Shown here: piece by piece, positions 1 through 64,000 of the stretch
How the letters are laid out: every line of letters starts with the position of its first letter
Position numbering within the stretch: position 1 is the stretch's first letter
DNA from: Peribacillus frigoritolerans
GTDB taxonomy: Bacteria > Bacillota > Bacilli > Bacillales > DSM-1321
Assembly (NCBI RefSeq): GCF_001636405.1
Contig: NZ_KV440950.1
Coordinates: 2,813,712 to 2,877,711, forward strand
Reading direction: 5' to 3'
DNA length: 64,000 nucleotides
The notes under the pieces: generated by a model
The model's database searches: none
Told to the model about the DNA's origin: nothing
The model's input: only the letters and a program-made list of their open reading frames with translations
Program-made: the position numbers and the translations under genes

Positions 1-391
1 CAATGAAATCGGAATTGCCAAACGAAGCGATTGCTGGGGTTACTGCATCAGATTTTCCTGTAAGCAGGGGTTCTACAATATGATCGATCCACAAATCTTC
101 AAACTGTAAATGGGCGTCGCAAAAAATCAGGAATTCTCCAGAAGCTTTTGCTGCTCCTAAATTTCGTGCGCTGGCAGCTCCAACGCCATTTGTTTCAAAA
201 AGCTTAACCTGGTTTGCGTGATTATAGGTATTAAGAAAATCGCAGCAATCATCTGATGATCCATCGTTTATAATAATCACTTCAAAGGAATAATCTGTAG
301 CAACTGAAAATAATGAATCGAGAGTGTTTTTCACATTTTCCCCTTCATTTTTGGCTGGGAAAATTATTGAAATTAAAGGATGATTTTTCAC
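1..391 (-). CDS. Glycosyltransferase family 2, N-terminal part (cut by window edge)
   Basis: This reading frame gives 130 codons before the window ends. It starts at GTG (391) behind a GGAGAG ribosome site nine bases upstream; the nearby ATG is out of frame and stops at once. The N-terminus shows the GT-A pattern of GT2 enzymes: ISIIFPAKNEGENV, then VIIINDGSSDD (nucleotide-binding aspartates), then GVGAASARNLGAAKASGE and LIFCDAH in the DXD position. Such enzymes transfer a sugar from a nucleotide-sugar donor in the cytoplasm. It lies 3' of the giant coiled-coil gene on the same strand, so the two may be co-transcribed and the coiled-coil or another surface protein may be its acceptor; that link is inference. 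The family is certain, the substrate unknown. Confidence 0.88.
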   Translation of the reverse strand, partial: MKNHPLISIIFPAKNEGENVKNTLDSLFSVATDYSFEVIIINDGSSDDCCDFLNTYNHANQVKLFETNGVGAASARNLGAAKASGEFLIFCDAHLQFEDLWIDHIVEPLLTGKSDAVTPAIASFGNSDFI

Positions 392-573
392 TTCATTTAT
401 CTCTCCTTTTGTAACGATTTTTCATTATCAAGAAAAATTCAAGGACTGTGATATTGATGTTAAGAGGTGGATTATCACAATCCTTGATCATCGGTTGAAA
501 GTGGTAATTAAGTTTCAGTTTGTAGTTCAAATAGTTAAAGTGAGGGTATATATTCTCTAAATAATGGTTATTA

Positions 574-3500
574 TTAATGCTTTCTAAAATTCTTAAAGGG
601 ATCTATCGCTGTTTTTTGCACTCCGGAATGTAAATTATATAAAGGATGATTTTTATAAAACATATCTAATGAAAATGAATCTGAATTAGTGTTTTTAAAT
701 TTAGTATCTTGGTAATCTTTTTTCTGATACGATGACAAGATCCTAGAATTATAATTTTGTTGAGTTCGATCAATTTCTGTGTAACTCGGTTTATTTAGGG
801 GAGAGGATATTTGACTATGTGATGTTTGCATATTAAAATTTTGGGTTGTATTTTTTTGTTGGTTTGTTTCATTCGAGAATCGAAACGCACTTGGTTGATT
901 AATTACTTCTTTGTTATTTGGCGAATTGAAATTTCCCATATTAACACGAGTATTTCCAATTTGCTGTTGTATTCCATTTTTATTAAAAGGTTTTTCCACT
1001 TTTCCTGTTGCTTGCAAATGATCTTTTTCTCGTTGTTTAATATATTTTGTTCGTTCATCTTTATCATGTATTTCTTTTGCTTTTTGATCATTTACCGTTT
1101 TATTTATATTTTCTATTTTTTGCAAATAACTAATTTCTTTATCTTTTAAATCTATTATGGAACCGGTTAAGTTCTTAATTTCCTGTTGATGTTGACTTTC
1201 ATTTTCTTTTAAATTGATAATCGTCTGTTCTAAATGATCAATCTCGGCTTTATATTTATTTTCTTGCTCTGAAACACGAGCAATCGTTTGATTCAAATGA
1301 TCTATTTCTTGTTGATGTAGATTTTCATTTTCCTTAAAATTAATAATCATTTGCTCTAGGTTTTCAATTTCGGCTTTATATTTATTTTCTTGCTCCGAAA
1401 CAAAAGCGATCGTTTGATTTAACTGCTCGATTTCCTGTTGACGATGATTTTCATTTTCCTTTAGATTGCAAATCGTCTGTTCTAAATGATTAATCTCGGC
1501 TTTATATTTATTCTCTTGCTCCGAAACAAGAGCAATCGTTTGATTTAACTGCTCGATTTCCTGTTGACGATGATTTTCATTTTCCTTTAGATTGTAAATC
1601 GTCTGTTCTAAATGATCAATCTCGGCTTTATATTTATTATCTTGCTCCGAAACAAGAGCAATCGTTTGATTTAACTGCTCGATTTCTTGTTGATGTTGAT
1701 TATCATTTTCCTTTAAATTGATAATCGTCTGTTCTAAATGATCAATCTCGGCTTTATATTTATTTTCTTGCTCTGAAACAAGAGCAATCGTTTGATTTAA
1801 CTGCTCGATTTCTTGTTGATGGTTATCTTCATTTTTCTTAAAATTAATAAGCATTTGCTCCAGGTTATCAATCTCCGCTTTATACTTATTTTCTTGCCCT
1901 GAAAAAAGAGCAATCGATTGATGTAACTGCTCGATTTCTTGTTGATGGTTATCTTCATTTTCCTTAAAATCAATAATCATTTGCCCTAGGTTTTTAATCT
2001 CGGTTTTATATTTATTTTCCTGTTCGGATAGGCGGTCGATCGTTTGAGTATAATTTTTAATTTCATGTTTAAAGTTGTCGATAACTTGTATATGATGATT
2101 TTCCTTTTCGGAAAGTTCAATCATGGCTTTTTCTAATCTTTCAATCTCCTCTTTATATTTATTTTCTTGTTGGGATACAACGCTAATCGTTTGATTTAAC
2201 TGTTCAAGTTCTTGTTGATGGTAATTCTCTTTATCCTTTAAATCTATAATCATCTGTTCTAAATTTGCAATATCCACCTTATATTGACTTTCCTGTTCCG
2301 ATAGTTGGCCGATCAGTTGGGAATAATTTTCAATTTCAAGTTTAAAGTTTTCGATAACTTGTGTTTGCTTTTCTTCTTTTTCGGAAAGTTCGATCAGGGC
2401 TTTTTCTAAACGTTCAATCTCCACTTTATATTTATTTTCTTGCTCCGAAACAAGAGCAATCGTTTGATTTAACTGCTCGATTTCTTGTTGATGGTAGTTC
2501 TCTTTATCCTTTATATCGGTAATCATCAGTTCCAAATTCTCAATGTTCAATTTATATTGACTTTCCTGTTCGGACAGGTGGTCGATTGTTTGCGTATAAT
2601 TTTCAATGTCATGTTTAAAGTTGTCGATAACTTGTATATGATGATTTTCCTTTTCGGAAAGTTCAATCATGGATTTCTCTAAATTTTCAATCTCCACTTT
2701 ATATTTATTTTCTTGTTGGGATTCAACACTAATCGTTTGATTTAACTGATCGATTTCTTGTTGATGGTAGGACTCTTTTTCCTTTAGATCGGAAATCATC
2801 TGTTCTAAATTAGCAATGTCCTCCTTATATTCATTTTGCTGTTCCGATAGTTGATCGATCATTTGAGTATAATTTTCATTTTCATGTTTAAAGTTGTCGA
2901 TAACTTGTTTCTGCTGCTCTTCCTTTTTGGAAAGTTCGATCATGGATTTCTCTAAATTTTCAATCTCGGTTTTATAATTATTTTCTTGTTGGGTTACAAC
3001 GCTAATCGTATCATTTAACTGTTTGATTTCTAGTTGATGGTAGTTTTCTTTTTCCTTTAGTTCGGAAATCATCTGTTCCAAGTTCTCAATATTCACTTTA
3101 TATTGACTTTCCTGTTCGGATAGGCGGCCTATCGTTTGCGTATAATTTTCAATGTCATGTTTAAAGCTTTCGATAATCTGTTTATGATGCCTTTCCTTTT
3201 CAGAAAGCTCGAACATGGCTTTTTCTAAGTTTTCAATCTCTACTATATATTTATTTTTTTGTTGGGATGCATCGCTAATCGTTTGATTTAACTGCTCGAT
3301 TTCTTGTTGATGGTAGGACTCTTTTTCCTTTTGATCGGAAATCATCTGTTCTAAATTAGCAATGTCCACCTTAAATTGACTTTCCTGTTCGGATAGGTGG
3401 CCAATCATTTGGGTATAATTTTCAATTTCAAGTTTAAAGTTTTCGATAACTTGTTTCTGCTGCGCTTCCTTTTCAGTAAGTTCGATCATCGATTTCTCTA

Positions 3501-4821
3501 AATTATCAATCTCCGTTTTATATTGACTTTCTTGTTGGGATGCATCGCTAATCGTTTGATTTAACTGCTCGATTTCTTGTTGATGGTAGGACTCTTTTTC
3601 CTTTAGATCGGAAATCATCTGTTCTAAATTAGCAATGTCCACCTTGAATTGACTTTCCTTTTCGGATAGGTGGCCAATCATTTGGGTATAATTTTCAATT
3701 TCAAGTTTAAAGTTTTCGATAACTTGTTTCTGCTGCGCTTCCTTTTCAGTAAGTTCGATCATCGATTTCTCTAAATTATCAATCTCCGTTTTATATTGAC
3801 TTTCTTGTTGGGATGCATCGCTAATCGTTTGATTTAACTGCTCGATTTCTTGTTGATGGTAGGACTCTTTTTCCTTTAGATCGGAAATCATCTGTTCTAA
3901 ATTAGCAATGTCCACCTTGAATTGACTTTCCTGTTCGGATAGGTGGCTAATCTTTGAAATATAATGATCAATTTCTTTCTTATATTTTTTTATATCTTTT
4001 TTATGATGCTCTTCCTTATCTGAAAGTGCTTTTTCTAAATGATTCATCTCCACTTTATATTGCTTTTCTTGATCGTATAAAAGATCTATGGTTTTAGTAA
4101 GCTGATTCATTTCATTTTTATAATTCATTTCTTTTTCGTTGAGAGAATGAATGGTTCCTTTTAACTCTTGAATTTCATTTTTGAAAATATTTTGCTCGTG
4201 AAAATAAAACATAACTTTTTCAACCAATTTCTCAATCTCTAAATTTATGCTTTGTACATCTAAGTTAGTTATTTTTTTATTTACTGGAGCAAGAAGGGAT
4301 TTCACCTCTGTAAGCCCATCAGCCATTTTTTGAAAACCATCATGGCTTTTAAATTCCTCATTTTTAACATATTGTTTTTGAGCAGACTCATAATCTTTAA
4401 CTTTCTTTTGAAGAGAAGCAATTTCACTTTGTAATAATTTATTCTTATCTCCAAGAGTTTTTATGTCGTTATTTTTCTTTTCATCGTTTGTTTTGGTTTC
4501 TTTAAAGTACTGTAGTTCAGCCTTATATTTCTTAATTTCTTCTTCCAATTTCTGAACCTTGGTTTCTGCACTCTTTCTTTCATGTTCCTTCCGATTGATT
4601 AGTTCTTGATATGATCTTTGTTCATTTACCATTTCTTCATTGTGTTTTATTAGTTTTCTTATTTTCTTTTTACTATAATCGACTTCGTATTCATTAACTT
4701 TTGATTTGTATAGGGAAAGTTCAGATCTAAGATGAATGATCATTTGCTGAAGTTGAACTGGAGTTATTTTATTCAATTTACTTTTTTGATTTTCATTGGC
4801 TTTTTCATCATCTGTGTACAA
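574..4821 (-). CDS. Giant heptad-repeat coiled-coil protein (1,415 aa)
   Basis: The frame opens at GTG 4830, but the AAGGAG ribosome site overlaps that codon. TTG 4821, eight bases after the site, is the better start. Residues about 1-280 are charged and coiled-coil-like. About 290-1235 form uninterrupted repeats with a 21-residue (three-heptad) period, consensus roughly (S/K)E-x-E-x-x-Y-x-x-E-I-x-x-L-E-x-x-I-x-x-L. The last 150 residues are Asn/Gln/Ser-rich and look disordered. No signal peptide, membrane segment or catalytic motif is seen. If fully helical the rod would be near 200 nm long. Function is unknown; a structural filament or a surface/spore scaffold is plausible because of the neighbouring glycosyltransferase. 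Similarity to myosin-like or SMC proteins is probably compositional only. Confidence 0.85.
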   Translation of the reverse strand: MYTDDEKANENQKSKLNKITPVQLQQMIIHLRSELSLYKSKVNEYEVDYSKKKIRKLIKHNEEMVNEQRSYQELINRKEHERKSAETKVQKLEEEIKKYKAELQYFKETKTNDEKKNNDIKTLGDKNKLLQSEIASLQKKVKDYESAQKQYVKNEEFKSHDGFQKMADGLTEVKSLLAPVNKKITNLDVQSINLEIEKLVEKVMFYFHEQNIFKNEIQELKGTIHSLNEKEMNYKNEMNQLTKTIDLLYDQEKQYKVEMNHLEKALSDKEEHHKKDIKKYKKEIDHYISKISHLSEQESQFKVDIANLEQMISDLKEKESYHQQEIEQLNQTISDASQQESQYKTEIDNLEKSMIELTEKEAQQKQVIENFKLEIENYTQMIGHLSEKESQFKVDIANLEQMISDLKEKESYHQQEIEQLNQTISDASQQESQYKTEIDNLEKSMIELTEKEAQQKQVIENFKLEIENYTQMIGHLSEQESQFKVDIANLEQMISDQKEKESYHQQEIEQLNQTISDASQQKNKYIVEIENLEKAMFELSEKERHHKQIIESFKHDIENYTQTIGRLSEQESQYKVNIENLEQMISELKEKENYHQLEIKQLNDTISVVTQQENNYKTEIENLEKSMIELSKKEEQQKQVIDNFKHENENYTQMIDQLSEQQNEYKEDIANLEQMISDLKEKESYHQQEIDQLNQTISVESQQENKYKVEIENLEKSMIELSEKENHHIQVIDNFKHDIENYTQTIDHLSEQESQYKLNIENLELMITDIKDKENYHQQEIEQLNQTIALVSEQENKYKVEIERLEKALIELSEKEEKQTQVIENFKLEIENYSQLIGQLSEQESQYKVDIANLEQMIIDLKDKENYHQQELEQLNQTISVVSQQENKYKEEIERLEKAMIELSEKENHHIQVIDNFKHEIKNYTQTIDRLSEQENKYKTEIKNLGQMIIDFKENEDNHQQEIEQLHQSIALFSGQENKYKAEIDNLEQMLINFKKNEDNHQQEIEQLNQTIALVSEQENKYKAEIDHLEQTIINLKENDNQHQQEIEQLNQTIALVSEQDNKYKAEIDHLEQTIYNLKENENHRQQEIEQLNQTIALVSEQENKYKAEINHLEQTICNLKENENHRQQEIEQLNQTIAFVSEQENKYKAEIENLEQMIINFKENENLHQQEIDHLNQTIARVSEQENKYKAEIDHLEQTIINLKENESQHQQEIKNLTGSIIDLKDKEISYLQKIENINKTVNDQKAKEIHDKDERTKYIKQREKDHLQATGKVEKPFNKNGIQQQIGNTRVNMGNFNSPNNKEVINQPSAFRFSNETNQQKNTTQNFNMQTSHSQISSPLNKPSYTEIDRTQQNYNSRILSSYQKKDYQDTKFKNTNSDSFSLDMFYKNHPLYNLHSGVQKTAIDPFKNFRKH
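1128..3963 (-). repeat. In-gene tandem repeats (63-bp base period; 273-bp and 126-bp higher-order units)
   Basis: Inside the coiled-coil gene, units of 21 codons are arranged in two higher-order patterns. In the first part of the protein a 91-residue block (21+21+21+28 residues, exactly 13 heptads) recurs. Its copies beginning near 3396 and 3669 are 273 bp apart and almost identical in DNA. In the last part a 42-residue block (six heptads) recurs five or six times, with motifs such as SEQENKYKAEI and HQQEIEQLNQT. Every unit is a multiple of seven residues, so length changes by recombination would keep the coiled-coil register. Confidence 0.85.
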
Positions 4822-5465
4822 AATAACCACTCCTTATTTTTGATCACGTGTGAACAGGCGGTAATCTCCGGCCATTACTAATAAGGAATCAATTAGATAG
4901 GATGAGATTGAGCGACTGTAAATGACCAAGAAGTTCCTATGCGGAGATGTTTATCAAGATTTTTATGGGGGTGGAGTACCGTTCGTCAGAGTGTTGGTGT
5001 TGCTTCATGATTAGGAACACAGCGACATCCAAATCATTAAGGGGTATGGTAGACAAAAGAAAATTCCTCCTCATAAAATGATCATCTTGACCGAAAAATC
5101 TTTGATTTCAATTTTTCAATATTCATGTGACTGGTTTTAATCAAATACTGATCCCTTTATAAATGATTCCATAATAGTTATATGTACCGTATTTCAAAAA
5201 GGTGATTATATTTATCACCTTTTTGATTCCCTCATAAAATTCATTTACATGGATGGAGGCACTACATATCCTTTTAATATTGTATACACAAACTTACACA
5301 AGGAATTAGAGTCTGCTGAGTGCATTCTTTATCATTTCTTCATTCCTCTTACATATTATAAATATTGGGTGATATAAGGGTTGTGGGAAAAGGGCCGTAC
5401 GGTATTAATTAATCCTTTTGAATAGTAAATCTGTAACCAGGATTAATATAGAGGGGGATACATAA
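4822..5465. other. Intergenic region between divergent genes
   Basis: This 644-bp stretch separates the coiled-coil gene (minus) from the amidase-like gene (plus). It holds one clear hairpin (5195-5226) and otherwise no frame with a credible start. CATATTATA at 5352-5360 fits the CATANNNTA pattern of sigma-K -10 elements, but no convincing -35 was found, so it is only a hint of late-sporulation expression of the plus-strand gene. Confidence 0.5.
5195..5226. terminator. Bidirectional terminator-like hairpin
   Basis: The arms CAAAAAGGTGAT and ATCACCTTTTTG flank a short AT loop, giving an 11-12 bp stem with A- and T-runs on both sides. No intact gene ends immediately before it, so it may be left over from a lost gene or insulate the two divergent units. 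Confidence 0.6.
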
Positions 5466-6707
5466 ATGGACATTAAAGTAGAAGTTGGAGATAAAAGGGC
5501 AGGAGCCATCCCTTATGAGTCTCTTCCGGCATTTACTTATCTTTTCAGGGAATTGGGTTTTGATGTGCAGCCAGACACTGAAAATAAGAAGGTACACTTA
5601 AGTTCTGCATTGCATGGTAAAAGAATAGTCATTTCTTCCGACTATGATGTTAAATATAACACCTTTAGAAAGCACCTTCTAGAAAGGAAGGTGCTGGAGT
5701 ATATTCAAGCTTTCCTATCTGCATGTGGGGCAAAGGTGATTCTTATGGATGAAAAGAAGGAATCAGAAAGGGCTGATTTTCATGTATGCTTTTCACTCTT
5801 TGAAATCCCAGGAATAAAAGAGCCCATTCTTGAATTAATCCATAATTCGAAATCAGCTAATAAAAAGTTATTGGATATTTTTCATTATGAATGTAAAAGG
5901 ACTGGAACAAAATTTAAATCTAATGAGGTAGTCAGAAGCTCAAGTAACCCTTTTATTAATATACAGATTATGTATCCTGTTATTACGGATGAAGATTTTT
6001 GGGAAAAACTTGGTGAGAAATATGCGATGTCCATAACAATAGGAATATTGGCTAGATTTCACGAAAGTTCGCCTTTATCTGTTTTGTCATTAGTTCCAAT
6101 TGAAATTTTCTCAAACATGTTTGTTCATTCTGAAAATACTGGGTTAAATTTAGAGCCTGCCATGCAAAAAGAAAAAAGTTTACCAGAAAAGAAAAAGTTT
6201 TTATTAAAGAAACCAACTATTACTAAAAGAAAAGAAGCGGAAGTGTTTTTAGATTATCATATTTTTATTGAAGAACTTGAAGAACGTAACAAAATCAAGC
6301 TTATAGGAAATCTTCATATTAAAAATATAGGTACGGAAATTTTGCGTAATCCAGTTATCTGTCTGCGTTCCAGCCCTTCAGAAAGTATAAAAATATCTGG
6401 GCAAATATTGCCGCCAAATGTTGCCGAAACTTTGGGGGTCATGAAAAATGAAGAAACCAAAGGGTGGAAATATATGAATGAGGAATGGTTTGAAGAAATG
6501 GAGAAGGGTGAAACCTGGATATGTCCAATTCAATCTAAAAATATAAACCCTAGGCAAACAGAATCTTTAACTAACTTACAAATAAGCGTCCTTCAACCTG
6601 AAGAAAACAGCAATATTCGTGTAGAGGCTTTTGTATTTTTTAAAGAACAAGATCTGGAAATCAGTTCAAGCAATCAAATTTCCTTATTATTAACGAAGAA
6701 ACAATAA
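5466..6707 (+). CDS. Unknown protein with a degenerate Amidase_3-like region (413 aa)
   Basis: ATG 5466 follows AGAGGGGGAT. Residues 1-50 (VGDKRAGAIPYESL, then RELGFDV) resemble a small ligand- or wall-binding domain. Residues about 50-200 follow the layout of N-acetylmuramoyl-L-alanine amidases: GKRIVISSDYD where active enzymes have a GHGG zinc motif, FLSACGAKVILMDEK, a middle LLDIFHYECKRTG helix, and NPFINIQIMYPVITDEDFW near the place of the second catalytic segment. The zinc-ligand histidine and glutamate are not apparent, so catalysis is unlikely. A Lys-rich linker (about 225-260) leads to a beta-rich C-terminal domain. No signal peptide is seen. The GT-D glycosyltransferase gene follows after 43 bp. 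The fold assignment is pattern-based inference; function is unknown. Confidence 0.7.
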   Translation: MDIKVEVGDKRAGAIPYESLPAFTYLFRELGFDVQPDTENKKVHLSSALHGKRIVISSDYDVKYNTFRKHLLERKVLEYIQAFLSACGAKVILMDEKKESERADFHVCFSLFEIPGIKEPILELIHNSKSANKKLLDIFHYECKRTGTKFKSNEVVRSSSNPFINIQIMYPVITDEDFWEKLGEKYAMSITIGILARFHESSPLSVLSLVPIEIFSNMFVHSENTGLNLEPAMQKEKSLPEKKKFLLKKPTITKRKEAEVFLDYHIFIEELEERNKIKLIGNLHIKNIGTEILRNPVICLRSSPSESIKISGQILPPNVAETLGVMKNEETKGWKYMNEEWFEEMEKGETWICPIQSKNINPRQTESLTNLQISVLQPEENSNIRVEAFVFFKEQDLEISSSNQISLLLTKKQ

Positions 6708-6750
6708 GTTGAAAGATTTAATGGCATAGAAAACCGGGGGTGGGAGTGGG

Positions 6751-7479
6751 GTGGTTGAAGGAAATTATCACTTTGAGAAATACTTATTAGATAATAGGAA
6801 AGTGATAAAATTATTGGACCAAGCGATAAAACAGAATAGAGGCTTTTCTCTTGCTCGTTTTGGAATCGGTGAAATAAGCTATTTAAGCTATCCAGCCAAT
6901 GGATTACTTGTACAGGAATTTAAACGGTATGAATCTTATGCAGGCGTATCACATGCCCCAGAGATAATCAGGAGGGAATTGGTCAGGTCATTGCGGGATA
7001 CTGATATTGCTGGTTTGATAGCTCCTTGGCGATTGGACCCTTGGGCAGAACAAACTCGAACTGTACTTGAACAACTGAAATTTATCCCTACGAAGGCTTG
7101 TTGTGCTTGGATCATGCAGAGCCTCTTGGACGAGGGGACATTATGGCCATGGCTGAGTAATAAGAAGGTATTTCTTGTTGGACGCCGTTCAAAAGAAGCA
7201 GAAATCGTTTTTAAAGAACGGGGCATACAAATTACTGGCAGTATAGGTTTAAATGGGTATGAAGAGTTAATTAGAGTGCAAAATGAGCTCCAGTCTAATC
7301 AGGAATGGGAAATAGCGTTAATTTCCGCAGGGATCCCGGCAACCATTTTAGCTCCAAGAATTGCAAAAACGACCCAGAAGGTTGCCATTGATTTCGGGCA
7401 TGCCCTTGATATGATTCTTGATGGAGAAGAATATAAACTTTCCGACTTAGTAAAAAAGTGGAATGATCAGTTTTCCTAA
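6751..7479 (+). CDS. GT-D fold glycosyltransferase
   Basis: This 242-aa protein starts at GTG 6751 behind a G-rich ribosome site (GGGAGTGGG). It shows features of the GT-D glycosyltransferase fold (DUF1792 type): SLARFGIGE near residue 32, a middle segment with KKVFLVGRRSKEAE, and a C-terminal ALISAGIPATILAPRIA followed by AIDFGHALD, the usual closing motif of this family. GT-D enzymes add sugars to already glycosylated serine-rich surface proteins in some streptococci. Here the neighbours are a long coiled-coil protein, a GT2 enzyme and a cysteine-bearing structural protein, so modification of a cell- or spore-surface protein is likely. Acceptor and donor cannot be named. Confidence 0.82.
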   Translation: MVEGNYHFEKYLLDNRKVIKLLDQAIKQNRGFSLARFGIGEISYLSYPANGLLVQEFKRYESYAGVSHAPEIIRRELVRSLRDTDIAGLIAPWRLDPWAEQTRTVLEQLKFIPTKACCAWIMQSLLDEGTLWPWLSNKKVFLVGRRSKEAEIVFKERGIQITGSIGLNGYEELIRVQNELQSNQEWEIALISAGIPATILAPRIAKTTQKVAIDFGHALDMILDGEEYKLSDLVKKWNDQFS

Positions 7480-7514
7480 ATAGGAAAACAACAATTAATT
7501 TAACATTGTAGGGA

Positions 7515-7577
7515 AATAAAGAAAAAATAATACTCGCAAATTCAACCTTGAATTCATAAAGGAAGAGGTGCGAGTAT
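7515..7577 (-). terminator. Terminator of the JAMM gene
   Basis: ATACTCGCA (7530-7538) and TGCGAGTAT (7569-7577) form a nine-bp stem with a smaller GAATTCAA hairpin inside. On the minus strand the stem is followed by TATTTTTTCTTT, as expected for an intrinsic terminator of the gene ending at 7592. Confidence 0.65.
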
Positions 7578-7591
7578 CTTATTCACTAAAT

Positions 7592-8026
7592 TCAGTTTAC
7601 GAATTTTAATTGTATCGGAAAGACTTTTTTTCCTGTTAGTTGGAAACATTTTAATTCAGGGGTCGAGTTTGCAAACGAAATAATAAGGTGACCTACCTCT
7701 GGGTAGTTATTTAAAGTAATATCTCCTTCTGACGGATAAGCACTATCTGTTGGGTGGGAATGGTATATACCGATAAAATCTTCATTCCTCCTATCGATAA
7801 GATCAAATACATGACGAATTTGATCTAAATCCATCGAGAAGGAAAAGGAGCTCCTATTTACATTTTCCATTGGCCAAATTGTTTCTGCAATCCCATTTCC
7901 CCCTGAAAGCAGTCCACAGGCTTCATAAGGAAGTTCTAGTTTACAATGAGAAATCAATTTTTGCCTAACATGATTGGTCATGAAAAAAGTACCGGATATT
8001 ACACCGGGATCATTTGTTTTTTCCAC
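7592..8026 (-). CDS. JAMM/MPN-family metallopeptidase
   Basis: The 144-aa product carries a complete JAMM zinc motif: the conserved Glu in YEACGLLSGG and HSHPTDSAYPSEGD, which fits H-x-H-x7-S-x2-D exactly. Bacterial members (Mec+/RadC-like JAB family) cleave C-terminal extensions or isopeptide-like bonds, for example on sulfur-carrier proteins; no sulfur-carrier gene is adjacent here. GTG 8026 is the first possible start and lies inside the 48-codon ORF upstream (8010-8156). ATG 7981 is an alternative that would drop 15 residues but keep the domain. Translational coupling to, or a frameshift from, the upstream ORF is possible. Its in-cell target is unknown. Confidence 0.85.
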   Translation of the reverse strand: MEKTNDPGVISGTFFMTNHVRQKLISHCKLELPYEACGLLSGGNGIAETIWPMENVNRSSFSFSMDLDQIRHVFDLIDRRNEDFIGIYHSHPTDSAYPSEGDITLNNYPEVGHLIISFANSTPELKCFQLTGKKVFPIQLKFVN

Positions 8027-8156
8027 AACAACCTTTTGCCCGTACTGGCCGAACCTGGAGGGCTGAGGGAGTGATTTGTTGATGTTGTTGAGCGGGCTGC
8101 GGGTTAGGCATGCCTAATTTTCTTCTTACTTTACGTCTTAGCTTATCAGATGCCAT
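8010..8156 (-). CDS. Small basic protein, 48 aa, overlapping the JAMM gene
   Basis: ATG 8156 follows an excellent ribosome site (AAAAGGAGAG, then seven bases). The frame encodes a short Lys/Arg-rich start (MASDKLRRKVRRKLGMPN), a Gln/Pro-rich middle (PQPAQQHQQ) and a C-terminus ending GCCGKNK, then TGA at 8012-8010. It overlaps the start region of the JAMM gene in a different frame. The good ribosome site is the main evidence that it is translated. Either it is a genuine small protein coupled to the JAMM protein, or it is the original N-terminus of that protein separated by an indel, because the JAMM frame stays open and protein-like for more than 30 codons upstream of its GTG. Confidence 0.55.
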   Translation of the reverse strand: MASDKLRRKVRRKLGMPNPQPAQQHQQITPSALQVRPVRAKGCCGKNK

Positions 8157-8309
8157 TTTTTTCTCTCCTTTTATAGGTATGCTCTATAAATATGAAAACA
8201 TGAATCTATATGTAACCTAATAATTAATAAATGGGTGGCCTAAAATGCGGGATATATATACTGAGTGTTGAAGTAAATGATGGTATTAGACTTTCCAAGT
8301 TTCTTTTCA

Positions 8310-8347
8310 AAAAAAAAACCGAGAGATTAATATCCCTCGGGTTTTTA
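8310..8347 (-). terminator. Terminator of the cysteine-bearing structural protein gene
   Basis: CCGAGAG and CCCTCGG (8319-8340) form a seven-bp stem with one mismatch. On the minus strand it is followed by a run of nine or more T, directly after the stop of the gene at 8351. Confidence 0.75.
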
Positions 8348-8350
8348 TTA

Positions 8351-9502
8351 TTATACAGGAAAACGTTCGCAATCTCCTACTTCAACCTCCAATCCAGGGT
8401 TAGCTGCATCTGTCAGAGCAATAGTAACAGTTGAAGTTGCACCAGTTATGAAAAGTGTAGCAGTATCTCCTAAAGGATCAGCATCAGCTAGAGTTAGTGT
8501 GAATGTCGCATTTTCTGGTACACCTCCGGCTGGTGTTATAACACCGGTGCCAGTTGCAGTAAGTCCAGTTACTAATCCAGTAACAGGATCAGTAACACAT
8601 GTAGGTTGCTCGAAGTCATTGGCTGTAAACGTGAAGCTTTGGTCAATATCAGCATCTGGCGTTCCAGGTGGAGTAGGAGAAGGGCCTAATGTATCGATGT
8701 AGGTAACTTGAATCCTGCTACCAGCAAGGGTACATTGGTCACAAACTAGGGCAGTCAAATCTAAGTTTCCTGTTGTTGGACCTCCTAGACCGTCCTCAAA
8801 TACAAGGATGGATGCTTCGCCACTAAAGTCTGCTGAACCTTGGCAGTCGCAGTTCAATGTCGGGAAGAAGGTTGGGCATTGTTGCGGGAATCGTGGTGTT
8901 GGGCACACGAACCCATCTTCTTGAATTGGGATGACAGGACGCGGTCCACAGAACTTAGCCTCGACCTCCAGCTTAACCTCAGCCTCAACTTGAACATCTT
9001 TACACATGGTCACATCAAGTACAACCATATCTCCAAGCATTTGATTTAAAACAACTGTACATTGAACATCGAAAATATTACAGTTGATTTCTGTTCCCTC
9101 TGGGAAACATAGGATTACTTCATCCATGAAACTAACAGGTACTACGAAATTACAACCTGGTAGTGGTTCTCCATTGCAAAAGAATTGAACGCGGATATGG
9201 ACATGGAAGGCAAGGGAAACAATTTGGGCGCCTGGAACACTTGGAATGTTAGCTGGAATGGCACCGATAAAATCACAGCTTCGTGTACCAACTACTTCCG
9301 AACAAGTAGCGGTTATGGTGTTACCATCATGACGTGCATCTTCAATTGCTGCAAAACATTCCTCAGGTATTTGAACTTTATTGCGATCACGATTTGTTAG
9401 AACAACCCAGTCATATACTTTTGTTACACGAATACATTCAGGTCCGATGGGGTTCGGTACCACTTGTCGGCCCTGAATAGATTTGACGTTCCTTTTTTTC
9501 AT
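8351..9502 (-). CDS. Cysteine-bearing beta-rich structural protein, probably spore surface
   Basis: The best start is ATG 9502; the frame also has TTG one codon upstream. The 383-aa product has no signal peptide. The N-terminus KSIQGRQVVPNPIGPECIRV and VYDWVVLTNRDRNKV belongs to a family I associate with spore-forming bacilli but cannot name. Residues about 60-200 are hydrophobic beta-type sequence with many cysteines (CSEVV, CDFIG, FFCNGEPLPGC, LCFPEG, INCNIFDVQC, CDCQGS). Residues about 210-383 are Thr/Gly/Ala/Asp-rich and low in Lys, as in exported or assembled surface layers. Disulfide-linked assembly in the spore coat or exosporium, which forms in the mother cell without a signal peptide, would fit. 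It is followed by its own terminator and faces the DUF1360 gene. Confidence 0.7.
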   Translation of the reverse strand: MKKRNVKSIQGRQVVPNPIGPECIRVTKVYDWVVLTNRDRNKVQIPEECFAAIEDARHDGNTITATCSEVVGTRSCDFIGAIPANIPSVPGAQIVSLAFHVHIRVQFFCNGEPLPGCNFVVPVSFMDEVILCFPEGTEINCNIFDVQCTVVLNQMLGDMVVLDVTMCKDVQVEAEVKLEVEAKFCGPRPVIPIQEDGFVCPTPRFPQQCPTFFPTLNCDCQGSADFSGEASILVFEDGLGGPTTGNLDLTALVCDQCTLAGSRIQVTYIDTLGPSPTPPGTPDADIDQSFTFTANDFEQPTCVTDPVTGLVTGLTATGTGVITPAGGVPENATFTLTLADADPLGDTATLFITGATSTVTIALTDAANPGLEVEVGDCERFPV

Positions 9503-9682
9503 CAAACATCTTTCCCTTCAGTATCAGGTTTTGAACACATTAACATACTATGGGGATATCTTTTTATGGGTACATTTTTCTTGGAAAATGGGCTAATAAA
9601 ATATTATGAATTTATAAATGTATATTTATATAATCAAAATCCAAATCATAAAATATGAAAAGAAAGATTAGGAGGTGAATAG

Positions 9683-10021
9683 GTGTTGGCTATTGAATGG
9701 CTTGATTTTTTTATTTTAATATTGGCTACCTTCCGGTTAACTCATTTAATCGTATTTGACGATATCACTTCATTCATCAGAAAACCTTTCTTGACTTCCA
9801 CCATCCAAGAAAATGCCTCTGGACAACTGGAGGAAATCATTGAAATAAAAGGATCGGGACTTCGTCATTTCATTGGTTCGCTTTTAAGTTGCTATTGGTG
9901 TGTAGGGTTTTGGTGTTCCCTCATTACTGTATTTATTTATTATTTTTTTCCTGCTGTTTTTCCGATCATAGTGGTCTTTGCTGTTGCTGGAGCTGCCGCT
10001 TTTATTGAATCTAAAACATGA
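9683..10021 (+). CDS. DUF1360 membrane protein (YngL-like)
   Basis: GTG 9683 follows GGAGGTGA by four bases; the next codon, TTG, is an alternative start. The 112-aa product has two hydrophobic segments (about 5-22 and 80-105) around the family signature LATFRLTHLIVFDDI and SLLSCYWCVGFWCS, whose CxxC is typical of DUF1360. B. subtilis YngL, a sporulation-expressed protein, belongs to this family. It is transcribed away from the cysteine-bearing protein gene, which suits a shared sporulation programme. Molecular function is unknown. Confidence 0.82.
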   Translation: MLAIEWLDFFILILATFRLTHLIVFDDITSFIRKPFLTSTIQENASGQLEEIIEIKGSGLRHFIGSLLSCYWCVGFWCSLITVFIYYFFPAVFPIIVVFAVAGAAAFIESKT

Positions 10022-10798
10022 AAGCATAATCGTGTAGGGTAAGGACAATTAAAAGCATAATGAACTTTATGTATCGATATTCAGACTAATAGTATATGCT
10101 GAACATCATAAAAGTGCTTCATAGACAGAGTGGCTAGGTTTTAGATGATAATCAACCTAAAAAGCTGTTGTGGATTGATAGCAAGTACGAGGGGCATTAC
10201 ATTTTATTATTAAGCATTAGGGAAGCTAATGATTGATTTAAATCCATTCGGTACGAATGGATTTTTTCTTATAATAATAGGAATTGAAATGGAAATATAA
10301 ATTGGAGTAAAACTTCATTAAAATACATGTCTCCCGATATGATGGGGGTGAGCCGCTTATTAGGCATATGATGCCGAAGAAATCTTTAGCTAGTTCGATC
10401 CGCTGAAAATAGGAATAAAACCCTATTCTTAGAACACAGTTTTTCCTGCAAAAAATGTTAGAACTCCCAATACAAAAGATGAAGATGGATTAATATGTAT
10501 GGGATTAAGCCAGGAAATGCTCAGGGAGGTACTTATCGCGACTTGAGTTTACTCGTCCTAAGGTGGCTGAGTTCTTATTAGAGGCATGAAGATAAATGAA
10601 GGCGAGTAAGCTAATGTAAACGCGTTTATAGAGATTATTCAAAAGTTGATAGCTTTTGGAGAGTATGTATCCGGAATAATTTATTTTCCATTTCTACAAT
10701 TCGGTATTCTTTCTTCAACGAATGGAGCAGGATAGTTCAAGTACAGTTATTGAAGGTTAGCGGATTTTAAGTGAATATAACGAATTGGAGGAGGATTA
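10022..10798. other. Long intergenic region with one terminator
   Basis: There is no open frame with a start and ribosome site in these 777 bp. A terminator sits at 10239-10270. Around 10505-10590 short frames read PGNAQGGTYRD and, in another frame, FTRPKVAEFLLEA. This might be a worn-out coding fragment, but I could not assign it. Confidence 0.5.
10239..10270 (+). terminator. Intrinsic terminator
   Basis: AATCCATTC, loop GGTAC and GAATGGATT form a nine-bp stem followed by TTTTTTCTT. It lies about 220 bp after the DUF1360 gene and is the first terminator downstream of it. Confidence 0.75.
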
Positions 10799-11785
10799 AT
10801 GAAAGCAATCGTGTACACCAAGTACGGTCCCCCTGACGTTCTTCATTTGAAAGAGGTAGAAAAACCGGATCCTAAGGAGAATGAAATACTGATAAAAGTA
10901 AAAGCGGCAACGGTAACAATGGGGGATATTCGGTCACGGAGCTTTACAGTTCCCCTCTCTGTTTGGCTGCCAGCTCGGATTATTATGGGATTAAGACGTC
11001 CCAAGAAAACCATATTGGGCTTGGAGTTATCTGGAGAAGTTGAGTCAGTGGGCAAAGATGTCAAGCTATTTAAAGCAGGTGACCAGATTTTTGCAGCTTC
11101 CCAAGTGGGCTATGGTGCTTATGCCGAGTATAAGTGCTTGCGTGAAGACGGGCCCGTTTCCATAAAACCTAATAATATATCTTTTGAGGAAGCCGCAGCC
11201 ATTCCAATCGGGGCACGTACAGCATTATTTTATCTTAGAAAAGCTAACGTTCAGAGTGGTCAAAAGGTTCTTGTCTATGGTGCTTCAGGGAGTGTAGGAA
11301 GTTATGCAGTACAAATTGCCAAGTATTTCGGAGCAAAAGTTACAGGGGTTTGCAGTACCGCGAATGTAGAATTGGTAAAATCTCTTGGAGCCGATAAGGT
11401 CATCGATTACACTTCAGAGGATTTTTCCAGAGATGGTAAGACCTATGATGTTATCTTTGAAGCGGTAAACAAGAGTCCGTTTTCAGCTTGTATGAAGTCG
11501 TTGAAGAAGGACGGAACCTATCTAAATGTCACAGTACCGGTACCAGGTGTTCGAATGCTATGGACTAAATTGACAACCGGCAAGAAGCTGATATTGAGTC
11601 AAAATTCACCAGAAACTCCCGAAGCTCTAAACGTCCTCAAGGAGCTTGTTGAAGCAGGGAAGTTAAAAGTGATCATTGACAGATGTTATGCGTTTGAAGA
11701 ATTAGTTCAAGCCCATAGGTATGTAGAGAAAGGACACAAGAAGGGAAATGTCGTAATAACTATGGAACATAATGGGGAATCCTGA
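10799..11785 (+). CDS. NAD(P)-dependent MDR oxidoreductase (quinone-reductase type)
   Basis: The 328-aa protein starts at ATG 10799 behind GGAGGAGG. It has the GroES-like N-terminal domain of medium-chain dehydrogenases ([38 protein letters not shown]) and a Rossmann domain with [20 protein letters not shown]. The structural and catalytic zinc-binding cysteines of alcohol dehydrogenases are absent, placing it in the zinc-free quinone oxidoreductase group. These enzymes reduce quinones or alpha,beta-unsaturated carbonyls with NAD(P)H in the cytosol. It stands alone between non-coding stretches. The substrate cannot be predicted. Confidence 0.88.
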
Positions 11786-11932
11786 TGGGTGAAACAACGA
11801 AGCCCTTAAAAAGATAAGGGGTGTGTTCTTAATTATAAGGCAGCCGGTTTAAATGGAAGTATTGGGTACGGGTGTTATTGAGGTGCGCCGCTGGTACGAT
11901 ATAGATCTAATTATAGCAAAGGGAGTGGAAAA

Positions 11933-12457
11933 ATGTTTCCGATTTTAGAAACAAAGCGGTTGGTCTTGAGAGAATTGGTTGAAGGTGATGCAGCAGATCT
12001 ATTAAAATGTTTTTCCAATCCAGATGTATTAAGATATTATGGGCAAACTCCATTAACAAATACAGATCAGGTGAAGCAAATCATTAGGAATTTTTCAAAG
12101 AGTTACGGAGAAAAACATGGAATTAAATGGGGAATTGAATGGAAAGGAAAGGAGGGCATTATTGGAACGATTGGATTTCAAGAATGGTCTCATGAACATA
12201 AAAGGGCAGAACTGAGCTATGCACTTTTCCCAAAATATTGGGGTAACGGTTATGCAACAGAAGCTGTCAGTAAAGTGATTTCTTATGGTTTTAAAGAGCT
12301 TGAATTAACGCGTATTGGAGCAATTGTTTTTATTGAAAATAAAGCATCCAACAAATTGTTGATCAATTTAGGTTTCAAAAAGGAAGGGATATTAAGAAAT
12401 TATATGTACCAAAATGATGTTTCATTTGATACTAATCTATACTCTCTTTTACTGTAA
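11933..12457 (+). CDS. GNAT N-acetyltransferase (RimJ/RimL type)
   Basis: The 174-aa protein begins at ATG 11933 behind GGGAGTGG. It opens with the RimJ/RimL hallmark ILETKRLVLRELVEGDA and carries the acetyl-CoA loop region ALFPKYWGNGYATEAVSKVI and the closing NKASNKLLINLGFKKEGILR. Members acetylate ribosomal-protein N-termini, amino groups of small molecules or antibiotics. There are no operon partners: the next gene lies about 190 bp downstream. The acceptor is unknown. Confidence 0.9.
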   Translation: MFPILETKRLVLRELVEGDAADLLKCFSNPDVLRYYGQTPLTNTDQVKQIIRNFSKSYGEKHGIKWGIEWKGKEGIIGTIGFQEWSHEHKRAELSYALFPKYWGNGYATEAVSKVISYGFKELELTRIGAIVFIENKASNKLLINLGFKKEGILRNYMYQNDVSFDTNLYSLLL

Positions 12458-12651
12458 ATCCTTGATGGTATGCCAATGAATATTGAAAGGTTCACAGACA
12501 AAAAAGTGGGGGATGATACCTGTTTTACGGGAATCAATAAATGAATATTCAGATATATATTTAAAAATTCATTGTTTTCCTGTAAGATAACAATATATAA
12601 AAAACCTGTCGATTTGTCGATTACTTAGAAAACGTGAGGAAAATAGAAATT

Positions 12652-13212
12652 ATGGAATTCGAAAAAAGTGTTGAAAAAAGTTGGAGCAATCAACAAAACA
12701 TTGCTCTAACAGCATATTTAAAGAAAATGAAGGGTGAAGCTAGGGAAAAGGATAGAATTGATTATATCGATTCCTTTGTTTCAGCTATGGGTGGGCTCAT
12801 TGCTATAATCATTATTAGTTTTATAGCTGTCTATTTAGGGTATCCGATGGCATTAGCTCCTCTTGGGGCGAGCTGTGTCATTGTTTTTGGTGCGCATAAA
12901 AGTCTCTTGTCACAACCCCGTAATGTTATTGGAGGACATATTATCTCTACTACAATAGCTCTTATCATTTGGAGCATCTTTGGTAAAAGCTTATTCATTA
13001 TCGGTCTCGTATTGGCCATTGTATTAATTATAATGACTTTTACAAAAACTGTTCACCCGCCCGCAGCAGCTAGTGCTCTTGTTTCGATCAATTCCCAAGC
13101 CGGTTGGGGATTCCTGACTTCAATTGTAATAGGCACTTTATTATTAGTTTTTATATCGATGATTTATAATAATTTATTTCAAACAAGACAATATCCAAAA
13201 CACTGGTTATGA
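12652..13212 (+). CDS. HPP family integral membrane protein
   Basis: The frame opens at GTG 12634, but GTGAGGA there is more likely the ribosome site for ATG 12652 (11 bases further), giving 186 aa. After a hydrophilic 40-residue start come four or five hydrophobic helices with the family signatures PLGASCVIVFGA, QPRNVIGGH and TVHPPAAASAL; the last contains the HPP motif. HPP proteins lie in the cytoplasmic membrane, and some plant and cyanobacterial members carry nitrite. Transport of a small anion is possible but not shown. An imperfect inverted repeat (TTACGGGAA to TTCCTGTAA, about 12522-12590) precedes the gene and may be regulatory. Confidence 0.85.
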   Translation: MEFEKSVEKSWSNQQNIALTAYLKKMKGEAREKDRIDYIDSFVSAMGGLIAIIIISFIAVYLGYPMALAPLGASCVIVFGAHKSLLSQPRNVIGGHIISTTIALIIWSIFGKSLFIIGLVLAIVLIIMTFTKTVHPPAAASALVSINSQAGWGFLTSIVIGTLLLVFISMIYNNLFQTRQYPKHWL

Positions 13213-13419
13213 AAATTTATATCACATGCTTTTATGTGACTGTTTTGGCTCATCCTTTATTGTTCTAACTGCCTTACTTCAATAAGCGGGGAGCTGCTTT
13301 TTCTTACTCTAAGAGTTAAAAACCTTACTTACCATCTTATTACATAAAAGTAAAGTATGATAATGATTTACTAAAGCTTGATGGGCAGTGGTAAAATCCC
13401 AGTAAAAAGGTGAATGTTC

Positions 13420-15738
13420 ATGTCTGGAACAGTAATAGAAGATTCTTATCAAATCAGTTTGCAAAATATTCGCCATCACTCTCAGCATATCCATTTAGGA
13501 ATTGAAATTCTTTTCGTAATCCGGGGAGAAGTCGAGGTTATGGTCAATCAAGATTTCTGGCATTTGGCGGAAAATGATCTCCTGCTAATTAATGCCAATG
13601 ATGTCCATTCCGTAAAGGGGCATGAAGACAATGTGGTTCTATTGCTGCAAATTCCCCTTAATTCCATCGAGCAGCATTATCAGGATATTCATATGTGTTA
13701 TTTTGACTGCCATTCATCCAAAGAGGATAATGGGTTATATCTTCTTTTTGATCAAATCCGTCAACTCTTGGCTGAGATTTTAATCGCACATTACCAAGAG
13801 CAGGACGGAAGTGTACTTGAAATCAACAGCCTGATATACAAGCTAGTTACACTCCTTATCCGGAATTTCAAAACCACACATCTCGGTCACAATCGATTTA
13901 TTGAAATGAAGGATGATAGAATTAGGGACATCCTTACTTTTATTGAAAAAAATTATCACAAACAGATGTCTTTGGAAGAGATTGCCAAACGGCAATATTT
14001 ATCACTATACTATTTGTCCCGTTATTTCAAGCAGGCTGTTGGTGTCAGTTTTTCACAATATGTAAAGCAAACCCGTTTGAAATCAGCTGTTCATGAGCTA
14101 TTATATACCGATCATAACATCATGAAAGTCTCGTTAAATAATGGTTTTCCTAATGTGAAAGCTTTTAACAAGGCTTTTAAGGAAATGTACAATCAAACAC
14201 CTGCCGAATATCGAGGTCTTCATAAAAAAGAACCTTTCCAGGAAATAAATAATATAGGCGAACAATATACCTTGGTGAATTCACCGCACTTTTTAATTGA
14301 ATTGAGCAAGTATATTTCGCAAAAGGACCGAAATGTTACGGTGAAAGAATCGGGGGTTTCGACGGTACATATCAACCTCCCGGAAGAACCTGTTCTTGTC
14401 CGGGATAAAGCCCAGCGATTACTGGTGATGGGACAGCTGGAATATGCCTTAAATGATGAGGTCCAAGCTGAATTAAAGCTAATTCAGGAGCAGCTTCATT
14501 TTGAATATGCCTATTTCACGAACCTATTTTCCCCCTCGTTTACGATAATGGACCCGCTTTTGCAAATAGGGGGGCCGTATTATAAGATTGATGCGTTATT
14601 TAACGAGTTTCAAAGACTGGGTTTAATTCCATTCATTAGTGTGGAATTTGAAAAGGAAGTCGTAAGCTGTCCGGATTATATAAAGATGTTAGATGAATTT
14701 TTACAGCATTCTGTCAGTTATTTTGGCGATGCCTATGTCGGGAAATGGCAATTTGAATTGGTTTTCTCCGAGTGGGATCAAAAAGCCCGGAGTTTTTATC
14801 AACAATACTTTCAAACTGTCAAAAGGAGGGCTTCCACCGCAAAAGTCGGAGTTCATGTGCCATTTTCCTTAGAAAAAGGTTTATCAGTCCCTGTTACTGA
14901 ATTTTTAAAGCAAATGGACCAAATTGATCTGGTGTGCTTTAGCTGCAATCCAAATGAACAAGTTGACTTTACCGATATGGATAACAGTTCCTTTAAGGGT
15001 GTAAAGAATCATATAAAGAAATCGTGTATGGAATTAAAGGCGAACCTTTCGTCAGCTGGCTTGGCTGGCACACCCATTTACCTGACAAACTGGAATACAC
15101 TATACGGTAATACAGTAAATTTAAGCGGAACTTTTTTTCGATCAGCTCTCATTTTTAAAGATATGCTCGATGTTATAAAAGAGATTTCCGGTTTGGGATT
15201 CTGGATTGATACCCATTCGTTAGAAAAAAGTAATATGGATAACGAAGATATTGCTATGAATGGAATTGCCCTGCTTTATTATTATCAAATAAAACGTCCG
15301 GCGTTTTTTAACATCCAATTAATTGCGAAAATTGGACTGGAGATTTTAGCTGAAGGGGAGGACTTTGTACTGACGAAGGGGAAACAAGGGTACCAATTAG
15401 CAATTTATAACAATTCCTATGTTAATCCCACTTATTCTGTAGAAAGTTTCTTTTTGAGCTCATTAACAAAGGAAAAGAAAATCATGATTTCAGGGTTGCC
15501 TTCTGGCACTTATCAAATTCGCAAATACATTCTCGATAGAAATAACGGTGCTTTTTACTTTAATTGGCTCAATCTCAACCAACAGTATATCTATGATCAA
15601 GAGATCATTACGTATCTTAAGCAGCGAGCCTATCCAGATTTGCAAATCTATGAGGAAAACATTGAATCGGAGCTCTTAGTGCAATCCACCTTGACGTTAA
15701 ACGCCATTCATCTCTTTGAAATTAGGCCATTAGGTTAA
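13420..15738 (+). CDS. AraC-family regulator with C-terminal GH39-like domain
   Basis: AAAAGG precedes two ATGs (13414 and 13420); the second has better spacing and gives 772 aa. Residues about 1-120 form a cupin-like sensor (HIHLGIEILFVIRGEVEV). About 165-265 is an AraC DNA-binding domain with two helix-turn-helix units (MSLEEIAKRQYLSLYYLSRY; YNQTPAEYRGLH). The remaining 500 residues follow the layout of GH39 beta-xylosidases, including LGLIPFISVEFE and GLGFWIDTHSLEKSN. The acid/base NEP motif of active GH39 enzymes is not obvious (FELVFSEWD lies in its place), so this part may be a carbohydrate sensor. The MFS-M20-serine lyase genes follow and are its probable targets. Confidence 0.85.
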   Translation: MSGTVIEDSYQISLQNIRHHSQHIHLGIEILFVIRGEVEVMVNQDFWHLAENDLLLINANDVHSVKGHEDNVVLLLQIPLNSIEQHYQDIHMCYFDCHSSKEDNGLYLLFDQIRQLLAEILIAHYQEQDGSVLEINSLIYKLVTLLIRNFKTTHLGHNRFIEMKDDRIRDILTFIEKNYHKQMSLEEIAKRQYLSLYYLSRYFKQAVGVSFSQYVKQTRLKSAVHELLYTDHNIMKVSLNNGFPNVKAFNKAFKEMYNQTPAEYRGLHKKEPFQEINNIGEQYTLVNSPHFLIELSKYISQKDRNVTVKESGVSTVHINLPEEPVLVRDKAQRLLVMGQLEYALNDEVQAELKLIQEQLHFEYAYFTNLFSPSFTIMDPLLQIGGPYYKIDALFNEFQRLGLIPFISVEFEKEVVSCPDYIKMLDEFLQHSVSYFGDAYVGKWQFELVFSEWDQKARSFYQQYFQTVKRRASTAKVGVHVPFSLEKGLSVPVTEFLKQMDQIDLVCFSCNPNEQVDFTDMDNSSFKGVKNHIKKSCMELKANLSSAGLAGTPIYLTNWNTLYGNTVNLSGTFFRSALIFKDMLDVIKEISGLGFWIDTHSLEKSNMDNEDIAMNGIALLYYYQIKRPAFFNIQLIAKIGLEILAEGEDFVLTKGKQGYQLAIYNNSYVNPTYSVESFFLSSLTKEKKIMISGLPSGTYQIRKYILDRNNGAFYFNWLNLNQQYIYDQEIITYLKQRAYPDLQIYEENIESELLVQSTLTLNAIHLFEIRPLG

Positions 15739-15757
15739 AACTTAATGGTCTTTTTTT
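15727..15757 (+). terminator. Terminator of the AraC-GH39 gene
   Basis: CCATTA and TAATGG form a short stem overlapping the end of the coding frame and are followed by TCTTTTTTT. Confidence 0.65.
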
Positions 15758-15859
15758 GTTGTTTGGTTAAGCGAAGTTATGAAAAAGGGCAAATGAAGGG
15801 AGATGTTTTCGACAATGATTGGAATGTTTTCAATACTTTAAAAATTTATAATGAAGACA

Positions 15860-15873
15860 AGAAAGCGATTACA
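15860..15873 (+). promoter_or_regulatory. cre-like CcpA site before the MFS gene
   Basis: AGAAAGCGATTACA differs at one position from the cre pattern TGNAANCGNWNNCA and lies 27 bp before the MFS start. It suggests carbon catabolite repression of the MFS-M20-serine lyase unit. Confidence 0.5.
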
Positions 15874-15900
15874 TAAATATTAATTCGGAGGTAGCCTTTT

Positions 15901-17136
15901 ATGTCTGTTTCTCAAGGAACGATTAAGAAGCAAAGCGATGCAAAACTTTCGGTATCAAAGGAAAAGAATACCGGTGGGGTTTTGTTGACTACAGCTTTAA
16001 TGGCTGGTTATTCCATGATTTACATGGACAAAAACATGATTTCGACTGCAATTATCCCAATTGCGGAACAATTCCATCTAACAACAAGTCAAACCGGTTT
16101 GATCATGAGCTTATTTTTCTTGGGTTATTCGTTAATGCAGATACCTGGGGGATGGCTGGCAGATAGGATTGGATATAAAAAGGTATTAATGCTTTCGCTT
16201 TCGCTCATTACGATATTTTCATTTGCATTTGGCCTTGCTGGAAGCTTATTGATGTTTATTTTGATTCGTTTCTTGGCTGGTATTGGCCATGCAGGCTATC
16301 CTCCAAGCTGTTCAAAAGGAATCGCCGAAAATTTCCCGAAAACAAGACGGACTTTTATTCAATCGCTCATTTTGTCAACGAGTGGAATTGGCGGAATTTT
16401 TGCTTTTGTAATCGGGGCACGGCTGATTGACTTAAATTGGCACTATGCCTACTATGCACTGGGGACATTTTTTGCCATTGCGTTACTTATGGTTGCTTTA
16501 TTGGTGCCTAATAGCCAACCAACTGCCAAAACGAAGATTGAAAAGAAACAAGTTAGTTTTAAGTCAGTGATTTCCAATCGAAATGTAATTATTTTATTCG
16601 TCGCCATGCTGCTGGCGAATGTGGCTTTTTATGGAAATATGTCATGGCTGCCAACTTTCCTAAAGACAAAGTTTGCACTATCCATAAGTACGGTTGGGAT
16701 AATCCTGGCAGTGAACGCTATTGGAGGAACGTTAGCCTCCATATTTGCGGGAGTATTATTAACAAAATATTTTGCTGGCAAGGAAAAGTTACTGCTAATG
16801 TGCTGTTCTGTACTTTCATCCTTGTTGTTTCTTGGTTTAGTATACTCAAATTCCTTGGCCCTTTCCATTGCTTTCTTATATGTGCTTACCTTTTTATTAA
16901 CGACGATCTTTGTGGGGATTTTCTCATGGCCGCACAAAATTTTGCCTGAGAATGTAATTGGTTCATCTATTGGAATCGTCAATACAGGGGGAACATTTGG
17001 GGGTTTTATTGCCCCAATGGCATTCGGTGCTTTAATTTCCATGGCAGGTGGCTCGTTTTCCATCGTATTTATCACCTTGGCAATAGCCGTTGTAATATGC
17101 GGTCTAGTGTTACTTACCGTTAAAACTGAAAAATAA
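15901..17136 (+). CDS. MFS transporter
   Basis: ATG 15901 follows CGGAGGTAG. The 411-aa protein has 12 predicted hydrophobic segments, with the MFS signature GGWLADRIGYKKVLML in the loop after the second helix and MIYMDKNMISTAIIPI in the first helix, resembling anion:cation symporters. The next gene, an M20 amidohydrolase, starts 14 bp later, so the pair is likely one operon importing and hydrolysing an N-acylated or amide compound. The substrate cannot be read from the sequence. Confidence 0.9.
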   Translation: MSVSQGTIKKQSDAKLSVSKEKNTGGVLLTTALMAGYSMIYMDKNMISTAIIPIAEQFHLTTSQTGLIMSLFFLGYSLMQIPGGWLADRIGYKKVLMLSLSLITIFSFAFGLAGSLLMFILIRFLAGIGHAGYPPSCSKGIAENFPKTRRTFIQSLILSTSGIGGIFAFVIGARLIDLNWHYAYYALGTFFAIALLMVALLVPNSQPTAKTKIEKKQVSFKSVISNRNVIILFVAMLLANVAFYGNMSWLPTFLKTKFALSISTVGIILAVNAIGGTLASIFAGVLLTKYFAGKEKLLLMCCSVLSSLLFLGLVYSNSLALSIAFLYVLTFLLTTIFVGIFSWPHKILPENVIGSSIGIVNTGGTFGGFIAPMAFGALISMAGGSFSIVFITLAIAVVICGLVLLTVKTEK

Positions 17137-17150
17137 TTGGAGGGAAAAAG

Positions 17151-18332
17151 ATGTTAGATCAATTATTGCAAAAGCTTGATGAGAAAAAAGAAAGAATGAT
17201 AGAAATTCGCAGATATCTCCATCAACATCCTGAATTATCTTTTAAAGAAGAAAAAACGGCTCAATACATTGCTGATTTTTATAAAGATAAGAGTGTAATG
17301 ATACGGACAAATGTTGGCGGATATGGAGTGGTTGTGATAATCGAGGGCGGACTCCCTGGTAAAACAGTTGCCCTGCGTGCCGATTTTGATGGACTGCCAA
17401 TTATGGAAGAAGCAGATGTACCATTTAAATCGAGCAATCCAGGTGTTATGCATGCATGCGGTCATGATGGGCACACTGCCTATTTAATGATTTTAGCCGA
17501 AGCATTAATCGAAATGAAAGACCAATTAAGAGGAAACGTCGTTATCTTGCATCAGCCTGCTGAAGAAACGCCTCCAGGTGGTGCAATTGCCATGATTGAA
17601 GATGGATGTTTAGAAGGTGTGGATAGTATTTTCGGTATTCACCTCATGTCCCTATCGGTGACTGGGGAAGTCTGTTATCGTGCTGGAGAAATGCAGGCCG
17701 GGCGCTCGTATTTCAAAGTGAAAATCCAAGGAAAAGGCGGACATGGTTCGATGCCGCATACAAGCAATGACAGTATTGTCGCAGCAAGCCATTTTGTTGT
17801 AGCAGCCCAGACGATCGTCAGTCGCCGAATCAATCCTTTTGATATGGCGACAGTAACGATCGGCTCGTTTGATGGCAAGGGATCATTTAATGTTATAAAG
17901 GACAGCGTGGAACTTGAAGGAGACGTTAGAACCATGTCAAGTGAAGTTCGTGCTACAGTGGAAATGGAATTCAAGCGAATATTAGCGGGGCTTGCTCAAG
18001 AATTTGATATTACCTATGACTTAATATACTCACATGATTACCCTGTTTTAGTTAATGATAAAGCCATGACGGAACTGGTTGTAAACGGGATTGAAAAGGC
18101 CGGAATTCCTGAAATTAAAGCGTTAGTGGAAACGCCGCCAATGTCGGGATCGGAGGATTTTGCATACTATTTGCAGAAGATTCCAGGCAGTATGTTTTAT
18201 GTTGGCGCAAAGCCGGATGTTGGTCCGGTTTATCCACACCATCATCCTAAATTCGTCATTAATGAAGACAGCTTGATCATCGCGGCAAAAGCAATGGCAG
18301 CTGTTGTTGCAGAATATTTTGTACAGAAATAA
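17151..18332 (+). CDS. M20 family amidohydrolase
   Basis: The 393-aa protein starts at ATG 17151 after GGAGGGAAAA. It has the M20D metal-binding pattern: RRYLHQHPELSFKEEKTAQY, VALRADFDGLPI, VMHACGHDGHTAYLM, HQPAEETPPGGA (catalytic Glu-Glu), then the lid-domain KGGHGSMPHTSNDSI and the C-terminal METAL site segment PPMSGSEDFAYYL. Relatives cleave N-acyl amino acids, hippurate or indole-acetyl conjugates. It sits between an MFS importer and L-serine ammonia-lyase, which makes release of serine or a related amino acid from a conjugate an attractive but unproven role. Confidence 0.92.
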   Translation: MLDQLLQKLDEKKERMIEIRRYLHQHPELSFKEEKTAQYIADFYKDKSVMIRTNVGGYGVVVIIEGGLPGKTVALRADFDGLPIMEEADVPFKSSNPGVMHACGHDGHTAYLMILAEALIEMKDQLRGNVVILHQPAEETPPGGAIAMIEDGCLEGVDSIFGIHLMSLSVTGEVCYRAGEMQAGRSYFKVKIQGKGGHGSMPHTSNDSIVAASHFVVAAQTIVSRRINPFDMATVTIGSFDGKGSFNVIKDSVELEGDVRTMSSEVRATVEMEFKRILAGLAQEFDITYDLIYSHDYPVLVNDKAMTELVVNGIEKAGIPEIKALVETPPMSGSEDFAYYLQKIPGSMFYVGAKPDVGPVYPHHHPKFVINEDSLIIAAKAMAAVVAEYFVQK

Positions 18333-18404
18333 ACAAAAGGAAAAAAGGGGGATGGTTCTTATGCTTGCGGCGTGGGGACCTTCTTCTTATAAAGGAGTGA
18401 TCGG

Positions 18405-19967
18405 ATGTCTTTCACTAATTTAAAAGAGTTAATAGAACTAGCAAAGCAGGAAAAATCAACTATTTCGGAATTGATGATCAAAACAGAGGTACAACAGAAA
18501 GGTTGTTCCAGGGAGACGATTATCGAAAAAATGGCAGAACAATTTATTGTAATGGAGGAGGCTGTCCGCAGAGGTACAAAGAGCCCAGTCATGTCGCGTA
18601 CTGGTTTGACGGGCGGGGATGGAAACCGACTTCATCAGTATGCCCAAAATGGGAATTCCTTTGTCAATCCCAGAACATTGAATGCTGCAGCAAATGCGCT
18701 AGCGGTATCAGAAGTAAATGCTGCTATGGGGCGGATAGTGGCGACGCCAACAGCTGGTTCAGCGGGAATTTTGCCCGCTGTCCTTGTTCACGCCCTTGAC
18801 AGCGGGAAATTTACCCGAAAGCAGATTGTCCAGTCCATATTCACTGCTTCTGCCCTCGGCTTAGTTGTTGCAAATAAAGCTTCGATATCAGGGGCAGCCG
18901 GCGGGTGCCAAGCTGAAATCGGTTCAGCAACCGCGATGGCAGCCGGCACCCTGGTGGAGCTTGCCGGTGGAACCCCAATGCAAGTTGGAAATGCCGTCGG
19001 AATTGCTTTGAAAAATTCATTGGGATTGGTTTGTGACCCGGTTGCAGGGCTGGTGGAAATTCCGTGCATCATCCGCAACGGTTTACATGCAATAACCGCC
19101 CAATCCGCAGCAGATATGGCTTTAGCCGGGATAGCCAGCGTCATCCCACCGGATGAAGTGATCCATGTGATGCATGAAGTCGGGCAGCAAATGCCAGAAT
19201 CGTTGAGAGAAACCGGGATTGGCGGTCTTGCCGGAACTCCGACCGGGCAAAAACTAAAGAAACAGATTCTAAACGGAAAAACTAGTGGCAGTGGGCCGGC
19301 AAAATACCAAAGTGCGTATGAAATCATCGGGCCCGTAATGGTTGGCCCTTCGAGTTCCCATACAGCCGGGGCTGTTCGGATCGGGAATATTACACGCCAG
19401 CTTTTAAATGAAAATCCAATATATGTAAAGTTCTCGCTGATGGGCTCTTTTGCCGAAACCTATCAAGGCCATGGTACAGACCTAGCTTTATTGGCCGGTG
19501 TTCTTGGGCTATCTACCATGGATGATGGCATTCCAAATGCAAAGAAAATTGCTGAGGAAAATGGCTTACAATATGAATTCACGAAAAGGGTGCTCGGAAG
19601 CTATCATCCGAATACCGTTCTCGTAGAATTGACAGGGGGCGCACGTACTGTAAAGGTTTTGGCCAGCTCTTTAGGCGGTGGAAAAGTGGAGGTTCAGGAA
19701 TTCGATGAATATCCATTTAAATTTTCAGGAGAACGGCCAACACTTGTGATTCGTCATTCCGATCAAAAAGGGGTTATTGCAGAATTATCGGATATTCTTT
19801 ATCAAAAAGGGATCAATATAGCACGTATGGCCAATGAACGTTCCAAAATCAATGGTGATGCCATAACGGTTTGTGAAATCGACAATATAATCGAAGACAC
19901 TTTCTTATCTTTATTAAAAAGAGAGATTCCGATTATTGACGAAATTGTCTTGGTTCAAACTAAGTAG
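18405..19967 (+). CDS. L-serine ammonia-lyase, alpha-beta-ACT fusion
   Basis: ATG 18405 follows AAAGGAGTGATCGG. Residues 1-295 match the Fe-S alpha subunit (SdaAA): SRTGLTGGDG, ATPTAGSAGILPA, AAGGCQAEIGSA and CDPVAGLVEIPC, whose cysteines hold the 4Fe-4S cluster. Residues about 305-445 match the beta subunit (SdaAB: YEIIGPVMVGPSSSHTAGAV; LMGSFAETYQGHGTD). Residues 447-520 form an ACT domain (VIRHSDQKGVIAELSDILYQ). The enzyme converts L-serine to pyruvate and ammonia. B. subtilis makes the two subunits from separate genes, and E. coli SdaA fuses them in the order beta-alpha; here the order is alpha-beta-ACT. It follows the M20 gene by 72 bp. Confidence 0.93.
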   Translation: MSFTNLKELIELAKQEKSTISELMIKTEVQQKGCSRETIIEKMAEQFIVMEEAVRRGTKSPVMSRTGLTGGDGNRLHQYAQNGNSFVNPRTLNAAANALAVSEVNAAMGRIVATPTAGSAGILPAVLVHALDSGKFTRKQIVQSIFTASALGLVVANKASISGAAGGCQAEIGSATAMAAGTLVELAGGTPMQVGNAVGIALKNSLGLVCDPVAGLVEIPCIIRNGLHAITAQSAADMALAGIASVIPPDEVIHVMHEVGQQMPESLRETGIGGLAGTPTGQKLKKQILNGKTSGSGPAKYQSAYEIIGPVMVGPSSSHTAGAVRIGNITRQLLNENPIYVKFSLMGSFAETYQGHGTDLALLAGVLGLSTMDDGIPNAKKIAEENGLQYEFTKRVLGSYHPNTVLVELTGGARTVKVLASSLGGGKVEVQEFDEYPFKFSGERPTLVIRHSDQKGVIAELSDILYQKGINIARMANERSKINGDAITVCEIDNIIEDTFLSLLKREIPIIDEIVLVQTK

Positions 19968-20024
19968 TTACCTGCAATCGTATTTTCGCTGATTCAAAAA
20001 AGCATGGTATGCGATTAAATTCAT

Positions 20025-20058
20025 AAAAGGCATTCGGATTTCTTTCCGAATGCCTTTT
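20025..20058. terminator. Terminator after the serine lyase gene
   Basis: GGCATTCGGA and TCCGAATGCC form a ten-bp perfect stem with AAAA before and TTTTGT after, able to act in both directions. Confidence 0.85.
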
Positions 20059-20206
20059 GTCAATAAACTGAAGCAATAGGGAATCGACTGTATAGAAGCT
20101 TTTTCTGCTGTAGGGCCCCTTTTATAACCTATTAATAACGACCGGTGTTCACAGAAATAATGAGAGCACCACTTGAAGAATAAATAACTACTTTGACCAA
20201 AGCATT

Positions 20207-20512
20207 CTACGGATTTAAATTCCATAAATGTGCAGTATAACAGGACGTCTGACCTTTCATGATCCAACCGTTACCACCGGAACTGGCACAACTTGTAAAT
20301 GCCATCTTTGTTGTGCCATTAAAACTATCCACCCAAACATTTGCATAGTAATCATACGGAGCAGCCGAATAAAACTTTAGGTATCCCCAAGCCGTATGAC
20401 AATACGCACTTCCTTTTAGCTGCACATAACCAATTTTTACACCGTTTTTCTAAATATATTCTGTTTCATAGGTGATTGGACTTTTATTCACACAACCTGT
20501 CGAATAAGTCAT
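20207..20512 (-). pseudogene. Remnant of a small cysteine-bearing secreted protein (in-frame amber)
   Basis: On the minus strand a frame from ATG 20512 reads MTYSTGCVNKSPITYETEYI, then TAG (20452-20450), then KNGVKIGYVQLKGSAYCHTA and on to the stop at 20207. The sequence is protein-like on both sides of the stop, with evenly placed cysteines (STGC, AYCHTAWG, TSCASS, TSCYTA) resembling DUF2690/YjfA-type secreted proteins. No signal peptide precedes the ATG, which also fits decay. The family call is tentative; the broken frame is read directly from the sequence. The intact 72-codon 3' part could still be translated from GTG 20425, but no good ribosome site is seen. Confidence 0.6.
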
Positions 20513-20741
20513 GTAGTAAAGGAATAGTATTCCATTCCCATTAATGGAACGAATACTGGCCATAGGCCTTTTTTTGATTTATTAATATATAAATTACATT
20601 GTTCTTATATTTTATTAATAATGCAAAGGTAGTATTTTAATTGGTAAATACCTAAAAATTATAAATTGAGGAGGATATTTGTCTATTTTCAAAATGATTA
20701 CATAATGTATGGGGCTAAACGATAAATAGGAGGAATTGATT

Positions 20742-22985
20742 TTGAAAGCGAAAAATAAATTTGCTGCAATGTTGACAGTTGTAACGGTAGGATTAACAAC
20801 TTCTTTATCAAGTGTACAAGCATTCTCGGAATCTTCAAATTCAGAAAATAAACGTAAACCGGAGCTCGTTTTTCCTGTAATCAGTGATGTACATATTGAT
20901 GATGGATCAACTGCTGATATAAACAAGTTTAGAACAGCCATGGATCAATTAAACAAAGCTGCGCCTAAACAGGATGCTTTTGTGGTCGTTGGGGATTTAA
21001 CGGATTATGGATACGCTACTGAATATGATAAGTTCTTCTCCATTTATAATGAGAAGAAACAAGCTGATGTCCAATCCATGTTTACAATGGGAAACCATGA
21101 TTATTGGAATGGACTTTCCGTTGAAAAAGCACAAGATCGTTTTCTCGAGAAATCAGGAATGGATTCCCTTTACTATCATAAAAAAGTAAATGGATATGAT
21201 TTTATTTCGTTAAGTCCCGAAAATGGTAATACGCATGGTTTATATTCTGTTAATCAAATAAACTGGCTAGCTGAAAAGTTAGCTGCTGCAGAAAAAGAGA
21301 ATCCGGACCAACCCATCTTTGTTTTTCTTCATCAACACATTAAAGACACTGTATATGGAAGTGACTTGTGGGGGACTCAGGAAAACAAAGAACTTTTATA
21401 TGATACGTTAAAAAAGCATCCACAAGTTATTACATTTTCAGGCCATTCTCATTATCCACTTGAGGACCCGAGAACGATTCATCAAAAAGACTTTACGTCT
21501 GTTGGCACGTCTTCTGTGAGTTATTTGGAATTAGAACCGGGCAAACTTCAAGGGTTTCATCCAGAAGGATATCGGGATATTAGTCAAGGAATGATTGTAG
21601 AAGTATATAATAATGAAGTTATCATTAAAAAACGTGACTTTCATAAAGACGATTGGACAGGAAAACCATGGGTAATAAAAAATAAATTTAAATATACAGA
21701 CGACCGAGATCAGTTGTCACCGTCTTTTGCAGGTAAAGACAAGGCTTCGATTGTAAAAGAAAAATCGACACTAAGAAGTTTAAATGTGACATTTCCCCAG
21801 GCGAAAGATAACGTGCTCGTACATACTTATCACATAACGGCCAAAAACAAGCAATCAGGGGAACTAGACGCAGATTTCACCGCATTTTCTGAATTCTATC
21901 TTGATCCTGTGCCAAAAAATTTAGAGTTCCCTGTAACCGGACTTAAGCCAGGAACAGATTATGAAATTAAGGTACAAGCACTGGATTCATTTAATAATAG
22001 CAGTAAAAAGGTGTTACTGGCTGATGGTCAGACAAAAGCACTGGAAATGGTCTCTGCACAAGCTTCTCCATCATTGGTAACGACAGGTGAATCGACTACA
22101 CTCCAAGTGAAGATGAAAAACTTTGGAAATGATTGTGTAAAAGGAAAAATTAAAGTTGATGCACCTGAAGGGTGGAGTGTGGAGCACAATGAACTTGAAT
22201 ATGAGCTTTCAGGATCTGAAGAAAAGAATTTGCCAATAAAAGCTATACCTAGTAAAGAAAGTTCCGGTTCTTCACAATTCACGATTACTGCTTACGAGGG
22301 AGGCCAAACAATTGGCTCCAAGAATATAAATATATTTGTCAACATGATGCTTGGAGAAAGTTTTGACCAATTGGACTCTGCATTAAAGCCAGCAGTAAAT
22401 GAAAACATTCCAAGTTCCATTCTCGGCTGGAGCCATACAGCTCCTGACGGCTGGTCGGTTACAAATAGCTCGAATATGCCAGCTGGTACAGAGGAGTGGC
22501 AAGGGTGGAGCTTCACAACAAAGGAATTTTGGACAAAAGCGGAAGACCAAGATCGTAGCAAATTTGAACTTGGACAAGGTGTTATAGCAGTAGCGGATCC
22601 TGATGAATGGGATGATAACGGTTCACCAGCATCAAAAGGCTTTTTTGATAGTACATTAACTTCCCCTTCTGTAAAAGTTGAGGGTGCAAAAGATCTATAC
22701 GTAGGATTTGCTTCTCACTATAAACAAGAAGGAACACAAACTGCAGAAGTAACTGCTGTTTTTGATAATGGGGAAAAACAACAAGTTCTCGTTTATGACA
22801 ATAAAGCAGCTTCGGATAATAAAAATGGACATGTTTTGAATAAGTATGAAGTTAAATCGATTAAGGTTCCTGAAGATGCATCTTCTATGAAATTACAATG
22901 GAGAATGCATAATGCGAAAAATAATTGGTTTTGGTCGATTGACGATATTAGATTGGATGACCAAATGATCATCTTGCCAAATTAA
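20742..22985 (+). CDS. Secreted metallophosphoesterase, multidomain
   Basis: TTG 20742 lies eight bases after AGGAGG and is preferred to TTG 20736. The 747-aa product has a signal peptide (FAAMLTVVTVGLTTSLSSVQA, cleavage near residue 27). The calcineurin-like domain (about 45-290) shows all metal motifs: SDVHIDDG, VVGDLTDYG, TMGNHDYWNG, FLHQHI and FSGHSHYPLEDPR. About 330-430 resembles a fibronectin type III module. About 435-530 resembles a NEW3/NPCBM-associated domain (GEGTTL-type; GESTTLQVKMKNFGND). The last 200 residues look like a jelly-roll adhesion domain with WFWSIDDIRLDDQ. It probably acts outside the cell on phosphate esters or nucleotides. No sortase motif or membrane anchor is seen. 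Confidence 0.88.
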   Translation: MKAKNKFAAMLTVVTVGLTTSLSSVQAFSESSNSENKRKPELVFPVISDVHIDDGSTADINKFRTAMDQLNKAAPKQDAFVVVGDLTDYGYATEYDKFFSIYNEKKQADVQSMFTMGNHDYWNGLSVEKAQDRFLEKSGMDSLYYHKKVNGYDFISLSPENGNTHGLYSVNQINWLAEKLAAAEKENPDQPIFVFLHQHIKDTVYGSDLWGTQENKELLYDTLKKHPQVITFSGHSHYPLEDPRTIHQKDFTSVGTSSVSYLELEPGKLQGFHPEGYRDISQGMIVEVYNNEVIIKKRDFHKDDWTGKPWVIKNKFKYTDDRDQLSPSFAGKDKASIVKEKSTLRSLNVTFPQAKDNVLVHTYHITAKNKQSGELDADFTAFSEFYLDPVPKNLEFPVTGLKPGTDYEIKVQALDSFNNSSKKVLLADGQTKALEMVSAQASPSLVTTGESTTLQVKMKNFGNDCVKGKIKVDAPEGWSVEHNELEYELSGSEEKNLPIKAIPSKESSGSSQFTITAYEGGQTIGSKNINIFVNMMLGESFDQLDSALKPAVNENIPSSILGWSHTAPDGWSVTNSSNMPAGTEEWQGWSFTTKEFWTKAEDQDRSKFELGQGVIAVADPDEWDDNGSPASKGFFDSTLTSPSVKVEGAKDLYVGFASHYKQEGTQTAEVTAVFDNGEKQQVLVYDNKAASDNKNGHVLNKYEVKSIKVPEDASSMKLQWRMHNAKNNWFWSIDDIRLDDQMIILPN

Positions 22986-23020
22986 TAAGAAGAACAGGTG
23001 AACTTTTCTTGAAATTTATA

Positions 23021-23057
23021 AAAAGCGGACTTTCCTTAAGGGGAAGTTCGCTTTTTT
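23021..23057 (+). terminator. Terminator of the metallophosphoesterase gene
   Basis: AAAAGCGGACTTTCC pairs with GGGAAGTTCGCTTTTTT (one internal mismatch), ending in a six-T run 36 bp after the stop codon. Confidence 0.85.
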
Positions 23058-23261
23058 CTATGTCTTACAAACTCGGGACAAATAGTAAACTAATAAACCT
23101 TCATGATCTTTTCCGTGTGCTTGATAAAGGTTTCGCCTAATTAATTTCGTATTTTTAATGAAAATACTGAAGTGCATCTATATATAATACTTGGATAATT
23201 TATAAATAATATCATTATTATAAAAGGTAGGTTTAAAACATACTTTAACAAAAAATAAGCT

Positions 23262-23335
23262 TAGCGGGGACTCCGCTAGATGCTTGCGTCGAGGAAGCTT
23301 GGTAAACAGTCGGCGGAAAAGGCGCTGATTTCGGA
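23262..23335. repeat. Bacillus-type extragenic palindromic repeat, copy 1
   Basis: It contains GCGGGGACTCCGCTAGATGC, TTGCGTCGAGGAAGCTTGG and CAGTCGGCGGAAAAGGCGC. The order and spacing match copy 2 and the widespread bacillar element with cores like AGACGC...GCGTCGAGGAGGCT and GCGGAAAGCG. This copy is degenerate. Confidence 0.6.
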
Positions 23336-23454
23336 ACTCATCTGAAACTTTCATAAATTAAAAAACCACAGGTAAACTAAATAAAGACTTGGTTATACAG
23401 CATGATTTTATATTGTTTAATACTGAAACCCCAATGGATTGAAGAAATATGCGA

Positions 23455-23541
23455 CATTCCTGCCGGAAAACTGTCTGCCGAGACCCCACAGACGCTTTCG
23501 TCTAGGAGTCTTGACAGTTGGCGGAAAAAGAGCGGATTTTA
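23455..23541. repeat. Bacillus-type extragenic palindromic repeat, copy 2
   Basis: AAACTGTC (from 23468) pairs with GACAGTT (from 23513), and an inner AGACG/CGTCT hairpin sits between them (GAGACCCCACAGACG, CTTTCGTCTAGGAGTCTT). The sequence ends with GGCGGAAAAAGAGCGG. Aligned with copy 1 it shows the same core order. Confidence 0.65.
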
Positions 23542-23725
23542 GAATTCGTTTTTCAATAAAAAAATATATATCTAAAATAGAATAGGATTTTTTTCATGTA
23601 TTTTAGAAAATTTTAAGATTTGTGTGATATGTTTTTTTGAGTTCTAAGAAAAAATTATCATGGAAATGCAAGAACAGCAGATAAACAACTTATCTATAAA
23701 AGAGTAAACGAAAGATCGATACGGG

Positions 23726-25183
23726 GTGAAAAAATTGTCAATTAAAATGAGGTTTCTGTTGTCCTACGTTGGCGTAATTCTTATTTCCATCACTTTATTT
23801 TTAACAGCCGGATTTTTACTTATTTTTGCAATAACAGGTGATGTAAAATCGATAGAGCATCTATATAAAAACTCTTATCTCCAAAAACCTTTGACTGCAG
23901 CAGAAGAAAGTGTGTTTCTCGATTTAAAGCTTTTGGCAAAAAATAACCCCGAACAGCTTCTGAACGAAGAGCAGCTGAAGAAGCTTGAACATGGAGATAT
24001 TGAGATTGTCGTTAGAAAAGTTAATGACATTGAGTATGCGTCCCCCGCACTTGATAAGCTAGGCTTGGTTCAATCACTTCCCATGTTCGAAGAAACGAAC
24101 ATCAATACACGGGACACAATCAAAATGAAAGACTCTTTTTTCACTTATGTGAAGTTTGATTTTTATTTTTCGGATAGAAGTGAAGGAAGCATTTTTGTCA
24201 TGAGAAAGGCAAGTTCCTATGCCGAGCTGACTCGTGAGTCATTTCCCATTTTATTCTCCCTATTGTTATTACTGTTTGTAATGATTATCGGACTTTTAAA
24301 TTATTTAGTTTCAAGAAGCATCATCAAACCTATCTCAATACTTAAAGAGGGAGCGGAGCGGATAAAATCAGGAGATTTAAACTTTGAAATCAAAGCGACT
24401 TCGAATGATGAAATCGGACAATTGAATAGGGAATTTGAGGAAATGAGAAAAAAGTTAAAGGAGTCCGTAAACCTTCAGCTTCAGTATGAGGAAAATCGCA
24501 AAGAACTTCTTTCCAATATTTCTCATGATTTGAAGACCCCCATCACTTCGATTATGGGTTATGTTGAGGGGATAAAAGACGGGGTAGCAAACACCCCGCA
24601 GAAAATGGATAAGTATTTATCGACGGTATACCTGAAAGCAAGGGATATGGATTCATTGATAGATGAATTGTTTTTATTTTCAAAGTTGGATTTAAAAAAG
24701 GAGCTATTCACTTTTGAGACGGTCAGAATGGATAAATATTTGAAAGATTACGTAGAAGAGCTTCAACTGGATTTACTTCAACAAGGAATCCAAATTGAAC
24801 TTCAACAGCTGTATAAACCGATATACGTGTCAGCGGATAGAGAGAAACTGAAACGCGTATTGGCCAACCTGATCAGCAATTGTGTAAAGTATATGAATAA
24901 AGATGAAAAACACATTTCCATTTCTCTGCATGAAGGACTATATGATGTAGTTGTACAAGTAACAGATAATGGTTATGGAATAGAATCTTCCGCTTTGCCT
25001 TATATTTTTAACCGATTTTATCGGGCTGAGCAATCTAGGAATTCCCTGACAGGTGGAAGTGGTTTAGGGCTTGCGATCGCAAAAAAAATTATCGACGAGC
25101 ATGGAGGAGATATCTGGGCTACCAGTGAGATAGGAAAAGGTACAAGTGTTTTCTTTTCCATAAAGAAAGGTGAGGAAATGTGA
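23726..25183 (+). CDS. Sensor histidine kinase
   Basis: The frame opens at GTG 23726. GGGGTGA overlaps that codon and would also serve TTG 23735. The 485-aa protein has one membrane helix near residues 10-33, an extracytoplasmic domain to about 175, a second helix (about 177-195), a HAMP domain (SRSIIKPISILKEGAERIKS), a HisKA box with NISHDLKTPITSIMGYVEG, and an ATPase domain with NLISNCVKYMNKDEKH, VTDNGYGIESS and GGSGLGLAIAKKI. It autophosphorylates on the His of SHDLKTP and passes phosphate to the overlapping response regulator. The signal is unknown. Confidence 0.93.
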   Translation: MKKLSIKMRFLLSYVGVILISITLFLTAGFLLIFAITGDVKSIEHLYKNSYLQKPLTAAEESVFLDLKLLAKNNPEQLLNEEQLKKLEHGDIEIVVRKVNDIEYASPALDKLGLVQSLPMFEETNINTRDTIKMKDSFFTYVKFDFYFSDRSEGSIFVMRKASSYAELTRESFPILFSLLLLLFVMIIGLLNYLVSRSIIKPISILKEGAERIKSGDLNFEIKATSNDEIGQLNREFEEMRKKLKESVNLQLQYEENRKELLSNISHDLKTPITSIMGYVEGIKDGVANTPQKMDKYLSTVYLKARDMDSLIDELFLFSKLDLKKELFTFETVRMDKYLKDYVEELQLDLLQQGIQIELQQLYKPIYVSADREKLKRVLANLISNCVKYMNKDEKHISISLHEGLYDVVVQVTDNGYGIESSALPYIFNRFYRAEQSRNSLTGGSGLGLAIAKKIIDEHGGDIWATSEIGKGTSVFFSIKKGEEM

Positions 25184-25866
25184 AAAAGATATTACTTATT
25201 GAAGACGAAGTCAGTATTGCAGAATTGCAAAGGGACTATTTGGAAATTAATGATTTTAGTGTCGATATTCAACACACTGGTGATGCAGGTCTCCAACAGG
25301 CCCTTCAAGGAAATTATCATTTAATCATTTTGGACATCATGCTTCCAGGGTTAAATGGCTTTGAGATATGCAAACAAATACGTGCTGTCAAAAATATCCC
25401 GATTTTGCTTGTATCTGCGAAAAAGGAAGATATTGATAAAATTCGGGGGCTTGGACTAGGAGCGGATGATTATATTACAAAGCCCTTTAGTCCAAGTGAA
25501 CTAGTTGCAAGAGTGAAAGCGCACTTAGCGCGTTATGAACGTTTATCAGGAAGTCACCCCAAATCTAATTCAATCTATGTTCATGGAATTTCAATAGATA
25601 AGTCAGCACGCAGGGTTCACATAAACGGGGAGGTGGTCTCGTTTACAACAAAGGAATTCGATACTTTAGTGTTTTTTGTCATGCATCCTAATCAAGTATT
25701 AAGTAAAGAGCAGCTCTATGAAAATATTTGGGGATTGGAATCGGCTGCGGATGTTTCGACTGTCACTGTCCATATCAGGAAACTACGTGAAAAAATTGAA
25801 AGAAATCCTGCACATCCTAAATTTTTGGAAACTGTTTGGGGAGCGGGGTATCGTTTTAATGTTTAA
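25180..25866 (+). CDS. OmpR-family response regulator
   Basis: GTG 25180 overlaps the kinase stop codon by four bases (GTGA), so translation is coupled. The 228-aa protein has a receiver domain (LLIEDEVSIAELQRDYLE; phosphoacceptor Asp in LIILDIMLPGLNGFE; Lys in DDYITKPFSPSELVARVKA) and a winged-helix DNA-binding domain ending SAADVSTVTVHIRKLREKIE and GAGYRFNV. The order kinase then regulator is the reverse of the more common arrangement. Downstream lipoprotein genes lie beyond a terminator and may be targets. Confidence 0.94.
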   Translation: MKKILLIEDEVSIAELQRDYLEINDFSVDIQHTGDAGLQQALQGNYHLIILDIMLPGLNGFEICKQIRAVKNIPILLVSAKKEDIDKIRGLGLGADDYITKPFSPSELVARVKAHLARYERLSGSHPKSNSIYVHGISIDKSARRVHINGEVVSFTTKEFDTLVFFVMHPNQVLSKEQLYENIWGLESAADVSTVTVHIRKLREKIERNPAHPKFLETVWGAGYRFNV

Positions 25867-25882
25867 ATAATATATTTTATGA

Positions 25883-25912
25883 CCCGTCACGCAGGTGACG
25901 GGATTTTTTTTA
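25883..25912 (+). terminator. Terminator of the two-component operon
   Basis: CCCGTCAC, loop GCAG and GTGACGGG form an eight-bp stem followed by eight T residues, 17 bp after the regulator stop. Confidence 0.9.
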
Positions 25913-26139
25913 TAAAACCTTAAGAAACTTTATGAATAAGTTAATCATTTTTTAAGAAATTGTTTAGAGGGAGTTTAAGATTAAGCCTTAATATAATGGG
26001 GACGGATCGAGAAATGCAACTAAAAAATATAAGGGGGAAAAATAATCATGCAACCTCAAACACATTTATAGCACAAGTCATTTTGGTGCATCAAGATGAC
26101 GGAAAATTCATATGGGCAGATGAAAGGATGGTGTGTTTC

Positions 26140-26841
26140 ATGTGGAGACGGCTAACGATTGTCATCGGATGCCTATTCATCCTTCAAGGGTGTGCCTTAG
26201 ATAGCGAAAGAGAGCCAAATAAACAGCAAAAGGAGTCAGGAAAGGGAATGAATGAATTACTGATTCAAGCAGTAGCACGAAAAGAAACAGAAAGAATAAG
26301 GAGTTTGATTGAGGAAGGTGCAGATATTAATACACAGGACTCGGCAGGGCGAACCGCCACTATGATTGCGACTTATAACAACGATGCAGAGTCTGCAAAA
26401 ATCCTTATTGAAGCGGGTGCAGACGTCAACATTCAGGATGAAATGAAAAATAGCCCCTTCTTGTATGCCGGTGCTGAAGGTTATCTAGATTTAGTTAAAC
26501 TTACGATTGAAGCAGGTGCCGACCCATCCATAACCAACCGTTATGGAGGAACGGCTTTAATCCCTGCTTCGGAACATGGATATGTAGAGGTTATTAAAGA
26601 ACTCCTAACTAAAACTGATATTGATGTGAATCATGTAAATGATCTCGGTTGGACAGCTTTGCTAGAAGCCATCATTTTGAATGATGGTGATGGAAAACAG
26701 CAGCGAACAGTGCAATTGTTAATAGATCATGGTGCAGGTGTCAACATTCCTGATAATAATAATGTGACCCCTTTACAACATGCCCGAGAAAAAGGGTTTA
26801 AAGAGATTGAACAAATTTTATTAACAGCAGGAGCAAAATAA
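26140..26841 (+). CDS. Ankyrin-repeat lipoprotein
   Basis: The open frame extends far upstream, but ATG 26140 begins an ideal lipoprotein signal (MWRRLTIVIGCLFILQGCAL, lipobox LQGC) and is preceded by AAAGGATG; ATG 26128 is an alternative. The mature part of the 233-aa protein has a short Lys/Glu-rich linker and five or six ankyrin repeats (EEGADINTQDSAGRTATMIA; EAGADVNIQDEMKNSPFLYA; DHGAGVNIPDNNNVTPLQHA). It should sit on the outer face of the membrane as a protein-binding scaffold. The preceding sequence contains TATAAT near 25993. The partner is unknown. Confidence 0.85.
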   Translation: MWRRLTIVIGCLFILQGCALDSEREPNKQQKESGKGMNELLIQAVARKETERIRSLIEEGADINTQDSAGRTATMIATYNNDAESAKILIEAGADVNIQDEMKNSPFLYAGAEGYLDLVKLTIEAGADPSITNRYGGTALIPASEHGYVEVIKELLTKTDIDVNHVNDLGWTALLEAIILNDGDGKQQRTVQLLIDHGAGVNIPDNNNVTPLQHAREKGFKEIEQILLTAGAK

Positions 26842-26924
26842 TCAGATTGCGATACTTTCATTTTGTAATGTCAATTGCACCGCTAGTTAATTAGAATCAC
26901 AATAAGATATGAGGAGACGAAAAA

Positions 26925-27884
26925 ATGTACAAAAAAGCAAAAATTTCATCATCTATACTACTTGGATTAACATTGGCCCTAACAGGATGTAACACAAACG
27001 CACAAGTCAGTCATAATGCACAGAAGCAGGAACAAACTGCCAAAGAAAGTAAACAAGAAAATAAGTTAACGGCAGGCCAGGAATTGACTAAAATTCTTAG
27101 TGGCACGAATTGGCAAGGTACAAAAGTTTATGATAAGAATAATAATGACTTAACAAAGGAGAATGCTAACTTTATTGGTCTCGCAAAATATGACGATGAA
27201 ACATCCAGATATGAATTTTTTGATAAAAATACAAAAGAAAGTCGTGGTGATAAGGGAACTTTCTTTATTACCAATGGGAAGATGCGAGTGTTAATTTCAG
27301 AATCGATGGGTTACCAGGCCGTTGTTGAAATAACAGAACTGAATAAGGATATGTTTACTTATAAAAGAATGGGTAAAGATGCCAATGGAAATGACGTAGA
27401 GGTGTTTGTTGATCATATTCCTTATAAGGAAACAGAACTTTCCTTTACAGATCCAGACAAAAATTTGGAAACTTACACAGGAGACGTAGAAACAGATGTT
27501 GATGGAGATAAAATCTTATCAAGCACCCCATGGCAAGGAACAGTGGCATTGGATGAAAAGGGAAATGATGTATCAAGCTATAACTCGAATTATTTAGGTC
27601 TTGCAAAATATGATGATAAAACAAATAAGTATGAATTTTTTGATGCTAAAACCGGTGAAAGCCGTGGTGATTACGGCTATTACGATGTTGTTCACGGAAA
27701 TAAGATAAGAGCACATGTTTCACTAGGGGAAAATAAATATGGCGCAGTTCTTGAACTTACAGAGCTTAATGAAAATAAATTCACTTATAAACGAATCGGT
27801 AAAGATAAAGAGGGAAAAGATATAACGATAACAGTGGAACATATACCTTATGAAGGTGATTTGAAACTAAAATCAACTAAGTAA
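26925..27884 (+). CDS. Lipoprotein with two DUF4822 domains
   Basis: ATG 26925 follows GAGGAGACG. The 319-aa protein has a lipoprotein signal ending LALTGC, a Gln/Lys-rich linker, then two homologous domains of about 125 residues (starting near 60 and 200). They are aligned by TNWQGTKVYDKNNNDL with TPWQGTVALDEKGNDV, and by FIGLAKYDDETSRYEFFD with YLGLAKYDDKTNKYEFFD. Both end in FTYKR(M/I)GKD and HIPY. The pattern matches DUF4822, whose role is unknown. It is preceded by the ankyrin lipoprotein and followed by a strong terminator. Confidence 0.85.
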   Translation: MYKKAKISSSILLGLTLALTGCNTNAQVSHNAQKQEQTAKESKQENKLTAGQELTKILSGTNWQGTKVYDKNNNDLTKENANFIGLAKYDDETSRYEFFDKNTKESRGDKGTFFITNGKMRVLISESMGYQAVVEITELNKDMFTYKRMGKDANGNDVEVFVDHIPYKETELSFTDPDKNLETYTGDVETDVDGDKILSSTPWQGTVALDEKGNDVSSYNSNYLGLAKYDDKTNKYEFFDAKTGESRGDYGYYDVVHGNKIRAHVSLGENKYGAVLELTELNENKFTYKRIGKDKEGKDITITVEHIPYEGDLKLKSTK

Positions 27885-27890
27885 AATAGT

Positions 27891-27929
27891 AAGAAAGGGA
27901 TTTTGCATGAATAGCAAAATCCCTTTCTT
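27891..27929. terminator. Strong bidirectional terminator
   Basis: AAGAAAGGGATTTTGC and GCAAAATCCCTTTCTT form a 16-bp perfect stem with a seven-base loop, serving the converging DUF4822 and chemoreceptor genes. Confidence 0.9.
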
Positions 27930-27960
27930 GATATAATAATAGAGTGGTGGTTAGAGATGT

Positions 27961-29689
27961 TTAAGCGTTAAACCGTTCAACGGATGTTTCCAGGTCATTA
28001 GCGAGCTTTACCATTGAGGAGGTGGAGAAGGAAATGTCCTCCATGGATTTGGCTTGTTGATCGGTTGATTGTGCCACTTGCTTTGAAGCCACTGCCGTTT
28101 CCCTTGTCAACCCTGCAAAATCTTCTATCGAAGCATTGATTTCCTGAGAACTTGCTGCCATCTGCTCTGTAATGGCTGATATTTCTTGAATCTGATCACT
28201 AACATGCTCAAAAGATTTTATAGTCTGTTTAAAAGTTTCTCTTGTATTCAGCACAAATTTTGTCCCTTCTTCTACCTCATTAGTTCCAGTTTCCATCATT
28301 TTCACTGCTTCATTTATGATGGATTTAAAATGAAGCAGGGACTCTTGAATATGGATTGCAGATTCCTTCGTGCCCACTGCCAATTTCCGTACCTCGTTCG
28401 ATACCACCGCAAAACCTTTACCTTGTTCACCGGCTCTAGCAGCTTCAATTGCCGCATTTAGTGATAGCAGGTTTGTTTGCTCGGCAATTCCTGTAATTAC
28501 ATGTACAATATTCACAATCTCATTTGCTTGATCGTCCAAATTCTTTATTCTTGAACTTGTTTGCATCTTTTACTTGCAGAATTTGATTTGAGAGTTCATT
28601 TATATCTTCATTTCCAATGGACATCCTAGTTGAAACATGATTTGTCTGTTCGCTGACTTCAGAAGAAGCTTCGGCAATTCTTTGTATACCTATAGTCATT
28701 TCTTCGATGACCCTCGATGATTCTTCACTTCTGTGCAATTGTACTTCCGCAGCTCCTGCAACTTGCTGAATCCCATTAACGATATATTGTGTGGAAGTAT
28801 CCATTTCTTTGATTTTGTGCTCGATATCACTTGATGATTCCATTAGCTGGAATGATGAGCTTTTCATGGAATTGACGATCAGAGTTGTATTGGTGATCAT
28901 TTCTTCAAAGGATTTCACTAAAACCTTGATTTCGTCGTTTCCCTTAACCCTTGTGTTGCTAATCAGTTTATTGGCTGTTAATAAATCCCCATTTGAGATT
29001 TCCTTTGCAGCCAAGCTGACCTTGAGAAGCGGGCTTAACTTTTTAGTCAAGAACCATATTAGTGCACCCACCACGATTGCCATTAAGATTACATTGATTA
29101 TTATCGTCAGGGGCAGGATACCACCCAGAACCTTGCTGGCCGTAGCATCGACTTTGCTGGCATCGATATCCACCCCTAGAATTCCAATGACCTCGTTACC
29201 ATTCTTTATGGGAACGAAAACGGATAAATAGTCACCATATTCAGGATCATGAACGATGGAAGTAGTTGAAGCCTTTCCCTTCATGACGCTTTCTACATCC
29301 TGAAATGAAGTTGCAGTTGTGGGTGTTAAAATGGGAGATGCTTTTTTATTTCCCTTACCCATTCCGTCTATAAGAATATGGATTTTTTCGCTATTTTCGT
29401 TAATTCCCAATGTATATACATATAATGCTCCAGTTTTTTGTCTATAATCGTCTAACTGCTCGCGTATCTCCCAATATGTAGAGGTTTCGGATTGATTACT
29501 TAAAAAATCAGCATAAGATGTTGGGTTTATTCCTTGAGAGATGTTGCTTGCTATGTCTAAGCTGCTCATAGCGATTGTTTTCTCAACCGTATCATTTGTA
29601 CTTTTATACATTAATATTAAACTTCCAATTAATGTAATGATCATGCCTGTTAAAAGAACAAAACCTATTTTCGTACTAAGTTTATTCAT
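27961..29689 (-). pseudogene. Methyl-accepting chemotaxis protein gene, broken by one frameshift
   Basis: Two overlapping minus-strand frames make one chemoreceptor. The first (28520-29689) gives a membrane helix (about 8-28), a Cache-like sensor domain, a second helix (about 185-208), HAMP (LLKVSLAAKEISNGDL) and the start of the signalling coil. The second (27961-28566) continues it with the hairpin tip [20 protein letters not shown]. Reading switches frame at [15 protein letters not shown]. Removing one A from the AAAA run at 28571-28568 restores a continuous frame of about 575 residues, as would a two-base insertion. The sensor half alone lacks the CheA-binding tip, so the gene is inactive unless the shift is a sequencing error or slippage corrects it. 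Confidence 0.85.
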
Positions 29690-30005
29690 CTTTGTTTATT
29701 CCTTCCCCGTGTTATATATTTACCATGTTTTATATATCGGTAATAATTAAATTTATTTAATGAGTCCTTTTTAAAACCCTCGGGTGGAGTTTTTATTCTT
29801 TTAGATTTCAATCTGTTGTAAGAGGGGTTCATATTGAATGTATTTAAGGAAAACCTGGTTTTGCTTGTTTTACCATCCTATAAATATTCTAATATAGAAA
29901 AAAACGACTTTTATCTTTCCCGTTTTGTTTCTAAAAATCTCAACTGTAAATAATAATTAGAGAAATGGAGAATTTGTTAAATTGTTATAAAATTCAAAAA
30001 ATGGT

Positions 30006-30035
30006 TTGACATTAGTAAAAATGGGAGCTTATAAT
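30006..30035 (+). promoter_or_regulatory. Sigma-A promoter of the sugar-acid operon
   Basis: TTGACA (30006-30011) and TATAAT (30030-30035) are perfect hexamers separated by 18 bp. Transcription would begin near 30042, leaving a leader of about 250 bases that holds the operator palindromes. Confidence 0.75.
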
Positions 30036-30064
30036 CAACGTAAGATATAAAATTCGAAAACTGA

Positions 30065-30081
30065 GTTTTATATTATAGAAC
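30065..30081 (+). promoter_or_regulatory. Operator palindrome 1 (probable IclR-regulator site)
   Basis: GTTTTATATTATAGAAC, preceded by ACTGA. It matches the second copy at 30190 in 16 of 17 positions and lies about 30 bp after the -10 box. Binding by the IclR protein at 37922 is inferred from position only. Confidence 0.55.
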
Positions 30082-30189
30082 AATTAATCATTAATTTTAT
30101 TAAGGTAATGGCTTAAAAAGTGAAACAACTTGTGAAACGTAATGAGAAGTGAAGTGTTTTTTCCTCACTCCGAATAAAACAAGAACTGA

Positions 30190-30206
30190 GTTTTATATTA
30201 TAAAAC
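30190..30206 (+). promoter_or_regulatory. Operator palindrome 2 (probable IclR-regulator site)
   Basis: GTTTTATATTATAAAAC is a near-perfect palindrome, again preceded by ACTGA, 125 bp after copy 1. Two matching sites in one leader suggest cooperative binding. Confidence 0.55.
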
Positions 30207-30261
30207 GATTTGATTTTTGCTTATACAAGGGTGAGGAGAAGTTTTTAAGATCAGCCTTAAA

Positions 30262-30275
30262 TGATAACGCTTACA
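30262..30275 (+). promoter_or_regulatory. cre-like CcpA site before the TRAP genes
   Basis: TGATAACGCTTACA fits TGNAANCGNWNNCA with one mismatch and lies 24 bp before the TTG start of the first TRAP gene. It would give catabolite repression as a transcriptional roadblock. Confidence 0.55.
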
Positions 30276-30298
30276 AAAAACTTCGGGGAGGGTTTTTA

Positions 30299-31327
30299 TT
30301 GAAAAAAAATAAGCTATTTGTATTTTCCACAAGCTTAACTCTTGCAATGACATTCCTTTTATCAGGATGTGGTGGAGGTGAGGGAGAAAAAACCAGTGGA
30401 TCTGGAGTTGAAAAGAAAACGATAAAAGTGGCACATTATTTTGCTGAAAATCATCCTCAAAACATTGCTTTGAAAGAAAAGTTTAAAAAATTGGTTGAAA
30501 AGGAGAGTAATGGTGAACTAGAGGTTCGGATTTATGCGAACAGTACATTAGGTGCAGAAAAAGAATTTTATGACGGCGTCAGAAACGGAACGATCGAAAT
30601 GGGTGTTCCAGGGCTAATCATGCAGTCGGACATTCCTAAAATGGGTGTTCCGGAATGGCCCTTCCTATTCAGGGATTACGATCATGTAAAGAAGGTATTG
30701 AATGGACCTATCGGAGAGGAATTGACAGAAGATCTGGATCCAAAGCATGGGGTGACACCGCTCGCATGGAGTGCTAACGGATTTAGGATGTTTTCGAGTA
30801 ATCGTCCAATTAAGAGTATGAAAGATTTTGATGGACTTCGACTTAGAATGCCGAACATCCCGAATTACATAAAATTAGGTGAATCATTGGGGGCAAACGT
30901 TAGCCCATTGCCTATTTCAGAAGTTTTTACCGCACTTGAACAAAAAGTTGTTGATGCTCAAGATAATCCCATAGCCACACTGAGATCCTCGGGGTGGAAT
31001 GAAGTACAAAGTGATGTACTAGAATCCAAGCATATGTTCAGCCCCAATATTTACATTATCAATAGCAAATTCTATAAAGGGCTAACAAAAGAGCAACAAA
31101 AAATCATTCAAAAAGCAGCAAAGGAGTCGGCAGCATATGAGTTTGATTTGATGGAAAAAAGTTATGAAGATGACAAAGCTTATCTTAAGGATAATGGAAT
31201 CAAATTCACAAAGCCTGACGAAGACTTTTCACAAAAAATGTTAAAAGCATCTCAACCTGTTTATGATGAAGTCTTTGAGAAAAATGACTGGGCGAAGGAG
31301 CTTGCCGGGAAAATACAAGCAGAATGA
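30299..31327 (+). CDS. TRAP transporter substrate-binding lipoprotein 1 (DctP family)
   Basis: TTG 30299 follows GGGGAGGG by six bases and starts a lipoprotein signal (KNKLFVFSTSLTLAMTFLLS, then GCGGG). The 342-aa protein has DctP-family features: IKVAHYFAENHPQNIALKEK, GVPEWPFLFRDYDHV, SANGFRMFSSNRPIKSMKDF, and LRLRMPNIPNYIKLGESLGA with the carboxylate-binding Arg. The last part reads PISEVFTALEQKVVDAQDNP. It captures an organic or sugar acid at the membrane and hands it to the DctQ-DctM permease encoded next. A second binding protein follows the permease, so the system may take two kinds of acid. Confidence 0.93.
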   Translation: MKKNKLFVFSTSLTLAMTFLLSGCGGGEGEKTSGSGVEKKTIKVAHYFAENHPQNIALKEKFKKLVEKESNGELEVRIYANSTLGAEKEFYDGVRNGTIEMGVPGLIMQSDIPKMGVPEWPFLFRDYDHVKKVLNGPIGEELTEDLDPKHGVTPLAWSANGFRMFSSNRPIKSMKDFDGLRLRMPNIPNYIKLGESLGANVSPLPISEVFTALEQKVVDAQDNPIATLRSSGWNEVQSDVLESKHMFSPNIYIINSKFYKGLTKEQQKIIQKAAKESAAYEFDLMEKSYEDDKAYLKDNGIKFTKPDEDFSQKMLKASQPVYDEVFEKNDWAKELAGKIQAE

Positions 31328-31363
31328 AGCAGGCGCTCTAGATAGGAAGGGGGAGATGTATAG

Positions 31364-31936
31364 GTGAATAAAATATCAAGAATCTTGGAAAATTCGTTAA
31401 ACATTATTATGGCAATTGCTTTAGCAATAATGGTCGTACTCGTGTTTGGTAATGTAGTCCTCCGTTATTTCTTTAATTCAGGTATTACTTGGTCAGAAGA
31501 AATGTCAAGGTATCTCTTTATTTGGTTGACGTTCCTTGGCGCCATCGGAGCTTTTAAAAACAAAGAACACTTAGGTGTCGACATGGTCATCAAAAGGCTC
31601 CCGAATAAGATGAAAAAAGTGGTGCTAGTTATTAGTGATTTGATGATGTTATTCGTTCTTATCCTGATCTTGGATGGCAGCTGGAAAATGACATTGATAA
31701 ACATTGACAGTACTGCACCGGCCACTGGCATGCCACTGGCATTTGTATATGGGACAGGTATTCTTGTGAGTGTGTCAATGGGCAGCATGATCATCTTCAA
31801 TTTGTATCGGATTTTCTTCAATAAAATTAAAGACGAAGAATTGGTGATGATAAGTGAGTCAGAAGAGCTGATTTCTCTCCATACTGATGAATTTGCTTCA
31901 GATATTAGAATTGTCAAGGAGGAGAAACAGGGATGA
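31364..31936 (+). CDS. TRAP transporter small permease (DctQ)
   Basis: GTG 31364 follows GGAAGGGGGAG. The 190-aa protein has four membrane helices (about 12-32, 45-65, 85-105, 125-148) and the DctQ signature VLRYFFNSGITWSEEMSRYLFIWLT split by the first loop, plus GAFKNKEHLGVDMV. It pairs with DctM, whose gene overlaps the last four bases (ATGA). The tail after residue 150 is charged and cytoplasmic. Confidence 0.93.
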   Translation: MNKISRILENSLNIIMAIALAIMVVLVFGNVVLRYFFNSGITWSEEMSRYLFIWLTFLGAIGAFKNKEHLGVDMVIKRLPNKMKKVVLVISDLMMLFVLILILDGSWKMTLINIDSTAPATGMPLAFVYGTGILVSVSMGSMIIFNLYRIFFNKIKDEELVMISESEELISLHTDEFASDIRIVKEEKQG

Positions 31937-33210
31937 TAGGTGTATTTGTCGGATCTTTACTGGGAGCCATGGGACTAGGAATACCTATTGCCTTTGCCTT
32001 ACTTGTGAGTAGTGTAGTGCTTATGTACTTTCTTGGTATTTTTGATAGTCAAATAATCGCACAAAATTTAATCAGTGGCGCTGATAACTTCCCTCTAATG
32101 GCCATACCGTTCTTTATGCTGGCAGGAGAGGCGATGAATAGGGGCGGATTATCACGGCGTATCGTTGAGATGGCAATGAACCTGGTCGGTCATATCAAGG
32201 GAGGCCTTGGCTATGTTGCGATCATTGCGAGTGTGTTGTTTGCAAGTTTATCAGGATCTGCAGTTGCAGATACAGCAGCGCTTGGGGCTATATTAATTCC
32301 AATGATGGTGAAGTCAGGGTATGATGTGAACCGGTCAAGTGGGCTGATTGCATCCGGTGGTATCATTGCCCCGATCATTCCGCCAAGTATTGGCTTTATC
32401 ATTTTCGGTGTCGCAAGTGGAGTGTCCATTACAAAGCTGTTTATGGCAGGAATCGTTCCTGGTATATTACTAGCGGTTGGACTAACGGTTACCTGGGCCA
32501 TTGTTGCACGAAAAGATAAAGTCGCCGTTAACCCTCGAGCTTCAACAAAAGAAATTCTTACTTCTCTTCGTCAAGGCGTTTGGGCTCTATTCCTGCCCGT
32601 CATCATCATTGGTGGATTGAAATTCGGTTTATTTACACCGACTGAAGCGGCAGTAGTTGCTGCAGTCTATGCAATATTTGTCGGTCTTGTAATCTATCGT
32701 GAAATGAAAGTGAAAGATTTGTATGAGGTCTTTGTACATGCAGGAAAAATGACGAGCGTTGTCATGTTTCTGGTCGCTGCAGCTCTAGTATCATCCTGGC
32801 TGATAACTGTAGCGGATTTACCTGGTCAGGTGATTGGATTGCTGGAGCCATTTATGGATCATCCATTCCTTCTATTAATAATGATAAACTTATTGGTCAT
32901 CGTAGTTGGAACTGCTATGGATATGACGCCGACAATCCTTATTCTAACACCTGTATTGATGCCATTGGTGGTCGCTGCAGGTATTGATCCAGTTTACTTT
33001 GGTGTCCTGTTTATCCTGAATAACGCCATCGGATTACTTACACCACCTGTTGGAACCGTGTTAAATGTCATGTGCGGCATAAGTAAGATCAGTATGGAAG
33101 ATATCATGAAGGGGATTTGGCCTTTCTTGCTCGTGGAAGTAATTGTATTGATCTTGTTGATTTTGTTTCCTTCCCTAGTGCTGGTTCCTCTAGAATGGTT
33201 TACCTCCTAA
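31933..33210 (+). CDS. TRAP transporter large permease (DctM)
   Basis: ATG 31933 overlaps the DctQ stop. The 425-aa protein has about 12 hydrophobic segments and DctM motifs NFPLMAIPFFMLAGEAMNRG, ASLSGSAVADTAALGAILIP, SGGIIAPIIPPSIGFIIFGV and the C-terminal NNAIGLLTPPVGTVLNVMCG. It is the ion-coupled translocation subunit of the importer in the cytoplasmic membrane. Confidence 0.95.
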   Translation: MIGVFVGSLLGAMGLGIPIAFALLVSSVVLMYFLGIFDSQIIAQNLISGADNFPLMAIPFFMLAGEAMNRGGLSRRIVEMAMNLVGHIKGGLGYVAIIASVLFASLSGSAVADTAALGAILIPMMVKSGYDVNRSSGLIASGGIIAPIIPPSIGFIIFGVASGVSITKLFMAGIVPGILLAVGLTVTWAIVARKDKVAVNPRASTKEILTSLRQGVWALFLPVIIIGGLKFGLFTPTEAAVVAAVYAIFVGLVIYREMKVKDLYEVFVHAGKMTSVVMFLVAAALVSSWLITVADLPGQVIGLLEPFMDHPFLLLIMINLLVIVVGTAMDMTPTILILTPVLMPLVVAAGIDPVYFGVLFILNNAIGLLTPPVGTVLNVMCGISKISMEDIMKGIWPFLLVEVIVLILLILFPSLVLVPLEWFTS

Positions 33211-33276
33211 CGGAATTAAACAAGTATTTGGGTGTGTATGCTGGTATTCATCTTATTTTATAGGAGGAAAATGAAA

Positions 33277-34317
33277 ATGAATAATTTGTTCAAACGTCTG
33301 GCGGTTGGAGTTTTACTGCCTTCATTACTACTATTAAGCGCTTGTGGAAGCGGACAAAATGAGAGCGCTTCAGCTGACGGAATACAGGAAAGAACAATCA
33401 AAGCAGGGATCGGAAATAGTAAAATGCATCCACAAGGAAAAGGAATGGAGAAATTTAAAGAACTGGTTGAAGAAAAAAGCGGGGGGAAAATGAAAGTCCA
33501 AAACTTTTTTGATGCCACTCTCGGAGATGATCAGAAAATGACAGAAGCTCTTCAAGGCGGCTTACAGGAAGTAACTGTTCCTTCAACCTCACCACTTGTT
33601 GGTATGATTAAGGAATTTGGAATTTATGACTTCCCATTTGTTTTTAATAATGAAGAAGAAGCTTATACAGTACTTGATGGTGCAGTAGGAAAAAAACTTT
33701 TGGATAAATTACCGGAACATGATTTAGTAGGTTTGGGATACTGGGAAAATGGTTTCCGGAGCTTAACCAACAGTAAAAAACCTGTTAAAACGGCTGAAGA
33801 TTTCAAAGGGCTTAAACTTCGTACCATGCAAAATGAAGTGCATTTAGATGCATTTTCAAAGTTAGGGGCGAATCCATCACCGATGGCTTTCTCAGAAGTG
33901 TTTACTGCACTGGAAACAGGCACTGTTGATGGTCAGGAGAATCCACTCGCAACAATTCAAACGCAAAAATATAATGAAGTGCAAGAATACTTAAGTCTTA
34001 CAAATCATGTTTATACACCATTTGTATTCCTTGTAAGTAAAAAGTTCTGGGATGACCTATCAGAACAAGAACAAGAAATCATGAGTGAGGCCGCACAAGA
34101 GGCTGGAAAGTATCAACGGGAAGTTAACCAAAAAGAAAACGAAAAGGCACTTAAGTATCTAAAAGAAGAAGGAATGAAAATCAATGAAGTAGAACCTGAA
34201 GAAATGGAAAAAATGAAGAAGGCCATCCAACCAGTGACGGACGAATATGCCAAGAAATTCGGACCAGATCTTGTAGAGGAAATGATGAGCGAAGTTGAAA
34301 AAGTACGCGGTAAATAA
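33277..34317 (+). CDS. TRAP transporter substrate-binding lipoprotein 2 (DctP family)
   Basis: AGGAGG is followed by ATG at three and nine bases; the second (33277) has the better spacing. The 346-aa protein has a lipobox (LLLLSACGSG) and DctP motifs KFKELVEEKSGGKM, DFPFVFNNEEEA, GYWENGFRSLTNSKKPVKT and LRTMQNEVHLDAFSKLGANP, with the carboxylate-binding Arg in LKLRTM and the closing AFSEVFTALETGTVDGQENP. It is clearly related to, but well diverged from, binding protein 1. It lies directly before the LarA homologue. Confidence 0.92.
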   Translation: MNNLFKRLAVGVLLPSLLLLSACGSGQNESASADGIQERTIKAGIGNSKMHPQGKGMEKFKELVEEKSGGKMKVQNFFDATLGDDQKMTEALQGGLQEVTVPSTSPLVGMIKEFGIYDFPFVFNNEEEAYTVLDGAVGKKLLDKLPEHDLVGLGYWENGFRSLTNSKKPVKTAEDFKGLKLRTMQNEVHLDAFSKLGANPSPMAFSEVFTALETGTVDGQENPLATIQTQKYNEVQEYLSLTNHVYTPFVFLVSKKFWDDLSEQEQEIMSEAAQEAGKYQREVNQKENEKALKYLKEEGMKINEVEPEEMEKMKKAIQPVTDEYAKKFGPDLVEEMMSEVEKVRGK

Positions 34318-34341
34318 TCCAGATTGTTTGGAGGAAAGAAA

Positions 34342-35592
34342 ATGGATATTATCTCTGAACTTTTACGTGAAATCCAATTACCGAAAATGGTACAAGTGAG
34401 GCAAAAATTTCCTGCACCTCAAATCGCTGATGTAGCTGGTGAGGTGAAGAAGGCGATAAAAGAAGCAGGTGTCTTATCAAGAATAAATGAAGAAGACAGG
34501 GTGGCAATTGCAGTAGGAAGCAGAGGGATAGCGGACCTTCCTACATTAGTAAGAGAAACGGTGGCTGCCGTTAAGGCGGCGGGAGGTAATCCTTTCATCG
34601 TACCTGCAATGGGAAGCCATGGTGGTGCCACGGCGGAAGGGCAAATCGATGTGTTGCTTCAGCTGGGTATTTCAGAAGAAGCGGTTGGAGCGCCTATCAG
34701 GTCATCGATGGAAGTTATTAAACTGGATGAATTGCCAAATGGCCTCCCTGTCTATATTGATAAATTTGCTTACGAATCGGATAAAATCATAGTCATTAAT
34801 CGGATAAAACCACATACAGCATTTCGCGGACCGGTTGAAAGCGGACTTATGAAAATGATAACTATCGGTTTAGGAAAGCAAAAGGGAGCCGAAGCTGCAC
34901 ATGCATACAGCTTTAAGTATATGGCGGAACATGTACCTGAGATGGCGAAGGTTTCCTTGTCAAAAGCTTCTATCATATTTGGTCTTGCGTCGATTGAAAA
35001 CGCTTATGATGAACCGGCGAAAATCGTCGCAGTCCCAGCGGAGGATCTGGAGGTAGTGGAACCGGGACTGTTGCTTGAAGCAAAATCATTGATGCCGAAA
35101 ATACATTTCGATTCGATGGACGTACTTATTGTAAATGAACTCGGAAAGGACATTTCAGGGGATGGAATGGACCCGAACATTACGGGTAACTTCGCCACAC
35201 CATATGCTACCGGGGGGCCAGACGTTAAACGGACCGTTGTATTAGGACTTACTGAAAAAACTCACGGTAATGCGAACGGCATCGGCATGGCAGATATGAC
35301 GACAAAAGCCGTCATGAATGAAATAAAATGGGAAAAAGGGTATGCAAATGCACTCACCAGCACAGTGACAGATGTAGTAAAGCTCCCGATGTTTTTGGAT
35401 ACTCAGGAATTGGCTGTAAAAGCTGCCATCAAAACGTGCAATGCCTTCGATTTGAATAAAGTGAGAATCGTAAGAATTAAAAACACGCTTGAAATCGGTG
35501 AAATTTGGATTTCTGAAAACATGATGGAAGAAGCTTTAAAAAATGAAAATATAGAGATCTTGTCAGACCCAGAAGACTTGGCACTGGACTAA
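34342..35592 (+). CDS. LarA-family nickel-pincer racemase/epimerase homologue
   Basis: ATG 34342 follows GGAGG by six bases. The 416-aa protein belongs to the DUF2088/LarA-like superfamily. Its N-terminal domain has VAIAVGSRGIADLPTLVRE and VPAMGSHGGATAEGQ, with a His in the place of the LarA active-site loop. NRIKPHTAFRGPVESGLMKM followed by ITIGLGKQKGAEAAH supplies a second His, candidate Lys residues for cofactor attachment and a third His. LarA enzymes invert the carbon bearing the hydroxyl of 2-hydroxy acids; homologues act on malate and on gluconate/mannonate. The cofactor-building genes larE, larB, larC1 and larC2 lie in the same cluster. With sugar-acid dehydratases all around, C2 epimerisation of an aldonate is the best guess. 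Substrate unproven. Confidence 0.88.
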   Translation: MDIISELLREIQLPKMVQVRQKFPAPQIADVAGEVKKAIKEAGVLSRINEEDRVAIAVGSRGIADLPTLVRETVAAVKAAGGNPFIVPAMGSHGGATAEGQIDVLLQLGISEEAVGAPIRSSMEVIKLDELPNGLPVYIDKFAYESDKIIVINRIKPHTAFRGPVESGLMKMITIGLGKQKGAEAAHAYSFKYMAEHVPEMAKVSLSKASIIFGLASIENAYDEPAKIVAVPAEDLEVVEPGLLLEAKSLMPKIHFDSMDVLIVNELGKDISGDGMDPNITGNFATPYATGGPDVKRTVVLGLTEKTHGNANGIGMADMTTKAVMNEIKWEKGYANALTSTVTDVVKLPMFLDTQELAVKAAIKTCNAFDLNKVRIVRIKNTLEIGEIWISENMMEEALKNENIEILSDPEDLALD

Positions 35593-35655
35593 AATCTTCT
35601 TTACTATTTTCATAGAACGAAAGAATTGATTTGAACTCAGAAAAGGAGTGCTGAA

Positions 35656-37860
35656 ATGACACACCTATATCCACTAATTGATAACGAAATAAACCCTTAC
35701 CGCGATAATGTGCAGGGAAAAGCAAATGAACCCATTACGGTTGCAGGGCTGTTGGACCGTTCGAAGCTGACGCTAGGCACCACATATGAAGGGGGGAAGC
35801 CTGATTGGACGCTTGAAGAAATTTATATGCGGCTCGAGAGGAATGCCCCGCGTATCGCAATAATAGGTGGTTCTTCCGATCATCCGGCCCATATAATGGA
35901 TTACCAAACGTCAGCACGGGCAGCAATCCGCATTTGGCAAAACGGCGGCGTGCCGTTTCATTTTTCGACACCGGTGATGTGTGATGGCACTGCACAAAAC
36001 AATCAAGGAATGAGTTACTCTCTCCAGAGCCGAAACGCGGTTGCACAAATGGTTGTCAACCAGCTGGAAGCTCACAGTTATCATGGTGCATTCGTCATTC
36101 AAGGGTGTGATAAGCAGCCTCTTGGTGTTGTAAGTGCACTCGCCCATGTTGATCGTGTTCGCCGAAACCGTGGTGAAGCACCCTTTTTCGCAACATTCGC
36201 ACCTGCTCACGTTTTGGAAGGCGGTTCGATTCCAGCTGACGTGATTGAGGAATTGGAAACTCTTGCGAAAAATGCGGAAAGCAAAGGAGCAGCCGATGTA
36301 GCCGTAGATTTACGAGATACGATGGCATATATATTGCAATGCTCATCGAATACTGCTTTCCAGGGCGTGTTTGAACGGGCCTATGAACGAGGAATATTGA
36401 CGAAGGAACAGCATAAATACTTTGAAATGAGACTTGCTGTCGCAACATGTGACGGGCAGGGAGGTGTATGTGCCTTTAATGGTACGGGGAATAGTTCACG
36501 TCATTTAGTGGCAGGCATGGGTCTCGTACATCCAGCAGTGGAGCTGTTGACCGATCCGCCAACACAACGGCAGATTAACTCGGTGCTTGATAGCTTTGCC
36601 GGCATGATAAACGAAGAGCGCTACGGCGTGGCCAACATTGTCGGTGCGAACATAAAAAATGCAATCCGTATTCACAGTGCTTCGGGTGGTTCTACTAACT
36701 TAATGATGCATATTGTCGCAGGCATGCTTTATGCAGGATTCAAATTCAGTTTATGGGATCTTGATCGCATTCATCATTCACATCCAATTCCTGACTTATT
36801 TGATTACAGTTTGACAGAAGGAAGGGACATTTATTCTCTTGCGATGCAGTGTTGCAGCGGGAAAAGCAGAGGAATGGAAACACTTTTTCATGAACTTATT
36901 GAGAATGGTGTAGCAATGGATCAGGATGCGCCGACTGTCGCAGCAAAAACTTGGAAAGAACGTCTTTCGATCACAAGTAGCCTAAAAGCGGTTAATGTAA
37001 AGAAAAATCAGGTCATTTTATCCAATCCACGACGTGGATTCAGCGGTGTTGATGTATTAAAAGGAAACTTCTTTGAAAGCGCCGTTGTAAAAATCAGCGG
37101 AATGCCGACACCACAGCTTGACCAATTCGACGATAAACTTGCATTTGTCCTTTATTACGAAAATGAAGATGATGCAAATAAAAGCCTGCTCGATTCAAAA
37201 CTGCTTTCAAAAATAAAAGAGCAAAAGCTTTTCGAACATAATCTATTGCTAGAATCTCTTAAATACAACAATGAGTCGGAATGGTCTCTTTTAAAAACCG
37301 CTACCTATGGGGAATTATTTGACAGGATGGTTGAAGCCGGCACATTGAAAATTGCGGTTATTATCTCAGGGCAGGGGCCAGTGGCATTCGGAATGCCGGA
37401 AATGTTTACACCAATGCAACACATCAATGCAAATCGTGTTATGAAAAAAATCGCTACAATCATTAGCGACGGCCGCTATTCAGGAGTCACATATGGAGCT
37501 GCCATAGGGCATATGACACCGGAAGCGTATGAAGGTGGCAGCATAGGTTTACTTAAATCAGGGGATGTAATTCACCTTCAGCTTCGTGATCGACGAATTG
37601 ATTTTGTAGATTCTACTCAACTTCATTCTGGAAAGGTTATTCATGATTTTGCGGATCATTTTAAAGAAGAAAGACAATCATTGGCAGCTGAACGCAAGCA
37701 GCGGATGAAAGTTAGACAGAAAATGGTTGCGGCAAGCAACAGGATGTTTGGGCATACAGATGCAGCAAATGGTGTTGTTCCAATCGCTGTCATTGAGGAT
37801 GCGGTACTTGATTATGAACAAGATATTATAATCCATGAAAAAAAAGTAGAAATAAAGTGA
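35656..37860 (+). CDS. IlvD/Edd-family sugar-acid dehydratase (YjhG/YagF type)
   Basis: ATG 35656 follows AAAAGGAGTG. The 734-aa protein is longer than IlvD (about 560) and closest in layout to the YjhG/YagF xylonate dehydratases. Cluster-binding and active-site motifs are present: FSTPVMCDGTAQNNQGMSYS, VIQGCDKQPLGVV, ATCDGQGGVCAFNGTGNSS, IRIHSASGGSTNLMMH and ATIISDGRYSGVTYGAAIGH. It should remove water from a pentonate or hexonate to give a 2-keto-3-deoxy acid. An acidic segment near residues 500-550 is the main extra region. The IclR gene follows after 61 bp. Confidence 0.92.
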   Translation: MTHLYPLIDNEINPYRDNVQGKANEPITVAGLLDRSKLTLGTTYEGGKPDWTLEEIYMRLERNAPRIAIIGGSSDHPAHIMDYQTSARAAIRIWQNGGVPFHFSTPVMCDGTAQNNQGMSYSLQSRNAVAQMVVNQLEAHSYHGAFVIQGCDKQPLGVVSALAHVDRVRRNRGEAPFFATFAPAHVLEGGSIPADVIEELETLAKNAESKGAADVAVDLRDTMAYILQCSSNTAFQGVFERAYERGILTKEQHKYFEMRLAVATCDGQGGVCAFNGTGNSSRHLVAGMGLVHPAVELLTDPPTQRQINSVLDSFAGMINEERYGVANIVGANIKNAIRIHSASGGSTNLMMHIVAGMLYAGFKFSLWDLDRIHHSHPIPDLFDYSLTEGRDIYSLAMQCCSGKSRGMETLFHELIENGVAMDQDAPTVAAKTWKERLSITSSLKAVNVKKNQVILSNPRRGFSGVDVLKGNFFESAVVKISGMPTPQLDQFDDKLAFVLYYENEDDANKSLLDSKLLSKIKEQKLFEHNLLLESLKYNNESEWSLLKTATYGELFDRMVEAGTLKIAVIISGQGPVAFGMPEMFTPMQHINANRVMKKIATIISDGRYSGVTYGAAIGHMTPEAYEGGSIGLLKSGDVIHLQLRDRRIDFVDSTQLHSGKVIHDFADHFKEERQSLAAERKQRMKVRQKMVAASNRMFGHTDAANGVVPIAVIEDAVLDYEQDIIIHEKKVEIK

Positions 37861-37921
37861 GGTATGCTCGTCATAAATCCGATAAGATAAAGGTAGACAG
37901 AATGAAAAGGAGTGAGGAACG

Positions 37922-38689
37922 ATGCCTATCATCCAATCGGTGGAGCGTGCCTTGAAAATATTGGATTTATTTGATGAGCGTGAGCGTGAACTAACTATCA
38001 CAGAGATAAGTAAGAGAATGAATTTACATAAAAGTACGGTTCATTCACTATTAAAAACCTTACAGGAGCATCACTATATTTCACAAGGCGAAGAAAATGG
38101 AAAATACTCGCTAGGATTAAAGCTATTGGAGAGGGGAAGCGTTGTTGTGACCCATCTCGATTTGCGCAATGTAGCAAGAAAACATCTTGAAGGGCTTTCA
38201 GCAACAACGAATTTGACGCTGCACCTTGTCATATTGGACGGGCAGGAAGGTGTCTATGTCGATAAAGTGGAAGGTACTGGGGTAACGGTCCTGTATTCCC
38301 GTATTGGCCGTCGTGTTCCGATTCATACAAGTGCAGTTGGCAAATCTCTTGTTGCAACCAAAACGGATAGTGAACTGGATTTGCTCTTGGACGGCTATGA
38401 ATATACGGGACCGACAGAAAAATCGATTAGATCCAAGGAACAGTTTTTAGCCGAAATCGAAAAAGCACGCATTAATGGTTATTCAATGGATAATGAAGAA
38501 AATGAACCGGGCATTTTCTGTCTTGCCGTACCGATAAGAGATTATTCAGGAAAGGTAATCGCTGCAATGAGTGTATCGATGCCTGCTTCGAAAGTAAACG
38601 AAGAAACACATGAGTATTATGTACGTCTCTTAAAGGAATGCAGCAGTAAAATTTCGCAGGAGCTCGGTTATGAATATCAAAAAATATAA
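37922..38689 (+). CDS. IclR-family transcriptional regulator
   Basis: ATG 37922 follows AAAAGGAGTGAGG. The 255-aa protein has an N-terminal winged helix (SVERALKILDLFDERERELT; KRMNLHKSTVHSLLKTLQEH) and a C-terminal GAF-like effector domain (VDKVEGTGVTVLYSRIGRRV; IHTSAVGKSLVATKT; GIFCLAVPIRDYSGKVIAAM). Many relatives (KdgR, YjhI type) respond to sugar acids or 2-keto-3-deoxy acids. It sits inside the operon it probably controls; the palindromes at 30065 and 30190 are its likely sites. Confidence 0.93.
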   Translation: MPIIQSVERALKILDLFDERERELTITEISKRMNLHKSTVHSLLKTLQEHHYISQGEENGKYSLGLKLLERGSVVVTHLDLRNVARKHLEGLSATTNLTLHLVILDGQEGVYVDKVEGTGVTVLYSRIGRRVPIHTSAVGKSLVATKTDSELDLLLDGYEYTGPTEKSIRSKEQFLAEIEKARINGYSMDNEENEPGIFCLAVPIRDYSGKVIAAMSVSMPASKVNEETHEYYVRLLKECSSKISQELGYEYQKI

Positions 38690-38720
38690 AAAAAGGTTTG
38701 CCCTTAGGAGGAACTAGCAA

Positions 38721-39608
38721 ATGAGAATTATTCGCTATGTACATGAAAACAAAAAACAACTTGCTGCCGTGACAAACGAAAACAATGTGGTGGACCTTCC
38801 ATTTACTGATTTTATGTCGTTGATTACAACGGCACGCCATGAAAACAGAACGGCGTTTGACATTGTAAAACAAATTGTCGCTGAAGGGGAAAAGCTGCCA
38901 TTGGAAGGTCTTCAATTAACAACGCCGATCGACGCACCGGAAGTATGGGCATCTGGCGTTACGTATAAAAAAAGCAAGGAAGCACGTAACTACGAAGCAA
39001 CGCAAGGAAAGCTGGACCGCCAAACTTTCTATGACAAAGTTTATGATGCAGAGCGTCCTGAGATTTTCTTTAAATCAACTGCAGCAAGAACTGTAGGACC
39101 GAATGACCCGGTATATTTGCGTTCAGATTCAAAATGGCAAATTCCGGAGCCGGAGCTTGGTCTTGTCATCGATAAAAAGGGAACGGTGCTCGGATATATC
39201 GCAGGTAATGACATGAGCTGCCGTGATATTGAAGGTGAAAACCCGCTTTATCTCCCACAGGCAAAAGTATGGAAAAACTCTTGTTCCATTGGACCGGCCA
39301 TCTTGTTAAAAGAGGCTGTTCCAGATCCATACGAGCTTAAAATCATGTGCCGGATTTTTCGAAATGAAGAAAAAGTATTTGAAGGTGAAGCGAAAGTAAA
39401 CCAACTGAAACGAAAATTGGAAGAGCTCGTCGACTATTTAGTCTTAGATAATACTGTATTTGACGGATCCGTTTTACTTACAGGTACTTGCGTGGTTCCG
39501 CCAAATGAATTTACATTGAAAGGCGATGACCGGATTGAAATCGAAATACCAGGGATAGGGGTATTAAACAACCCGGTTATCCAAAGTAAAGCAGTTCAAA
39601 CCATTTAA
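38721..39608 (+). CDS. FAH-family 2-keto-3-deoxy acid dehydratase (KdaD-like)
   Basis: ATG 38721 follows TTAGGAGGAAC. The 295-aa protein belongs to the fumarylacetoacetate hydrolase superfamily. It has VWASGVTYKKSKEARNYEAT, FFKSTAARTVGPNDPV, metal ligands in IPEPELGLVIDKKG, and YIAGNDMSCRDIEGENPLYL. This resembles the 2-keto-3-deoxy-D-arabinonate/xylonate dehydratases of oxidative pentose pathways, which make 2-oxoglutarate semialdehyde. The aldehyde dehydrogenase three genes on would complete that route. Confidence 0.82.
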   Translation: MRIIRYVHENKKQLAAVTNENNVVDLPFTDFMSLITTARHENRTAFDIVKQIVAEGEKLPLEGLQLTTPIDAPEVWASGVTYKKSKEARNYEATQGKLDRQTFYDKVYDAERPEIFFKSTAARTVGPNDPVYLRSDSKWQIPEPELGLVIDKKGTVLGYIAGNDMSCRDIEGENPLYLPQAKVWKNSCSIGPAILLKEAVPDPYELKIMCRIFRNEEKVFEGEAKVNQLKRKLEELVDYLVLDNTVFDGSVLLTGTCVVPPNEFTLKGDDRIEIEIPGIGVLNNPVIQSKAVQTI

Positions 39609-39619
39609 GGGGTGACAAA

Positions 39620-39919
39620 ATGAGCGAGTATAAAACACTTTACTTAAGTAGGGAAGATAGTGTAGCTGTCGCTTTATCAGAAATCCCTGCAAACACATCA
39701 GTAGTTGTGAAGTCAGACATTGAAGAACTTGTCGTACCCATTCTTGAACCGATCCGTTTTGGACATAAGTTCGCAGTCAAAACCATCAACCAAGGAGAAG
39801 ACATAATTAAATATGGGGAAGTCATAGGTGCAGCCTCAGCTACTATTCCCGCTGGTGCACATGTTCATGTACACAATTTAGAAGGCAAAAGAGGAAGGGG
39901 TGACAAAGTTGCTGAATGA
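39620..39919 (+). CDS. UxaA-family dehydratase, small SAF-domain subunit
   Basis: ATG 39620 lies after AAGGGGTGAC. The 99-aa protein is the SAF domain found at the N-terminus of altronate/galactarate dehydratases (EDSVAVALSEIPANTSVVV; IRFGHKFAVKTINQGEDI; YGEVIGAASATIPAGAHVHV). The partner large subunit starts 20 bp before its end. In E. coli UxaA both parts are one chain; here they are split. Confidence 0.9.
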   Translation: MSEYKTLYLSREDSVAVALSEIPANTSVVVKSDIEELVVPILEPIRFGHKFAVKTINQGEDIIKYGEVIGAASATIPAGAHVHVHNLEGKRGRGDKVAE

Positions 39920-41081
39920 AAAAATGCAGTTTTGGGGCTACCGCCGTCCGGATGGCCGCGTCGGTGTACGGAATCATGTACTGATTTTGCCGACGATAAC
40001 ATGTGCAACACAAACAGCTCAGCGCGTCACGGAATTGGTGAGTGGAACCGTCACATTCATTCATCAGCATGGCTGTGCGCAAGTGGGCACTGATTATGAT
40101 CAAACGGCCCGAACCTATGCGGGAATGGGTATGAATCCAAATGTATATGGTGTCATAGTACTCGGACTTGGCTGTGAAACACATCAGGCGCACCGTATTG
40201 GGGATGAAATTGCCAAATGCGGTAAACCAGTGAAAACTGTATCGATCCAGGATCATGGAGGCACTCTTCAAACCATTGCCGAAGTATCTAAAATCGCAGT
40301 CAAAATGGTCCAGGATGCCTCGATGGTGCAACGGGAATTATGTGATTTTAGCGAGCTGATTGTCGGCACAGAATGCGGTGGGTCTGATGCATGCTCCGGC
40401 TTATCGGCGAACCCGGCAGTCGGACGTACTAGCGATTTGGTAGTTCAGCAAGGGGGAACCGCAATATTAGCGGAAACGACTGAACTCATCGGTGCAGAGC
40501 ATTTGATCGCAAACAGGGCGGCAAATGACCAGGTAGCAAAAAAAGCTTATGCGGTTATTAAAATGATGGAAGACCGCTCGATTCAAATGGGCGTAGACAT
40601 CCGCACCGGAAATCCAAGTCCGGGAAACATTGAGGGAGGTCTCAGCTCACTAGAAGAAAAATCCCTGGGGGCAGCGACAAAATCAGGTACAACCAGATTG
40701 GAAGAAGTCATTGATTATGCCCAGGTACCCACAAAAAAAGGGCTAGTATGGATGGATACGCCTGGCCATGACATTGAGCAATTGACGGGTATGGTCGCAG
40801 GCGGTGCCCAAATCGTTCTCTTTACAAGTGGAAGAGGCACGCCGACTGGTTCTCCTATTTCACCCGTCATAAAAATCTCGACTAATACACCAATGTTTGA
40901 CAGGATGAATGAAAATATGGATTTAAATGCTGGTACGATCGTTGATGGTTTAGAAACCGTTGATGAAGTGGGCAGGCGCATCATGGAAGAAATTCAACAT
41001 GTTTCTAACGGGAAACTAACAAAAGCGGAGATATTAAAGCAGCATGACTTTGGTATATGGAGAATTGGACCGACATTCTAA
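39900..41081 (+). CDS. UxaA-family dehydratase, large subunit
   Basis: GTG 39900 lies within the end of the small-subunit gene and is served by GAGGAAGGG. The 393-aa protein matches the C-terminal catalytic part of UxaA/Gar[81 protein letters not shown] and [20 protein letters not shown]. The cysteines suit an iron-dependent dehydratase. D-altronate or a related hexonate is the likely substrate, converted to 2-keto-3-deoxygluconate, which the kinase and aldolase encoded downstream could use. Confidence 0.92.
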
Positions 41082-41103
41082 AACGAAAAAGGAGCAAAAG
41101 ACT

Positions 41104-42573
41104 ATGATATCAACTACATTTGCAACGAAAACATATAAAAATTTCATTAATAATGAGTGGGTGAATGCATCTTCTGGAAATACAATCCAAAGTATTAATC
41201 CTGCGGACAAAGAACCGGTTGGCTACGTACAAAGCTCAACCGAAAAAGACTTGAATAAAGCTGTAGCTGCAGCGCATAAGGCAAAAAGGGATTGGCGCAA
41301 GCTCGGCCAGTCTGCACGTGGGCAAATCCTTTTCAAAACGGCCAATATATTGGAAGAAAATCTAGATGAAATTGCCGAAACCATGACTCGCGAAATGGGT
41401 AAAACGTTACCGGAAGCAAAAGGTGAAACGGCACGGGGGGTTGCAATCCTGCGTTACTATGCTGGGGAAGGGATGCGGAAAGACGGCGATGTTATTCCAT
41501 CATCCGATAAAGATGCTCTAATGTTTACGAAACGCAGCCCACTTGGTGTTGTCGGGATAATCACGCCATGGAACTTCCCGGTTGCAATTCCCATCTGGAA
41601 AATGGCTCCTGCTCTTGTATATGGCAACTCAATCGTATGGAAACCGGCTACGGAGGGAGCCGTTACGGCAGCGAAAGTCATGGAATGTTTCACAAAAGCA
41701 GGCTTCCCGGAGGGCGTAGTGAACTTCATTACCGGTAAGGGGTCGATCATCGGTCAAGGACTCATCGATCATCCGCTTTTAAATGCGATCACATTTACCG
41801 GTTCTGAAAGTGTCGGTCAGAGCGTCGCAAAATCAGCTTCCGCCCGCGGCATAAAATATCAGCTTGAAATGGGTGGCAAGAATCCAGTCATCGTAACGAA
41901 AGATGCAAACATCGACCAAGCTGTCGAGGCGGTCATCAGCGGTGGATTTCGTTCTTCCGGCCAAAAATGCACAGCTTCAAGCCGTGTTGTCGTTGAATCG
42001 TCAGTCTATGATGAATTCAAACAAAAACTGGTAAAGGCAGCAGCGGAAATTACAGTGGGCAACGGTCTTCAAGAGGGTATTTGGATGGGCCCATGTGCAA
42101 GCGAAAGCCAGTTCAAAACGGTCACAGAGTACATTGAAAAAGGCAAGCAGGAGGGCGCAAAACTCATACATGGCGGGGAGATATTAACTGGCGGAGACTA
42201 TGATAGGGGCTTTTTCATCACACCAGCGATTTTTGAAGACGTGACATCCGAAATGGAGATTGCACAGGCAGAAATTTTTGGACCAGTTATCGCGCTTATG
42301 AAAGCAACAGATCTGGTCGAAGCGATTGACTTGGCAAATAATACGAAGTACGGATTGAGTGCATCAATCTTCACATCAAATATTAGTTCAATTTTGGAAT
42401 TCATCGATGAAATTGAAGCAGGTCTTGTCCGCATTAACGCAGAAAGCGCGGGCGTAGAGTTGCAAGCCCCATTCGGAGGCATGAAGGCATCAAGCACGGG
42501 TTCGCGAGAGCAAGGTGAAGCGGCGAAAGAATTTTATACAGCCATAAAAACGGTTTTTATTAAAGGTTCTTAA
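41104..42573 (+). CDS. Aldehyde dehydrogenase, probable 2-oxoglutarate semialdehyde dehydrogenase
   Basis: The frame runs upstream into the UxaA gene, but AAAAGGAG followed by ATG 41104 gives the natural 489-aa start. ALDH motifs are complete: [34 protein letters not shown], the general-base Glu in [11 protein letters not shown], the nucleophile in [11 protein letters not shown], and [10 protein letters not shown]. It resembles the enzymes that oxidise 2-oxoglutarate semialdehyde to 2-oxoglutarate at the end of the Weimberg pathway, a role consistent with the FAH-type dehydratase upstream. Oxidation of glycolaldehyde or other aldehydes is an alternative. Confidence 0.9.
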
Positions 42574-42637
42574 CAAGTGCAAGGGAGGTTTCCATGTTTG
42601 AAAGTCTCTTTCTTCAAAAAACATTGTGAGGTGCTTG

Positions 42638-43786
42638 ATGAAAATCATAAAAATTTCTTTATACAAAGTTCCGCCCCGCTGGCTGTTTTTAAAAATCGAT
42701 ACGGATGAAGGCATTTCCGGATGGGGAGAGCCTGTCGTGGAAGGCCGTGCTGAAACTGTTAAAGCAGCAGTTAACGAGCTGACTGATTATTTGATCGGGA
42801 GAAATCCGAACGACATTGAAGATATCTGGCAAACGCTTTATCGAGGTGGATTTTACCGTGGTGGCCCAATTTTAATGAGTGCCATTTCCGGCATTGAGCA
42901 GGCATTATGGGATATAAAAGGAAAATACTTCGATATTCCTGTATACCAAATGCTCGGCGGCAAAGCACGTCAAAAAATTAAAGTGTATTCATGGGTCGGA
43001 GGAGATCGACCTGTGGATGTCGTTGCTGCCGCAATAGAAAAACAGAAAGAGGGCTTCCTTGCTGTCAAAATGAACGCATCAGAAGAAATGAATTACATAG
43101 ATAGCTTTTCGAAAGTAGAAGCGGTCATCGAACGCGTTGCTTCAATCAGGGAAGCGGTTGGCAACGACTTTGGCATCGGTGTGGATTTTCACGGGAGGAT
43201 TCATAAAACGATGGCAAAAGCGATTGTAAAAGAACTGGAACCTTACCGTCCCGTGTTCATTGAAGAACCGGTGCTCCCGGAAAACAATGAAGCACTTCGT
43301 GAGATTCCCTGGCATACTACGTGTCCGATTGCGACGGGAGAAAGAATGTATACGCGCTGGGGCTTTAAGCAGCTACTTCAAGATGGTTATGTCGATATAA
43401 TTCAGCCGGATCTGTCTCATACAGGTGGTATTTTAGAAGGGAAAAAAATTGCCGCAATGGCAGAAGCGTATGATGTAGCCATTGCGCCGCACTGCCCGCT
43501 CGGTCCGATGACACTCGCTTCATCCATTCATTTGGACGCAACGACGCCGAATTTCATTATTCAAGAGCAAAGCCTTGGTATTCATTACAACGAAGGTATG
43601 GACATTCTCGATTATATGAAAAATCCAGAATTATTCGACTATGAAGATGGTTATGTGAACATTCCTGATAAACCGGGTCTTGGTGTGGAAATCGATGAGA
43701 AAAAAGTGATGCAGGCAGCAGAGACCGGACATGATTGGAAGAACCCAATTTGGCGAAATGAGGACGGGAGTATCGCTGAATGGTAA
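42638..43786 (+). CDS. dgoD: D-galactonate dehydratase
   Basis: GTGAGGTG serves ATG 42638; the product is 382 aa, the same length as E. coli DgoD. It follows DgoD closely from the start ([40 protein letters not shown]) to the end. Metal and catalytic residues of the enolase superfamily are visible: [28 protein letters not shown], the catalytic His in APHCPLGPM, and the final [17 protein letters not shown]. It converts D-galactonate to 2-keto-3-deoxy-D-galactonate. The DHDPS-family aldolase gene follows directly. Confidence 0.95.
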
Positions 43787-43803
43787 TAAAAGGAGGAAAA
43801 ACA

Positions 43804-44715
43804 ATGAACTTTCATGGCATCATTCCACCGGTAGTCACCTTATTTGATGAAACGGGGAACTTGGATTTGGAGTTGAACAGAAGGTATATCGACCTATTAA
43901 TCTCACGGAATATTGACGGTATTTTGTTGATGGGTAGTTCGGGTGAGTTCTCCTCACTTACGACTGAAGAAAGGAAATTATATGTACGCGAAATGTTAAA
44001 GCATATTAACGGACGAGTGCCTGTTATGGTCGGAGTCGGACATACCGCATTAAAAGAGGTGCAAGAACTGACTTCTTATGCAGAAGAGCATGGAGCGAAC
44101 GGCATTCTCGTAGTCAACCCATATTACTGGAAGCTGTCTGACGAGCAATTATACCGACATTTTTCCAGTGTGGCGAATCATACTAATCTGCAAGTTTTCA
44201 TTTATAACATCCCGCTCTTGACCGGACAAAATTTATCAATCGAACTGATTAAAAAATTAGCCGAAGATCATTCAAACATTGCAGGTATTAAAGAGACGGT
44301 CAGTGATTTCGGCCACCTTCGTCAAGTGCTGGCGGAAGTGAAGAAAGTTCACAGTGATTTCAAAGTCTTCTCCGCGTTTGACGAGCATTTGCTTCCGGCT
44401 CAAATGATTGGTGCAGCGGGAAGCATTAATGGAAGCGCGGTCTTTGCACCGGAAATATCCGTACATTTATATGAATCGTATCATAAAGGAGATCTCGCTG
44501 AAGCCCAGAAAAATCATCAAGTGATTTCAAAACTGATGGATGTGTACAATTACGGTCCGACATTTTTTACAGCCATGAAGGAAGCTGTTCATCAGCGCTG
44601 GTTTGACGTTGCTGCTGGTCACCGTGCCCCATGCGATGTATACCCTGCTGATTTGGGTGACAAAGTAGCTGCTCTCTTAAAAAATATAGATATGAAAGAA
44701 GGCGTCCAAAAATGA
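43804..44715 (+). CDS. DHDPS-family 2-keto-3-deoxy acid aldolase
   Basis: AAAGGAGG precedes ATG 43804, giving 303 aa. It is a class I aldolase/lyase of the DapA family: LLMGSSGEFSSLTTEERKLY, GVGHTALKEVQELTSYAEE, Tyr in VFIYNIPLLTGQ, and the Schiff-base Lys in NIAGIKETVSDF. No other lysine-pathway genes are nearby, and YagE/YjhH-type relatives cleave 2-keto-3-deoxy-gluconate or -xylonate to pyruvate and an aldehyde. It overlaps the next gene by four bases (ATGA). Confidence 0.9.
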   Translation: MNFHGIIPPVVTLFDETGNLDLELNRRYIDLLISRNIDGILLMGSSGEFSSLTTEERKLYVREMLKHINGRVPVMVGVGHTALKEVQELTSYAEEHGANGILVVNPYYWKLSDEQLYRHFSSVANHTNLQVFIYNIPLLTGQNLSIELIKKLAEDHSNIAGIKETVSDFGHLRQVLAEVKKVHSDFKVFSAFDEHLLPAQMIGAAGSINGSAVFAPEISVHLYESYHKGDLAEAQKNHQVISKLMDVYNYGPTFFTAMKEAVHQRWFDVAAGHRAPCDVYPADLGDKVAALLKNIDMKEGVQK

Positions 44716-45659
44716 AAGAATCACGCGACTTGCTCGAAACGTTAGGCTACCCATCTACTGATCTTAAAGATCTTCCTACATCAACGAAAACATTTCCAGA
44801 TGGAGCTCAATACCGCATTGAACTGCCAAGTGTAGAAGGTCCAGCGGCCCTAAAAGAAACATTGAAAGAAATTGACCGGCTTGGTTTGACTATTCATCGG
44901 ATATCCCAGGGCAGCGGCATCATGCTTCAAACGGATGAAGAAATTAAAGAAATGTGTGAAATGACAGCAGAGCGCGGCATGGAGCTCAGTTTGTTTGTCG
45001 GTCCCAGGGGTTCATGGGATGTCAGTGCGGGACCGCTTACGCCAGGAGGTAAATCTCAGGGAATCCGCCATGAAGGATCGGACCAGCTTGTTTATGCCAT
45101 GGAAGACTTGAAAAGAGGAGCTGCACTTGGTCTTCGCGGTGCGTTAGTTGCGGATGAAGGACTCCTACTTTTAACGAAAGAAATGAAAAAACACGGACAG
45201 CTTCCGAAAGACTTTGTTGTTAAAGTATCGGTTCAAATGGGTTCTGCCAATCCAGTATCCGTTAAATTAATGGAAGACATCGGAGCGGATACCTACAACG
45301 TACCACCTGCATTAACGCTGTCCAAACTTGCAGCGATCCGACAATCAATAAACATTCCCATTGATTTATATGTTGAAGTTCCGGATACTTTCGGAGGCTT
45401 TCTTCGCTATTATGAAATACCAGAAATTATCCGTGTATTGGCGCCAGTATACATTAAATTTGGTCTGCGCAATCACCCTGATGTATACCCTTCAGGGAAA
45501 CAATGGGAAAGTACGAACATCTCACTCGCGCAAGAACGTGTACGCCGTGCCGCAATTGGCATTCAAATGATCGAACGATACTATCCTGAAGCAAAAACAT
45601 CGAAACTCGGTGCAGAAGGACTCGGCATTGCAAAAATTGAAAAGGCAGCAGCGAAATAG
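44712..45659 (+). CDS. TIM-barrel protein resembling U32 peptidases, role unknown
   Basis: ATG 44712 overlaps the preceding stop codon. The 315-aa protein reads as an alpha/beta barrel: YRIELPSVEGPAALKETLKE, IHRISQGSGIMLQTDEEIKE, LSLFVGPRGSWDVSAG, GLRGALVADEGLLLLTKE, VSVQMGSANPVSVKLMEDIG, DLYVEVPDTFGGFLRYYEIP. I recall such proteins being labelled U32 family peptidase, but the protease signature is not evident and the location within a sugar-acid operon argues for an aldolase, isomerase or epimerase role. It is one of the least explained members of the cluster. Confidence 0.65.
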   Translation: MKESRDLLETLGYPSTDLKDLPTSTKTFPDGAQYRIELPSVEGPAALKETLKEIDRLGLTIHRISQGSGIMLQTDEEIKEMCEMTAERGMELSLFVGPRGSWDVSAGPLTPGGKSQGIRHEGSDQLVYAMEDLKRGAALGLRGALVADEGLLLLTKEMKKHGQLPKDFVVKVSVQMGSANPVSVKLMEDIGADTYNVPPALTLSKLAAIRQSINIPIDLYVEVPDTFGGFLRYYEIPEIIRVLAPVYIKFGLRNHPDVYPSGKQWESTNISLAQERVRRAAIGIQMIERYYPEAKTSKLGAEGLGIAKIEKAAAK

Positions 45660-45693
45660 ATGTCTGGTCTTACTATAAAGGAGTGGAGCCCGA

Positions 45694-46653
45694 ATGACCT
45701 TTAAAATATTATTAACGGATTACGAATTTGAACATTTGAAATATGAAGAAGAGATTTTTCAAGAAAGCGGTCTGGATATCAATTTCATCCAAGCGCAATG
45801 CAAAACTGAAGAGGAAATAATGGAGCAGGCAAAAGAAGCGGATGCAATTTTAAATCAATATGCTCCTATCTCAAGACGAGTCATCGAGTCGCTCGAAAAC
45901 ACGAAAATCATTTCCCGCTATGGTGTTGGCGTCAATACAATTGATCTCGATGCCGCTAAGGAAAAGGGGATTACTGTCGCCAATGTACCGGATTATGGCA
46001 TGGAAGAAGTATCGAATCATGCATTGGCACTTTTACTTTCTTCGGCGCGGAAAGTGGCACTGTTAAACAAGGAAGTGAAAAAAGGTAACTGGGACTTTAA
46101 AGTGTGTGTCCCGATTCATCGCTTTGACAAGCAAACTGTTGGGGTTCTTGGTTTTGGACGGATTCCGCGCCGTTTCATTGAAAAGGTGAAACCGCTCGGC
46201 TTTAAAACCGCTGCTTATGACCCTTTCGTATCGGCTGCAGACATGGCTGCTGTCGGGGTTCAAAAAATGGATCTCGACGAAATTATAGGCGAAGCCGATT
46301 ATTTGTCAATCCATGTGCCCTTAATTGAAGATACATACCATCTGATCAATGAAGAGCGCCTTAAACAGATGAAGAGTAACGCGGTCATCATTAACACGGC
46401 ACGCGGACCGATAATCGATGAAAAAGCACTTTCCAATGCACTTGAAAAAGGGATCATTGCAGGTGCTGCACTTGATGTGACAGAAAACGAGCCTGTCAGC
46501 ATCGATAGCCCGCTACTCACAATGGACAATGTCATCATTACGCCGCACAGCGCCTGGTATTCTGAGGAAGCGATGGTTGAACTTCGTCAAAAAGCATCAA
46601 GAAATATCGTTCAGGTCTTAAAAGGGGAAAAAACACCATACGCTTTAACCTAA
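45694..46653 (+). CDS. D-2-hydroxyacid dehydrogenase (CtBP/GyaR type)
   Basis: ATG 45694 follows AAAGGAGTGG. The 319-aa protein shows IISRYGVGVNTIDLDAAKEK, the NAD loop VGVLGFGRIPRRFIEK and the catalytic set Arg in NTARGPIIDEKAL, Glu in DVTENEPVS and His in ITPHSAWYS. It reduces 2-keto acids such as glyoxylate, hydroxypyruvate or a keto-deoxy acid with NAD(P)H, or runs in reverse. In this operon it may deal with glyoxylate/glycolate from aldol cleavage or interconvert keto and hydroxy acids. Confidence 0.9.
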   Translation: MTFKILLTDYEFEHLKYEEEIFQESGLDINFIQAQCKTEEEIMEQAKEADAILNQYAPISRRVIESLENTKIISRYGVGVNTIDLDAAKEKGITVANVPDYGMEEVSNHALALLLSSARKVALLNKEVKKGNWDFKVCVPIHRFDKQTVGVLGFGRIPRRFIEKVKPLGFKTAAYDPFVSAADMAAVGVQKMDLDEIIGEADYLSIHVPLIEDTYHLINEERLKQMKSNAVIINTARGPIIDEKALSNALEKGIIAGAALDVTENEPVSIDSPLLTMDNVIITPHSAWYSEEAMVELRQKASRNIVQVLKGEKTPYALT

Positions 46654-46667
46654 GAAAGGGGAAAAAA

Positions 46668-47531
46668 ATGAAAATAGCGACTTTTTCCGTGCAATCCGAA
46701 CAGCACATCGGTCTAGTTCAAGATGATCAAATAATTAGTTTAACGGCTCTAGGTCCAGAGGAATTTCCTGCTTGCATGAAAAAATTTATAGAACGAGGAA
46801 GCGAGTTGCGCACACGTGCTGAACACTTAATCGAGCAACGGATAAATGAGGATGCAATATTCAAAACGTCAGAAGTGAAAATCCTGCCGCCAATCGCAAA
46901 GCCGGATAAAATCATTTGCGTAGGACTTAACTATTTTGATCATTGTAAGGAAACGGGGATGGAGCCGCCTGAATCGCCAGTCATTTTTTCAAAATATTCG
47001 AATGCGATTACAGGTCATAATGATCCGATTGAAATCCCAATTAATTCAACAGAGGTCGACTTTGAAGCAGAGCTTGCTTTTGTCATTGGAAAAGAAGCGA
47101 AACGTGTGTCAGAAGAAGAGGCGGATGACTACGTCTTTGGCTACACGATTATGAATGATATCAGCGCCCGAGATTTGCAATTTCAGGACGGTCAGTGGTC
47201 AAGAGGCAAAACGGCGGACACATTTGCTCCATTTGGTCCTGTTATCGTGACAAAAGATGAAGTGGGTGACCCCCACAATCTAGCGATTTCGCTTGAATTA
47301 AACGGTGAAATTATGCAGGATTCAAATACAAGCAACCTAATTTTTACGGTTCCGAAAATCATTTCATTTTTATCACAGTCCATGACACTAATGCCAGGTG
47401 ATTTGATTGCAACTGGCACGCCACCAGGAGTTGGAATGGGAAGGAATCCAAAAATCTGGTTGAAAAACGGTGACCGGATGAACGTCAGCATTGAGAAGAT
47501 CGGTACGCTTTCTAATCACGTAATAGCATGA
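46668..47531 (+). CDS. FAH-family hydrolase/isomerase, second copy
   Basis: ATG 46668 follows GAAAGGGGA. The 287-aa protein has the usual FAH core: KIICVGLNYFDHCKETGMEP, FSKYSNAITGHNDPIEIP, metal ligands in EVDFEAELAFVIGKEAKR, GYTIMNDISARDLQF, and LIATGTPPGVGMGRNP near the end. It is closer to the acylpyruvase/2-hydroxyhepta-2,4-diene-dioate isomerase branch than the copy at 38721. Relatives cleave acylpyruvates or 2,4-diketo-3-deoxy sugar acids, so it could act in a diketo branch of the pathway. Confidence 0.88.
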   Translation: MKIATFSVQSEQHIGLVQDDQIISLTALGPEEFPACMKKFIERGSELRTRAEHLIEQRINEDAIFKTSEVKILPPIAKPDKIICVGLNYFDHCKETGMEPPESPVIFSKYSNAITGHNDPIEIPINSTEVDFEAELAFVIGKEAKRVSEEEADDYVFGYTIMNDISARDLQFQDGQWSRGKTADTFAPFGPVIVTKDEVGDPHNLAISLELNGEIMQDSNTSNLIFTVPKIISFLSQSMTLMPGDLIATGTPPGVGMGRNPKIWLKNGDRMNVSIEKIGTLSNHVIA

Positions 47532-47552
47532 CAAGAGAAAGAAGATGATGAC

Positions 47553-48509
47553 ATGGATGTTGTAACCATCGAAGAAACGATGACAGTGTTTACCCCGAAT
47601 GAAGAAGGACCGCTTCGCCACGCCAGATCTTTTTCGATGAAGTTTGCCGGTGCGGAATCCAATGTCGCGATCGGGTTAAGCCGACTCGGTCATAACTCAC
47701 GCTGGATTAGCCGTCTCGGTGATGACGAATTTGGCGATGCCATGCAATCGTTCATTCGCGGAGAAGGAGTCGATGCCTCTTATGTAACAAGAGACCCTGA
47801 TGCGCCTACCGGAGTCTTTTTTAAAGAATTCAGACGGCTGAATGATACCCGGGTTTATTATTACCGGAAAGATTCGGCAGCTAGTAAAATGACGGCGGAA
47901 TTACTAACTGATCTTGCCATCCAAGATGCCGCTTATCTCCATATAACGGGGATTACCCCTGCACTAGGGACTTCTTGTCAGTCGCTCTTGGATAAAGCGG
48001 TCCGCATTGCTAAAGAAAACAGAACAAAAATCGTCTTCGATCCGAATATTCGTTTGAAAATATGGGATGATGAAAATGAAGCACGTCACATCATAACAAA
48101 GTACGCCTCGAAAAGTGATATCGTCATGCCTGGGGTGGCCGAAGCCGAATTTTTATTCGGCTCCCATACACCGGAGAAATTTGCCGATCATTTTCATGAA
48201 CTCGGTGTCGAAACAGTTTTACTTAAATTGGGCAAAGAAGGCTCTTTAATTTCAGCCCCGTCTGTACCGAAAACATACATTCCTGGATTCTATGTGGAAC
48301 GGGTCGTGGATCCCATCGGTGCTGGTGATGCTTTTGCATCCGGTGTACTTTCCGGACTGCTTGATGGACTGCCGCTAGAAGAAGCTGCAAGGCGTGGAAA
48401 TGCCATGGGAGCAATGGCAACGATGGTAAATGGAGATGTGGAGGGTTTGCCGGCCCGTGCCGACCTCGCTTTGTTCATGAGTGGCGGCGCTGATGATGTG
48501 AAGAGGTAG
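47553..48509 (+). CDS. kdgK: 2-keto-3-deoxygluconate kinase (PfkB family), copy 1
   Basis: ATG 47553 is the only start compatible with the domain; the ribosome site is weak. The 318-aa PfkB kinase has KFAGAESNVAIGLSRLG, WISRLGDDEFGDAM, FDPNIRLKIWDDENEA, and the anion-hole/catalytic motif VVDPIGAGDAFASGVLSGLL. It should phosphorylate 2-keto-3-deoxygluconate or -galactonate on O6. Its first strand reads DVVTIEETM where this family normally has DVVT(F/L)GETM, so a conserved Gly near the substrate is replaced by Glu. The aldolase gene follows after 13 bp. Confidence 0.9.
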   Translation: MDVVTIEETMTVFTPNEEGPLRHARSFSMKFAGAESNVAIGLSRLGHNSRWISRLGDDEFGDAMQSFIRGEGVDASYVTRDPDAPTGVFFKEFRRLNDTRVYYYRKDSAASKMTAELLTDLAIQDAAYLHITGITPALGTSCQSLLDKAVRIAKENRTKIVFDPNIRLKIWDDENEARHIITKYASKSDIVMPGVAEAEFLFGSHTPEKFADHFHELGVETVLLKLGKEGSLISAPSVPKTYIPGFYVERVVDPIGAGDAFASGVLSGLLDGLPLEEAARRGNAMGAMATMVNGDVEGLPARADLALFMSGGADDVKR

Positions 48510-48522
48510 AAAGGTGGAAAAA

Positions 48523-49191
48523 ATGACTAAACTTGAAGAGCTTAAACATGGGAAGCTGGTCGGCGTCATCCGCGGTGCACGGCCCAATCAAATTATACCA
48601 ATCGCCCGGGCCCTGAAAGAGGGCGGCATCCGAACGCTAGAAATAACAGTGGAAACACCCAAAGTGTGCCATTTAATCGAAAAAGTGAAAGAGGAGTTCG
48701 GTGATGATATCATAGCGGGTGCCGGTACAGTATTGGATCCTGAAACGGCCCGTGCGGTCATCATGGCAGGGGCTGAATTTATCTTTTCTCCAACCGTCAA
48801 TGTCAAAACGATTAAACTGGCGAAGCGCAATGGCGTTATTAGCATCCCTGGTGCGCTCACACCAACCGAAATATTGACTGCTTACGAGCATGGAGCTGAC
48901 ATTATCAAAGTTTTCCCGGCAGATGCATTGGGTGTTAGCTACTTTAAAAATCTTAAAGGACCTCTTCCTCATATTCCCCTTATGCCAACTGGAGGGGTCA
49001 ACCTTGACAACCTCGCGTCATTTTTTAAGGCAGGGGCCATCGCGGCGGGAGTAGGCGGTTCATTGATCAATCCTGCGAAATTGATTACAGGTGAAGATTA
49101 CACCAGGCTGACAGAAACGGCAAAAAAAATTCTCGGCTATCGTACAAAAAGGCTAAAGCCGTCCATCGCTTATATGAATATCTTTCACTAA
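48523..49191 (+). CDS. eda: KDPG aldolase, copy 1
   Basis: The frame opens at GTG 48514, but AAAGGTGG there is the ribosome site for ATG 48523; the product is 222 aa. It has the KDPG/KHG aldolase motifs LVGVIRGARPNQIIPIARAL, LEITVETPKV (catalytic Glu), AGAGTVLDPETARAVIMAGA, the Schiff-base Lys in DIIKVFPADALGVSYFKNLK, and MPTGGVNLDNLASFFKAGA. It splits 2-keto-3-deoxy-6-phospho-gluconate/galactonate into pyruvate and glyceraldehyde 3-phosphate. A 125-bp gap separates it from larE. Confidence 0.93.
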   Translation: MTKLEELKHGKLVGVIRGARPNQIIPIARALKEGGIRTLEITVETPKVCHLIEKVKEEFGDDIIAGAGTVLDPETARAVIMAGAEFIFSPTVNVKTIKLAKRNGVISIPGALTPTEILTAYEHGADIIKVFPADALGVSYFKNLKGPLPHIPLMPTGGVNLDNLASFFKAGAIAAGVGGSLINPAKLITGEDYTRLTETAKKILGYRTKRLKPSIAYMNIFH

Positions 49192-49316
49192 GCGCTGGGA
49201 ATGAAAGTACGACTGCTTTATTTCCTCCTTTTCAATTTTTTTGTAGTCCATCAAGGGTGTGATAATGCTGGTGGGCAGTGGATAAATTCAGCTAAACCAG
49301 AAAGGGGAAAAATGAT

Positions 49317-50132
49317 ATGTTACTAGAAAAGTACAGAACTTTGCAGGATATTCTTCAAAAAATGGAGTCGGTTGTGGTTGCATTTTCAGGAGGGGTGGAC
49401 AGCACGTTTTTGCTAAAAGTCGCTATTGATACTCTGGGTTATGATAATGTGTTAGCCGTTACAGCGGATTCGGAAACCTATCCATCGAGTGAGTTGAAAG
49501 AAGCCATTATGCTATCAAAATGGATTGGTGCCAACCATCGTGTCATTCAAACTTCGGAGTTGGCCATTCCTGGATATAAAGAAAACAATCAGAATCGCTG
49601 TTACTTTTGTAAAAGTAGTTTATTTGACCACCTGCTTCCTATTCTTGAAGAATATGAATTTAATAATATTATTTATGGAGTTATCGCTGATGATGCTAAC
49701 GAATTTCGTCCAGGCATGAAAGCAGCTAAAGAAAAAGGAATCAGCGGACCTTTTCTAGAAGCCGATTTATTCAAAGAAGAAATAAGAGTATTGTCCAAGC
49801 AAGCCGGATTGCCAACCTGGGATAAACCGTCATTTGCTTGCCTATCCTCACGAATAGCATATGGCGATATTATTACGAGGGAAAAATTGACCAAAGTTGA
49901 TAAATCAGAGGCTTACATAAAATCACTGGATATTCATCAGGTAAGAGTCAGGACCCATGAGGATACTGCCCGAATTGAAGTTGAACCCGATGATATGCCA
50001 CGAGTGCTTCAATACCATGCGGCGATCACGAAACGGCTGAAGCAATTTGGTTATAAGTATGTATCAATGGATCTCACGGGCTATACAAGCGGAAGTATGA
50101 ATATGGCGCTTAAAAAGGAAGAAATGTCATGA
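49317..50132 (+). CDS. larE: LarE, sulfur transferase for nickel-pincer cofactor
   Basis: ATG 49317 follows GAAAGGGGAAAAATGAT. The 271-aa protein has the PP-loop VVVAFSGGVDSTFLLKVA and RCYFCKSSLFDHLLP. It also has FACLSSRIAYG, which holds the cysteine at the position that donates its sulfur in Lactiplantibacillus LarE. LarE adenylates the dinicotinate mononucleotide intermediate and installs the two sulfurs that will bind nickel. It overlaps larB by four bases (ATGA), starting the cofactor block of the operon. Confidence 0.95.
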   Translation: MLLEKYRTLQDILQKMESVVVAFSGGVDSTFLLKVAIDTLGYDNVLAVTADSETYPSSELKEAIMLSKWIGANHRVIQTSELAIPGYKENNQNRCYFCKSSLFDHLLPILEEYEFNNIIYGVIADDANEFRPGMKAAKEKGISGPFLEADLFKEEIRVLSKQAGLPTWDKPSFACLSSRIAYGDIITREKLTKVDKSEAYIKSLDIHQVRVRTHEDTARIEVEPDDMPRVLQYHAAITKRLKQFGYKYVSMDLTGYTSGSMNMALKKEEMS

Positions 50133-50866
50133 TTGACGATATTTTGGAGCAGGTTCAAAAGGGTTCATTGACAGTTGCGGAAGCGAAGGGAAAACTTGCA
50201 TCCTATGAAAATTTAGGGTTTGTGAAAATCGATCATCATCGTAAAAGGAGACAAGGCTTTCCCGAAATTGTGTTTGGGGAAGGGAAAACAGCTGAACAAA
50301 TTTTAACGATTGTCCAATCGCTGCGGACAAGGAATGATACTGTGCTTGTGACTCGTATTTCTCGGGATAAAGCGGTATTTGTACAAAAAGAATGTAGTGA
50401 TTTTGAGTATAACGAGATTGCACGGACACTTGCTTGGGTTAGAGAAAAGCCGAAATCCGTTGATTCATATATTGCAATTGTATGCGCCGGGACATCAGAT
50501 TTGTCTGTTGCTGAAGAAGCAGCCGTGACGGCCGAAACTCTAGGTATTCCTGTCAGGCGTATATACGATGTTGGCGTTGCTGGGCTTCATCGCCTCCTTG
50601 ATAATATAGACGAAATAAGGGGTGCAACCGTATCAGTTTGTGTCGCGGGAATGGAAGGGGCACTTCCAAGTGTGTTAGGAGGCCTTGTCACGAATCCAAT
50701 TATTGCTGTGCCGACAAGTATTGGTTACGGAGCTAATTTTAACGGTTTATCGGCCCTTTTATCAATGCTCAATTCATGCGCATCTGGTGTAAGTGTAGTG
50801 AACATCGATAATGGATTTGGTGCAGCCTATAATGCAGCGATTATATACAAGCTTGTACATAAATAG
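50129..50866 (+). CDS. larB: LarB, carboxylase/hydrolase of nickel-pincer cofactor synthesis
   Basis: ATG 50129 overlaps the larE stop. The 245-aa protein resembles PurE in its C-terminal half, as LarB does: AIVCAGTSDLSVAEEAAVTA, RIYDVGVAGLHRLL, SVCVAGMEGALPSVLGGLV and VPTSIGYGANFNGLSALLSM. LarB carboxylates nicotinic acid adenine dinucleotide and hydrolyses it. larC1 follows after 13 bp with its own AGGAGG. Confidence 0.95.
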   Translation: MIDDILEQVQKGSLTVAEAKGKLASYENLGFVKIDHHRKRRQGFPEIVFGEGKTAEQILTIVQSLRTRNDTVLVTRISRDKAVFVQKECSDFEYNEIARTLAWVREKPKSVDSYIAIVCAGTSDLSVAEEAAVTAETLGIPVRRIYDVGVAGLHRLLDNIDEIRGATVSVCVAGMEGALPSVLGGLVTNPIIAVPTSIGYGANFNGLSALLSMLNSCASGVSVVNIDNGFGAAYNAAIIYKLVHK

Positions 50867-50879
50867 GAGGTCAATTGTG

Positions 50880-51752
50880 ATGAGGACTTTATATTTTGAC
50901 TGCTTTTCCGGCATAAGCGGAGATATGGTAATTGGTGCGTTGATCGATGCAGGTGCAGACCCTGTAAAAATGGAAGAAGAGTTAAAAAAGTTGAACATGG
51001 ATGAAGAATATAATCTGTCATGGGGGAAGGTCGTCAAAAATGGCATTACGAGTACTAAATTTGATGTCATTCTTACCAGTAAATCAGACCAAACACATGA
51101 ACATAGCCACAGCCATGAACACAAGCACAGTCATAGCCATGAACACGAGCACAGTCATGGACACAGTCACAGTCATGAACACGAGCACAGTCTTGGACAT
51201 GAACACAACCATAGCCATGTACCTCACAGCCATCCCGGCAGCCGTACCTACAAACAAATTGTAGAAGCTATCAATGAGGCGAACTTTAATGAATCGGTAG
51301 CTAACATGTCACTCGCCATTTTTAAGAAGATTGGTGAAGCGGAAGGACATATACACGGGCTTCCACTGGAAAAAGTACACTTTCATGAAGTAGGGGCGGT
51401 AGATTCAATAATAGATATAATCGGGGCTGCAATTTTAATCGATCAGCTAGGTATTGAATCAGTTCAGTCATCAGCCATTCCAACGGGATCTGGACATATA
51501 CAAATTGATCACGGAATATATCCTGTTCCTGCACCTGCCACTCTTGAAATATTAAAGGGGGTACCGATTGCCTCAAACGATATTCGTTCTGAATTAGCAA
51601 CGCCGACCGGTGCTGCCATCGCTGCGGTTTTAGCTGGAAACTTCGGCTCGCTTCCACCCATGACTGTCGAATCGATTGGCTATGGTGCGGGATCAAAAAC
51701 TTTTGAAAATCATCCGAACGTCCTTCGAGTTATCATAGGGGAGACTCAATGA
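50880..51752 (+). CDS. larC1: LarC1, nickel insertion protein (N-terminal part)
   Basis: AGGAGG precedes GTG 50877 and ATG 50880; the latter is used here (290 aa). It begins with the LarC signature TLYFDCFSGISGDMVIGALI, has a His-rich stretch at residues about 73-118 (22 His), then EKVHFHEVGAVDSIIDIIGA, SAIPTGSGHIQ and ATPTGAAIAAVLAG. LarC loads nickel into the pincer nucleotide using CTP. The frame ends at TGA 51750-51752, overlapping larC2 in the -1 frame. In Lactiplantibacillus the two parts are joined by programmed frameshifting; here a separate ATG also exists. Confidence 0.93.
   Translation: MRTLYFDCFSGISGDMVIGALIDAGADPVKMEEELKKLNMDEEYNLSWGKVVKNGITSTKFDVILTSKSDQTHEHSHSHEHKHSHSHEHEHSHGHSHSHEHEHSLGHEHNHSHVPHSHPGSRTYKQIVEAINEANFNESVANMSLAIFKKIGEAEGHIHGLPLEKVHFHEVGAVDSIIDIIGAAILIDQLGIESVQSSAIPTGSGHIQIDHGIYPVPAPATLEILKGVPIASNDIRSELATPTGAAIAAVLAGNFGSLPPMTVESIGYGAGSKTFENHPNVLRVIIGETQ
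51096..51233 (+). repeat. His-codon-rich tandem repeat inside larC1
   Basis: About 46 codons encode mainly His alternating with Ser, Glu or Gly (for example HSHSHEHEHSHGHSHSHE). At DNA level short units such as CATGAACACGAGCACAGTC recur, so the length may vary between strains. A nickel-storage or delivery role is usual for such stretches. Confidence 0.85.
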
Positions 51753-52225
51753 ACCGCCCGCCTGATCATGAGCATCTTGATGAACAAATGGTGAAAATGG
51801 AAGTGAATCTAGATGATATTTCCGGTGAATGGCTTGGGCATGTTATGGATTTGTTGTTCGAATCAGGAGCAAATGATGTATTTTATACGCCAATCTATAT
51901 GAAAAAAAATCGACCGGGAGTGTTATTGCAGCTTCTATGTTCACAGCAGGGGATTTCGGAAATGAAGAAGATATTATTTGCTGAAACGACGACTCTCGGT
52001 ATTCGCTACTACCCGCTTACCGTGCACAGGCTTGAGCGCTCTTTTTTCAATGTGAATACTCAATGGGGGGAAGTGAAGATGAAGAGAGGGATTCATGAGG
52101 GATTGATCTTGCAGCAGGCACCTGAATATGAAGATTGCCGTAAAATTGCCTTACAGAACAATATACCTCTTAAAAGGGTCTATGAAGAAGTATGGAAGTG
52201 CCTCGGGGAGGTGGTAGAGAAATGA
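51749..52225 (+). CDS. larC2: LarC2, nickel insertion protein (C-terminal part)
   Basis: ATG 51749 overlaps the larC1 stop (ATGA). The 158-aa product carries the LarC C-terminal half: KMEVNLDDISGEWLGHVMDL, ANDVFYTPIYMKKNRPGVLL and ETTTLGIRYY. It contributes the catalytic part that binds CTP and the pincer nucleotide. The first 20 residues are a Pro/Asp/His-rich linker. It overlaps the permease gene by four bases (ATGA). Confidence 0.93.
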   Translation: MNRPPDHEHLDEQMVKMEVNLDDISGEWLGHVMDLLFESGANDVFYTPIYMKKNRPGVLLQLLCSQQGISEMKKILFAETTTLGIRYYPLTVHRLERSFFNVNTQWGEVKMKRGIHEGLILQQAPEYEDCRKIALQNNIPLKRVYEEVWKCLGEVVEK

Positions 52226-52860
52226 GTTTGGTGTCGATTCTTACATTTGGATTCCTATTGGGGATAAAGCATTCGTTAGAGCCGGATCATGTTATTGCCG
52301 TAGCAACGACGGCAGGAAATACGAAAAAATTATACCGTTCCACTCTAACGGGAGTGTACTGGGGTATAGGCCATACAAGTACGCTGTTTCTTATAGGTGT
52401 CCTATTCATTTGGATGAAGGGGGAAATTCCAGAGTCGTTAAGCATGACGCTGGAATTCGGCGTAGGTATTATGCTTGTTATGCTAGGGGCGAGAAGTTTA
52501 TTTAAAGCGCGCCCTGATATTACGAACGACAAGGATAGATTTCGCCCTTTTTTGGTGTCTGCTTTAATTGGGTTCGTCCATGGTCTCGCGGGCAGTGCCG
52601 CAATGGTCATTCTAACGATGTCGACCGTAACCGGAATAGGCGAAGGATCCATCTATATCATTATATTTGGCGCAGGGACAATTATTGGCATGCTGTGCTT
52701 TACTACTATTCTAGGCATACCGTTTGCTTTGAATGGGAAGGACATCGTTTTAAACCGAATCTTCATCAAAATGGCGGGAGCTATAAGTTTTGCATTCGGA
52801 CTTTATTATATATACAAATTGGGTGTAACAGAAGGCTTGTTTGCGCTCTGGGCTAGTTGA
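52222..52860 (+). CDS. Nickel-type permease (UreH/NiCoT-like)
   Basis: ATG 52222 overlaps the larC2 stop. The 212-aa protein has six hydrophobic helices. Its first helix carries IKHSLEPDHVIAVATT, fitting the H-x4-D-H metal motif of NiCoT-type carriers, followed by GVYWGIGHTSTLFLIGV and later GFVHGLAGSAAMVIL. Encoded last after the cofactor genes, it most likely supplies Ni2+ for the pincer cofactor. The usual NiCoT signature LGFDTATE is absent, as in UreH-type proteins. Confidence 0.85.
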   Translation: MSLVSILTFGFLLGIKHSLEPDHVIAVATTAGNTKKLYRSTLTGVYWGIGHTSTLFLIGVLFIWMKGEIPESLSMTLEFGVGIMLVMLGARSLFKARPDITNDKDRFRPFLVSALIGFVHGLAGSAAMVILTMSTVTGIGEGSIYIIIFGAGTIIGMLCFTTILGIPFALNGKDIVLNRIFIKMAGAISFAFGLYYIYKLGVTEGLFALWAS

Positions 52861-53206
52861 TTTATTTTATAAGCATGATATTTGACTGTCTTAAACGAAT
52901 AGTAAGTCTTTTTTATTATATAAGTTCATCAAACCAAGCTTGATTCCTCAGAAAGAAAAGGCCACAACCGACAAAAAGCTTGTCTTTACAGGAACACTTC
53001 AATGGACATGTTCAAGTGAATTTCTAGATATATTGTAACAGATATGAATCTCCAATTATTATTCTGCAATTATTTGTAGTTGAAAGAAGGGATGGACAAT
53101 AAAAATAAGACCCCATGACACTGCCATTTTTATAAGAATGGCAGTGTCGTAGGATCTGTTATCATGTTACATAGAAAGTCACGAAATCTAGGTTCTGCTC
53201 CGGCTG
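52861..53206. other. Intergenic region after the lar genes
   Basis: The 346 bp between converging genes contain no open frame of note. A weak GACT...AGTC hairpin before TCTTTTTTATT (52900-52918) could end the lar transcript, and a strong hairpin lies at 53117-53148. Confidence 0.5.
53117..53148 (-). terminator. Hairpin after the EamA gene
   Basis: GACACTGCCATT and AATGGCAGTGTC form a perfect 12-bp stem with an eight-base loop. On the minus strand it is followed by ATGGGGTCTTATTTTT, so the T-run is displaced; terminator function is likely but not certain. Confidence 0.6.
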
Positions 53207-54124
53207 CTAGGCAGATAAACGTTTATTTTTCCTTTGGAGAATCCATATTTCAATTGCACCAGAGCCAAGCAATACTCCTGAAACAATGAAGATAAGTCCG
53301 ATGAAATGTGCAGGCACAAGGGCTTCATTAAGGAAAAATGCTGCCCCTAACAAAGAGAATAAGGTGTTTAAGTTAAGAAATATGGATGATTCGGCTGCCC
53401 CTACCTTACCAATGGCATAATTATAGCTCATGTGTCCGAGGGCGGTGGCAAAAATAGCGGAGAAAAAGAAAGCTCCCCAGATGGATGGCGGTGCGGTTGC
53501 CAGGGAAGATAAGCCCTCTGGTTCCTTCCATAAGCTGATGGCAAAAAGAATAAAAGACCCGATCAGCATCATGTAGCCCGTTAATAATCGTGGATCCATT
53601 GTTTTTGAGGCTTTATTAATGAGGATGAAACTCAATGCCTGTGAAAGAATGGAAAGCAAAATATCCACATCCCCAAGATTAATAGAATGAAGTCCTCCGC
53701 TTCCTGCCATGACGGTAAAACTCACACCCAGGGAACCGCATATAAAGCCGATCAGCTTGATTAACGTAGGTTTTTTTCGAAAGAAAATCATGGTCAAAAT
53801 GACAGTCAATATTGGACCCATGCCCAAAATCAATCCAGCATTCGAGGCGGAAGTCTTCGTCAATCCCTCAGCTAAAAAATAATGATGAAAAACGACACTC
53901 AACAGTGCTCCTCCAAAAACGTAAAAAAGTTCACTTTTTTTAGGAAGGCGAATTAGTCCAAAGAAGAAAAGGATAATAATGACGATAAGAGAAGCAGTAA
54001 AAATTCTCAAAGATGTTATCGTTACGGGCTGCGTATGCGCAACTAAAATTTTAATAACTGAGACATTTAACCCCCATGTAATCATTATTCCGGTAAGTAA
54101 GATGTATATTTTCAAAAAACTCAT
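53207..54124 (-). CDS. EamA/DMT-family transporter
   Basis: The frame opens further upstream (54181), but ATG 54124 lies nine bases after AAAGG and begins directly with the first helix, giving 305 aa. Ten hydrophobic segments and two EamA repeats are seen (ITWGLNVSVIKILVAHTQPV with TSLRIFTASLIVIIILF; YNYAIGKVGAAESSIFLNLN). Such proteins export metabolites or amino acids. It reads toward the lar genes and away from the hexuronate cluster. The substrate is unknown. Confidence 0.9.
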   Translation of the reverse strand: MSFLKIYILLTGIMITWGLNVSVIKILVAHTQPVTITSLRIFTASLIVIIILFFFGLIRLPKKSELFYVFGGALLSVVFHHYFLAEGLTKTSASNAGLILGMGPILTVILTMIFFRKKPTLIKLIGFICGSLGVSFTVMAGSGGLHSINLGDVDILLSILSQALSFILINKASKTMDPRLLTGYMMLIGSFILFAISLWKEPEGLSSLATAPPSIWGAFFFSAIFATALGHMSYNYAIGKVGAAESSIFLNLNTLFSLLGAAFFLNEALVPAHFIGLIFIVSGVLLGSGAIEIWILQRKNKRLSA

Positions 54125-54398
54125 TCCAAACAACCTTTCAAACTTATTTAACAATTGATATATTATACAACTTTCTCCCAAATTAATAGCAAAGAGTAAA
54201 TTTGATCGAAAAAAAATCTGAAACTGTCAATCATTTAAAGGTGAAACAGTTCTTGTTTGTTTTCCATAATATAGCTTTTTATCGTAAATTTAGCTGAAAT
54301 TTCATATGAAATAGTATCGAATAAAAATAAAATTACAAATTATCAAACTTTTCTATTGTTTTTGATAGGGTTTTCATTTACAATTTCCTTATGATTTA

Positions 54399-54412
54399 CC
54401 AAACCGGTTTAG
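54399..54412 (+). promoter_or_regulatory. LacI-type operator 1 (probable KdgR site)
   Basis: CCAAACCGGTTTAG matches the cluster consensus CTAAAYCGRTTTAG with one mismatch. Confidence 0.7.
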
Positions 54413-54419
54413 TAAATAA

Positions 54420-54433
54420 CTAAATCGATTTAG
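54420..54433 (+). promoter_or_regulatory. LacI-type operator 2 (probable KdgR site)
   Basis: CTAAATCGATTTAG is a perfect 14-bp palindrome centred 21 bp from operator 1, two helical turns away, so two dimers could bind on the same face. Confidence 0.75.
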
Positions 54434-54510
54434 CTAATAAGCATAATGAAAGTGATATGATCAAATGTTTTTGTTTCATTTGTGAATGTTCGTAAGAAGG
54501 AGGTACTGTA

Positions 54511-55467
54511 TTGTCATCAAAATATGGTGTTTTAACGCTGGGCGACGCCATGATCACGCTAAATCCGGAAGAGACAGGACCTTTAAGATTCGTTAACCGT
54601 TTCGAGCGAAAAGTAGGAGGCGCTGAACTGAACTTTGCGATTGGCTGTGCAAGGCTAGGCTTGCGGTCAAAATGGATAAGCCGTTTAGGCAAGGATGAGT
54701 TCGGTAAAGTTATTTATAATTTCGCTCGTGGGGAAGGCGTGGACATGAGTGATGTGGCCTATGTAAATGGATATCCAACATCTCTTAACTTTAAAGAAAT
54801 TCGGGAAGATGGTTCCGGAAAGACATTTTATTACCGCTATCAATCTCCCATTTTAACTTTAAAGCCTGGAGATATAACAGAAAAGATGTTTGAAGGGATT
54901 GATATAGTCCACCTTACTGGAGTATTTTTGGCTATAGATCCGAAAAATGTCAACATTGCCAAGAGGGTAATGGAAATTGCAAAACAAAAAAATATACCTG
55001 TTTCTTTTGATCCGAATATCCGCTTAAAGCTATGGTCCATCGAGGAAGCAAGATCAGTTTACTATGATATTTTTCCATATGTTGATATTTTGCTTACAGG
55101 TTTAGATGAAATAAGATTGATCATCGGTACTGACTCGAAAGAATCTTTGGCTGAATTCGCGAAGGTGAATGCTATTGATCAGCTTGTCATTAAGGACGGG
55201 AAACAAGGTTCAAAACTATATACCAAAAGTGAATGGCATGAAAAAGAAGCTTTCCCTGTAATACCTGTAGATACAGTTGGTGCGGGAGATGGTTATGATG
55301 CCGGTTATATTTACGGATACCTTAATGGTTTATCAATTGATGAAAGATTGGCATTCGCAAATGGTGTAGGAGCTCTTGTCACCACTGTTGCAGGGGACAA
55401 TGAAGGATTACCATATTTGGATGAAGTAATGCCTTTCATACAGAATGAGATTGTAATAGAAAGATAG
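54511..55467 (+). CDS. kdgK: 2-keto-3-deoxygluconate kinase (PfkB family), copy 2
   Basis: TTG 54511 follows AGAAGGAGGT by seven bases. The 318-aa PfkB kinase has LTLGDAMITLNPEETG, KVGGAELNFAIGCARLG, FDPNIRLKLWSIEEA and VDTVGAGDGYDAGYIYGYL. It phosphorylates 2-keto-3-deoxygluconate for the aldolase encoded three genes later. It heads the operon behind the LacI operators, and is paralogous to the copy at 47553 but with the normal first-strand glycine. Confidence 0.92.
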   Translation: MSSKYGVLTLGDAMITLNPEETGPLRFVNRFERKVGGAELNFAIGCARLGLRSKWISRLGKDEFGKVIYNFARGEGVDMSDVAYVNGYPTSLNFKEIREDGSGKTFYYRYQSPILTLKPGDITEKMFEGIDIVHLTGVFLAIDPKNVNIAKRVMEIAKQKNIPVSFDPNIRLKLWSIEEARSVYYDIFPYVDILLTGLDEIRLIIGTDSKESLAEFAKVNAIDQLVIKDGKQGSKLYTKSEWHEKEAFPVIPVDTVGAGDGYDAGYIYGYLNGLSIDERLAFANGVGALVTTVAGDNEGLPYLDEVMPFIQNEIVIER

Positions 55468-55493
55468 TAGGCTGAAAGAAATGGGGAGAGGAA

Positions 55494-56504
55494 ATGGCAA
55501 CAGTAACGATACAAGCCGAGGAAGCAAAACGATTAGTTATACAGCAGCTGACCAAAGTGGGTTTGAATGAAGAAACTGCCGGGAAAATTGCGGAAGTATT
55601 GGTTCATGCTGATCTCAGAAATGTCAATTCCCATGGTGTTTTGCGAACAGAGCATTATGTGAACCGTTTACAGGCAGGGGGTATAAATCCCGAAGCCCAG
55701 ATTTCCTTCCAAAAGACAGGGCCCGTTACCGGTGTAATTGATGGAGATGATGGATTTGGGCATGTGATCAGCGACGTGGCCATGGACCATGCAATCGATA
55801 TGGCGAGAGAAAATGGCGTGGGCATGGTGACTGTTTTTAATAGCAGCCATTGCGGAGCACTAAGTTATTTCGTTCAAAAAGCCGCTGATGCAAAGTTGAT
55901 TGGCATCGCGATGTCACATACCGATAAAATTGTGGTCCCGTTCGGGGGAAAAACATCATTTCTTGGTACCAACCCAATCGCTTACGGAGTTCCTGCCAAA
56001 ACGAAGAAACCCTATATTCTTGATATGGCAACATCCAATGTTGCATGGGGGAAAATTCTCCAGGCACGTGAAGAAGGAAAGGAAATCCCTGAAGGATGGG
56101 GTGTCGATGAAAATGGAGCTGCAGTCACGGATCCGAATAAAGTCGTTTCCCTTTCCACTTTCGGAGGCCCGAAAGGCTATGGTCTATCGGTAATTGTAGA
56201 TGTGTTTTCTGGATTATTGGCCGGTGCGGCATTTGGCCCGCACATTGGGAAAATGTATGACGATCTTGATAAGAAACGGAAGCTGGGGCATTATTTTTGT
56301 GTAATCAATCCTTCATTCTTTACAGATACTGATATATTTTTAGAGCAAATGGATCAAATGATTGAAGAGCTGAAACAGGTTGAACCTGCTCCAGGGTTCG
56401 ATCGCGTATATGTACCGGGTGAAATTGAACAAATCAATGAAGAAAAAAACCTGAAACATGGTATTACGATAGCATCAAGTGTGTATGAATTTCTTGCAAA
56501 GTAG
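55494..56504 (+). CDS. Ldh_2-family malate/lactate-type dehydrogenase (YjmC-like)
   Basis: ATG 55494 follows GGGGAGAGG. The 336-aa protein is a sulfolactate/malate/ureidoglycolate-type NAD(P) dehydrogenase: [69 protein letters not shown] and [20 protein letters not shown]. The equivalent gene in the B. subtilis exu cluster is yjmC. Its substrate is likely a 2-keto/2-hydroxy acid derived from hexuronates. Confidence 0.9.
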
Positions 56505-56513
56505 GTGGGAGAA

Positions 56514-57533
56514 ATGAAAGCGGTTCAAGTACGGAAAGCTCATGAGCTTATCATACAAGAAGTGGAAAAACCACGGATTTCGAACTCGACGGATGTCCTT
56601 GTAAAAGTAAAAAGAGTCGGGATTTGTGGATCGGATATGCATATTTACCATGGTACGAATCCTCTTGCTACGCTGCCGCGAGTCGTCGGGCATGAAGTAG
56701 CGGGAGAAGTTGTGGAGATTGGACAAGGCGTCGTGGGCATAAAAGTTGGGGACCATGTTGTTATTGAGCCCATCAGTTACTGCGGGAAGTGTTACGCCTG
56801 CCGCAAAGGCCGCCAAAATGTTTGTGAAAAACTGTCCGTTTTTGGCGTACATGAAGATGGTGGTATGAGAGAATGGTTCGTCCTTCCCGAGAAACAATTA
56901 CATGTTGTGGATTCCGCGTTGGCATGGGAAGAAATAGTATTGGCTGAGCCATATACAATCGGAGCACAGGCCGTTTGGAGAGGTGAAGTGGAGGAAGGGG
57001 AAACAGTGCTTATCCAGGGAGCTGGGCCTATTGGGATTTGCATATTAAAGATGGCAAAGCTTCAAGGAGCATCAGTGATGATCACGGATTTAAGTGAGGA
57101 ACGTTTGGAATTCGCTAAAGAAAGCGGCGCTGATATCATTGTCCATGCGGGAAAAGAAGATGTTCAAAAACGAGTGGAAGAATGGACGAATGGAGAAGGT
57201 GCCAACGTCGTCATTGATGCAGTATGCTTGCCGATGACATTTGAATTGTCTTTTGATGTTGTATCAACGGCGGGCCGGATTGTCGTACTCGGTTTTGATG
57301 AACGGCCTGCATCAGTTTCCCAACTCCCAATCACTAAAAAGGAAGTCTCGGTTAAAGGATCTAGGTTGCAAACCAATCAGTTCCCAAAAGTAGTTAAACT
57401 TTTAAATGAAGGGAAACTCAGACAAGAAGGTTTAATTACCCATACATTTTCGCTGGATGATATCCAGGAAGCATTTAATTTTGTGGAAAATCATCCCGAA
57501 CAAGTTCGAAAAGCGATCATCGTTTTTAATTAA
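56514..57533 (+). CDS. Zinc-dependent MDR dehydrogenase (YjmD/LgoD-like)
   Basis: The frame opens at GTG 56505, but GGTGGGAG there serves ATG 56514 (339 aa). Zinc ligands are present: catalytic Cys/His in [13 protein letters not shown] and [15 protein letters not shown], structural cysteines in [19 protein letters not shown], and the Rossmann motif [18 protein letters not shown]. It resembles L-galactonate/L-gulonate 5-dehydrogenases (YjjN/LgoD), which give keto-sugar acids such as tagaturonate or fructuronate. It corresponds to yjmD in B. subtilis. Confidence 0.9.
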
Positions 57534-57549
57534 AGGGGGGGCAGGATTT

Positions 57550-58170
57550 ATGGACAAACATTCAATCATTCATCGAATAAAGGAAACGAAAGTTGTAGCT
57601 GTTATCCGGGGACAGGATGCAAAGGAAGCGGCACAACTGTCTAAAGCAGCTGTGGAAGGCGGTGTTCGGGCAATAGAATTGACTTATACAACACCGGGAA
57701 TTGAAGAAGCTTTCAATGAACTGCAGAATACGGATGCACTCTTAGGAGCAGGATCGGTACTTGATTCTGAAACGGCTCGACATGCGATTTTAGCTGGTGC
57801 CAATTTTATCGTCAGTCCCTATTTTGTCAATGGAGTAGCCGAACTTTGTAATCGATACGGCATTCCCTATATGCCTGGTTGCATGACAATCAAAGAAATG
57901 GCTACGGCAATGGAAGCAGGTTGTGATGTTTTGAAGTTATTTCCGGCAAACCATTTTGAACCTTCTTTCATCAAGTCGGTTAATGGTCCACTGCCTAATG
58001 TAAGAATCATGCCAACCGGCGGAATTAATTTGGATAACATGAAGGACTGGCTGACTGCAGGTGCGGTAGCAATCGGGATCGGCAGTGACTTGAACAAAGC
58101 TTATCAAAATGGCGGCTATGAAGCAGCAGTGGAATTAAGCGGAAAATATATGCAAAAGATTGCGGAATGA
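57550..58170 (+). CDS. kdgA: KDPG aldolase, copy 2
   Basis: The long frame begins inside the previous gene; AAAGGGGGGGCAGG precedes ATG 57550, giving 206 aa. Aldolase motifs: VVAVIRGQDAKEAAQLSKAA, IELTYTTPGIEEAF, GAGSVLDSETARHAILAGA, Lys in DVLKLFPANHFEPSFIKSV, and IMPTGGINLDNMKDWLTAGA. It completes the kinase-aldolase step of hexuronate breakdown and is clearly diverged from the copy at 48523. Confidence 0.93.
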   Translation: MDKHSIIHRIKETKVVAVIRGQDAKEAAQLSKAAVEGGVRAIELTYTTPGIEEAFNELQNTDALLGAGSVLDSETARHAILAGANFIVSPYFVNGVAELCNRYGIPYMPGCMTIKEMATAMEAGCDVLKLFPANHFEPSFIKSVNGPLPNVRIMPTGGINLDNMKDWLTAGAVAIGIGSDLNKAYQNGGYEAAVELSGKYMQKIAE

Positions 58171-58182
58171 CGGAGGTGCATG

Positions 58183-59259
58183 ATGAACATTACATTTAGA
58201 TGGTATGGGAAAGACAATGATACCGTTACATTGGAGCACATTAAACAGATTCCTGGTGTGAAAGGGATTGTATGGGCACTACACCAAAAACCTGTTGGTG
58301 AGGTATGGGAAAAGGAAGAAATTAAAGAAGAAATCGAATATATCCAATCATTTGGTTTTCACACGGATGTTGTAGAAAGTGTAAATGTCCATGAATCGAT
58401 TAAATTGGGTAACGAAGACCGCATGATATATATTGAGAAATACAAAGAGACGATCCGAAATCTCTCGGAAGCTGGAGTGAAAGTCATTTGTTATAACTTC
58501 ATGCCGATCTTTGATTGGACTCGTACGGAAATGTTCCATCCTTTGGAAGATGGCTCAACTGCCCTATTTTATGAAAAGGCGAAAGTGGATACGTTAGAAC
58601 CGCAAGATTTGATTCGTACGGTGACGGAAGCTTCCGATTTAACTTTACCAGGTTGGGAACCAGAAAAAATGGATCGAATTTCTGAATTATTCGAAGCTTA
58701 CAAAACTGTCGACGAAGAGCAACTATGGGCCAATCTTGAAATATTCCTTAAAGAAATATTACCTGTTGCCGAGGCTTGCGGCATTAAAATGGCTATTCAT
58801 CCGGATGATCCGCCATGGTCCATTTTTGGCTTGCCGAGAATCATCACCGGAGAATCGAGCTATGAAAAACTGATCTCGATTTCGGACTCACCGTCGAATG
58901 CATTTACCATGTGTACTGGATCGATGGGGGCAAACCCTGAAAATGATATGGTCCAAGTGGCTAAAAAGTATGCAAACCGTTCGCCTTTCTCCCATATTCG
59001 AAATGTGAAGATTTATGAAAATGGTGACTTTGTGGAAACATCCCATCATACCCAGGATGGATCCATCAATATACAGGGCGTCGTGGAAGAATTGAATAAG
59101 CAGAATTATACTGGTTATGTCAGACCAGATCATGGCCGCCATATTTGGGGTGAAGATTGTCGCCCAGGTTACGGTTTATATGACCGAGCATTGGGCATCA
59201 TGTATTTGCTCGGATTATGGGATGCATATGAAGCTGGTAAATCAGGTGGGAAATCATGA
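58183..59259 (+). CDS. uxuA: Mannonate dehydratase
   Basis: GGAGGT precedes two adjacent ATGs; 58183 has the better spacing (358 aa). UxuA hallmarks: IKQIPGVKGIVWALHQKPVG, VICYNFMPIFDWTRTEM, metal-binding MAIHPDDPPWSIFGLPRI, MCTGSMGANPENDM, HIRNVKIY and YVRPDHGRHIWGEDCRPGYG. It turns D-mannonate into 2-keto-3-deoxygluconate. It overlaps the reductase gene by four bases. Confidence 0.96.
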   Translation: MNITFRWYGKDNDTVTLEHIKQIPGVKGIVWALHQKPVGEVWEKEEIKEEIEYIQSFGFHTDVVESVNVHESIKLGNEDRMIYIEKYKETIRNLSEAGVKVICYNFMPIFDWTRTEMFHPLEDGSTALFYEKAKVDTLEPQDLIRTVTEASDLTLPGWEPEKMDRISELFEAYKTVDEEQLWANLEIFLKEILPVAEACGIKMAIHPDDPPWSIFGLPRIITGESSYEKLISISDSPSNAFTMCTGSMGANPENDMVQVAKKYANRSPFSHIRNVKIYENGDFVETSHHTQDGSINIQGVVEELNKQNYTGYVRPDHGRHIWGEDCRPGYGLYDRALGIMYLLGLWDAYEAGKSGGKS

Positions 59260-60092
59260 TTCCCATCCATGAAAACTTATCGAACAGGGTGGCAGTGATC
59301 ACTGGGGGCAGCGGAGTTTTATGTTCGAAAATGGCTGTGGAATTGGCCCGTCATGGTGTCAGGATAGCTATATTGAACAGAACGGCCGAAAAAGGGCAAG
59401 AAGTGGTCGAACTCATTGAACAAACAGGGGGCACTGCGATATCCATAGCAGCAGACGTATTGGATAGAGCCTCATTGGAGAATGCAAGAGGAAAAATAAT
59501 AGAATCGTTCGGAAGAGTGGATCTATTAATAAATGGAGCGGGAGGCAATCATCCTGATGCCATTACAGCTCCAGAGAAATATGGGGAAGAAGCGGAAGGG
59601 AAATCCTTTTTTGATTTAGATGAAAATGGTTTCTCCCAGGTTTTTGCCAGTAATTTCACCGGTACATTTTTGGCCAGTCAGGTTTTTGGGAAAGAGTTAT
59701 TGCAAGTGGAAGCACCAATTATCGTAAATGTATCATCCATGAGTGCCTACGCTCCGATGACTAAAGTGCCAGCATACAGTGCTGCCAAAGCTTCGATAAA
59801 TAATTTTACGATGTGGATGGCTGTACATTTTGCCGAAGCAGGTTTACGGGTGAATGCCATTGCTCCAGGATTCTTTTTGACGAAGCAAAATCGGGATCTT
59901 CTGCTTAATGAAGATGGCAGTCTGACAGCAAGGTCTAATAAAATCATTACTTCAACACCCATGAAGCGTTTTGGGCAGCCTGAAGACTTACTTGGAACGT
60001 TGCTTTGGCTCGTTGATGAATCCTACTCGGGCTTTGTCACAGGAATTACGGTACCGGTCGATGGTGGTTTCATGGCATACTCCGGTGTCTGA
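59256..60092 (+). CDS. uxuB: D-mannonate oxidoreductase, SDR type
   Basis: ATG 59256 overlaps the uxuA stop (ATGA). The 278-aa short-chain dehydrogenase has VAVITGGSGVLCSKMAVELA, INGAGGNHPDAI, IVNVSSMSAYAPMTKV and the catalytic Tyr-Lys in PAYSAAKASINNFTMW. It matches the length and motifs of B. subtilis YjmF (UxuB), which reduces fructuronate to mannonate. It completes the fructuronate to KDG segment with uxuA. Confidence 0.93.
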   Translation: MIPIHENLSNRVAVITGGSGVLCSKMAVELARHGVRIAILNRTAEKGQEVVELIEQTGGTAISIAADVLDRASLENARGKIIESFGRVDLLINGAGGNHPDAITAPEKYGEEAEGKSFFDLDENGFSQVFASNFTGTFLASQVFGKELLQVEAPIIVNVSSMSAYAPMTKVPAYSAAKASINNFTMWMAVHFAEAGLRVNAIAPGFFLTKQNRDLLLNEDGSLTARSNKIITSTPMKRFGQPEDLLGTLLWLVDESYSGFVTGITVPVDGGFMAYSGV

Positions 60093-60252
60093 ATTCAGCT
60101 CCTATATATAGGCAAACAAGTTAACGTGATTAAATTAGTTCCACGGTATGGGAAATTGACTTTTTTACTGCATCAGAAGGTGATTGTAAAGCTTTACTTA
60201 TTATAATAGAATATTCCTTATATATTGAAATCACATGACAGGGATGAATGAA

Positions 60253-61254
60253 ATGAAAACCATTACAATTACTGATGTCGCCAATCACGCGAAAGTATCA
60301 AAAAGCACAGTTTCCCAATACCTGAACAAACGCTATGAATATATGAGTGAAAAAACCAGGAAAAAAATTGAAGAAACAATCGAAGAGTTAAACTATCAGC
60401 CTAATATAATAGCGCGCAGTTTAAAACAAAAGTCCACTTTTACCGTTGGGGTAGTGGTTGCCAATATCCTTCACACGTTTTCAACGCAAGTTATTAGAGC
60501 GATAGAAAACTACTTTTATGAACAAGGGTTCCATATTATCGTATGCAATGCGGATGACAATCCTGAAAAGGAAAAGAATTATATTGAAATGCTAAGAGCT
60601 AAACAAGTGGATGGGATCATCATTTTCCCCACAGGGGACAATCTTGATTTGTATCAACGGATGAAGAGTGATCAATTCCCGATTGTATTCATGGATAGGA
60701 CAATCCAAGAATTGAATATTGCTACAGTCATGCTCGATAATCACCTTGCTTCCAAGTTAGCGATCGATCGGTTTATTGAAAAGGGTTTTGAAAACATTGC
60801 AATTATAACCACTTCAATAATACGCGATATCAGCCCTCGAATCGAACGGATCCAAGGGTATAAGGATTCACTCGCGTCACATGGGATACCAGTCAATTCT
60901 GAATATATAAAAACCGTGAATGCAGACGAAATTCCGCTTGCGCTTTCAGAATTTTTCGAATTGGAAAAGCCGCCTCAAGCCATATTGGCAGGAAATGATA
61001 TCGTACTTAATGAAGTATTGCGTTATATGAAACAGCATGAAATCCATATACCTGATGACATAGCGGTCATAGGCATCGATGATGTACCATATGCCAGTTT
61101 CTATACACCGACCATCACAACGGTTAATCAGCCAGCCATTGAAATGGCCAACTTGGCAGCGGAGTTACTGCTTAGTCAAATCAATAAAACAGGAAAAGAG
61201 GATACAAGCGTGCATCGCTTGAAACCGACTTTGCTTACAAGGAATTCTTGCTAA
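60253..61254 (+). CDS. kdgR: LacI-family regulator (KdgR-like)
   Basis: Of three ATGs, 60253 is best spaced from CAGGG (333 aa). The LacI helix-turn-helix reads ITDVANHAKVSKSTVSQYLN with hinge NYQPNIIARSLKQKS, followed by a periplasmic-binding-like sensor domain (IVCNADDNPEKEKNYIEMLR; VAVIGIDDVPYASFYTP). SKSTVSQYLN is typical of KdgR. It probably senses KDG or a related acid and binds the palindromes before kdgK and the MFS gene. Confidence 0.9.
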   Translation: MKTITITDVANHAKVSKSTVSQYLNKRYEYMSEKTRKKIEETIEELNYQPNIIARSLKQKSTFTVGVVVANILHTFSTQVIRAIENYFYEQGFHIIVCNADDNPEKEKNYIEMLRAKQVDGIIIFPTGDNLDLYQRMKSDQFPIVFMDRTIQELNIATVMLDNHLASKLAIDRFIEKGFENIAIITTSIIRDISPRIERIQGYKDSLASHGIPVNSEYIKTVNADEIPLALSEFFELEKPPQAILAGNDIVLNEVLRYMKQHEIHIPDDIAVIGIDDVPYASFYTPTITTVNQPAIEMANLAAELLLSQINKTGKEDTSVHRLKPTLLTRNSC

Positions 61255-61267
61255 AAATGGATGTAAG

Positions 61268-61303
61268 ATTCCTGTAAAAAAGGAAGCGCTTTTTTACAGG
61301 AAT
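61268..61303 (+). terminator. Terminator of kdgR
   Basis: ATTCCTGTAAAAAAG, loop GAAGCG and CTTTTTTACAGGAAT form a 15-bp perfect stem. The T-run is inside the descending arm, so read-through into the MFS gene may be partial. Confidence 0.8.
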
Positions 61304-61304
61304 T

Positions 61305-61318
61305 CTAAACCGATTTAG
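61305..61318 (+). promoter_or_regulatory. LacI-type operator 3 (probable KdgR site)
   Basis: CTAAACCGATTTAG matches the two operators before kdgK and directly precedes the MFS transporter control region. Confidence 0.75.
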
Positions 61319-61353
61319 TTAAAGATCTTTAGGTTTAACTCTTGGGTATTAAA

Positions 61354-61367
61354 TGGAAACGTTTCCA
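61354..61367 (+). promoter_or_regulatory. cre site (CcpA) before the MFS gene
   Basis: TGGAAACGTTTCCA is a perfect palindrome and a full match to TGNAANCGNWNNCA, 42 bp before the transporter start. It indicates catabolite repression. Confidence 0.85.
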
Positions 61368-61409
61368 AAAATGCTGCTGCATTTTCAGAAATGTATAGGG
61401 GGGTACTTT

Positions 61410-62651
61410 ATGTTTTCAAATGGTAGAGGAATGGTTATCGTATTCTTGTTCTTGGCAGGCGTAATAAATTATCTGGACCGATCTGCACTGTCCATTGCAG
61501 CTCCGTTCATTCAAGATGATTTATCTTTAACAGCCACACAGATGGGAATTATCTTTAGTAGCTTTTCCGTTGGTTATGCCGTATTTAACTTCCTTGGAGG
61601 CATGGCGTCCGATAAATGGGGAGCAAAGCTTACGCTTTTCGTGGCGATGATCGTTTGGTCTTTATTCAGTGGGGCGCTTGTACTTGCTGTCGGTTTTGCC
61701 AGTATGATCGTCATCCGCATCCTGTTTGGGATGGGCGAAGGCCCTCTTTCGGCAACCATCAATAAAATGGTGAATAACTGGTTCCCGGCAAATCAACGGG
61801 CATCTGTCGTTGGTTTGACGAATAGCGGGACGCCGCTTGGTGGCGCCATTGCAGGTCCGATAGTTGGATTCATTGCCATCTCTTATGGATGGAGAGTTTC
61901 TTTCATTGCCATAATGATAATTGGTCTTATATGGGCGATTTGCTGGTGGAAGTACGTTAAAGAGAAACCAGAAGAGTCAAAAGAACAGAAGCATACAGGA
62001 AAATCTTATGTAGCGGCAACATCGGAAGGGAAATTGAAATTCACCTTCTATTTAAAACAAAAAACGGTTTTATTTACAGCTCTAGCCTTTTTTTCTTACA
62101 ACTACATTCTCTTCTTTTTCTTAACTTGGTTCCCAAGCTATTTGGTGGATGCACGCGGGCTAAGTGTAGAAAATATGAGTATCATTACAGTGATTCCTTG
62201 GATTTTTGGATTCATCGGACTAGCTTTGGGTGGATTCGTGTCGGATTTCTTCTATAAAAAATTCGCACAAAAAGGTGTTTTATTCTCACGTAAGTTAGTG
62301 CTAGTAACATGTTTGTTCTTATCGGCGTTATGTATCGGTTTTGCTGGACTTGTATCCACAACAGTCAGTGCAGTAACGCTTGTCGCACTTTCCGTCTTCT
62401 TCCTATATTTGACTGGTGCCATTTACTGGGCAATCGTCAACGATGTCGTCGACCCTGGTAATGTTGGTTCTGTTGGAGGGTTTATGCATTTCTTGGCAAA
62501 TACAGCAGGAATCATCGGACCGACGTTAACAGGATACATTGTCGATACCTCAGGCACATACACAGTTGCATTCTTGCTTGCAGGTGGATTGGCAGTTGTT
62601 GCCTCGCTAGCGGTCATCCGTTTTGTACGACCGATAGTAAAGCCTGCGTAA
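61410..62651 (+). CDS. MFS hexuronate-type transporter (ExuT-like)
   Basis: The frame begins at 61353 within the cre site, but AGGGGGG serves ATG 61410 (413 aa). Twelve hydrophobic segments and anion:cation symporter motifs are seen: VINYLDRSALSIAAPFIQDD, GGMASDKWGAKLTLF, GMGEGPLSATINKMVNNWFP and GTPLGGAIAGPIVG. The resemblance to ExuT/GudP carriers and the position after kdgR support uptake of a hexuronate or aldonate with protons. Confidence 0.9.
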   Translation: MFSNGRGMVIVFLFLAGVINYLDRSALSIAAPFIQDDLSLTATQMGIIFSSFSVGYAVFNFLGGMASDKWGAKLTLFVAMIVWSLFSGALVLAVGFASMIVIRILFGMGEGPLSATINKMVNNWFPANQRASVVGLTNSGTPLGGAIAGPIVGFIAISYGWRVSFIAIMIIGLIWAICWWKYVKEKPEESKEQKHTGKSYVAATSEGKLKFTFYLKQKTVLFTALAFFSYNYILFFFLTWFPSYLVDARGLSVENMSIITVIPWIFGFIGLALGGFVSDFFYKKFAQKGVLFSRKLVLVTCLFLSALCIGFAGLVSTTVSAVTLVALSVFFLYLTGAIYWAIVNDVVDPGNVGSVGGFMHFLANTAGIIGPTLTGYIVDTSGTYTVAFLLAGGLAVVASLAVIRFVRPIVKPA

Positions 62652-62660
62652 TAGATTGTT

Positions 62661-62702
62661 AGAATGGAAGTGTCTCCCAAAGGGAAGACACTTCCATTTT
62701 TC
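62661..62702. terminator. Terminator between the converging MFS and AraC genes
   Basis: AATGGAAGTGTCT pairs with AGACACTTCCATT around CCCAAAGGG and is followed by TTTTTC, able to serve both genes. Confidence 0.88.
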
Positions 62703-62719
62703 ATTTGTATTAGGCAAGC

Positions 62720-63589
62720 CTAGCGAATCCTATTTTCTTTTCGAAATGTAGCCGGTGTCTTTTCATTGTACTTCTTAAAGGTACGATAAAATTGCGGCAT
62801 GCTTTCAAAACCACACATTTCGGCAATATGGGCAATGGTGTGATTCGTTTCCAGTAAAAGTTCCTTTGCCTTGATGATCCTTTTCGTGTTTAGATACACG
62901 ACTAACCCAATTCCAGTCGTTTCCTTAAAAACCCTGCTAAAATGAGCGGGACTGACCAATGCTTTTTGTGCAAGTATCGTCAGCGTCAATGGTTCATCCA
63001 TATGTTCATTAATATAGATTAAAATATCTTTCATCCATTCTGAACTATAGCTCTTGCCCTCGGATAATTCTTGTTTGCCATTTATCCGGATACGGTATAA
63101 ATCAAGTATGATCTGATGAACGGTCAGCAAACAAGCATGCCTCGAGCCCATCGATCGGCTATTCGTTTCTTGCAGGATGAGTTCTAGCTGTTCTTCCAAC
63201 TTTTCTTGTTCCTTCTGCGGCAATGATATTTTGTAATTCTTACTCTTTTTTGTCAGATCAAACAAGTGTAAATATGAAAAAGAATCATCAACCACATCTT
63301 TATATATTAATGTGGGACTGAAAAAGATAATGGTGGAGGTGACAGGGTCGTCCTTATTCGGTAAAGCCCTATGAATGGTATTGTTTGGGATCAGGAATAC
63401 ATCCCCTTGCTGCATATCATAAAACACATCACCGATAAAAAAGGTCCCTTTACCGTTATAAACATAAACAATTTCATAATGGTCATGCATATGATCGGAC
63501 AATTCATTCTGGGGACTTTTCGTATCTTGATAGACAAAAGAAAATGGGAAGAGTAAATCATGATTTAATGCATTATGGATTTTTTTCAT
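62720..63589 (-). CDS. AraC-family regulator with cupin sensor
   Basis: ATG 63589 follows AGGAGATG. The 289-aa protein has an N-terminal cupin (HDHYEIVYVYNGKGTFFIGD; MQQGDVFLIPNNTIHRALP) and a C-terminal AraC domain (LTILAQKALVSPAHFSRVF; IAEMCGFESMPQFYRTFKKY). It is divergent from the SAF/UxaA-type gene at 63788 and is likely to control it. Confidence 0.93.
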   Translation of the reverse strand: MKKIHNALNHDLLFPFSFVYQDTKSPQNELSDHMHDHYEIVYVYNGKGTFFIGDVFYDMQQGDVFLIPNNTIHRALPNKDDPVTSTIIFFSPTLIYKDVVDDSFSYLHLFDLTKKSKNYKISLPQKEQEKLEEQLELILQETNSRSMGSRHACLLTVHQIILDLYRIRINGKQELSEGKSYSSEWMKDILIYINEHMDEPLTLTILAQKALVSPAHFSRVFKETTGIGLVVYLNTKRIIKAKELLLETNHTIAHIAEMCGFESMPQFYRTFKKYNEKTPATFRKENRIR

Positions 63590-63787
63590 TTGTTCATCTC
63601 CTGAAAGTATAATACAACAATAATGAGTATATTTATAGCAAAATACGCAATTAATATTTCAAATATTGATGTTAAAATTAATAGAGGATTTGAAAATTAA
63701 AAAAATTCAAGGGAAAAATGAAAGGGCTTTCGGAATGGATTGGCGTTACCTTTAGAACTTCTTCACTCATGATAAGGAGGGAACAAA

Positions 63788-64000
63788 ATGAATAAATTTG
63801 TTCAATTGCATTCAAACGATGATGTTGTTATTTCCTTGGAGGGGATTCAGAAAGGACAGAGCCTCCAGATTCAAACAAAAGATAGGGGAATGATCCATAT
63901 CAAGGCACGTGATGACATTCCAAAAGGGCATAAATTGTTAGTGAATCCGGTTAAGCGAGGGGAGGACGTAATCAAATTTGGCTATTCGATTGGAAAAGCT
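63788..64000 (+). CDS. SAF-domain start of a UxaA/GarD-type dehydratase (cut by window edge)
   Basis: ATG 63788 follows ATAAGGAGGG and leads into 71 open codons to the window end. The sequence (VVISLEGIQKGQSLQIQ; IHIKARDDIPKGHKLLVNPV; GEDVIKFGYSIGKA) is the SAF domain that begins altronate and galactarate dehydratases. It is a relative of the split small subunit at 39620. Whether the catalytic domain is fused or encoded separately lies outside the window. Altronate dehydratase would fit the neighbouring hexuronate genes. Confidence 0.8.
   Translation, partial: MNKFVQLHSNDDVVISLEGIQKGQSLQIQTKDRGMIHIKARDDIPKGHKLLVNPVKRGEDVIKFGYSIGKA

Follow-up and report, generated by a model that had tools for sequence, protein, structure and literature searches.

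A group 22 nickel-pincer isomerase homologue among the aldonate dehydratases of Peribacillus frigoritolerans: a putative sugar-acid C2 epimerase

The LarA protein of L. plantarum, accompanied by larB, larC and larE, has the same five residues for catalysis and for binding the nickel-pincer nucleotide (NPN) as the homologue described here, which has the same cofactor genes, and larC is split in two in both. The two differ in that residue D72 is missing from our homologue and in that its operon is of a sugar-acid and not of a lactate type. The D-gluconate 2-epimerases GntE, from groups 19 and 20 of the LarA superfamily (PMC7583248), share with group 22, to which our protein belongs, the NPN-dependent LarA fold, the catalytic histidine pair, the cofactor lysine and a sugar-acid gene context, but they fall in other groups and differ at pocket positions 175 and 176. 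LarA Bw and LarA Sp, where a single catalytic histidine remains and Asn replaces H174 (PMC12611868), share the LarA fold and a suggested link with carbohydrate metabolism, whereas group 22 keeps both histidines.

The D-arabinose/D-KDP pathway of Herbaspirillum and Paraburkholderia resembles the present locus in its UxaA/GarD-family D-arabinonate dehydratase, which gives 2-keto-3-deoxy-D-pentonate (D-KDP), in its D-KDP dehydratase and in its route to alpha-ketoglutarate, and a heteromeric UxaA-family dehydratase has been inferred for L-fuconate; the accessible part of that report (PMC6336799) mentions no LarA or NPN genes and does not describe the D-arabinonate dehydratase as split. The yagEFG and yjhIHG D-xylonate operons of E. 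coli share a YagE-like aldolase and IclR regulators, XynR and YjhI, which sense 2-keto-3-deoxy-D-xylonate and whose binding consensus is given as not characterised; no epimerase appears in the available text (PMC13279387), and their D-xylonate-type IlvD/Edd dehydratase has its counterpart here at a second locus. Pentonate dehydratases of the IlvD/Edd family show strict specificity for the configuration at both C2 and C3, and one keto-deoxy intermediate is common to all D-aldopentoses (PMC9795676).

The window, the whole 64,000-nucleotide stretch of P. frigoritolerans DNA that was analysed, carries a cluster on its + strand between 30.3 and 52.9 kb. The host is a soil bacterium. The TRAP genes, LarA homologue, three dehydratases, kinase, aldolases and larE-larB-larC1-larC2 series listed in an earlier note were all confirmed in the order and at the positions it gave, as were its ATGA overlaps for larE/larB and larC1/larC2. 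Of the nickel-type permease it named, a NicO-like gene does stand at the 3' end of the cluster, with a Pfam score under the cut-off. Beyond that account we find an IclR regulator, a KdaD-like FAH1, a SAF subunit, an alpha-ketoglutaric semialdehyde dehydrogenase (KGSADH), a U32-like TIM barrel, a D-2-hydroxyacid dehydrogenase, a second FAH protein and a conserved 17-bp palindrome.

30006..30035, + strand: sigma-A-type promoter-like site, TTGACA-18-TATAAT (consensus 12/12, pattern match only)
30065..30081, + strand: operator-like palindrome, copy 1, one mismatch to GTTTTATAWTATAAAAC
30190..30206, + strand: operator-like palindrome, copy 2, exact; kept upstream of the operon in relatives
30299..31327, + strand: TRAP solute-binding protein 1 (DctP), 35% identical to DctP2
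31364..31936, + strand: TRAP small permease DctQ
31933..33210, + strand: TRAP large permease DctM
33232..34317, + strand: TRAP solute-binding protein 2 (DctP)
34324..35592, + strand: LarA homologue, NPN isomerase group 22; probable start ATG 34342
35656..37860, + strand: IlvD/Edd-family dehydratase of a divergent 734-aa subgroup, named IlvDx here
37922..38689, + strand: IclR-family regulator
38721..39608, + strand: FAH1, KdaD-like 2-keto-3-deoxy-D-pentonate dehydratase of the FAH family (2q18, 232.6 bits, E 5.2e-68)
39620..39919, + strand: SAF-domain small subunit of a UxaA/GarD-type dehydratase, pairing with UxaA
39900..41081, + strand: UxaA/GarD-type dehydratase large subunit
41044..42573, + strand: KGSADH (NF042993, 852 bits, equivalog cut-off 770)
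42626..43786, + strand: D-galactonate dehydratase DgoD, enolase superfamily (NF010624, 666 bits, cut-off 311)
43780..44715, + strand: DHDPS-family aldolase, YagE-like (2v8z, 236 bits)
44712..45659, + strand: U32-like TIM-barrel protein, no assigned function, kept in the cluster
45694..46653, + strand: D-isomer-specific 2-hydroxyacid dehydrogenase
46668..47531, + strand: second FAH-family protein
47553..48509, + strand: PfkB-family kinase, 2-keto-3-deoxy-aldonate kinase-like
48514..49191, + strand: KDPG/KHG aldolase
49317..50132, + strand: larE (TIGR00268, 353 bits, cut-off 150)
50129..50866, + strand: larB, the genome's only LarB over cut-off (NF033503, 307 bits, cut-off 175)
50811..51752, + strand: larC1 (TIGR00299, over cut-off); start likely near 50880
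51749..52225, + strand: larC2 (NF052512, over cut-off)
52192..52860, + strand: NicO-like permease with HSLEPDH motif (sub-threshold, 24.2 against a Pfam cut-off of 27.7 bits)

The cluster is not a chance assembly, because the same block turns up again in tens of Bacillota loci. The + strand terminator-like sites all lie outside the gaps between the operon's genes, and promoter-like sites as a class show no enrichment over shuffles (17 found, 24.2 expected). For solute-binding protein 1 the longest open reading frame runs from 30149, with the lipoprotein start closer to 30299.

The LarA homologue matches the NCBIfam family 'nickel pincer cofactor-dependent isomerase, group 22' (NF052515, 555.1 bits, cut-off 400), which is assumed from its name to be group 22 of the 2020 classification. 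With its predicted structure (pLDDT 89), all 18 Foldseek matches at E<=0.001 are LarA family members (TM 0.48-0.57 by query length), and identity to solved structures of the family is 12-17%. The cofactor-binding residues R61, K171 and H187 (R75, K184 and H200 of LarA) and the catalytic H93 and H158 (H108 and H174) are identical in 115/115 distinct relatives; the 28 comparison LarAs were chosen out of 30 loci through a motif filter. The equivalent of D72, which contacts the cofactor ribose, is replaced by V in 100 and by A in 15 of these relatives, a loss that we do not treat as excluding the LarA superfamily since D72 is an ancillary and not a catalytic residue. MAFFT sets T281/G282 against Y294/Q295 of LarA, which would appear to be replaced, in a weak region of the alignment where hhalign aligned the N-terminal domain only. 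Membership of the GntE sugar-acid epimerases (groups 18-20) was considered and rejected: the E,V pocket signature that the accessible part of PMC11770544 gives for NPN gluconate epimerases at 175,176 is absent, position 175 being T159, invariant in 34 sequences, and position 176 A160 or a gap depending on the alignment. The single-histidine subfamily was likewise rejected, the position of H174 being His throughout the 115 relatives. The absent pocket signature, the replacement of D72 and the apparent change at Y294/Q295 count against the epimerase reading preferred below. No function for group 22 was found in the literature searched. Judged from its sequence, the protein is very probably an NPN enzyme.

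The NPN biosynthesis genes larE, larB, larC1 and larC2 are all present in the window, and LarB/E/C would supply the nucleotide to the group 22 protein. Group 22 is common: of 398 genomes sampled from the window's class, 57 have a gene scoring over cut-off, and so does the Haloferax volcanii control; within that class a LarB over cut-off occurs in 55/57 genomes with a group 22 gene as against 47/341 without. In two genomes (G020 and G055) a full-length group 22 gene is accompanied by neither LarB nor LarE over cut-off, which counts against an NPN-dependent epimerase. The operon-specific cofactor supply read from the gene order earlier has shrunk to a local arrangement: among 22 more distant genomes, 17 have larB on a different contig from the IlvD-like gene or separated from it by more than 20 kb.

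A second locus of the same genome bears the same palindrome with paralogues of IclR, FAH1 and KGSADH and a D-xylonate dehydratase (TIGR03432, 1210 bits). IlvDx itself was rejected as a YjhG/YagF D-xylonate dehydratase, scoring 119 bits against a TIGR03432 cut-off of 808, with the true member at that second locus. From this locus and the added genes of the cluster, we take the core therefore to be a Weimberg-type pentonate catabolism with a galactonate arm. By homology, the set of pentonate dehydratase, D-KDP dehydratase (FAH1 matches KdaD) and KGSADH is present together; the earlier note, with its emphasis on hexonates, overlooked the better conserved pentonate arm. The cluster would import and then degrade sugar acids, D-pentonates all converging on 2-keto-3-deoxy-D-pentonate, which FAH1 would dehydrate to alpha-ketoglutarate semialdehyde for oxidation by KGSADH to alpha-ketoglutarate, with the YagE-like aldolase as a putative side exit; D-galactonate would pass through DgoD, the kinase and then the KDPG-type aldolase. 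The IclR regulator may act on the palindrome and probably senses a keto-deoxy acid.

The gene content, the active-site residues, the conserved co-occurrence and the conserved palindrome are read directly from the DNA. With an NPN-type enzyme sitting among aldonate dehydratases, the simplest interpretation is that it inverts an imported aldonate at C2, and the proposal, already made in the earlier note, that LarA inverts C2 so that the aldonate fits a dehydratase finds inferential support in the invariant residues, the LarA fold, the LarB co-occurrence and the aldonate dehydratases. A polyhydroxy-acid C2 epimerase is a likely assignment from these features, its activity and direction being inferred; that it feeds the dehydratases in this way is the best overall explanation and a reasonably probable one, while a D-pentonate as main substrate is suggested tentatively. 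Inversion would proceed by proton-coupled hydride transfer, the C2-OH being oxidised to a 2-keto intermediate and the hydride returned on the other face, so that an aldonate whose C2/C3 configuration does not suit would become acceptable to a dehydratase of the operon. The IlvD/Edd-like and DgoD enzymes would require a change from 2S,3S to 2R,3S, the UxaA-type enzyme one from 2R,3R to 2S,3R, and either or both of these may take place.

Comparison of neighbourhoods bears on the substrate. LarA has IlvDx at a distance of no more than about 10 kb in 61/69 relatives at >=60% identity as against 2/46 below, and 62 of 64 IlvDx-linked LarAs fall in one 70-row clade (SH-aLRT 98, quick tree), of which eight genes have no IlvDx nearby; two IlvDx loci (L044 and L068) have only a distant group 22 LarA (48-50%). 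The alternative that it is an NPN C2-epimerase for hexonates or aldarates (talonate/galactonate or glucarate/mannarate, for example), the pentonate genes forming a separate branch of a mixed operon, is unlikely. It draws on DgoD near 41 of the 69 close relatives, often immediately behind larA, on an Oceanobacillus profundus homologue (68%) with GarD-type and enolase-type dehydratases, a DHDPS-family enzyme and KGSADH, and on the Paenibacillus cellulositrophicus order uxaC-larA-SDR-larE-larB-larC; however, 55 of the 69 have the pentonate marker FAH1 nearby, more than have DgoD or KdgK (17), and a xylan cluster has IlvDx-FAH1-KGSADH with no DgoD within the 19.5 kb covered.

More distant relatives found by tblastn (<=54% identity) are carried on plasmids of Alphaproteobacteria, Actinomycetota, Negativicutes and haloarchaea, and in 3 of 13 annotated plasmid regions (Loktanella, Sporomusa, Pseudosulfitobacter) a UxaA-type dehydratase gene directly adjoins larA. 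The haloarchaeal ones adjoin glycerate-kinase-like (DUF4147), lactate permease or LUD genes, and the close relative L140 (68%) sits among genes resembling an aldarate operon; since these neighbourhoods differ, gene context does not fix one substrate. The haloarchaeal neighbours, with the preference of some lactate racemase group LarAs for glycerate reported in the accessible part of PMC11770544, would suit racemisation of a small hydroxy acid such as glycerate or lactate at the pathway edge, which is nevertheless quite improbable, genes for glycerate kinase, lactate dehydrogenase and lactate permease all being absent from the operon and the conserved neighbours being aldonate dehydratases. Slighter still is the chance that the protein binds NPN for another hydride-type reaction, such as C3 epimerisation or oxidation/reduction with the 2-hydroxyacid dehydrogenase, as the loss of D72, a weak DUF362 match (26.9 bits, cut-off 24) and the presence of that dehydrogenase near 36 of the 69 relatives might suggest; yet the catalytic histidine pair, the lysine and the histidine that binds nickel never vary, as in C2-inverting enzymes.

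The earlier view that LarA is essential for growth is weakened. Eight of 39 genomes keep the IlvD/Edd-like gene without a group 22 gene over cut-off, although an internal stop interrupts the IlvD-like gene of three of these eight (G120, G122 and G304) and pieces of a group 22 gene persist in two (G071 and G120), and larA is broken in place within the operon in G052 and G120. That larA is a passenger on a pathway that runs without it, as the retention of the operon in G052 and G120 and the occurrence in G257 and G048 of IlvDx with neither group 22 nor LarB nor LarE over cut-off might imply, is the least probable explanation, since the window's larA is intact with all five key residues, close relatives keep larA and larB at equal distance, and larA is conserved across many genera.

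We prefer C2 inversion, and extend it in a more speculative, rather doubtful form, in which group 22 would hold the first nickel-pincer pentonate 2-epimerase, a stereochemical hub for all four D-pentonates. One dehydratase would serve 2R,3S and one 2S,3R, the epimerase linking lyxonate with xylonate and ribonate with arabinonate, and the shared keto-deoxy product, 2-keto-3-deoxy-D-pentonate, would also be the inducer that this operon shares with the cell's separate D-xylonate operon. The conserved palindrome is a candidate for the operator of a keto-deoxy-pentonate sensor. With this cluster the function of group 22 becomes testable, as it offers a short list of candidate substrates, three dehydratases for coupling and a KDP/KGSA read-out. 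If the proposal is true, a D-pentonate 2-epimerase would add a new activity to the enzymatic synthesis of rare sugar acids, and a nickel cofactor would allow soil bacilli to live on a broader set of sugar acids.

Gene-by-gene reading of 30.3-52.9 kb of the window, within a host genome of 5.46 Mb, revealed a compact gene block on the + strand, bearing out the arrangement described in an earlier note on this DNA; that note had not listed the regulator (IclR), FAH1 (a KdaD-like 2-keto-3-deoxy-D-pentonate dehydratase of the FAH family), the aldehyde dehydrogenase, the SAF subunit and some other genes. A promoter-like consensus site lies ahead of the block, and no + strand terminator-like sites were found in the gaps between its genes.

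Genes of the sugar-acid operon at 30.3-52.9 kb of the window
Operon, + strand: two TRAP binding proteins (DctP1 and DctP2), DctQ and DctM
Operon, + strand: LarA homologue (34324-35592), then an IlvD/Edd-like dehydratase (734 aa, IlvDx), IclR and FAH1
Operon, + strand: SAF subunit and UxaA/GarD-type dehydratase, aldehyde dehydrogenase, DgoD
Operon, + strand: DHDPS-family aldolase, U32-like protein, D-2-hydroxyacid dehydrogenase, second FAH protein
Operon, + strand: PfkB kinase, KDPG-type aldolase, larE, larB, larC1, larC2, NicO-like permease

The TRAP binding proteins at 30299-31327 and 33232-34317 are 35% identical and have one DctQ/DctM pair in common, so that a single permease could serve two ligands, for example two epimers. 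A programmed frameshift joining larC1 and larC2 was considered and set aside, no slippery heptamer being seen by eye at their ATGA overlap, and Rfam at gathering thresholds gave no matches on the window. The next block on the + strand (54511-62651) encodes a PfkB kinase, an Ldh_2 reductase, a zinc ADH, a KDPG aldolase, a UxuA mannonate dehydratase, an SDR, a LacI regulator and an MFS transporter, and looks like a separate mannonate-type operon. Upstream of the operon, on the - strand, a HAMP protein (28520-29689) overlaps an ORF with an MCP signalling domain (27961-28566), possibly a frameshifted chemoreceptor.

FAH1 matches the 2-keto-3-deoxy-D-pentonate dehydratase KdaD (2q18, 232.6 bits), and the aldehyde dehydrogenase of the operon exceeds the cut-off for alpha-ketoglutaric semialdehyde dehydrogenase. 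The D-aldopentoses are described as all yielding the same penultimate keto-deoxy acid, and the two IlvD/Edd pentonate dehydratases of known structure as strictly specific at C2 and C3 (PMC9795676), while a D-arabinonate dehydratase of the UxaA/GarD family is reported to be weakly active on D-altronate too (PMC6336799). In genome G257, IlvDx, FAH1 and the aldehyde dehydrogenase occur together inside a glucuronoxylan cluster that also carries UxaC, GH67, GH30, UxuA and GH43, a set that from its gene content is a putative minimal pentonate module; this genome gave no group-22 LarA match, and neither LarB nor LarE over cut-off. On this basis we read the core of the operon as degrading D-pentonates by a Weimberg-type pathway, to which DgoD, the kinase and an aldolase add an arm for galactonate and the YagE-like DHDPS-family aldolase a Dahms-type exit. 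The emphasis on hexonates in the earlier note is too narrow.

Regulation was approached through a 17-bp palindrome, GTTTTATA[T/A]TATAAAAC, present in two copies upstream of the operon (30065-30081 and 30190-30206), where 0.08 matches with at most 2 mismatches would be expected by chance in the window. At the same tolerance, 34 of the 42 named loci that carry IlvDx have it in the 650 bp preceding the first DctP1 gene, compared with 40 of 1164 control stretches taken from these loci, where some matches are themselves further sites of this kind; among the eight loci without such a site, five (L103, L105, L107, L110 and L154) have clusters that open with another TRAP set. With at most 1 mismatch the named loci hold 91 sites, 74 of them within 700 bp before DctP1 (45), FAH1 (17) or DctP2 (12). 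A whole-genome search of 22 of the 39 IlvDx genomes found 46 such sites spread over 20 genomes, 40 of them, from 19 genomes, no more than 16 kb away from IlvDx; a reversed control pattern gave 4 forward matches. Among the six sites distant from IlvDx, those of L217, L218 and L219 immediately precede FAH1 or SAF-UxaA-aldehyde dehydrogenase genes, and no clear pathway gene was found beside the other three (L214, L215 and L216). Wider control of lar genes by the palindrome was discounted, since only 2 of the 46 sites lie within 3 kb of larB, both between the lar genes and a divergent operon in G023.

In the window's own genome the search with at most 2 mismatches returned 13 sites versus 5 for the control, so only closer matches, with at most 1 mismatch, were used. 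These number six, two at the operon and four (at 7851, 8265, 9104 and 16115) in a second locus, L213 (G000:C1:3719500-3739000), which encodes a D-xylonate dehydratase (TIGR03432, 1210 bits), a GntP permease and paralogues of the IclR (52%), FAH1 (62%) and aldehyde dehydrogenase (65%), with a GH10 xylanase close by. The palindrome is conserved across many Bacillota genera. In E. coli the IclR-type regulators XynR and YjhI are described as sensing 2-keto-3-deoxy-D-xylonate (PMC13279387). We infer that the palindrome is a candidate operator bound by the IclR of the operon. Most simply, the two pentonate operons would share one operator, with sensing via the intermediate common to both.

No Lar_N protein other than the LarA homologue was found in the genome, and NCBIfam assigns this homologue to 'nickel pincer cofactor-dependent isomerase, group 22'. 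A PDB sequence search gave 2yjg as the best LarA match, at an E-value of 0.57. An AlphaFold2 model built from 34 sequences (pLDDT 89) matched 18 structures at E<=0.001, all of the LarA family, at 12-17% identity. By profile and multiple alignment, for which the 28 comparison LarAs were pre-selected by a motif filter and the group-22 set was unfiltered, R61, H93, H158, K171 and H187 align with R75, H108, H174, K184 and H200 of LarA; these five residues are identical in all 115 distinct group-22 proteins collected, and LarA D72 is replaced in them (V in 100, A in 15). Both histidines being kept, the single-histidine LarA subfamily is ruled out. Gluconate epimerases are described as having E after H174, as part of a pocket signature (PMC11770544), whereas the LarA homologue has T, so membership of the GntE group fails at position 175. 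The five conserved residues and the T for E suggest that the protein should bind the nickel-pincer nucleotide (NPN) and work by two-histidine hydride transfer, in a pocket that should differ from that of the gluconate epimerases. Neither a function for group 22 nor a description of this operon was found in the open-licence PMC literature searched, and the term 'group 22' is absent from the main texts of PMC7583248, PMC11770544, PMC12611868 and PMC11796402.

Relatives were drawn from 60 regions around group-22 matches in sampled genomes and from 65 named loci retrieved by means of peptides from the LarA protein of the window; removal of L152 and nine identical proteins left 115. The named loci are biased to close relatives and the loci are non-independent, so the counts describe co-occurrence, not natural frequencies. 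The closest relatives found belong to Peribacillus, Neobacillus and related Bacillus species; 69 of the 115 share 60% identity or more with the protein of the window and 46 are more distant. IlvDx lies within approximately 10 kb of LarA in 61 of the 69 close and 2 of the 46 distant relatives, the UxaA type in 45 and 5, and LarB in 11 and 16, respectively. Other neighbors of the close relatives at this range are IclR (60), DctM (58), FAH1 (55), the aldehyde dehydrogenase (42), DgoD (41), the U32-like gene (38), the hydroxyacid dehydrogenase (36) and the kinase (17); because the 10-kb flank clips the loci, the figures for distal genes, the lar genes among them, are minimum values. A quick maximum-likelihood tree of 116 proteins unites all but two of the 64 IlvDx-linked rows, 62 in total, in a single group of 70 rows (SH-aLRT 98); the exceptions, L044 and L068, lie on long branches. 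The gene set is real and well conserved. The U32-like TIM-barrel protein (44712-45659), kept in those 38 clusters, has no NCBIfam match, and fold and sequence searches returned a generic TIM barrel, with TM <0.6 among the best 50 matches listed.

Outside this set the neighbors vary. For the close relatives without IlvDx, L118 (examined; zinc ADH and tripartite tricarboxylate transporter nearby) and L132 (without annotation), no consistent partner was found, and one close relative, L140, has aldarate-type genes nearby. Of 14 regions read in a plasmid collection 13 were annotated; a UxaA-type dehydratase stands directly beside LarA in three of them (Loktanella, Sporomusa and Pseudosulfitobacter) and an IlvD/Edd gene in one further region (Roseicitreum). 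Haloarchaeal relatives lie near glycerate-kinase-like, lactate permease, LUD or mandelate-racemase-type genes, or nothing telling. On plasmids of Haloarcula marismortui (L163) and Halomicrobium mukohataei (L167) the relative adjoins a DUF4147 (glycerate-kinase-like) gene, which suggests a glycerate-type substrate for the archaeal proteins. Given such varied neighbors, LarA substrates probably differ among subclades.

IlvDx (E<=1e-150) was found in 39 of 398 genomes, 31 with a group-22 gene over cut-off and eight without. Among those without, IlvDx is interrupted by stops in G122, G304 and G120, and is intact in G257, G048, G136 and G200, where LarB is not over cut-off; G071 and G120 retain pieces of a group-22 gene, G071 together with LarB and LarE. 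Within the operon, larA is broken in place with its neighbors kept in G052 (L177), which has a further, distant group-22 gene (L065), and in G120 (L178), where neither LarB nor LarE exceeds the cut-off. The claim that the epimerase is essential is too strong in view of these genomes: as the operon or IlvDx persists without LarA, an accessory role that broadens the substrate range fits better than an essential step.

Cofactor genes were compared with LarA across genomes of the window's class. The group-22 gene is over cut-off in 57 of 398 and LarB in 102; they coincide in 55, and LarB occurs in 47 of 341 genomes without group 22 (Fisher p 2e-36, which overstates the association because the species are related). 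The exceptions, G020 and G055, encode a full-length group-22 LarA with the five key residues, LarB and LarE not being over cut-off in the assembly. In the window's genome only the larB of the operon passes the LarB cut-off; it lies 15.9 kb downstream of larA. Eight named relatives were checked, and in four of them (L093, L095, L096 and L097) larB is 15.9-16.0 kb downstream; in L092 it would be 14.6 kb away provided both genes are on one contig, contig identity in draft genomes being assumed from coordinates. Among 22 more distant genomes, 17 have larB on a contig other than that of IlvDx or over 20 kb away from it, and G337 and G175, within the 22, have it near the operon. Since larB is mostly remote in distant genomes, cofactor genes inside the operon are a local arrangement.

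With a D-xylonate operon present elsewhere in the genome, that of the window should serve other acids. The best solved relatives of IlvDx are dihydroxy-acid dehydratases, and IlvDx is too divergent for a firm substrate assignment. A plain D-xylonate dehydratase is a possible role in the 30 of 39 IlvDx genomes that lack a YjhG-type enzyme; in the window's genome it was rejected, a true YjhG-type enzyme being present elsewhere, and another acid is therefore more likely. From the cited specificities we infer a scheme in which 2R,3S acids would go to the IlvD/Edd and DgoD types and 2S,3R acids to the UxaA type, and LarA, as a C2-epimerase, would admit 2S,3S acids (lyxonate, talonate) and 2R,3R acids (ribonate). 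The function proposed in the earlier note, inversion of C2 of an aldonate, is plausible in kind, and the LarA homologue is a new variety of a known kind of enzyme, with a testable list of substrates.
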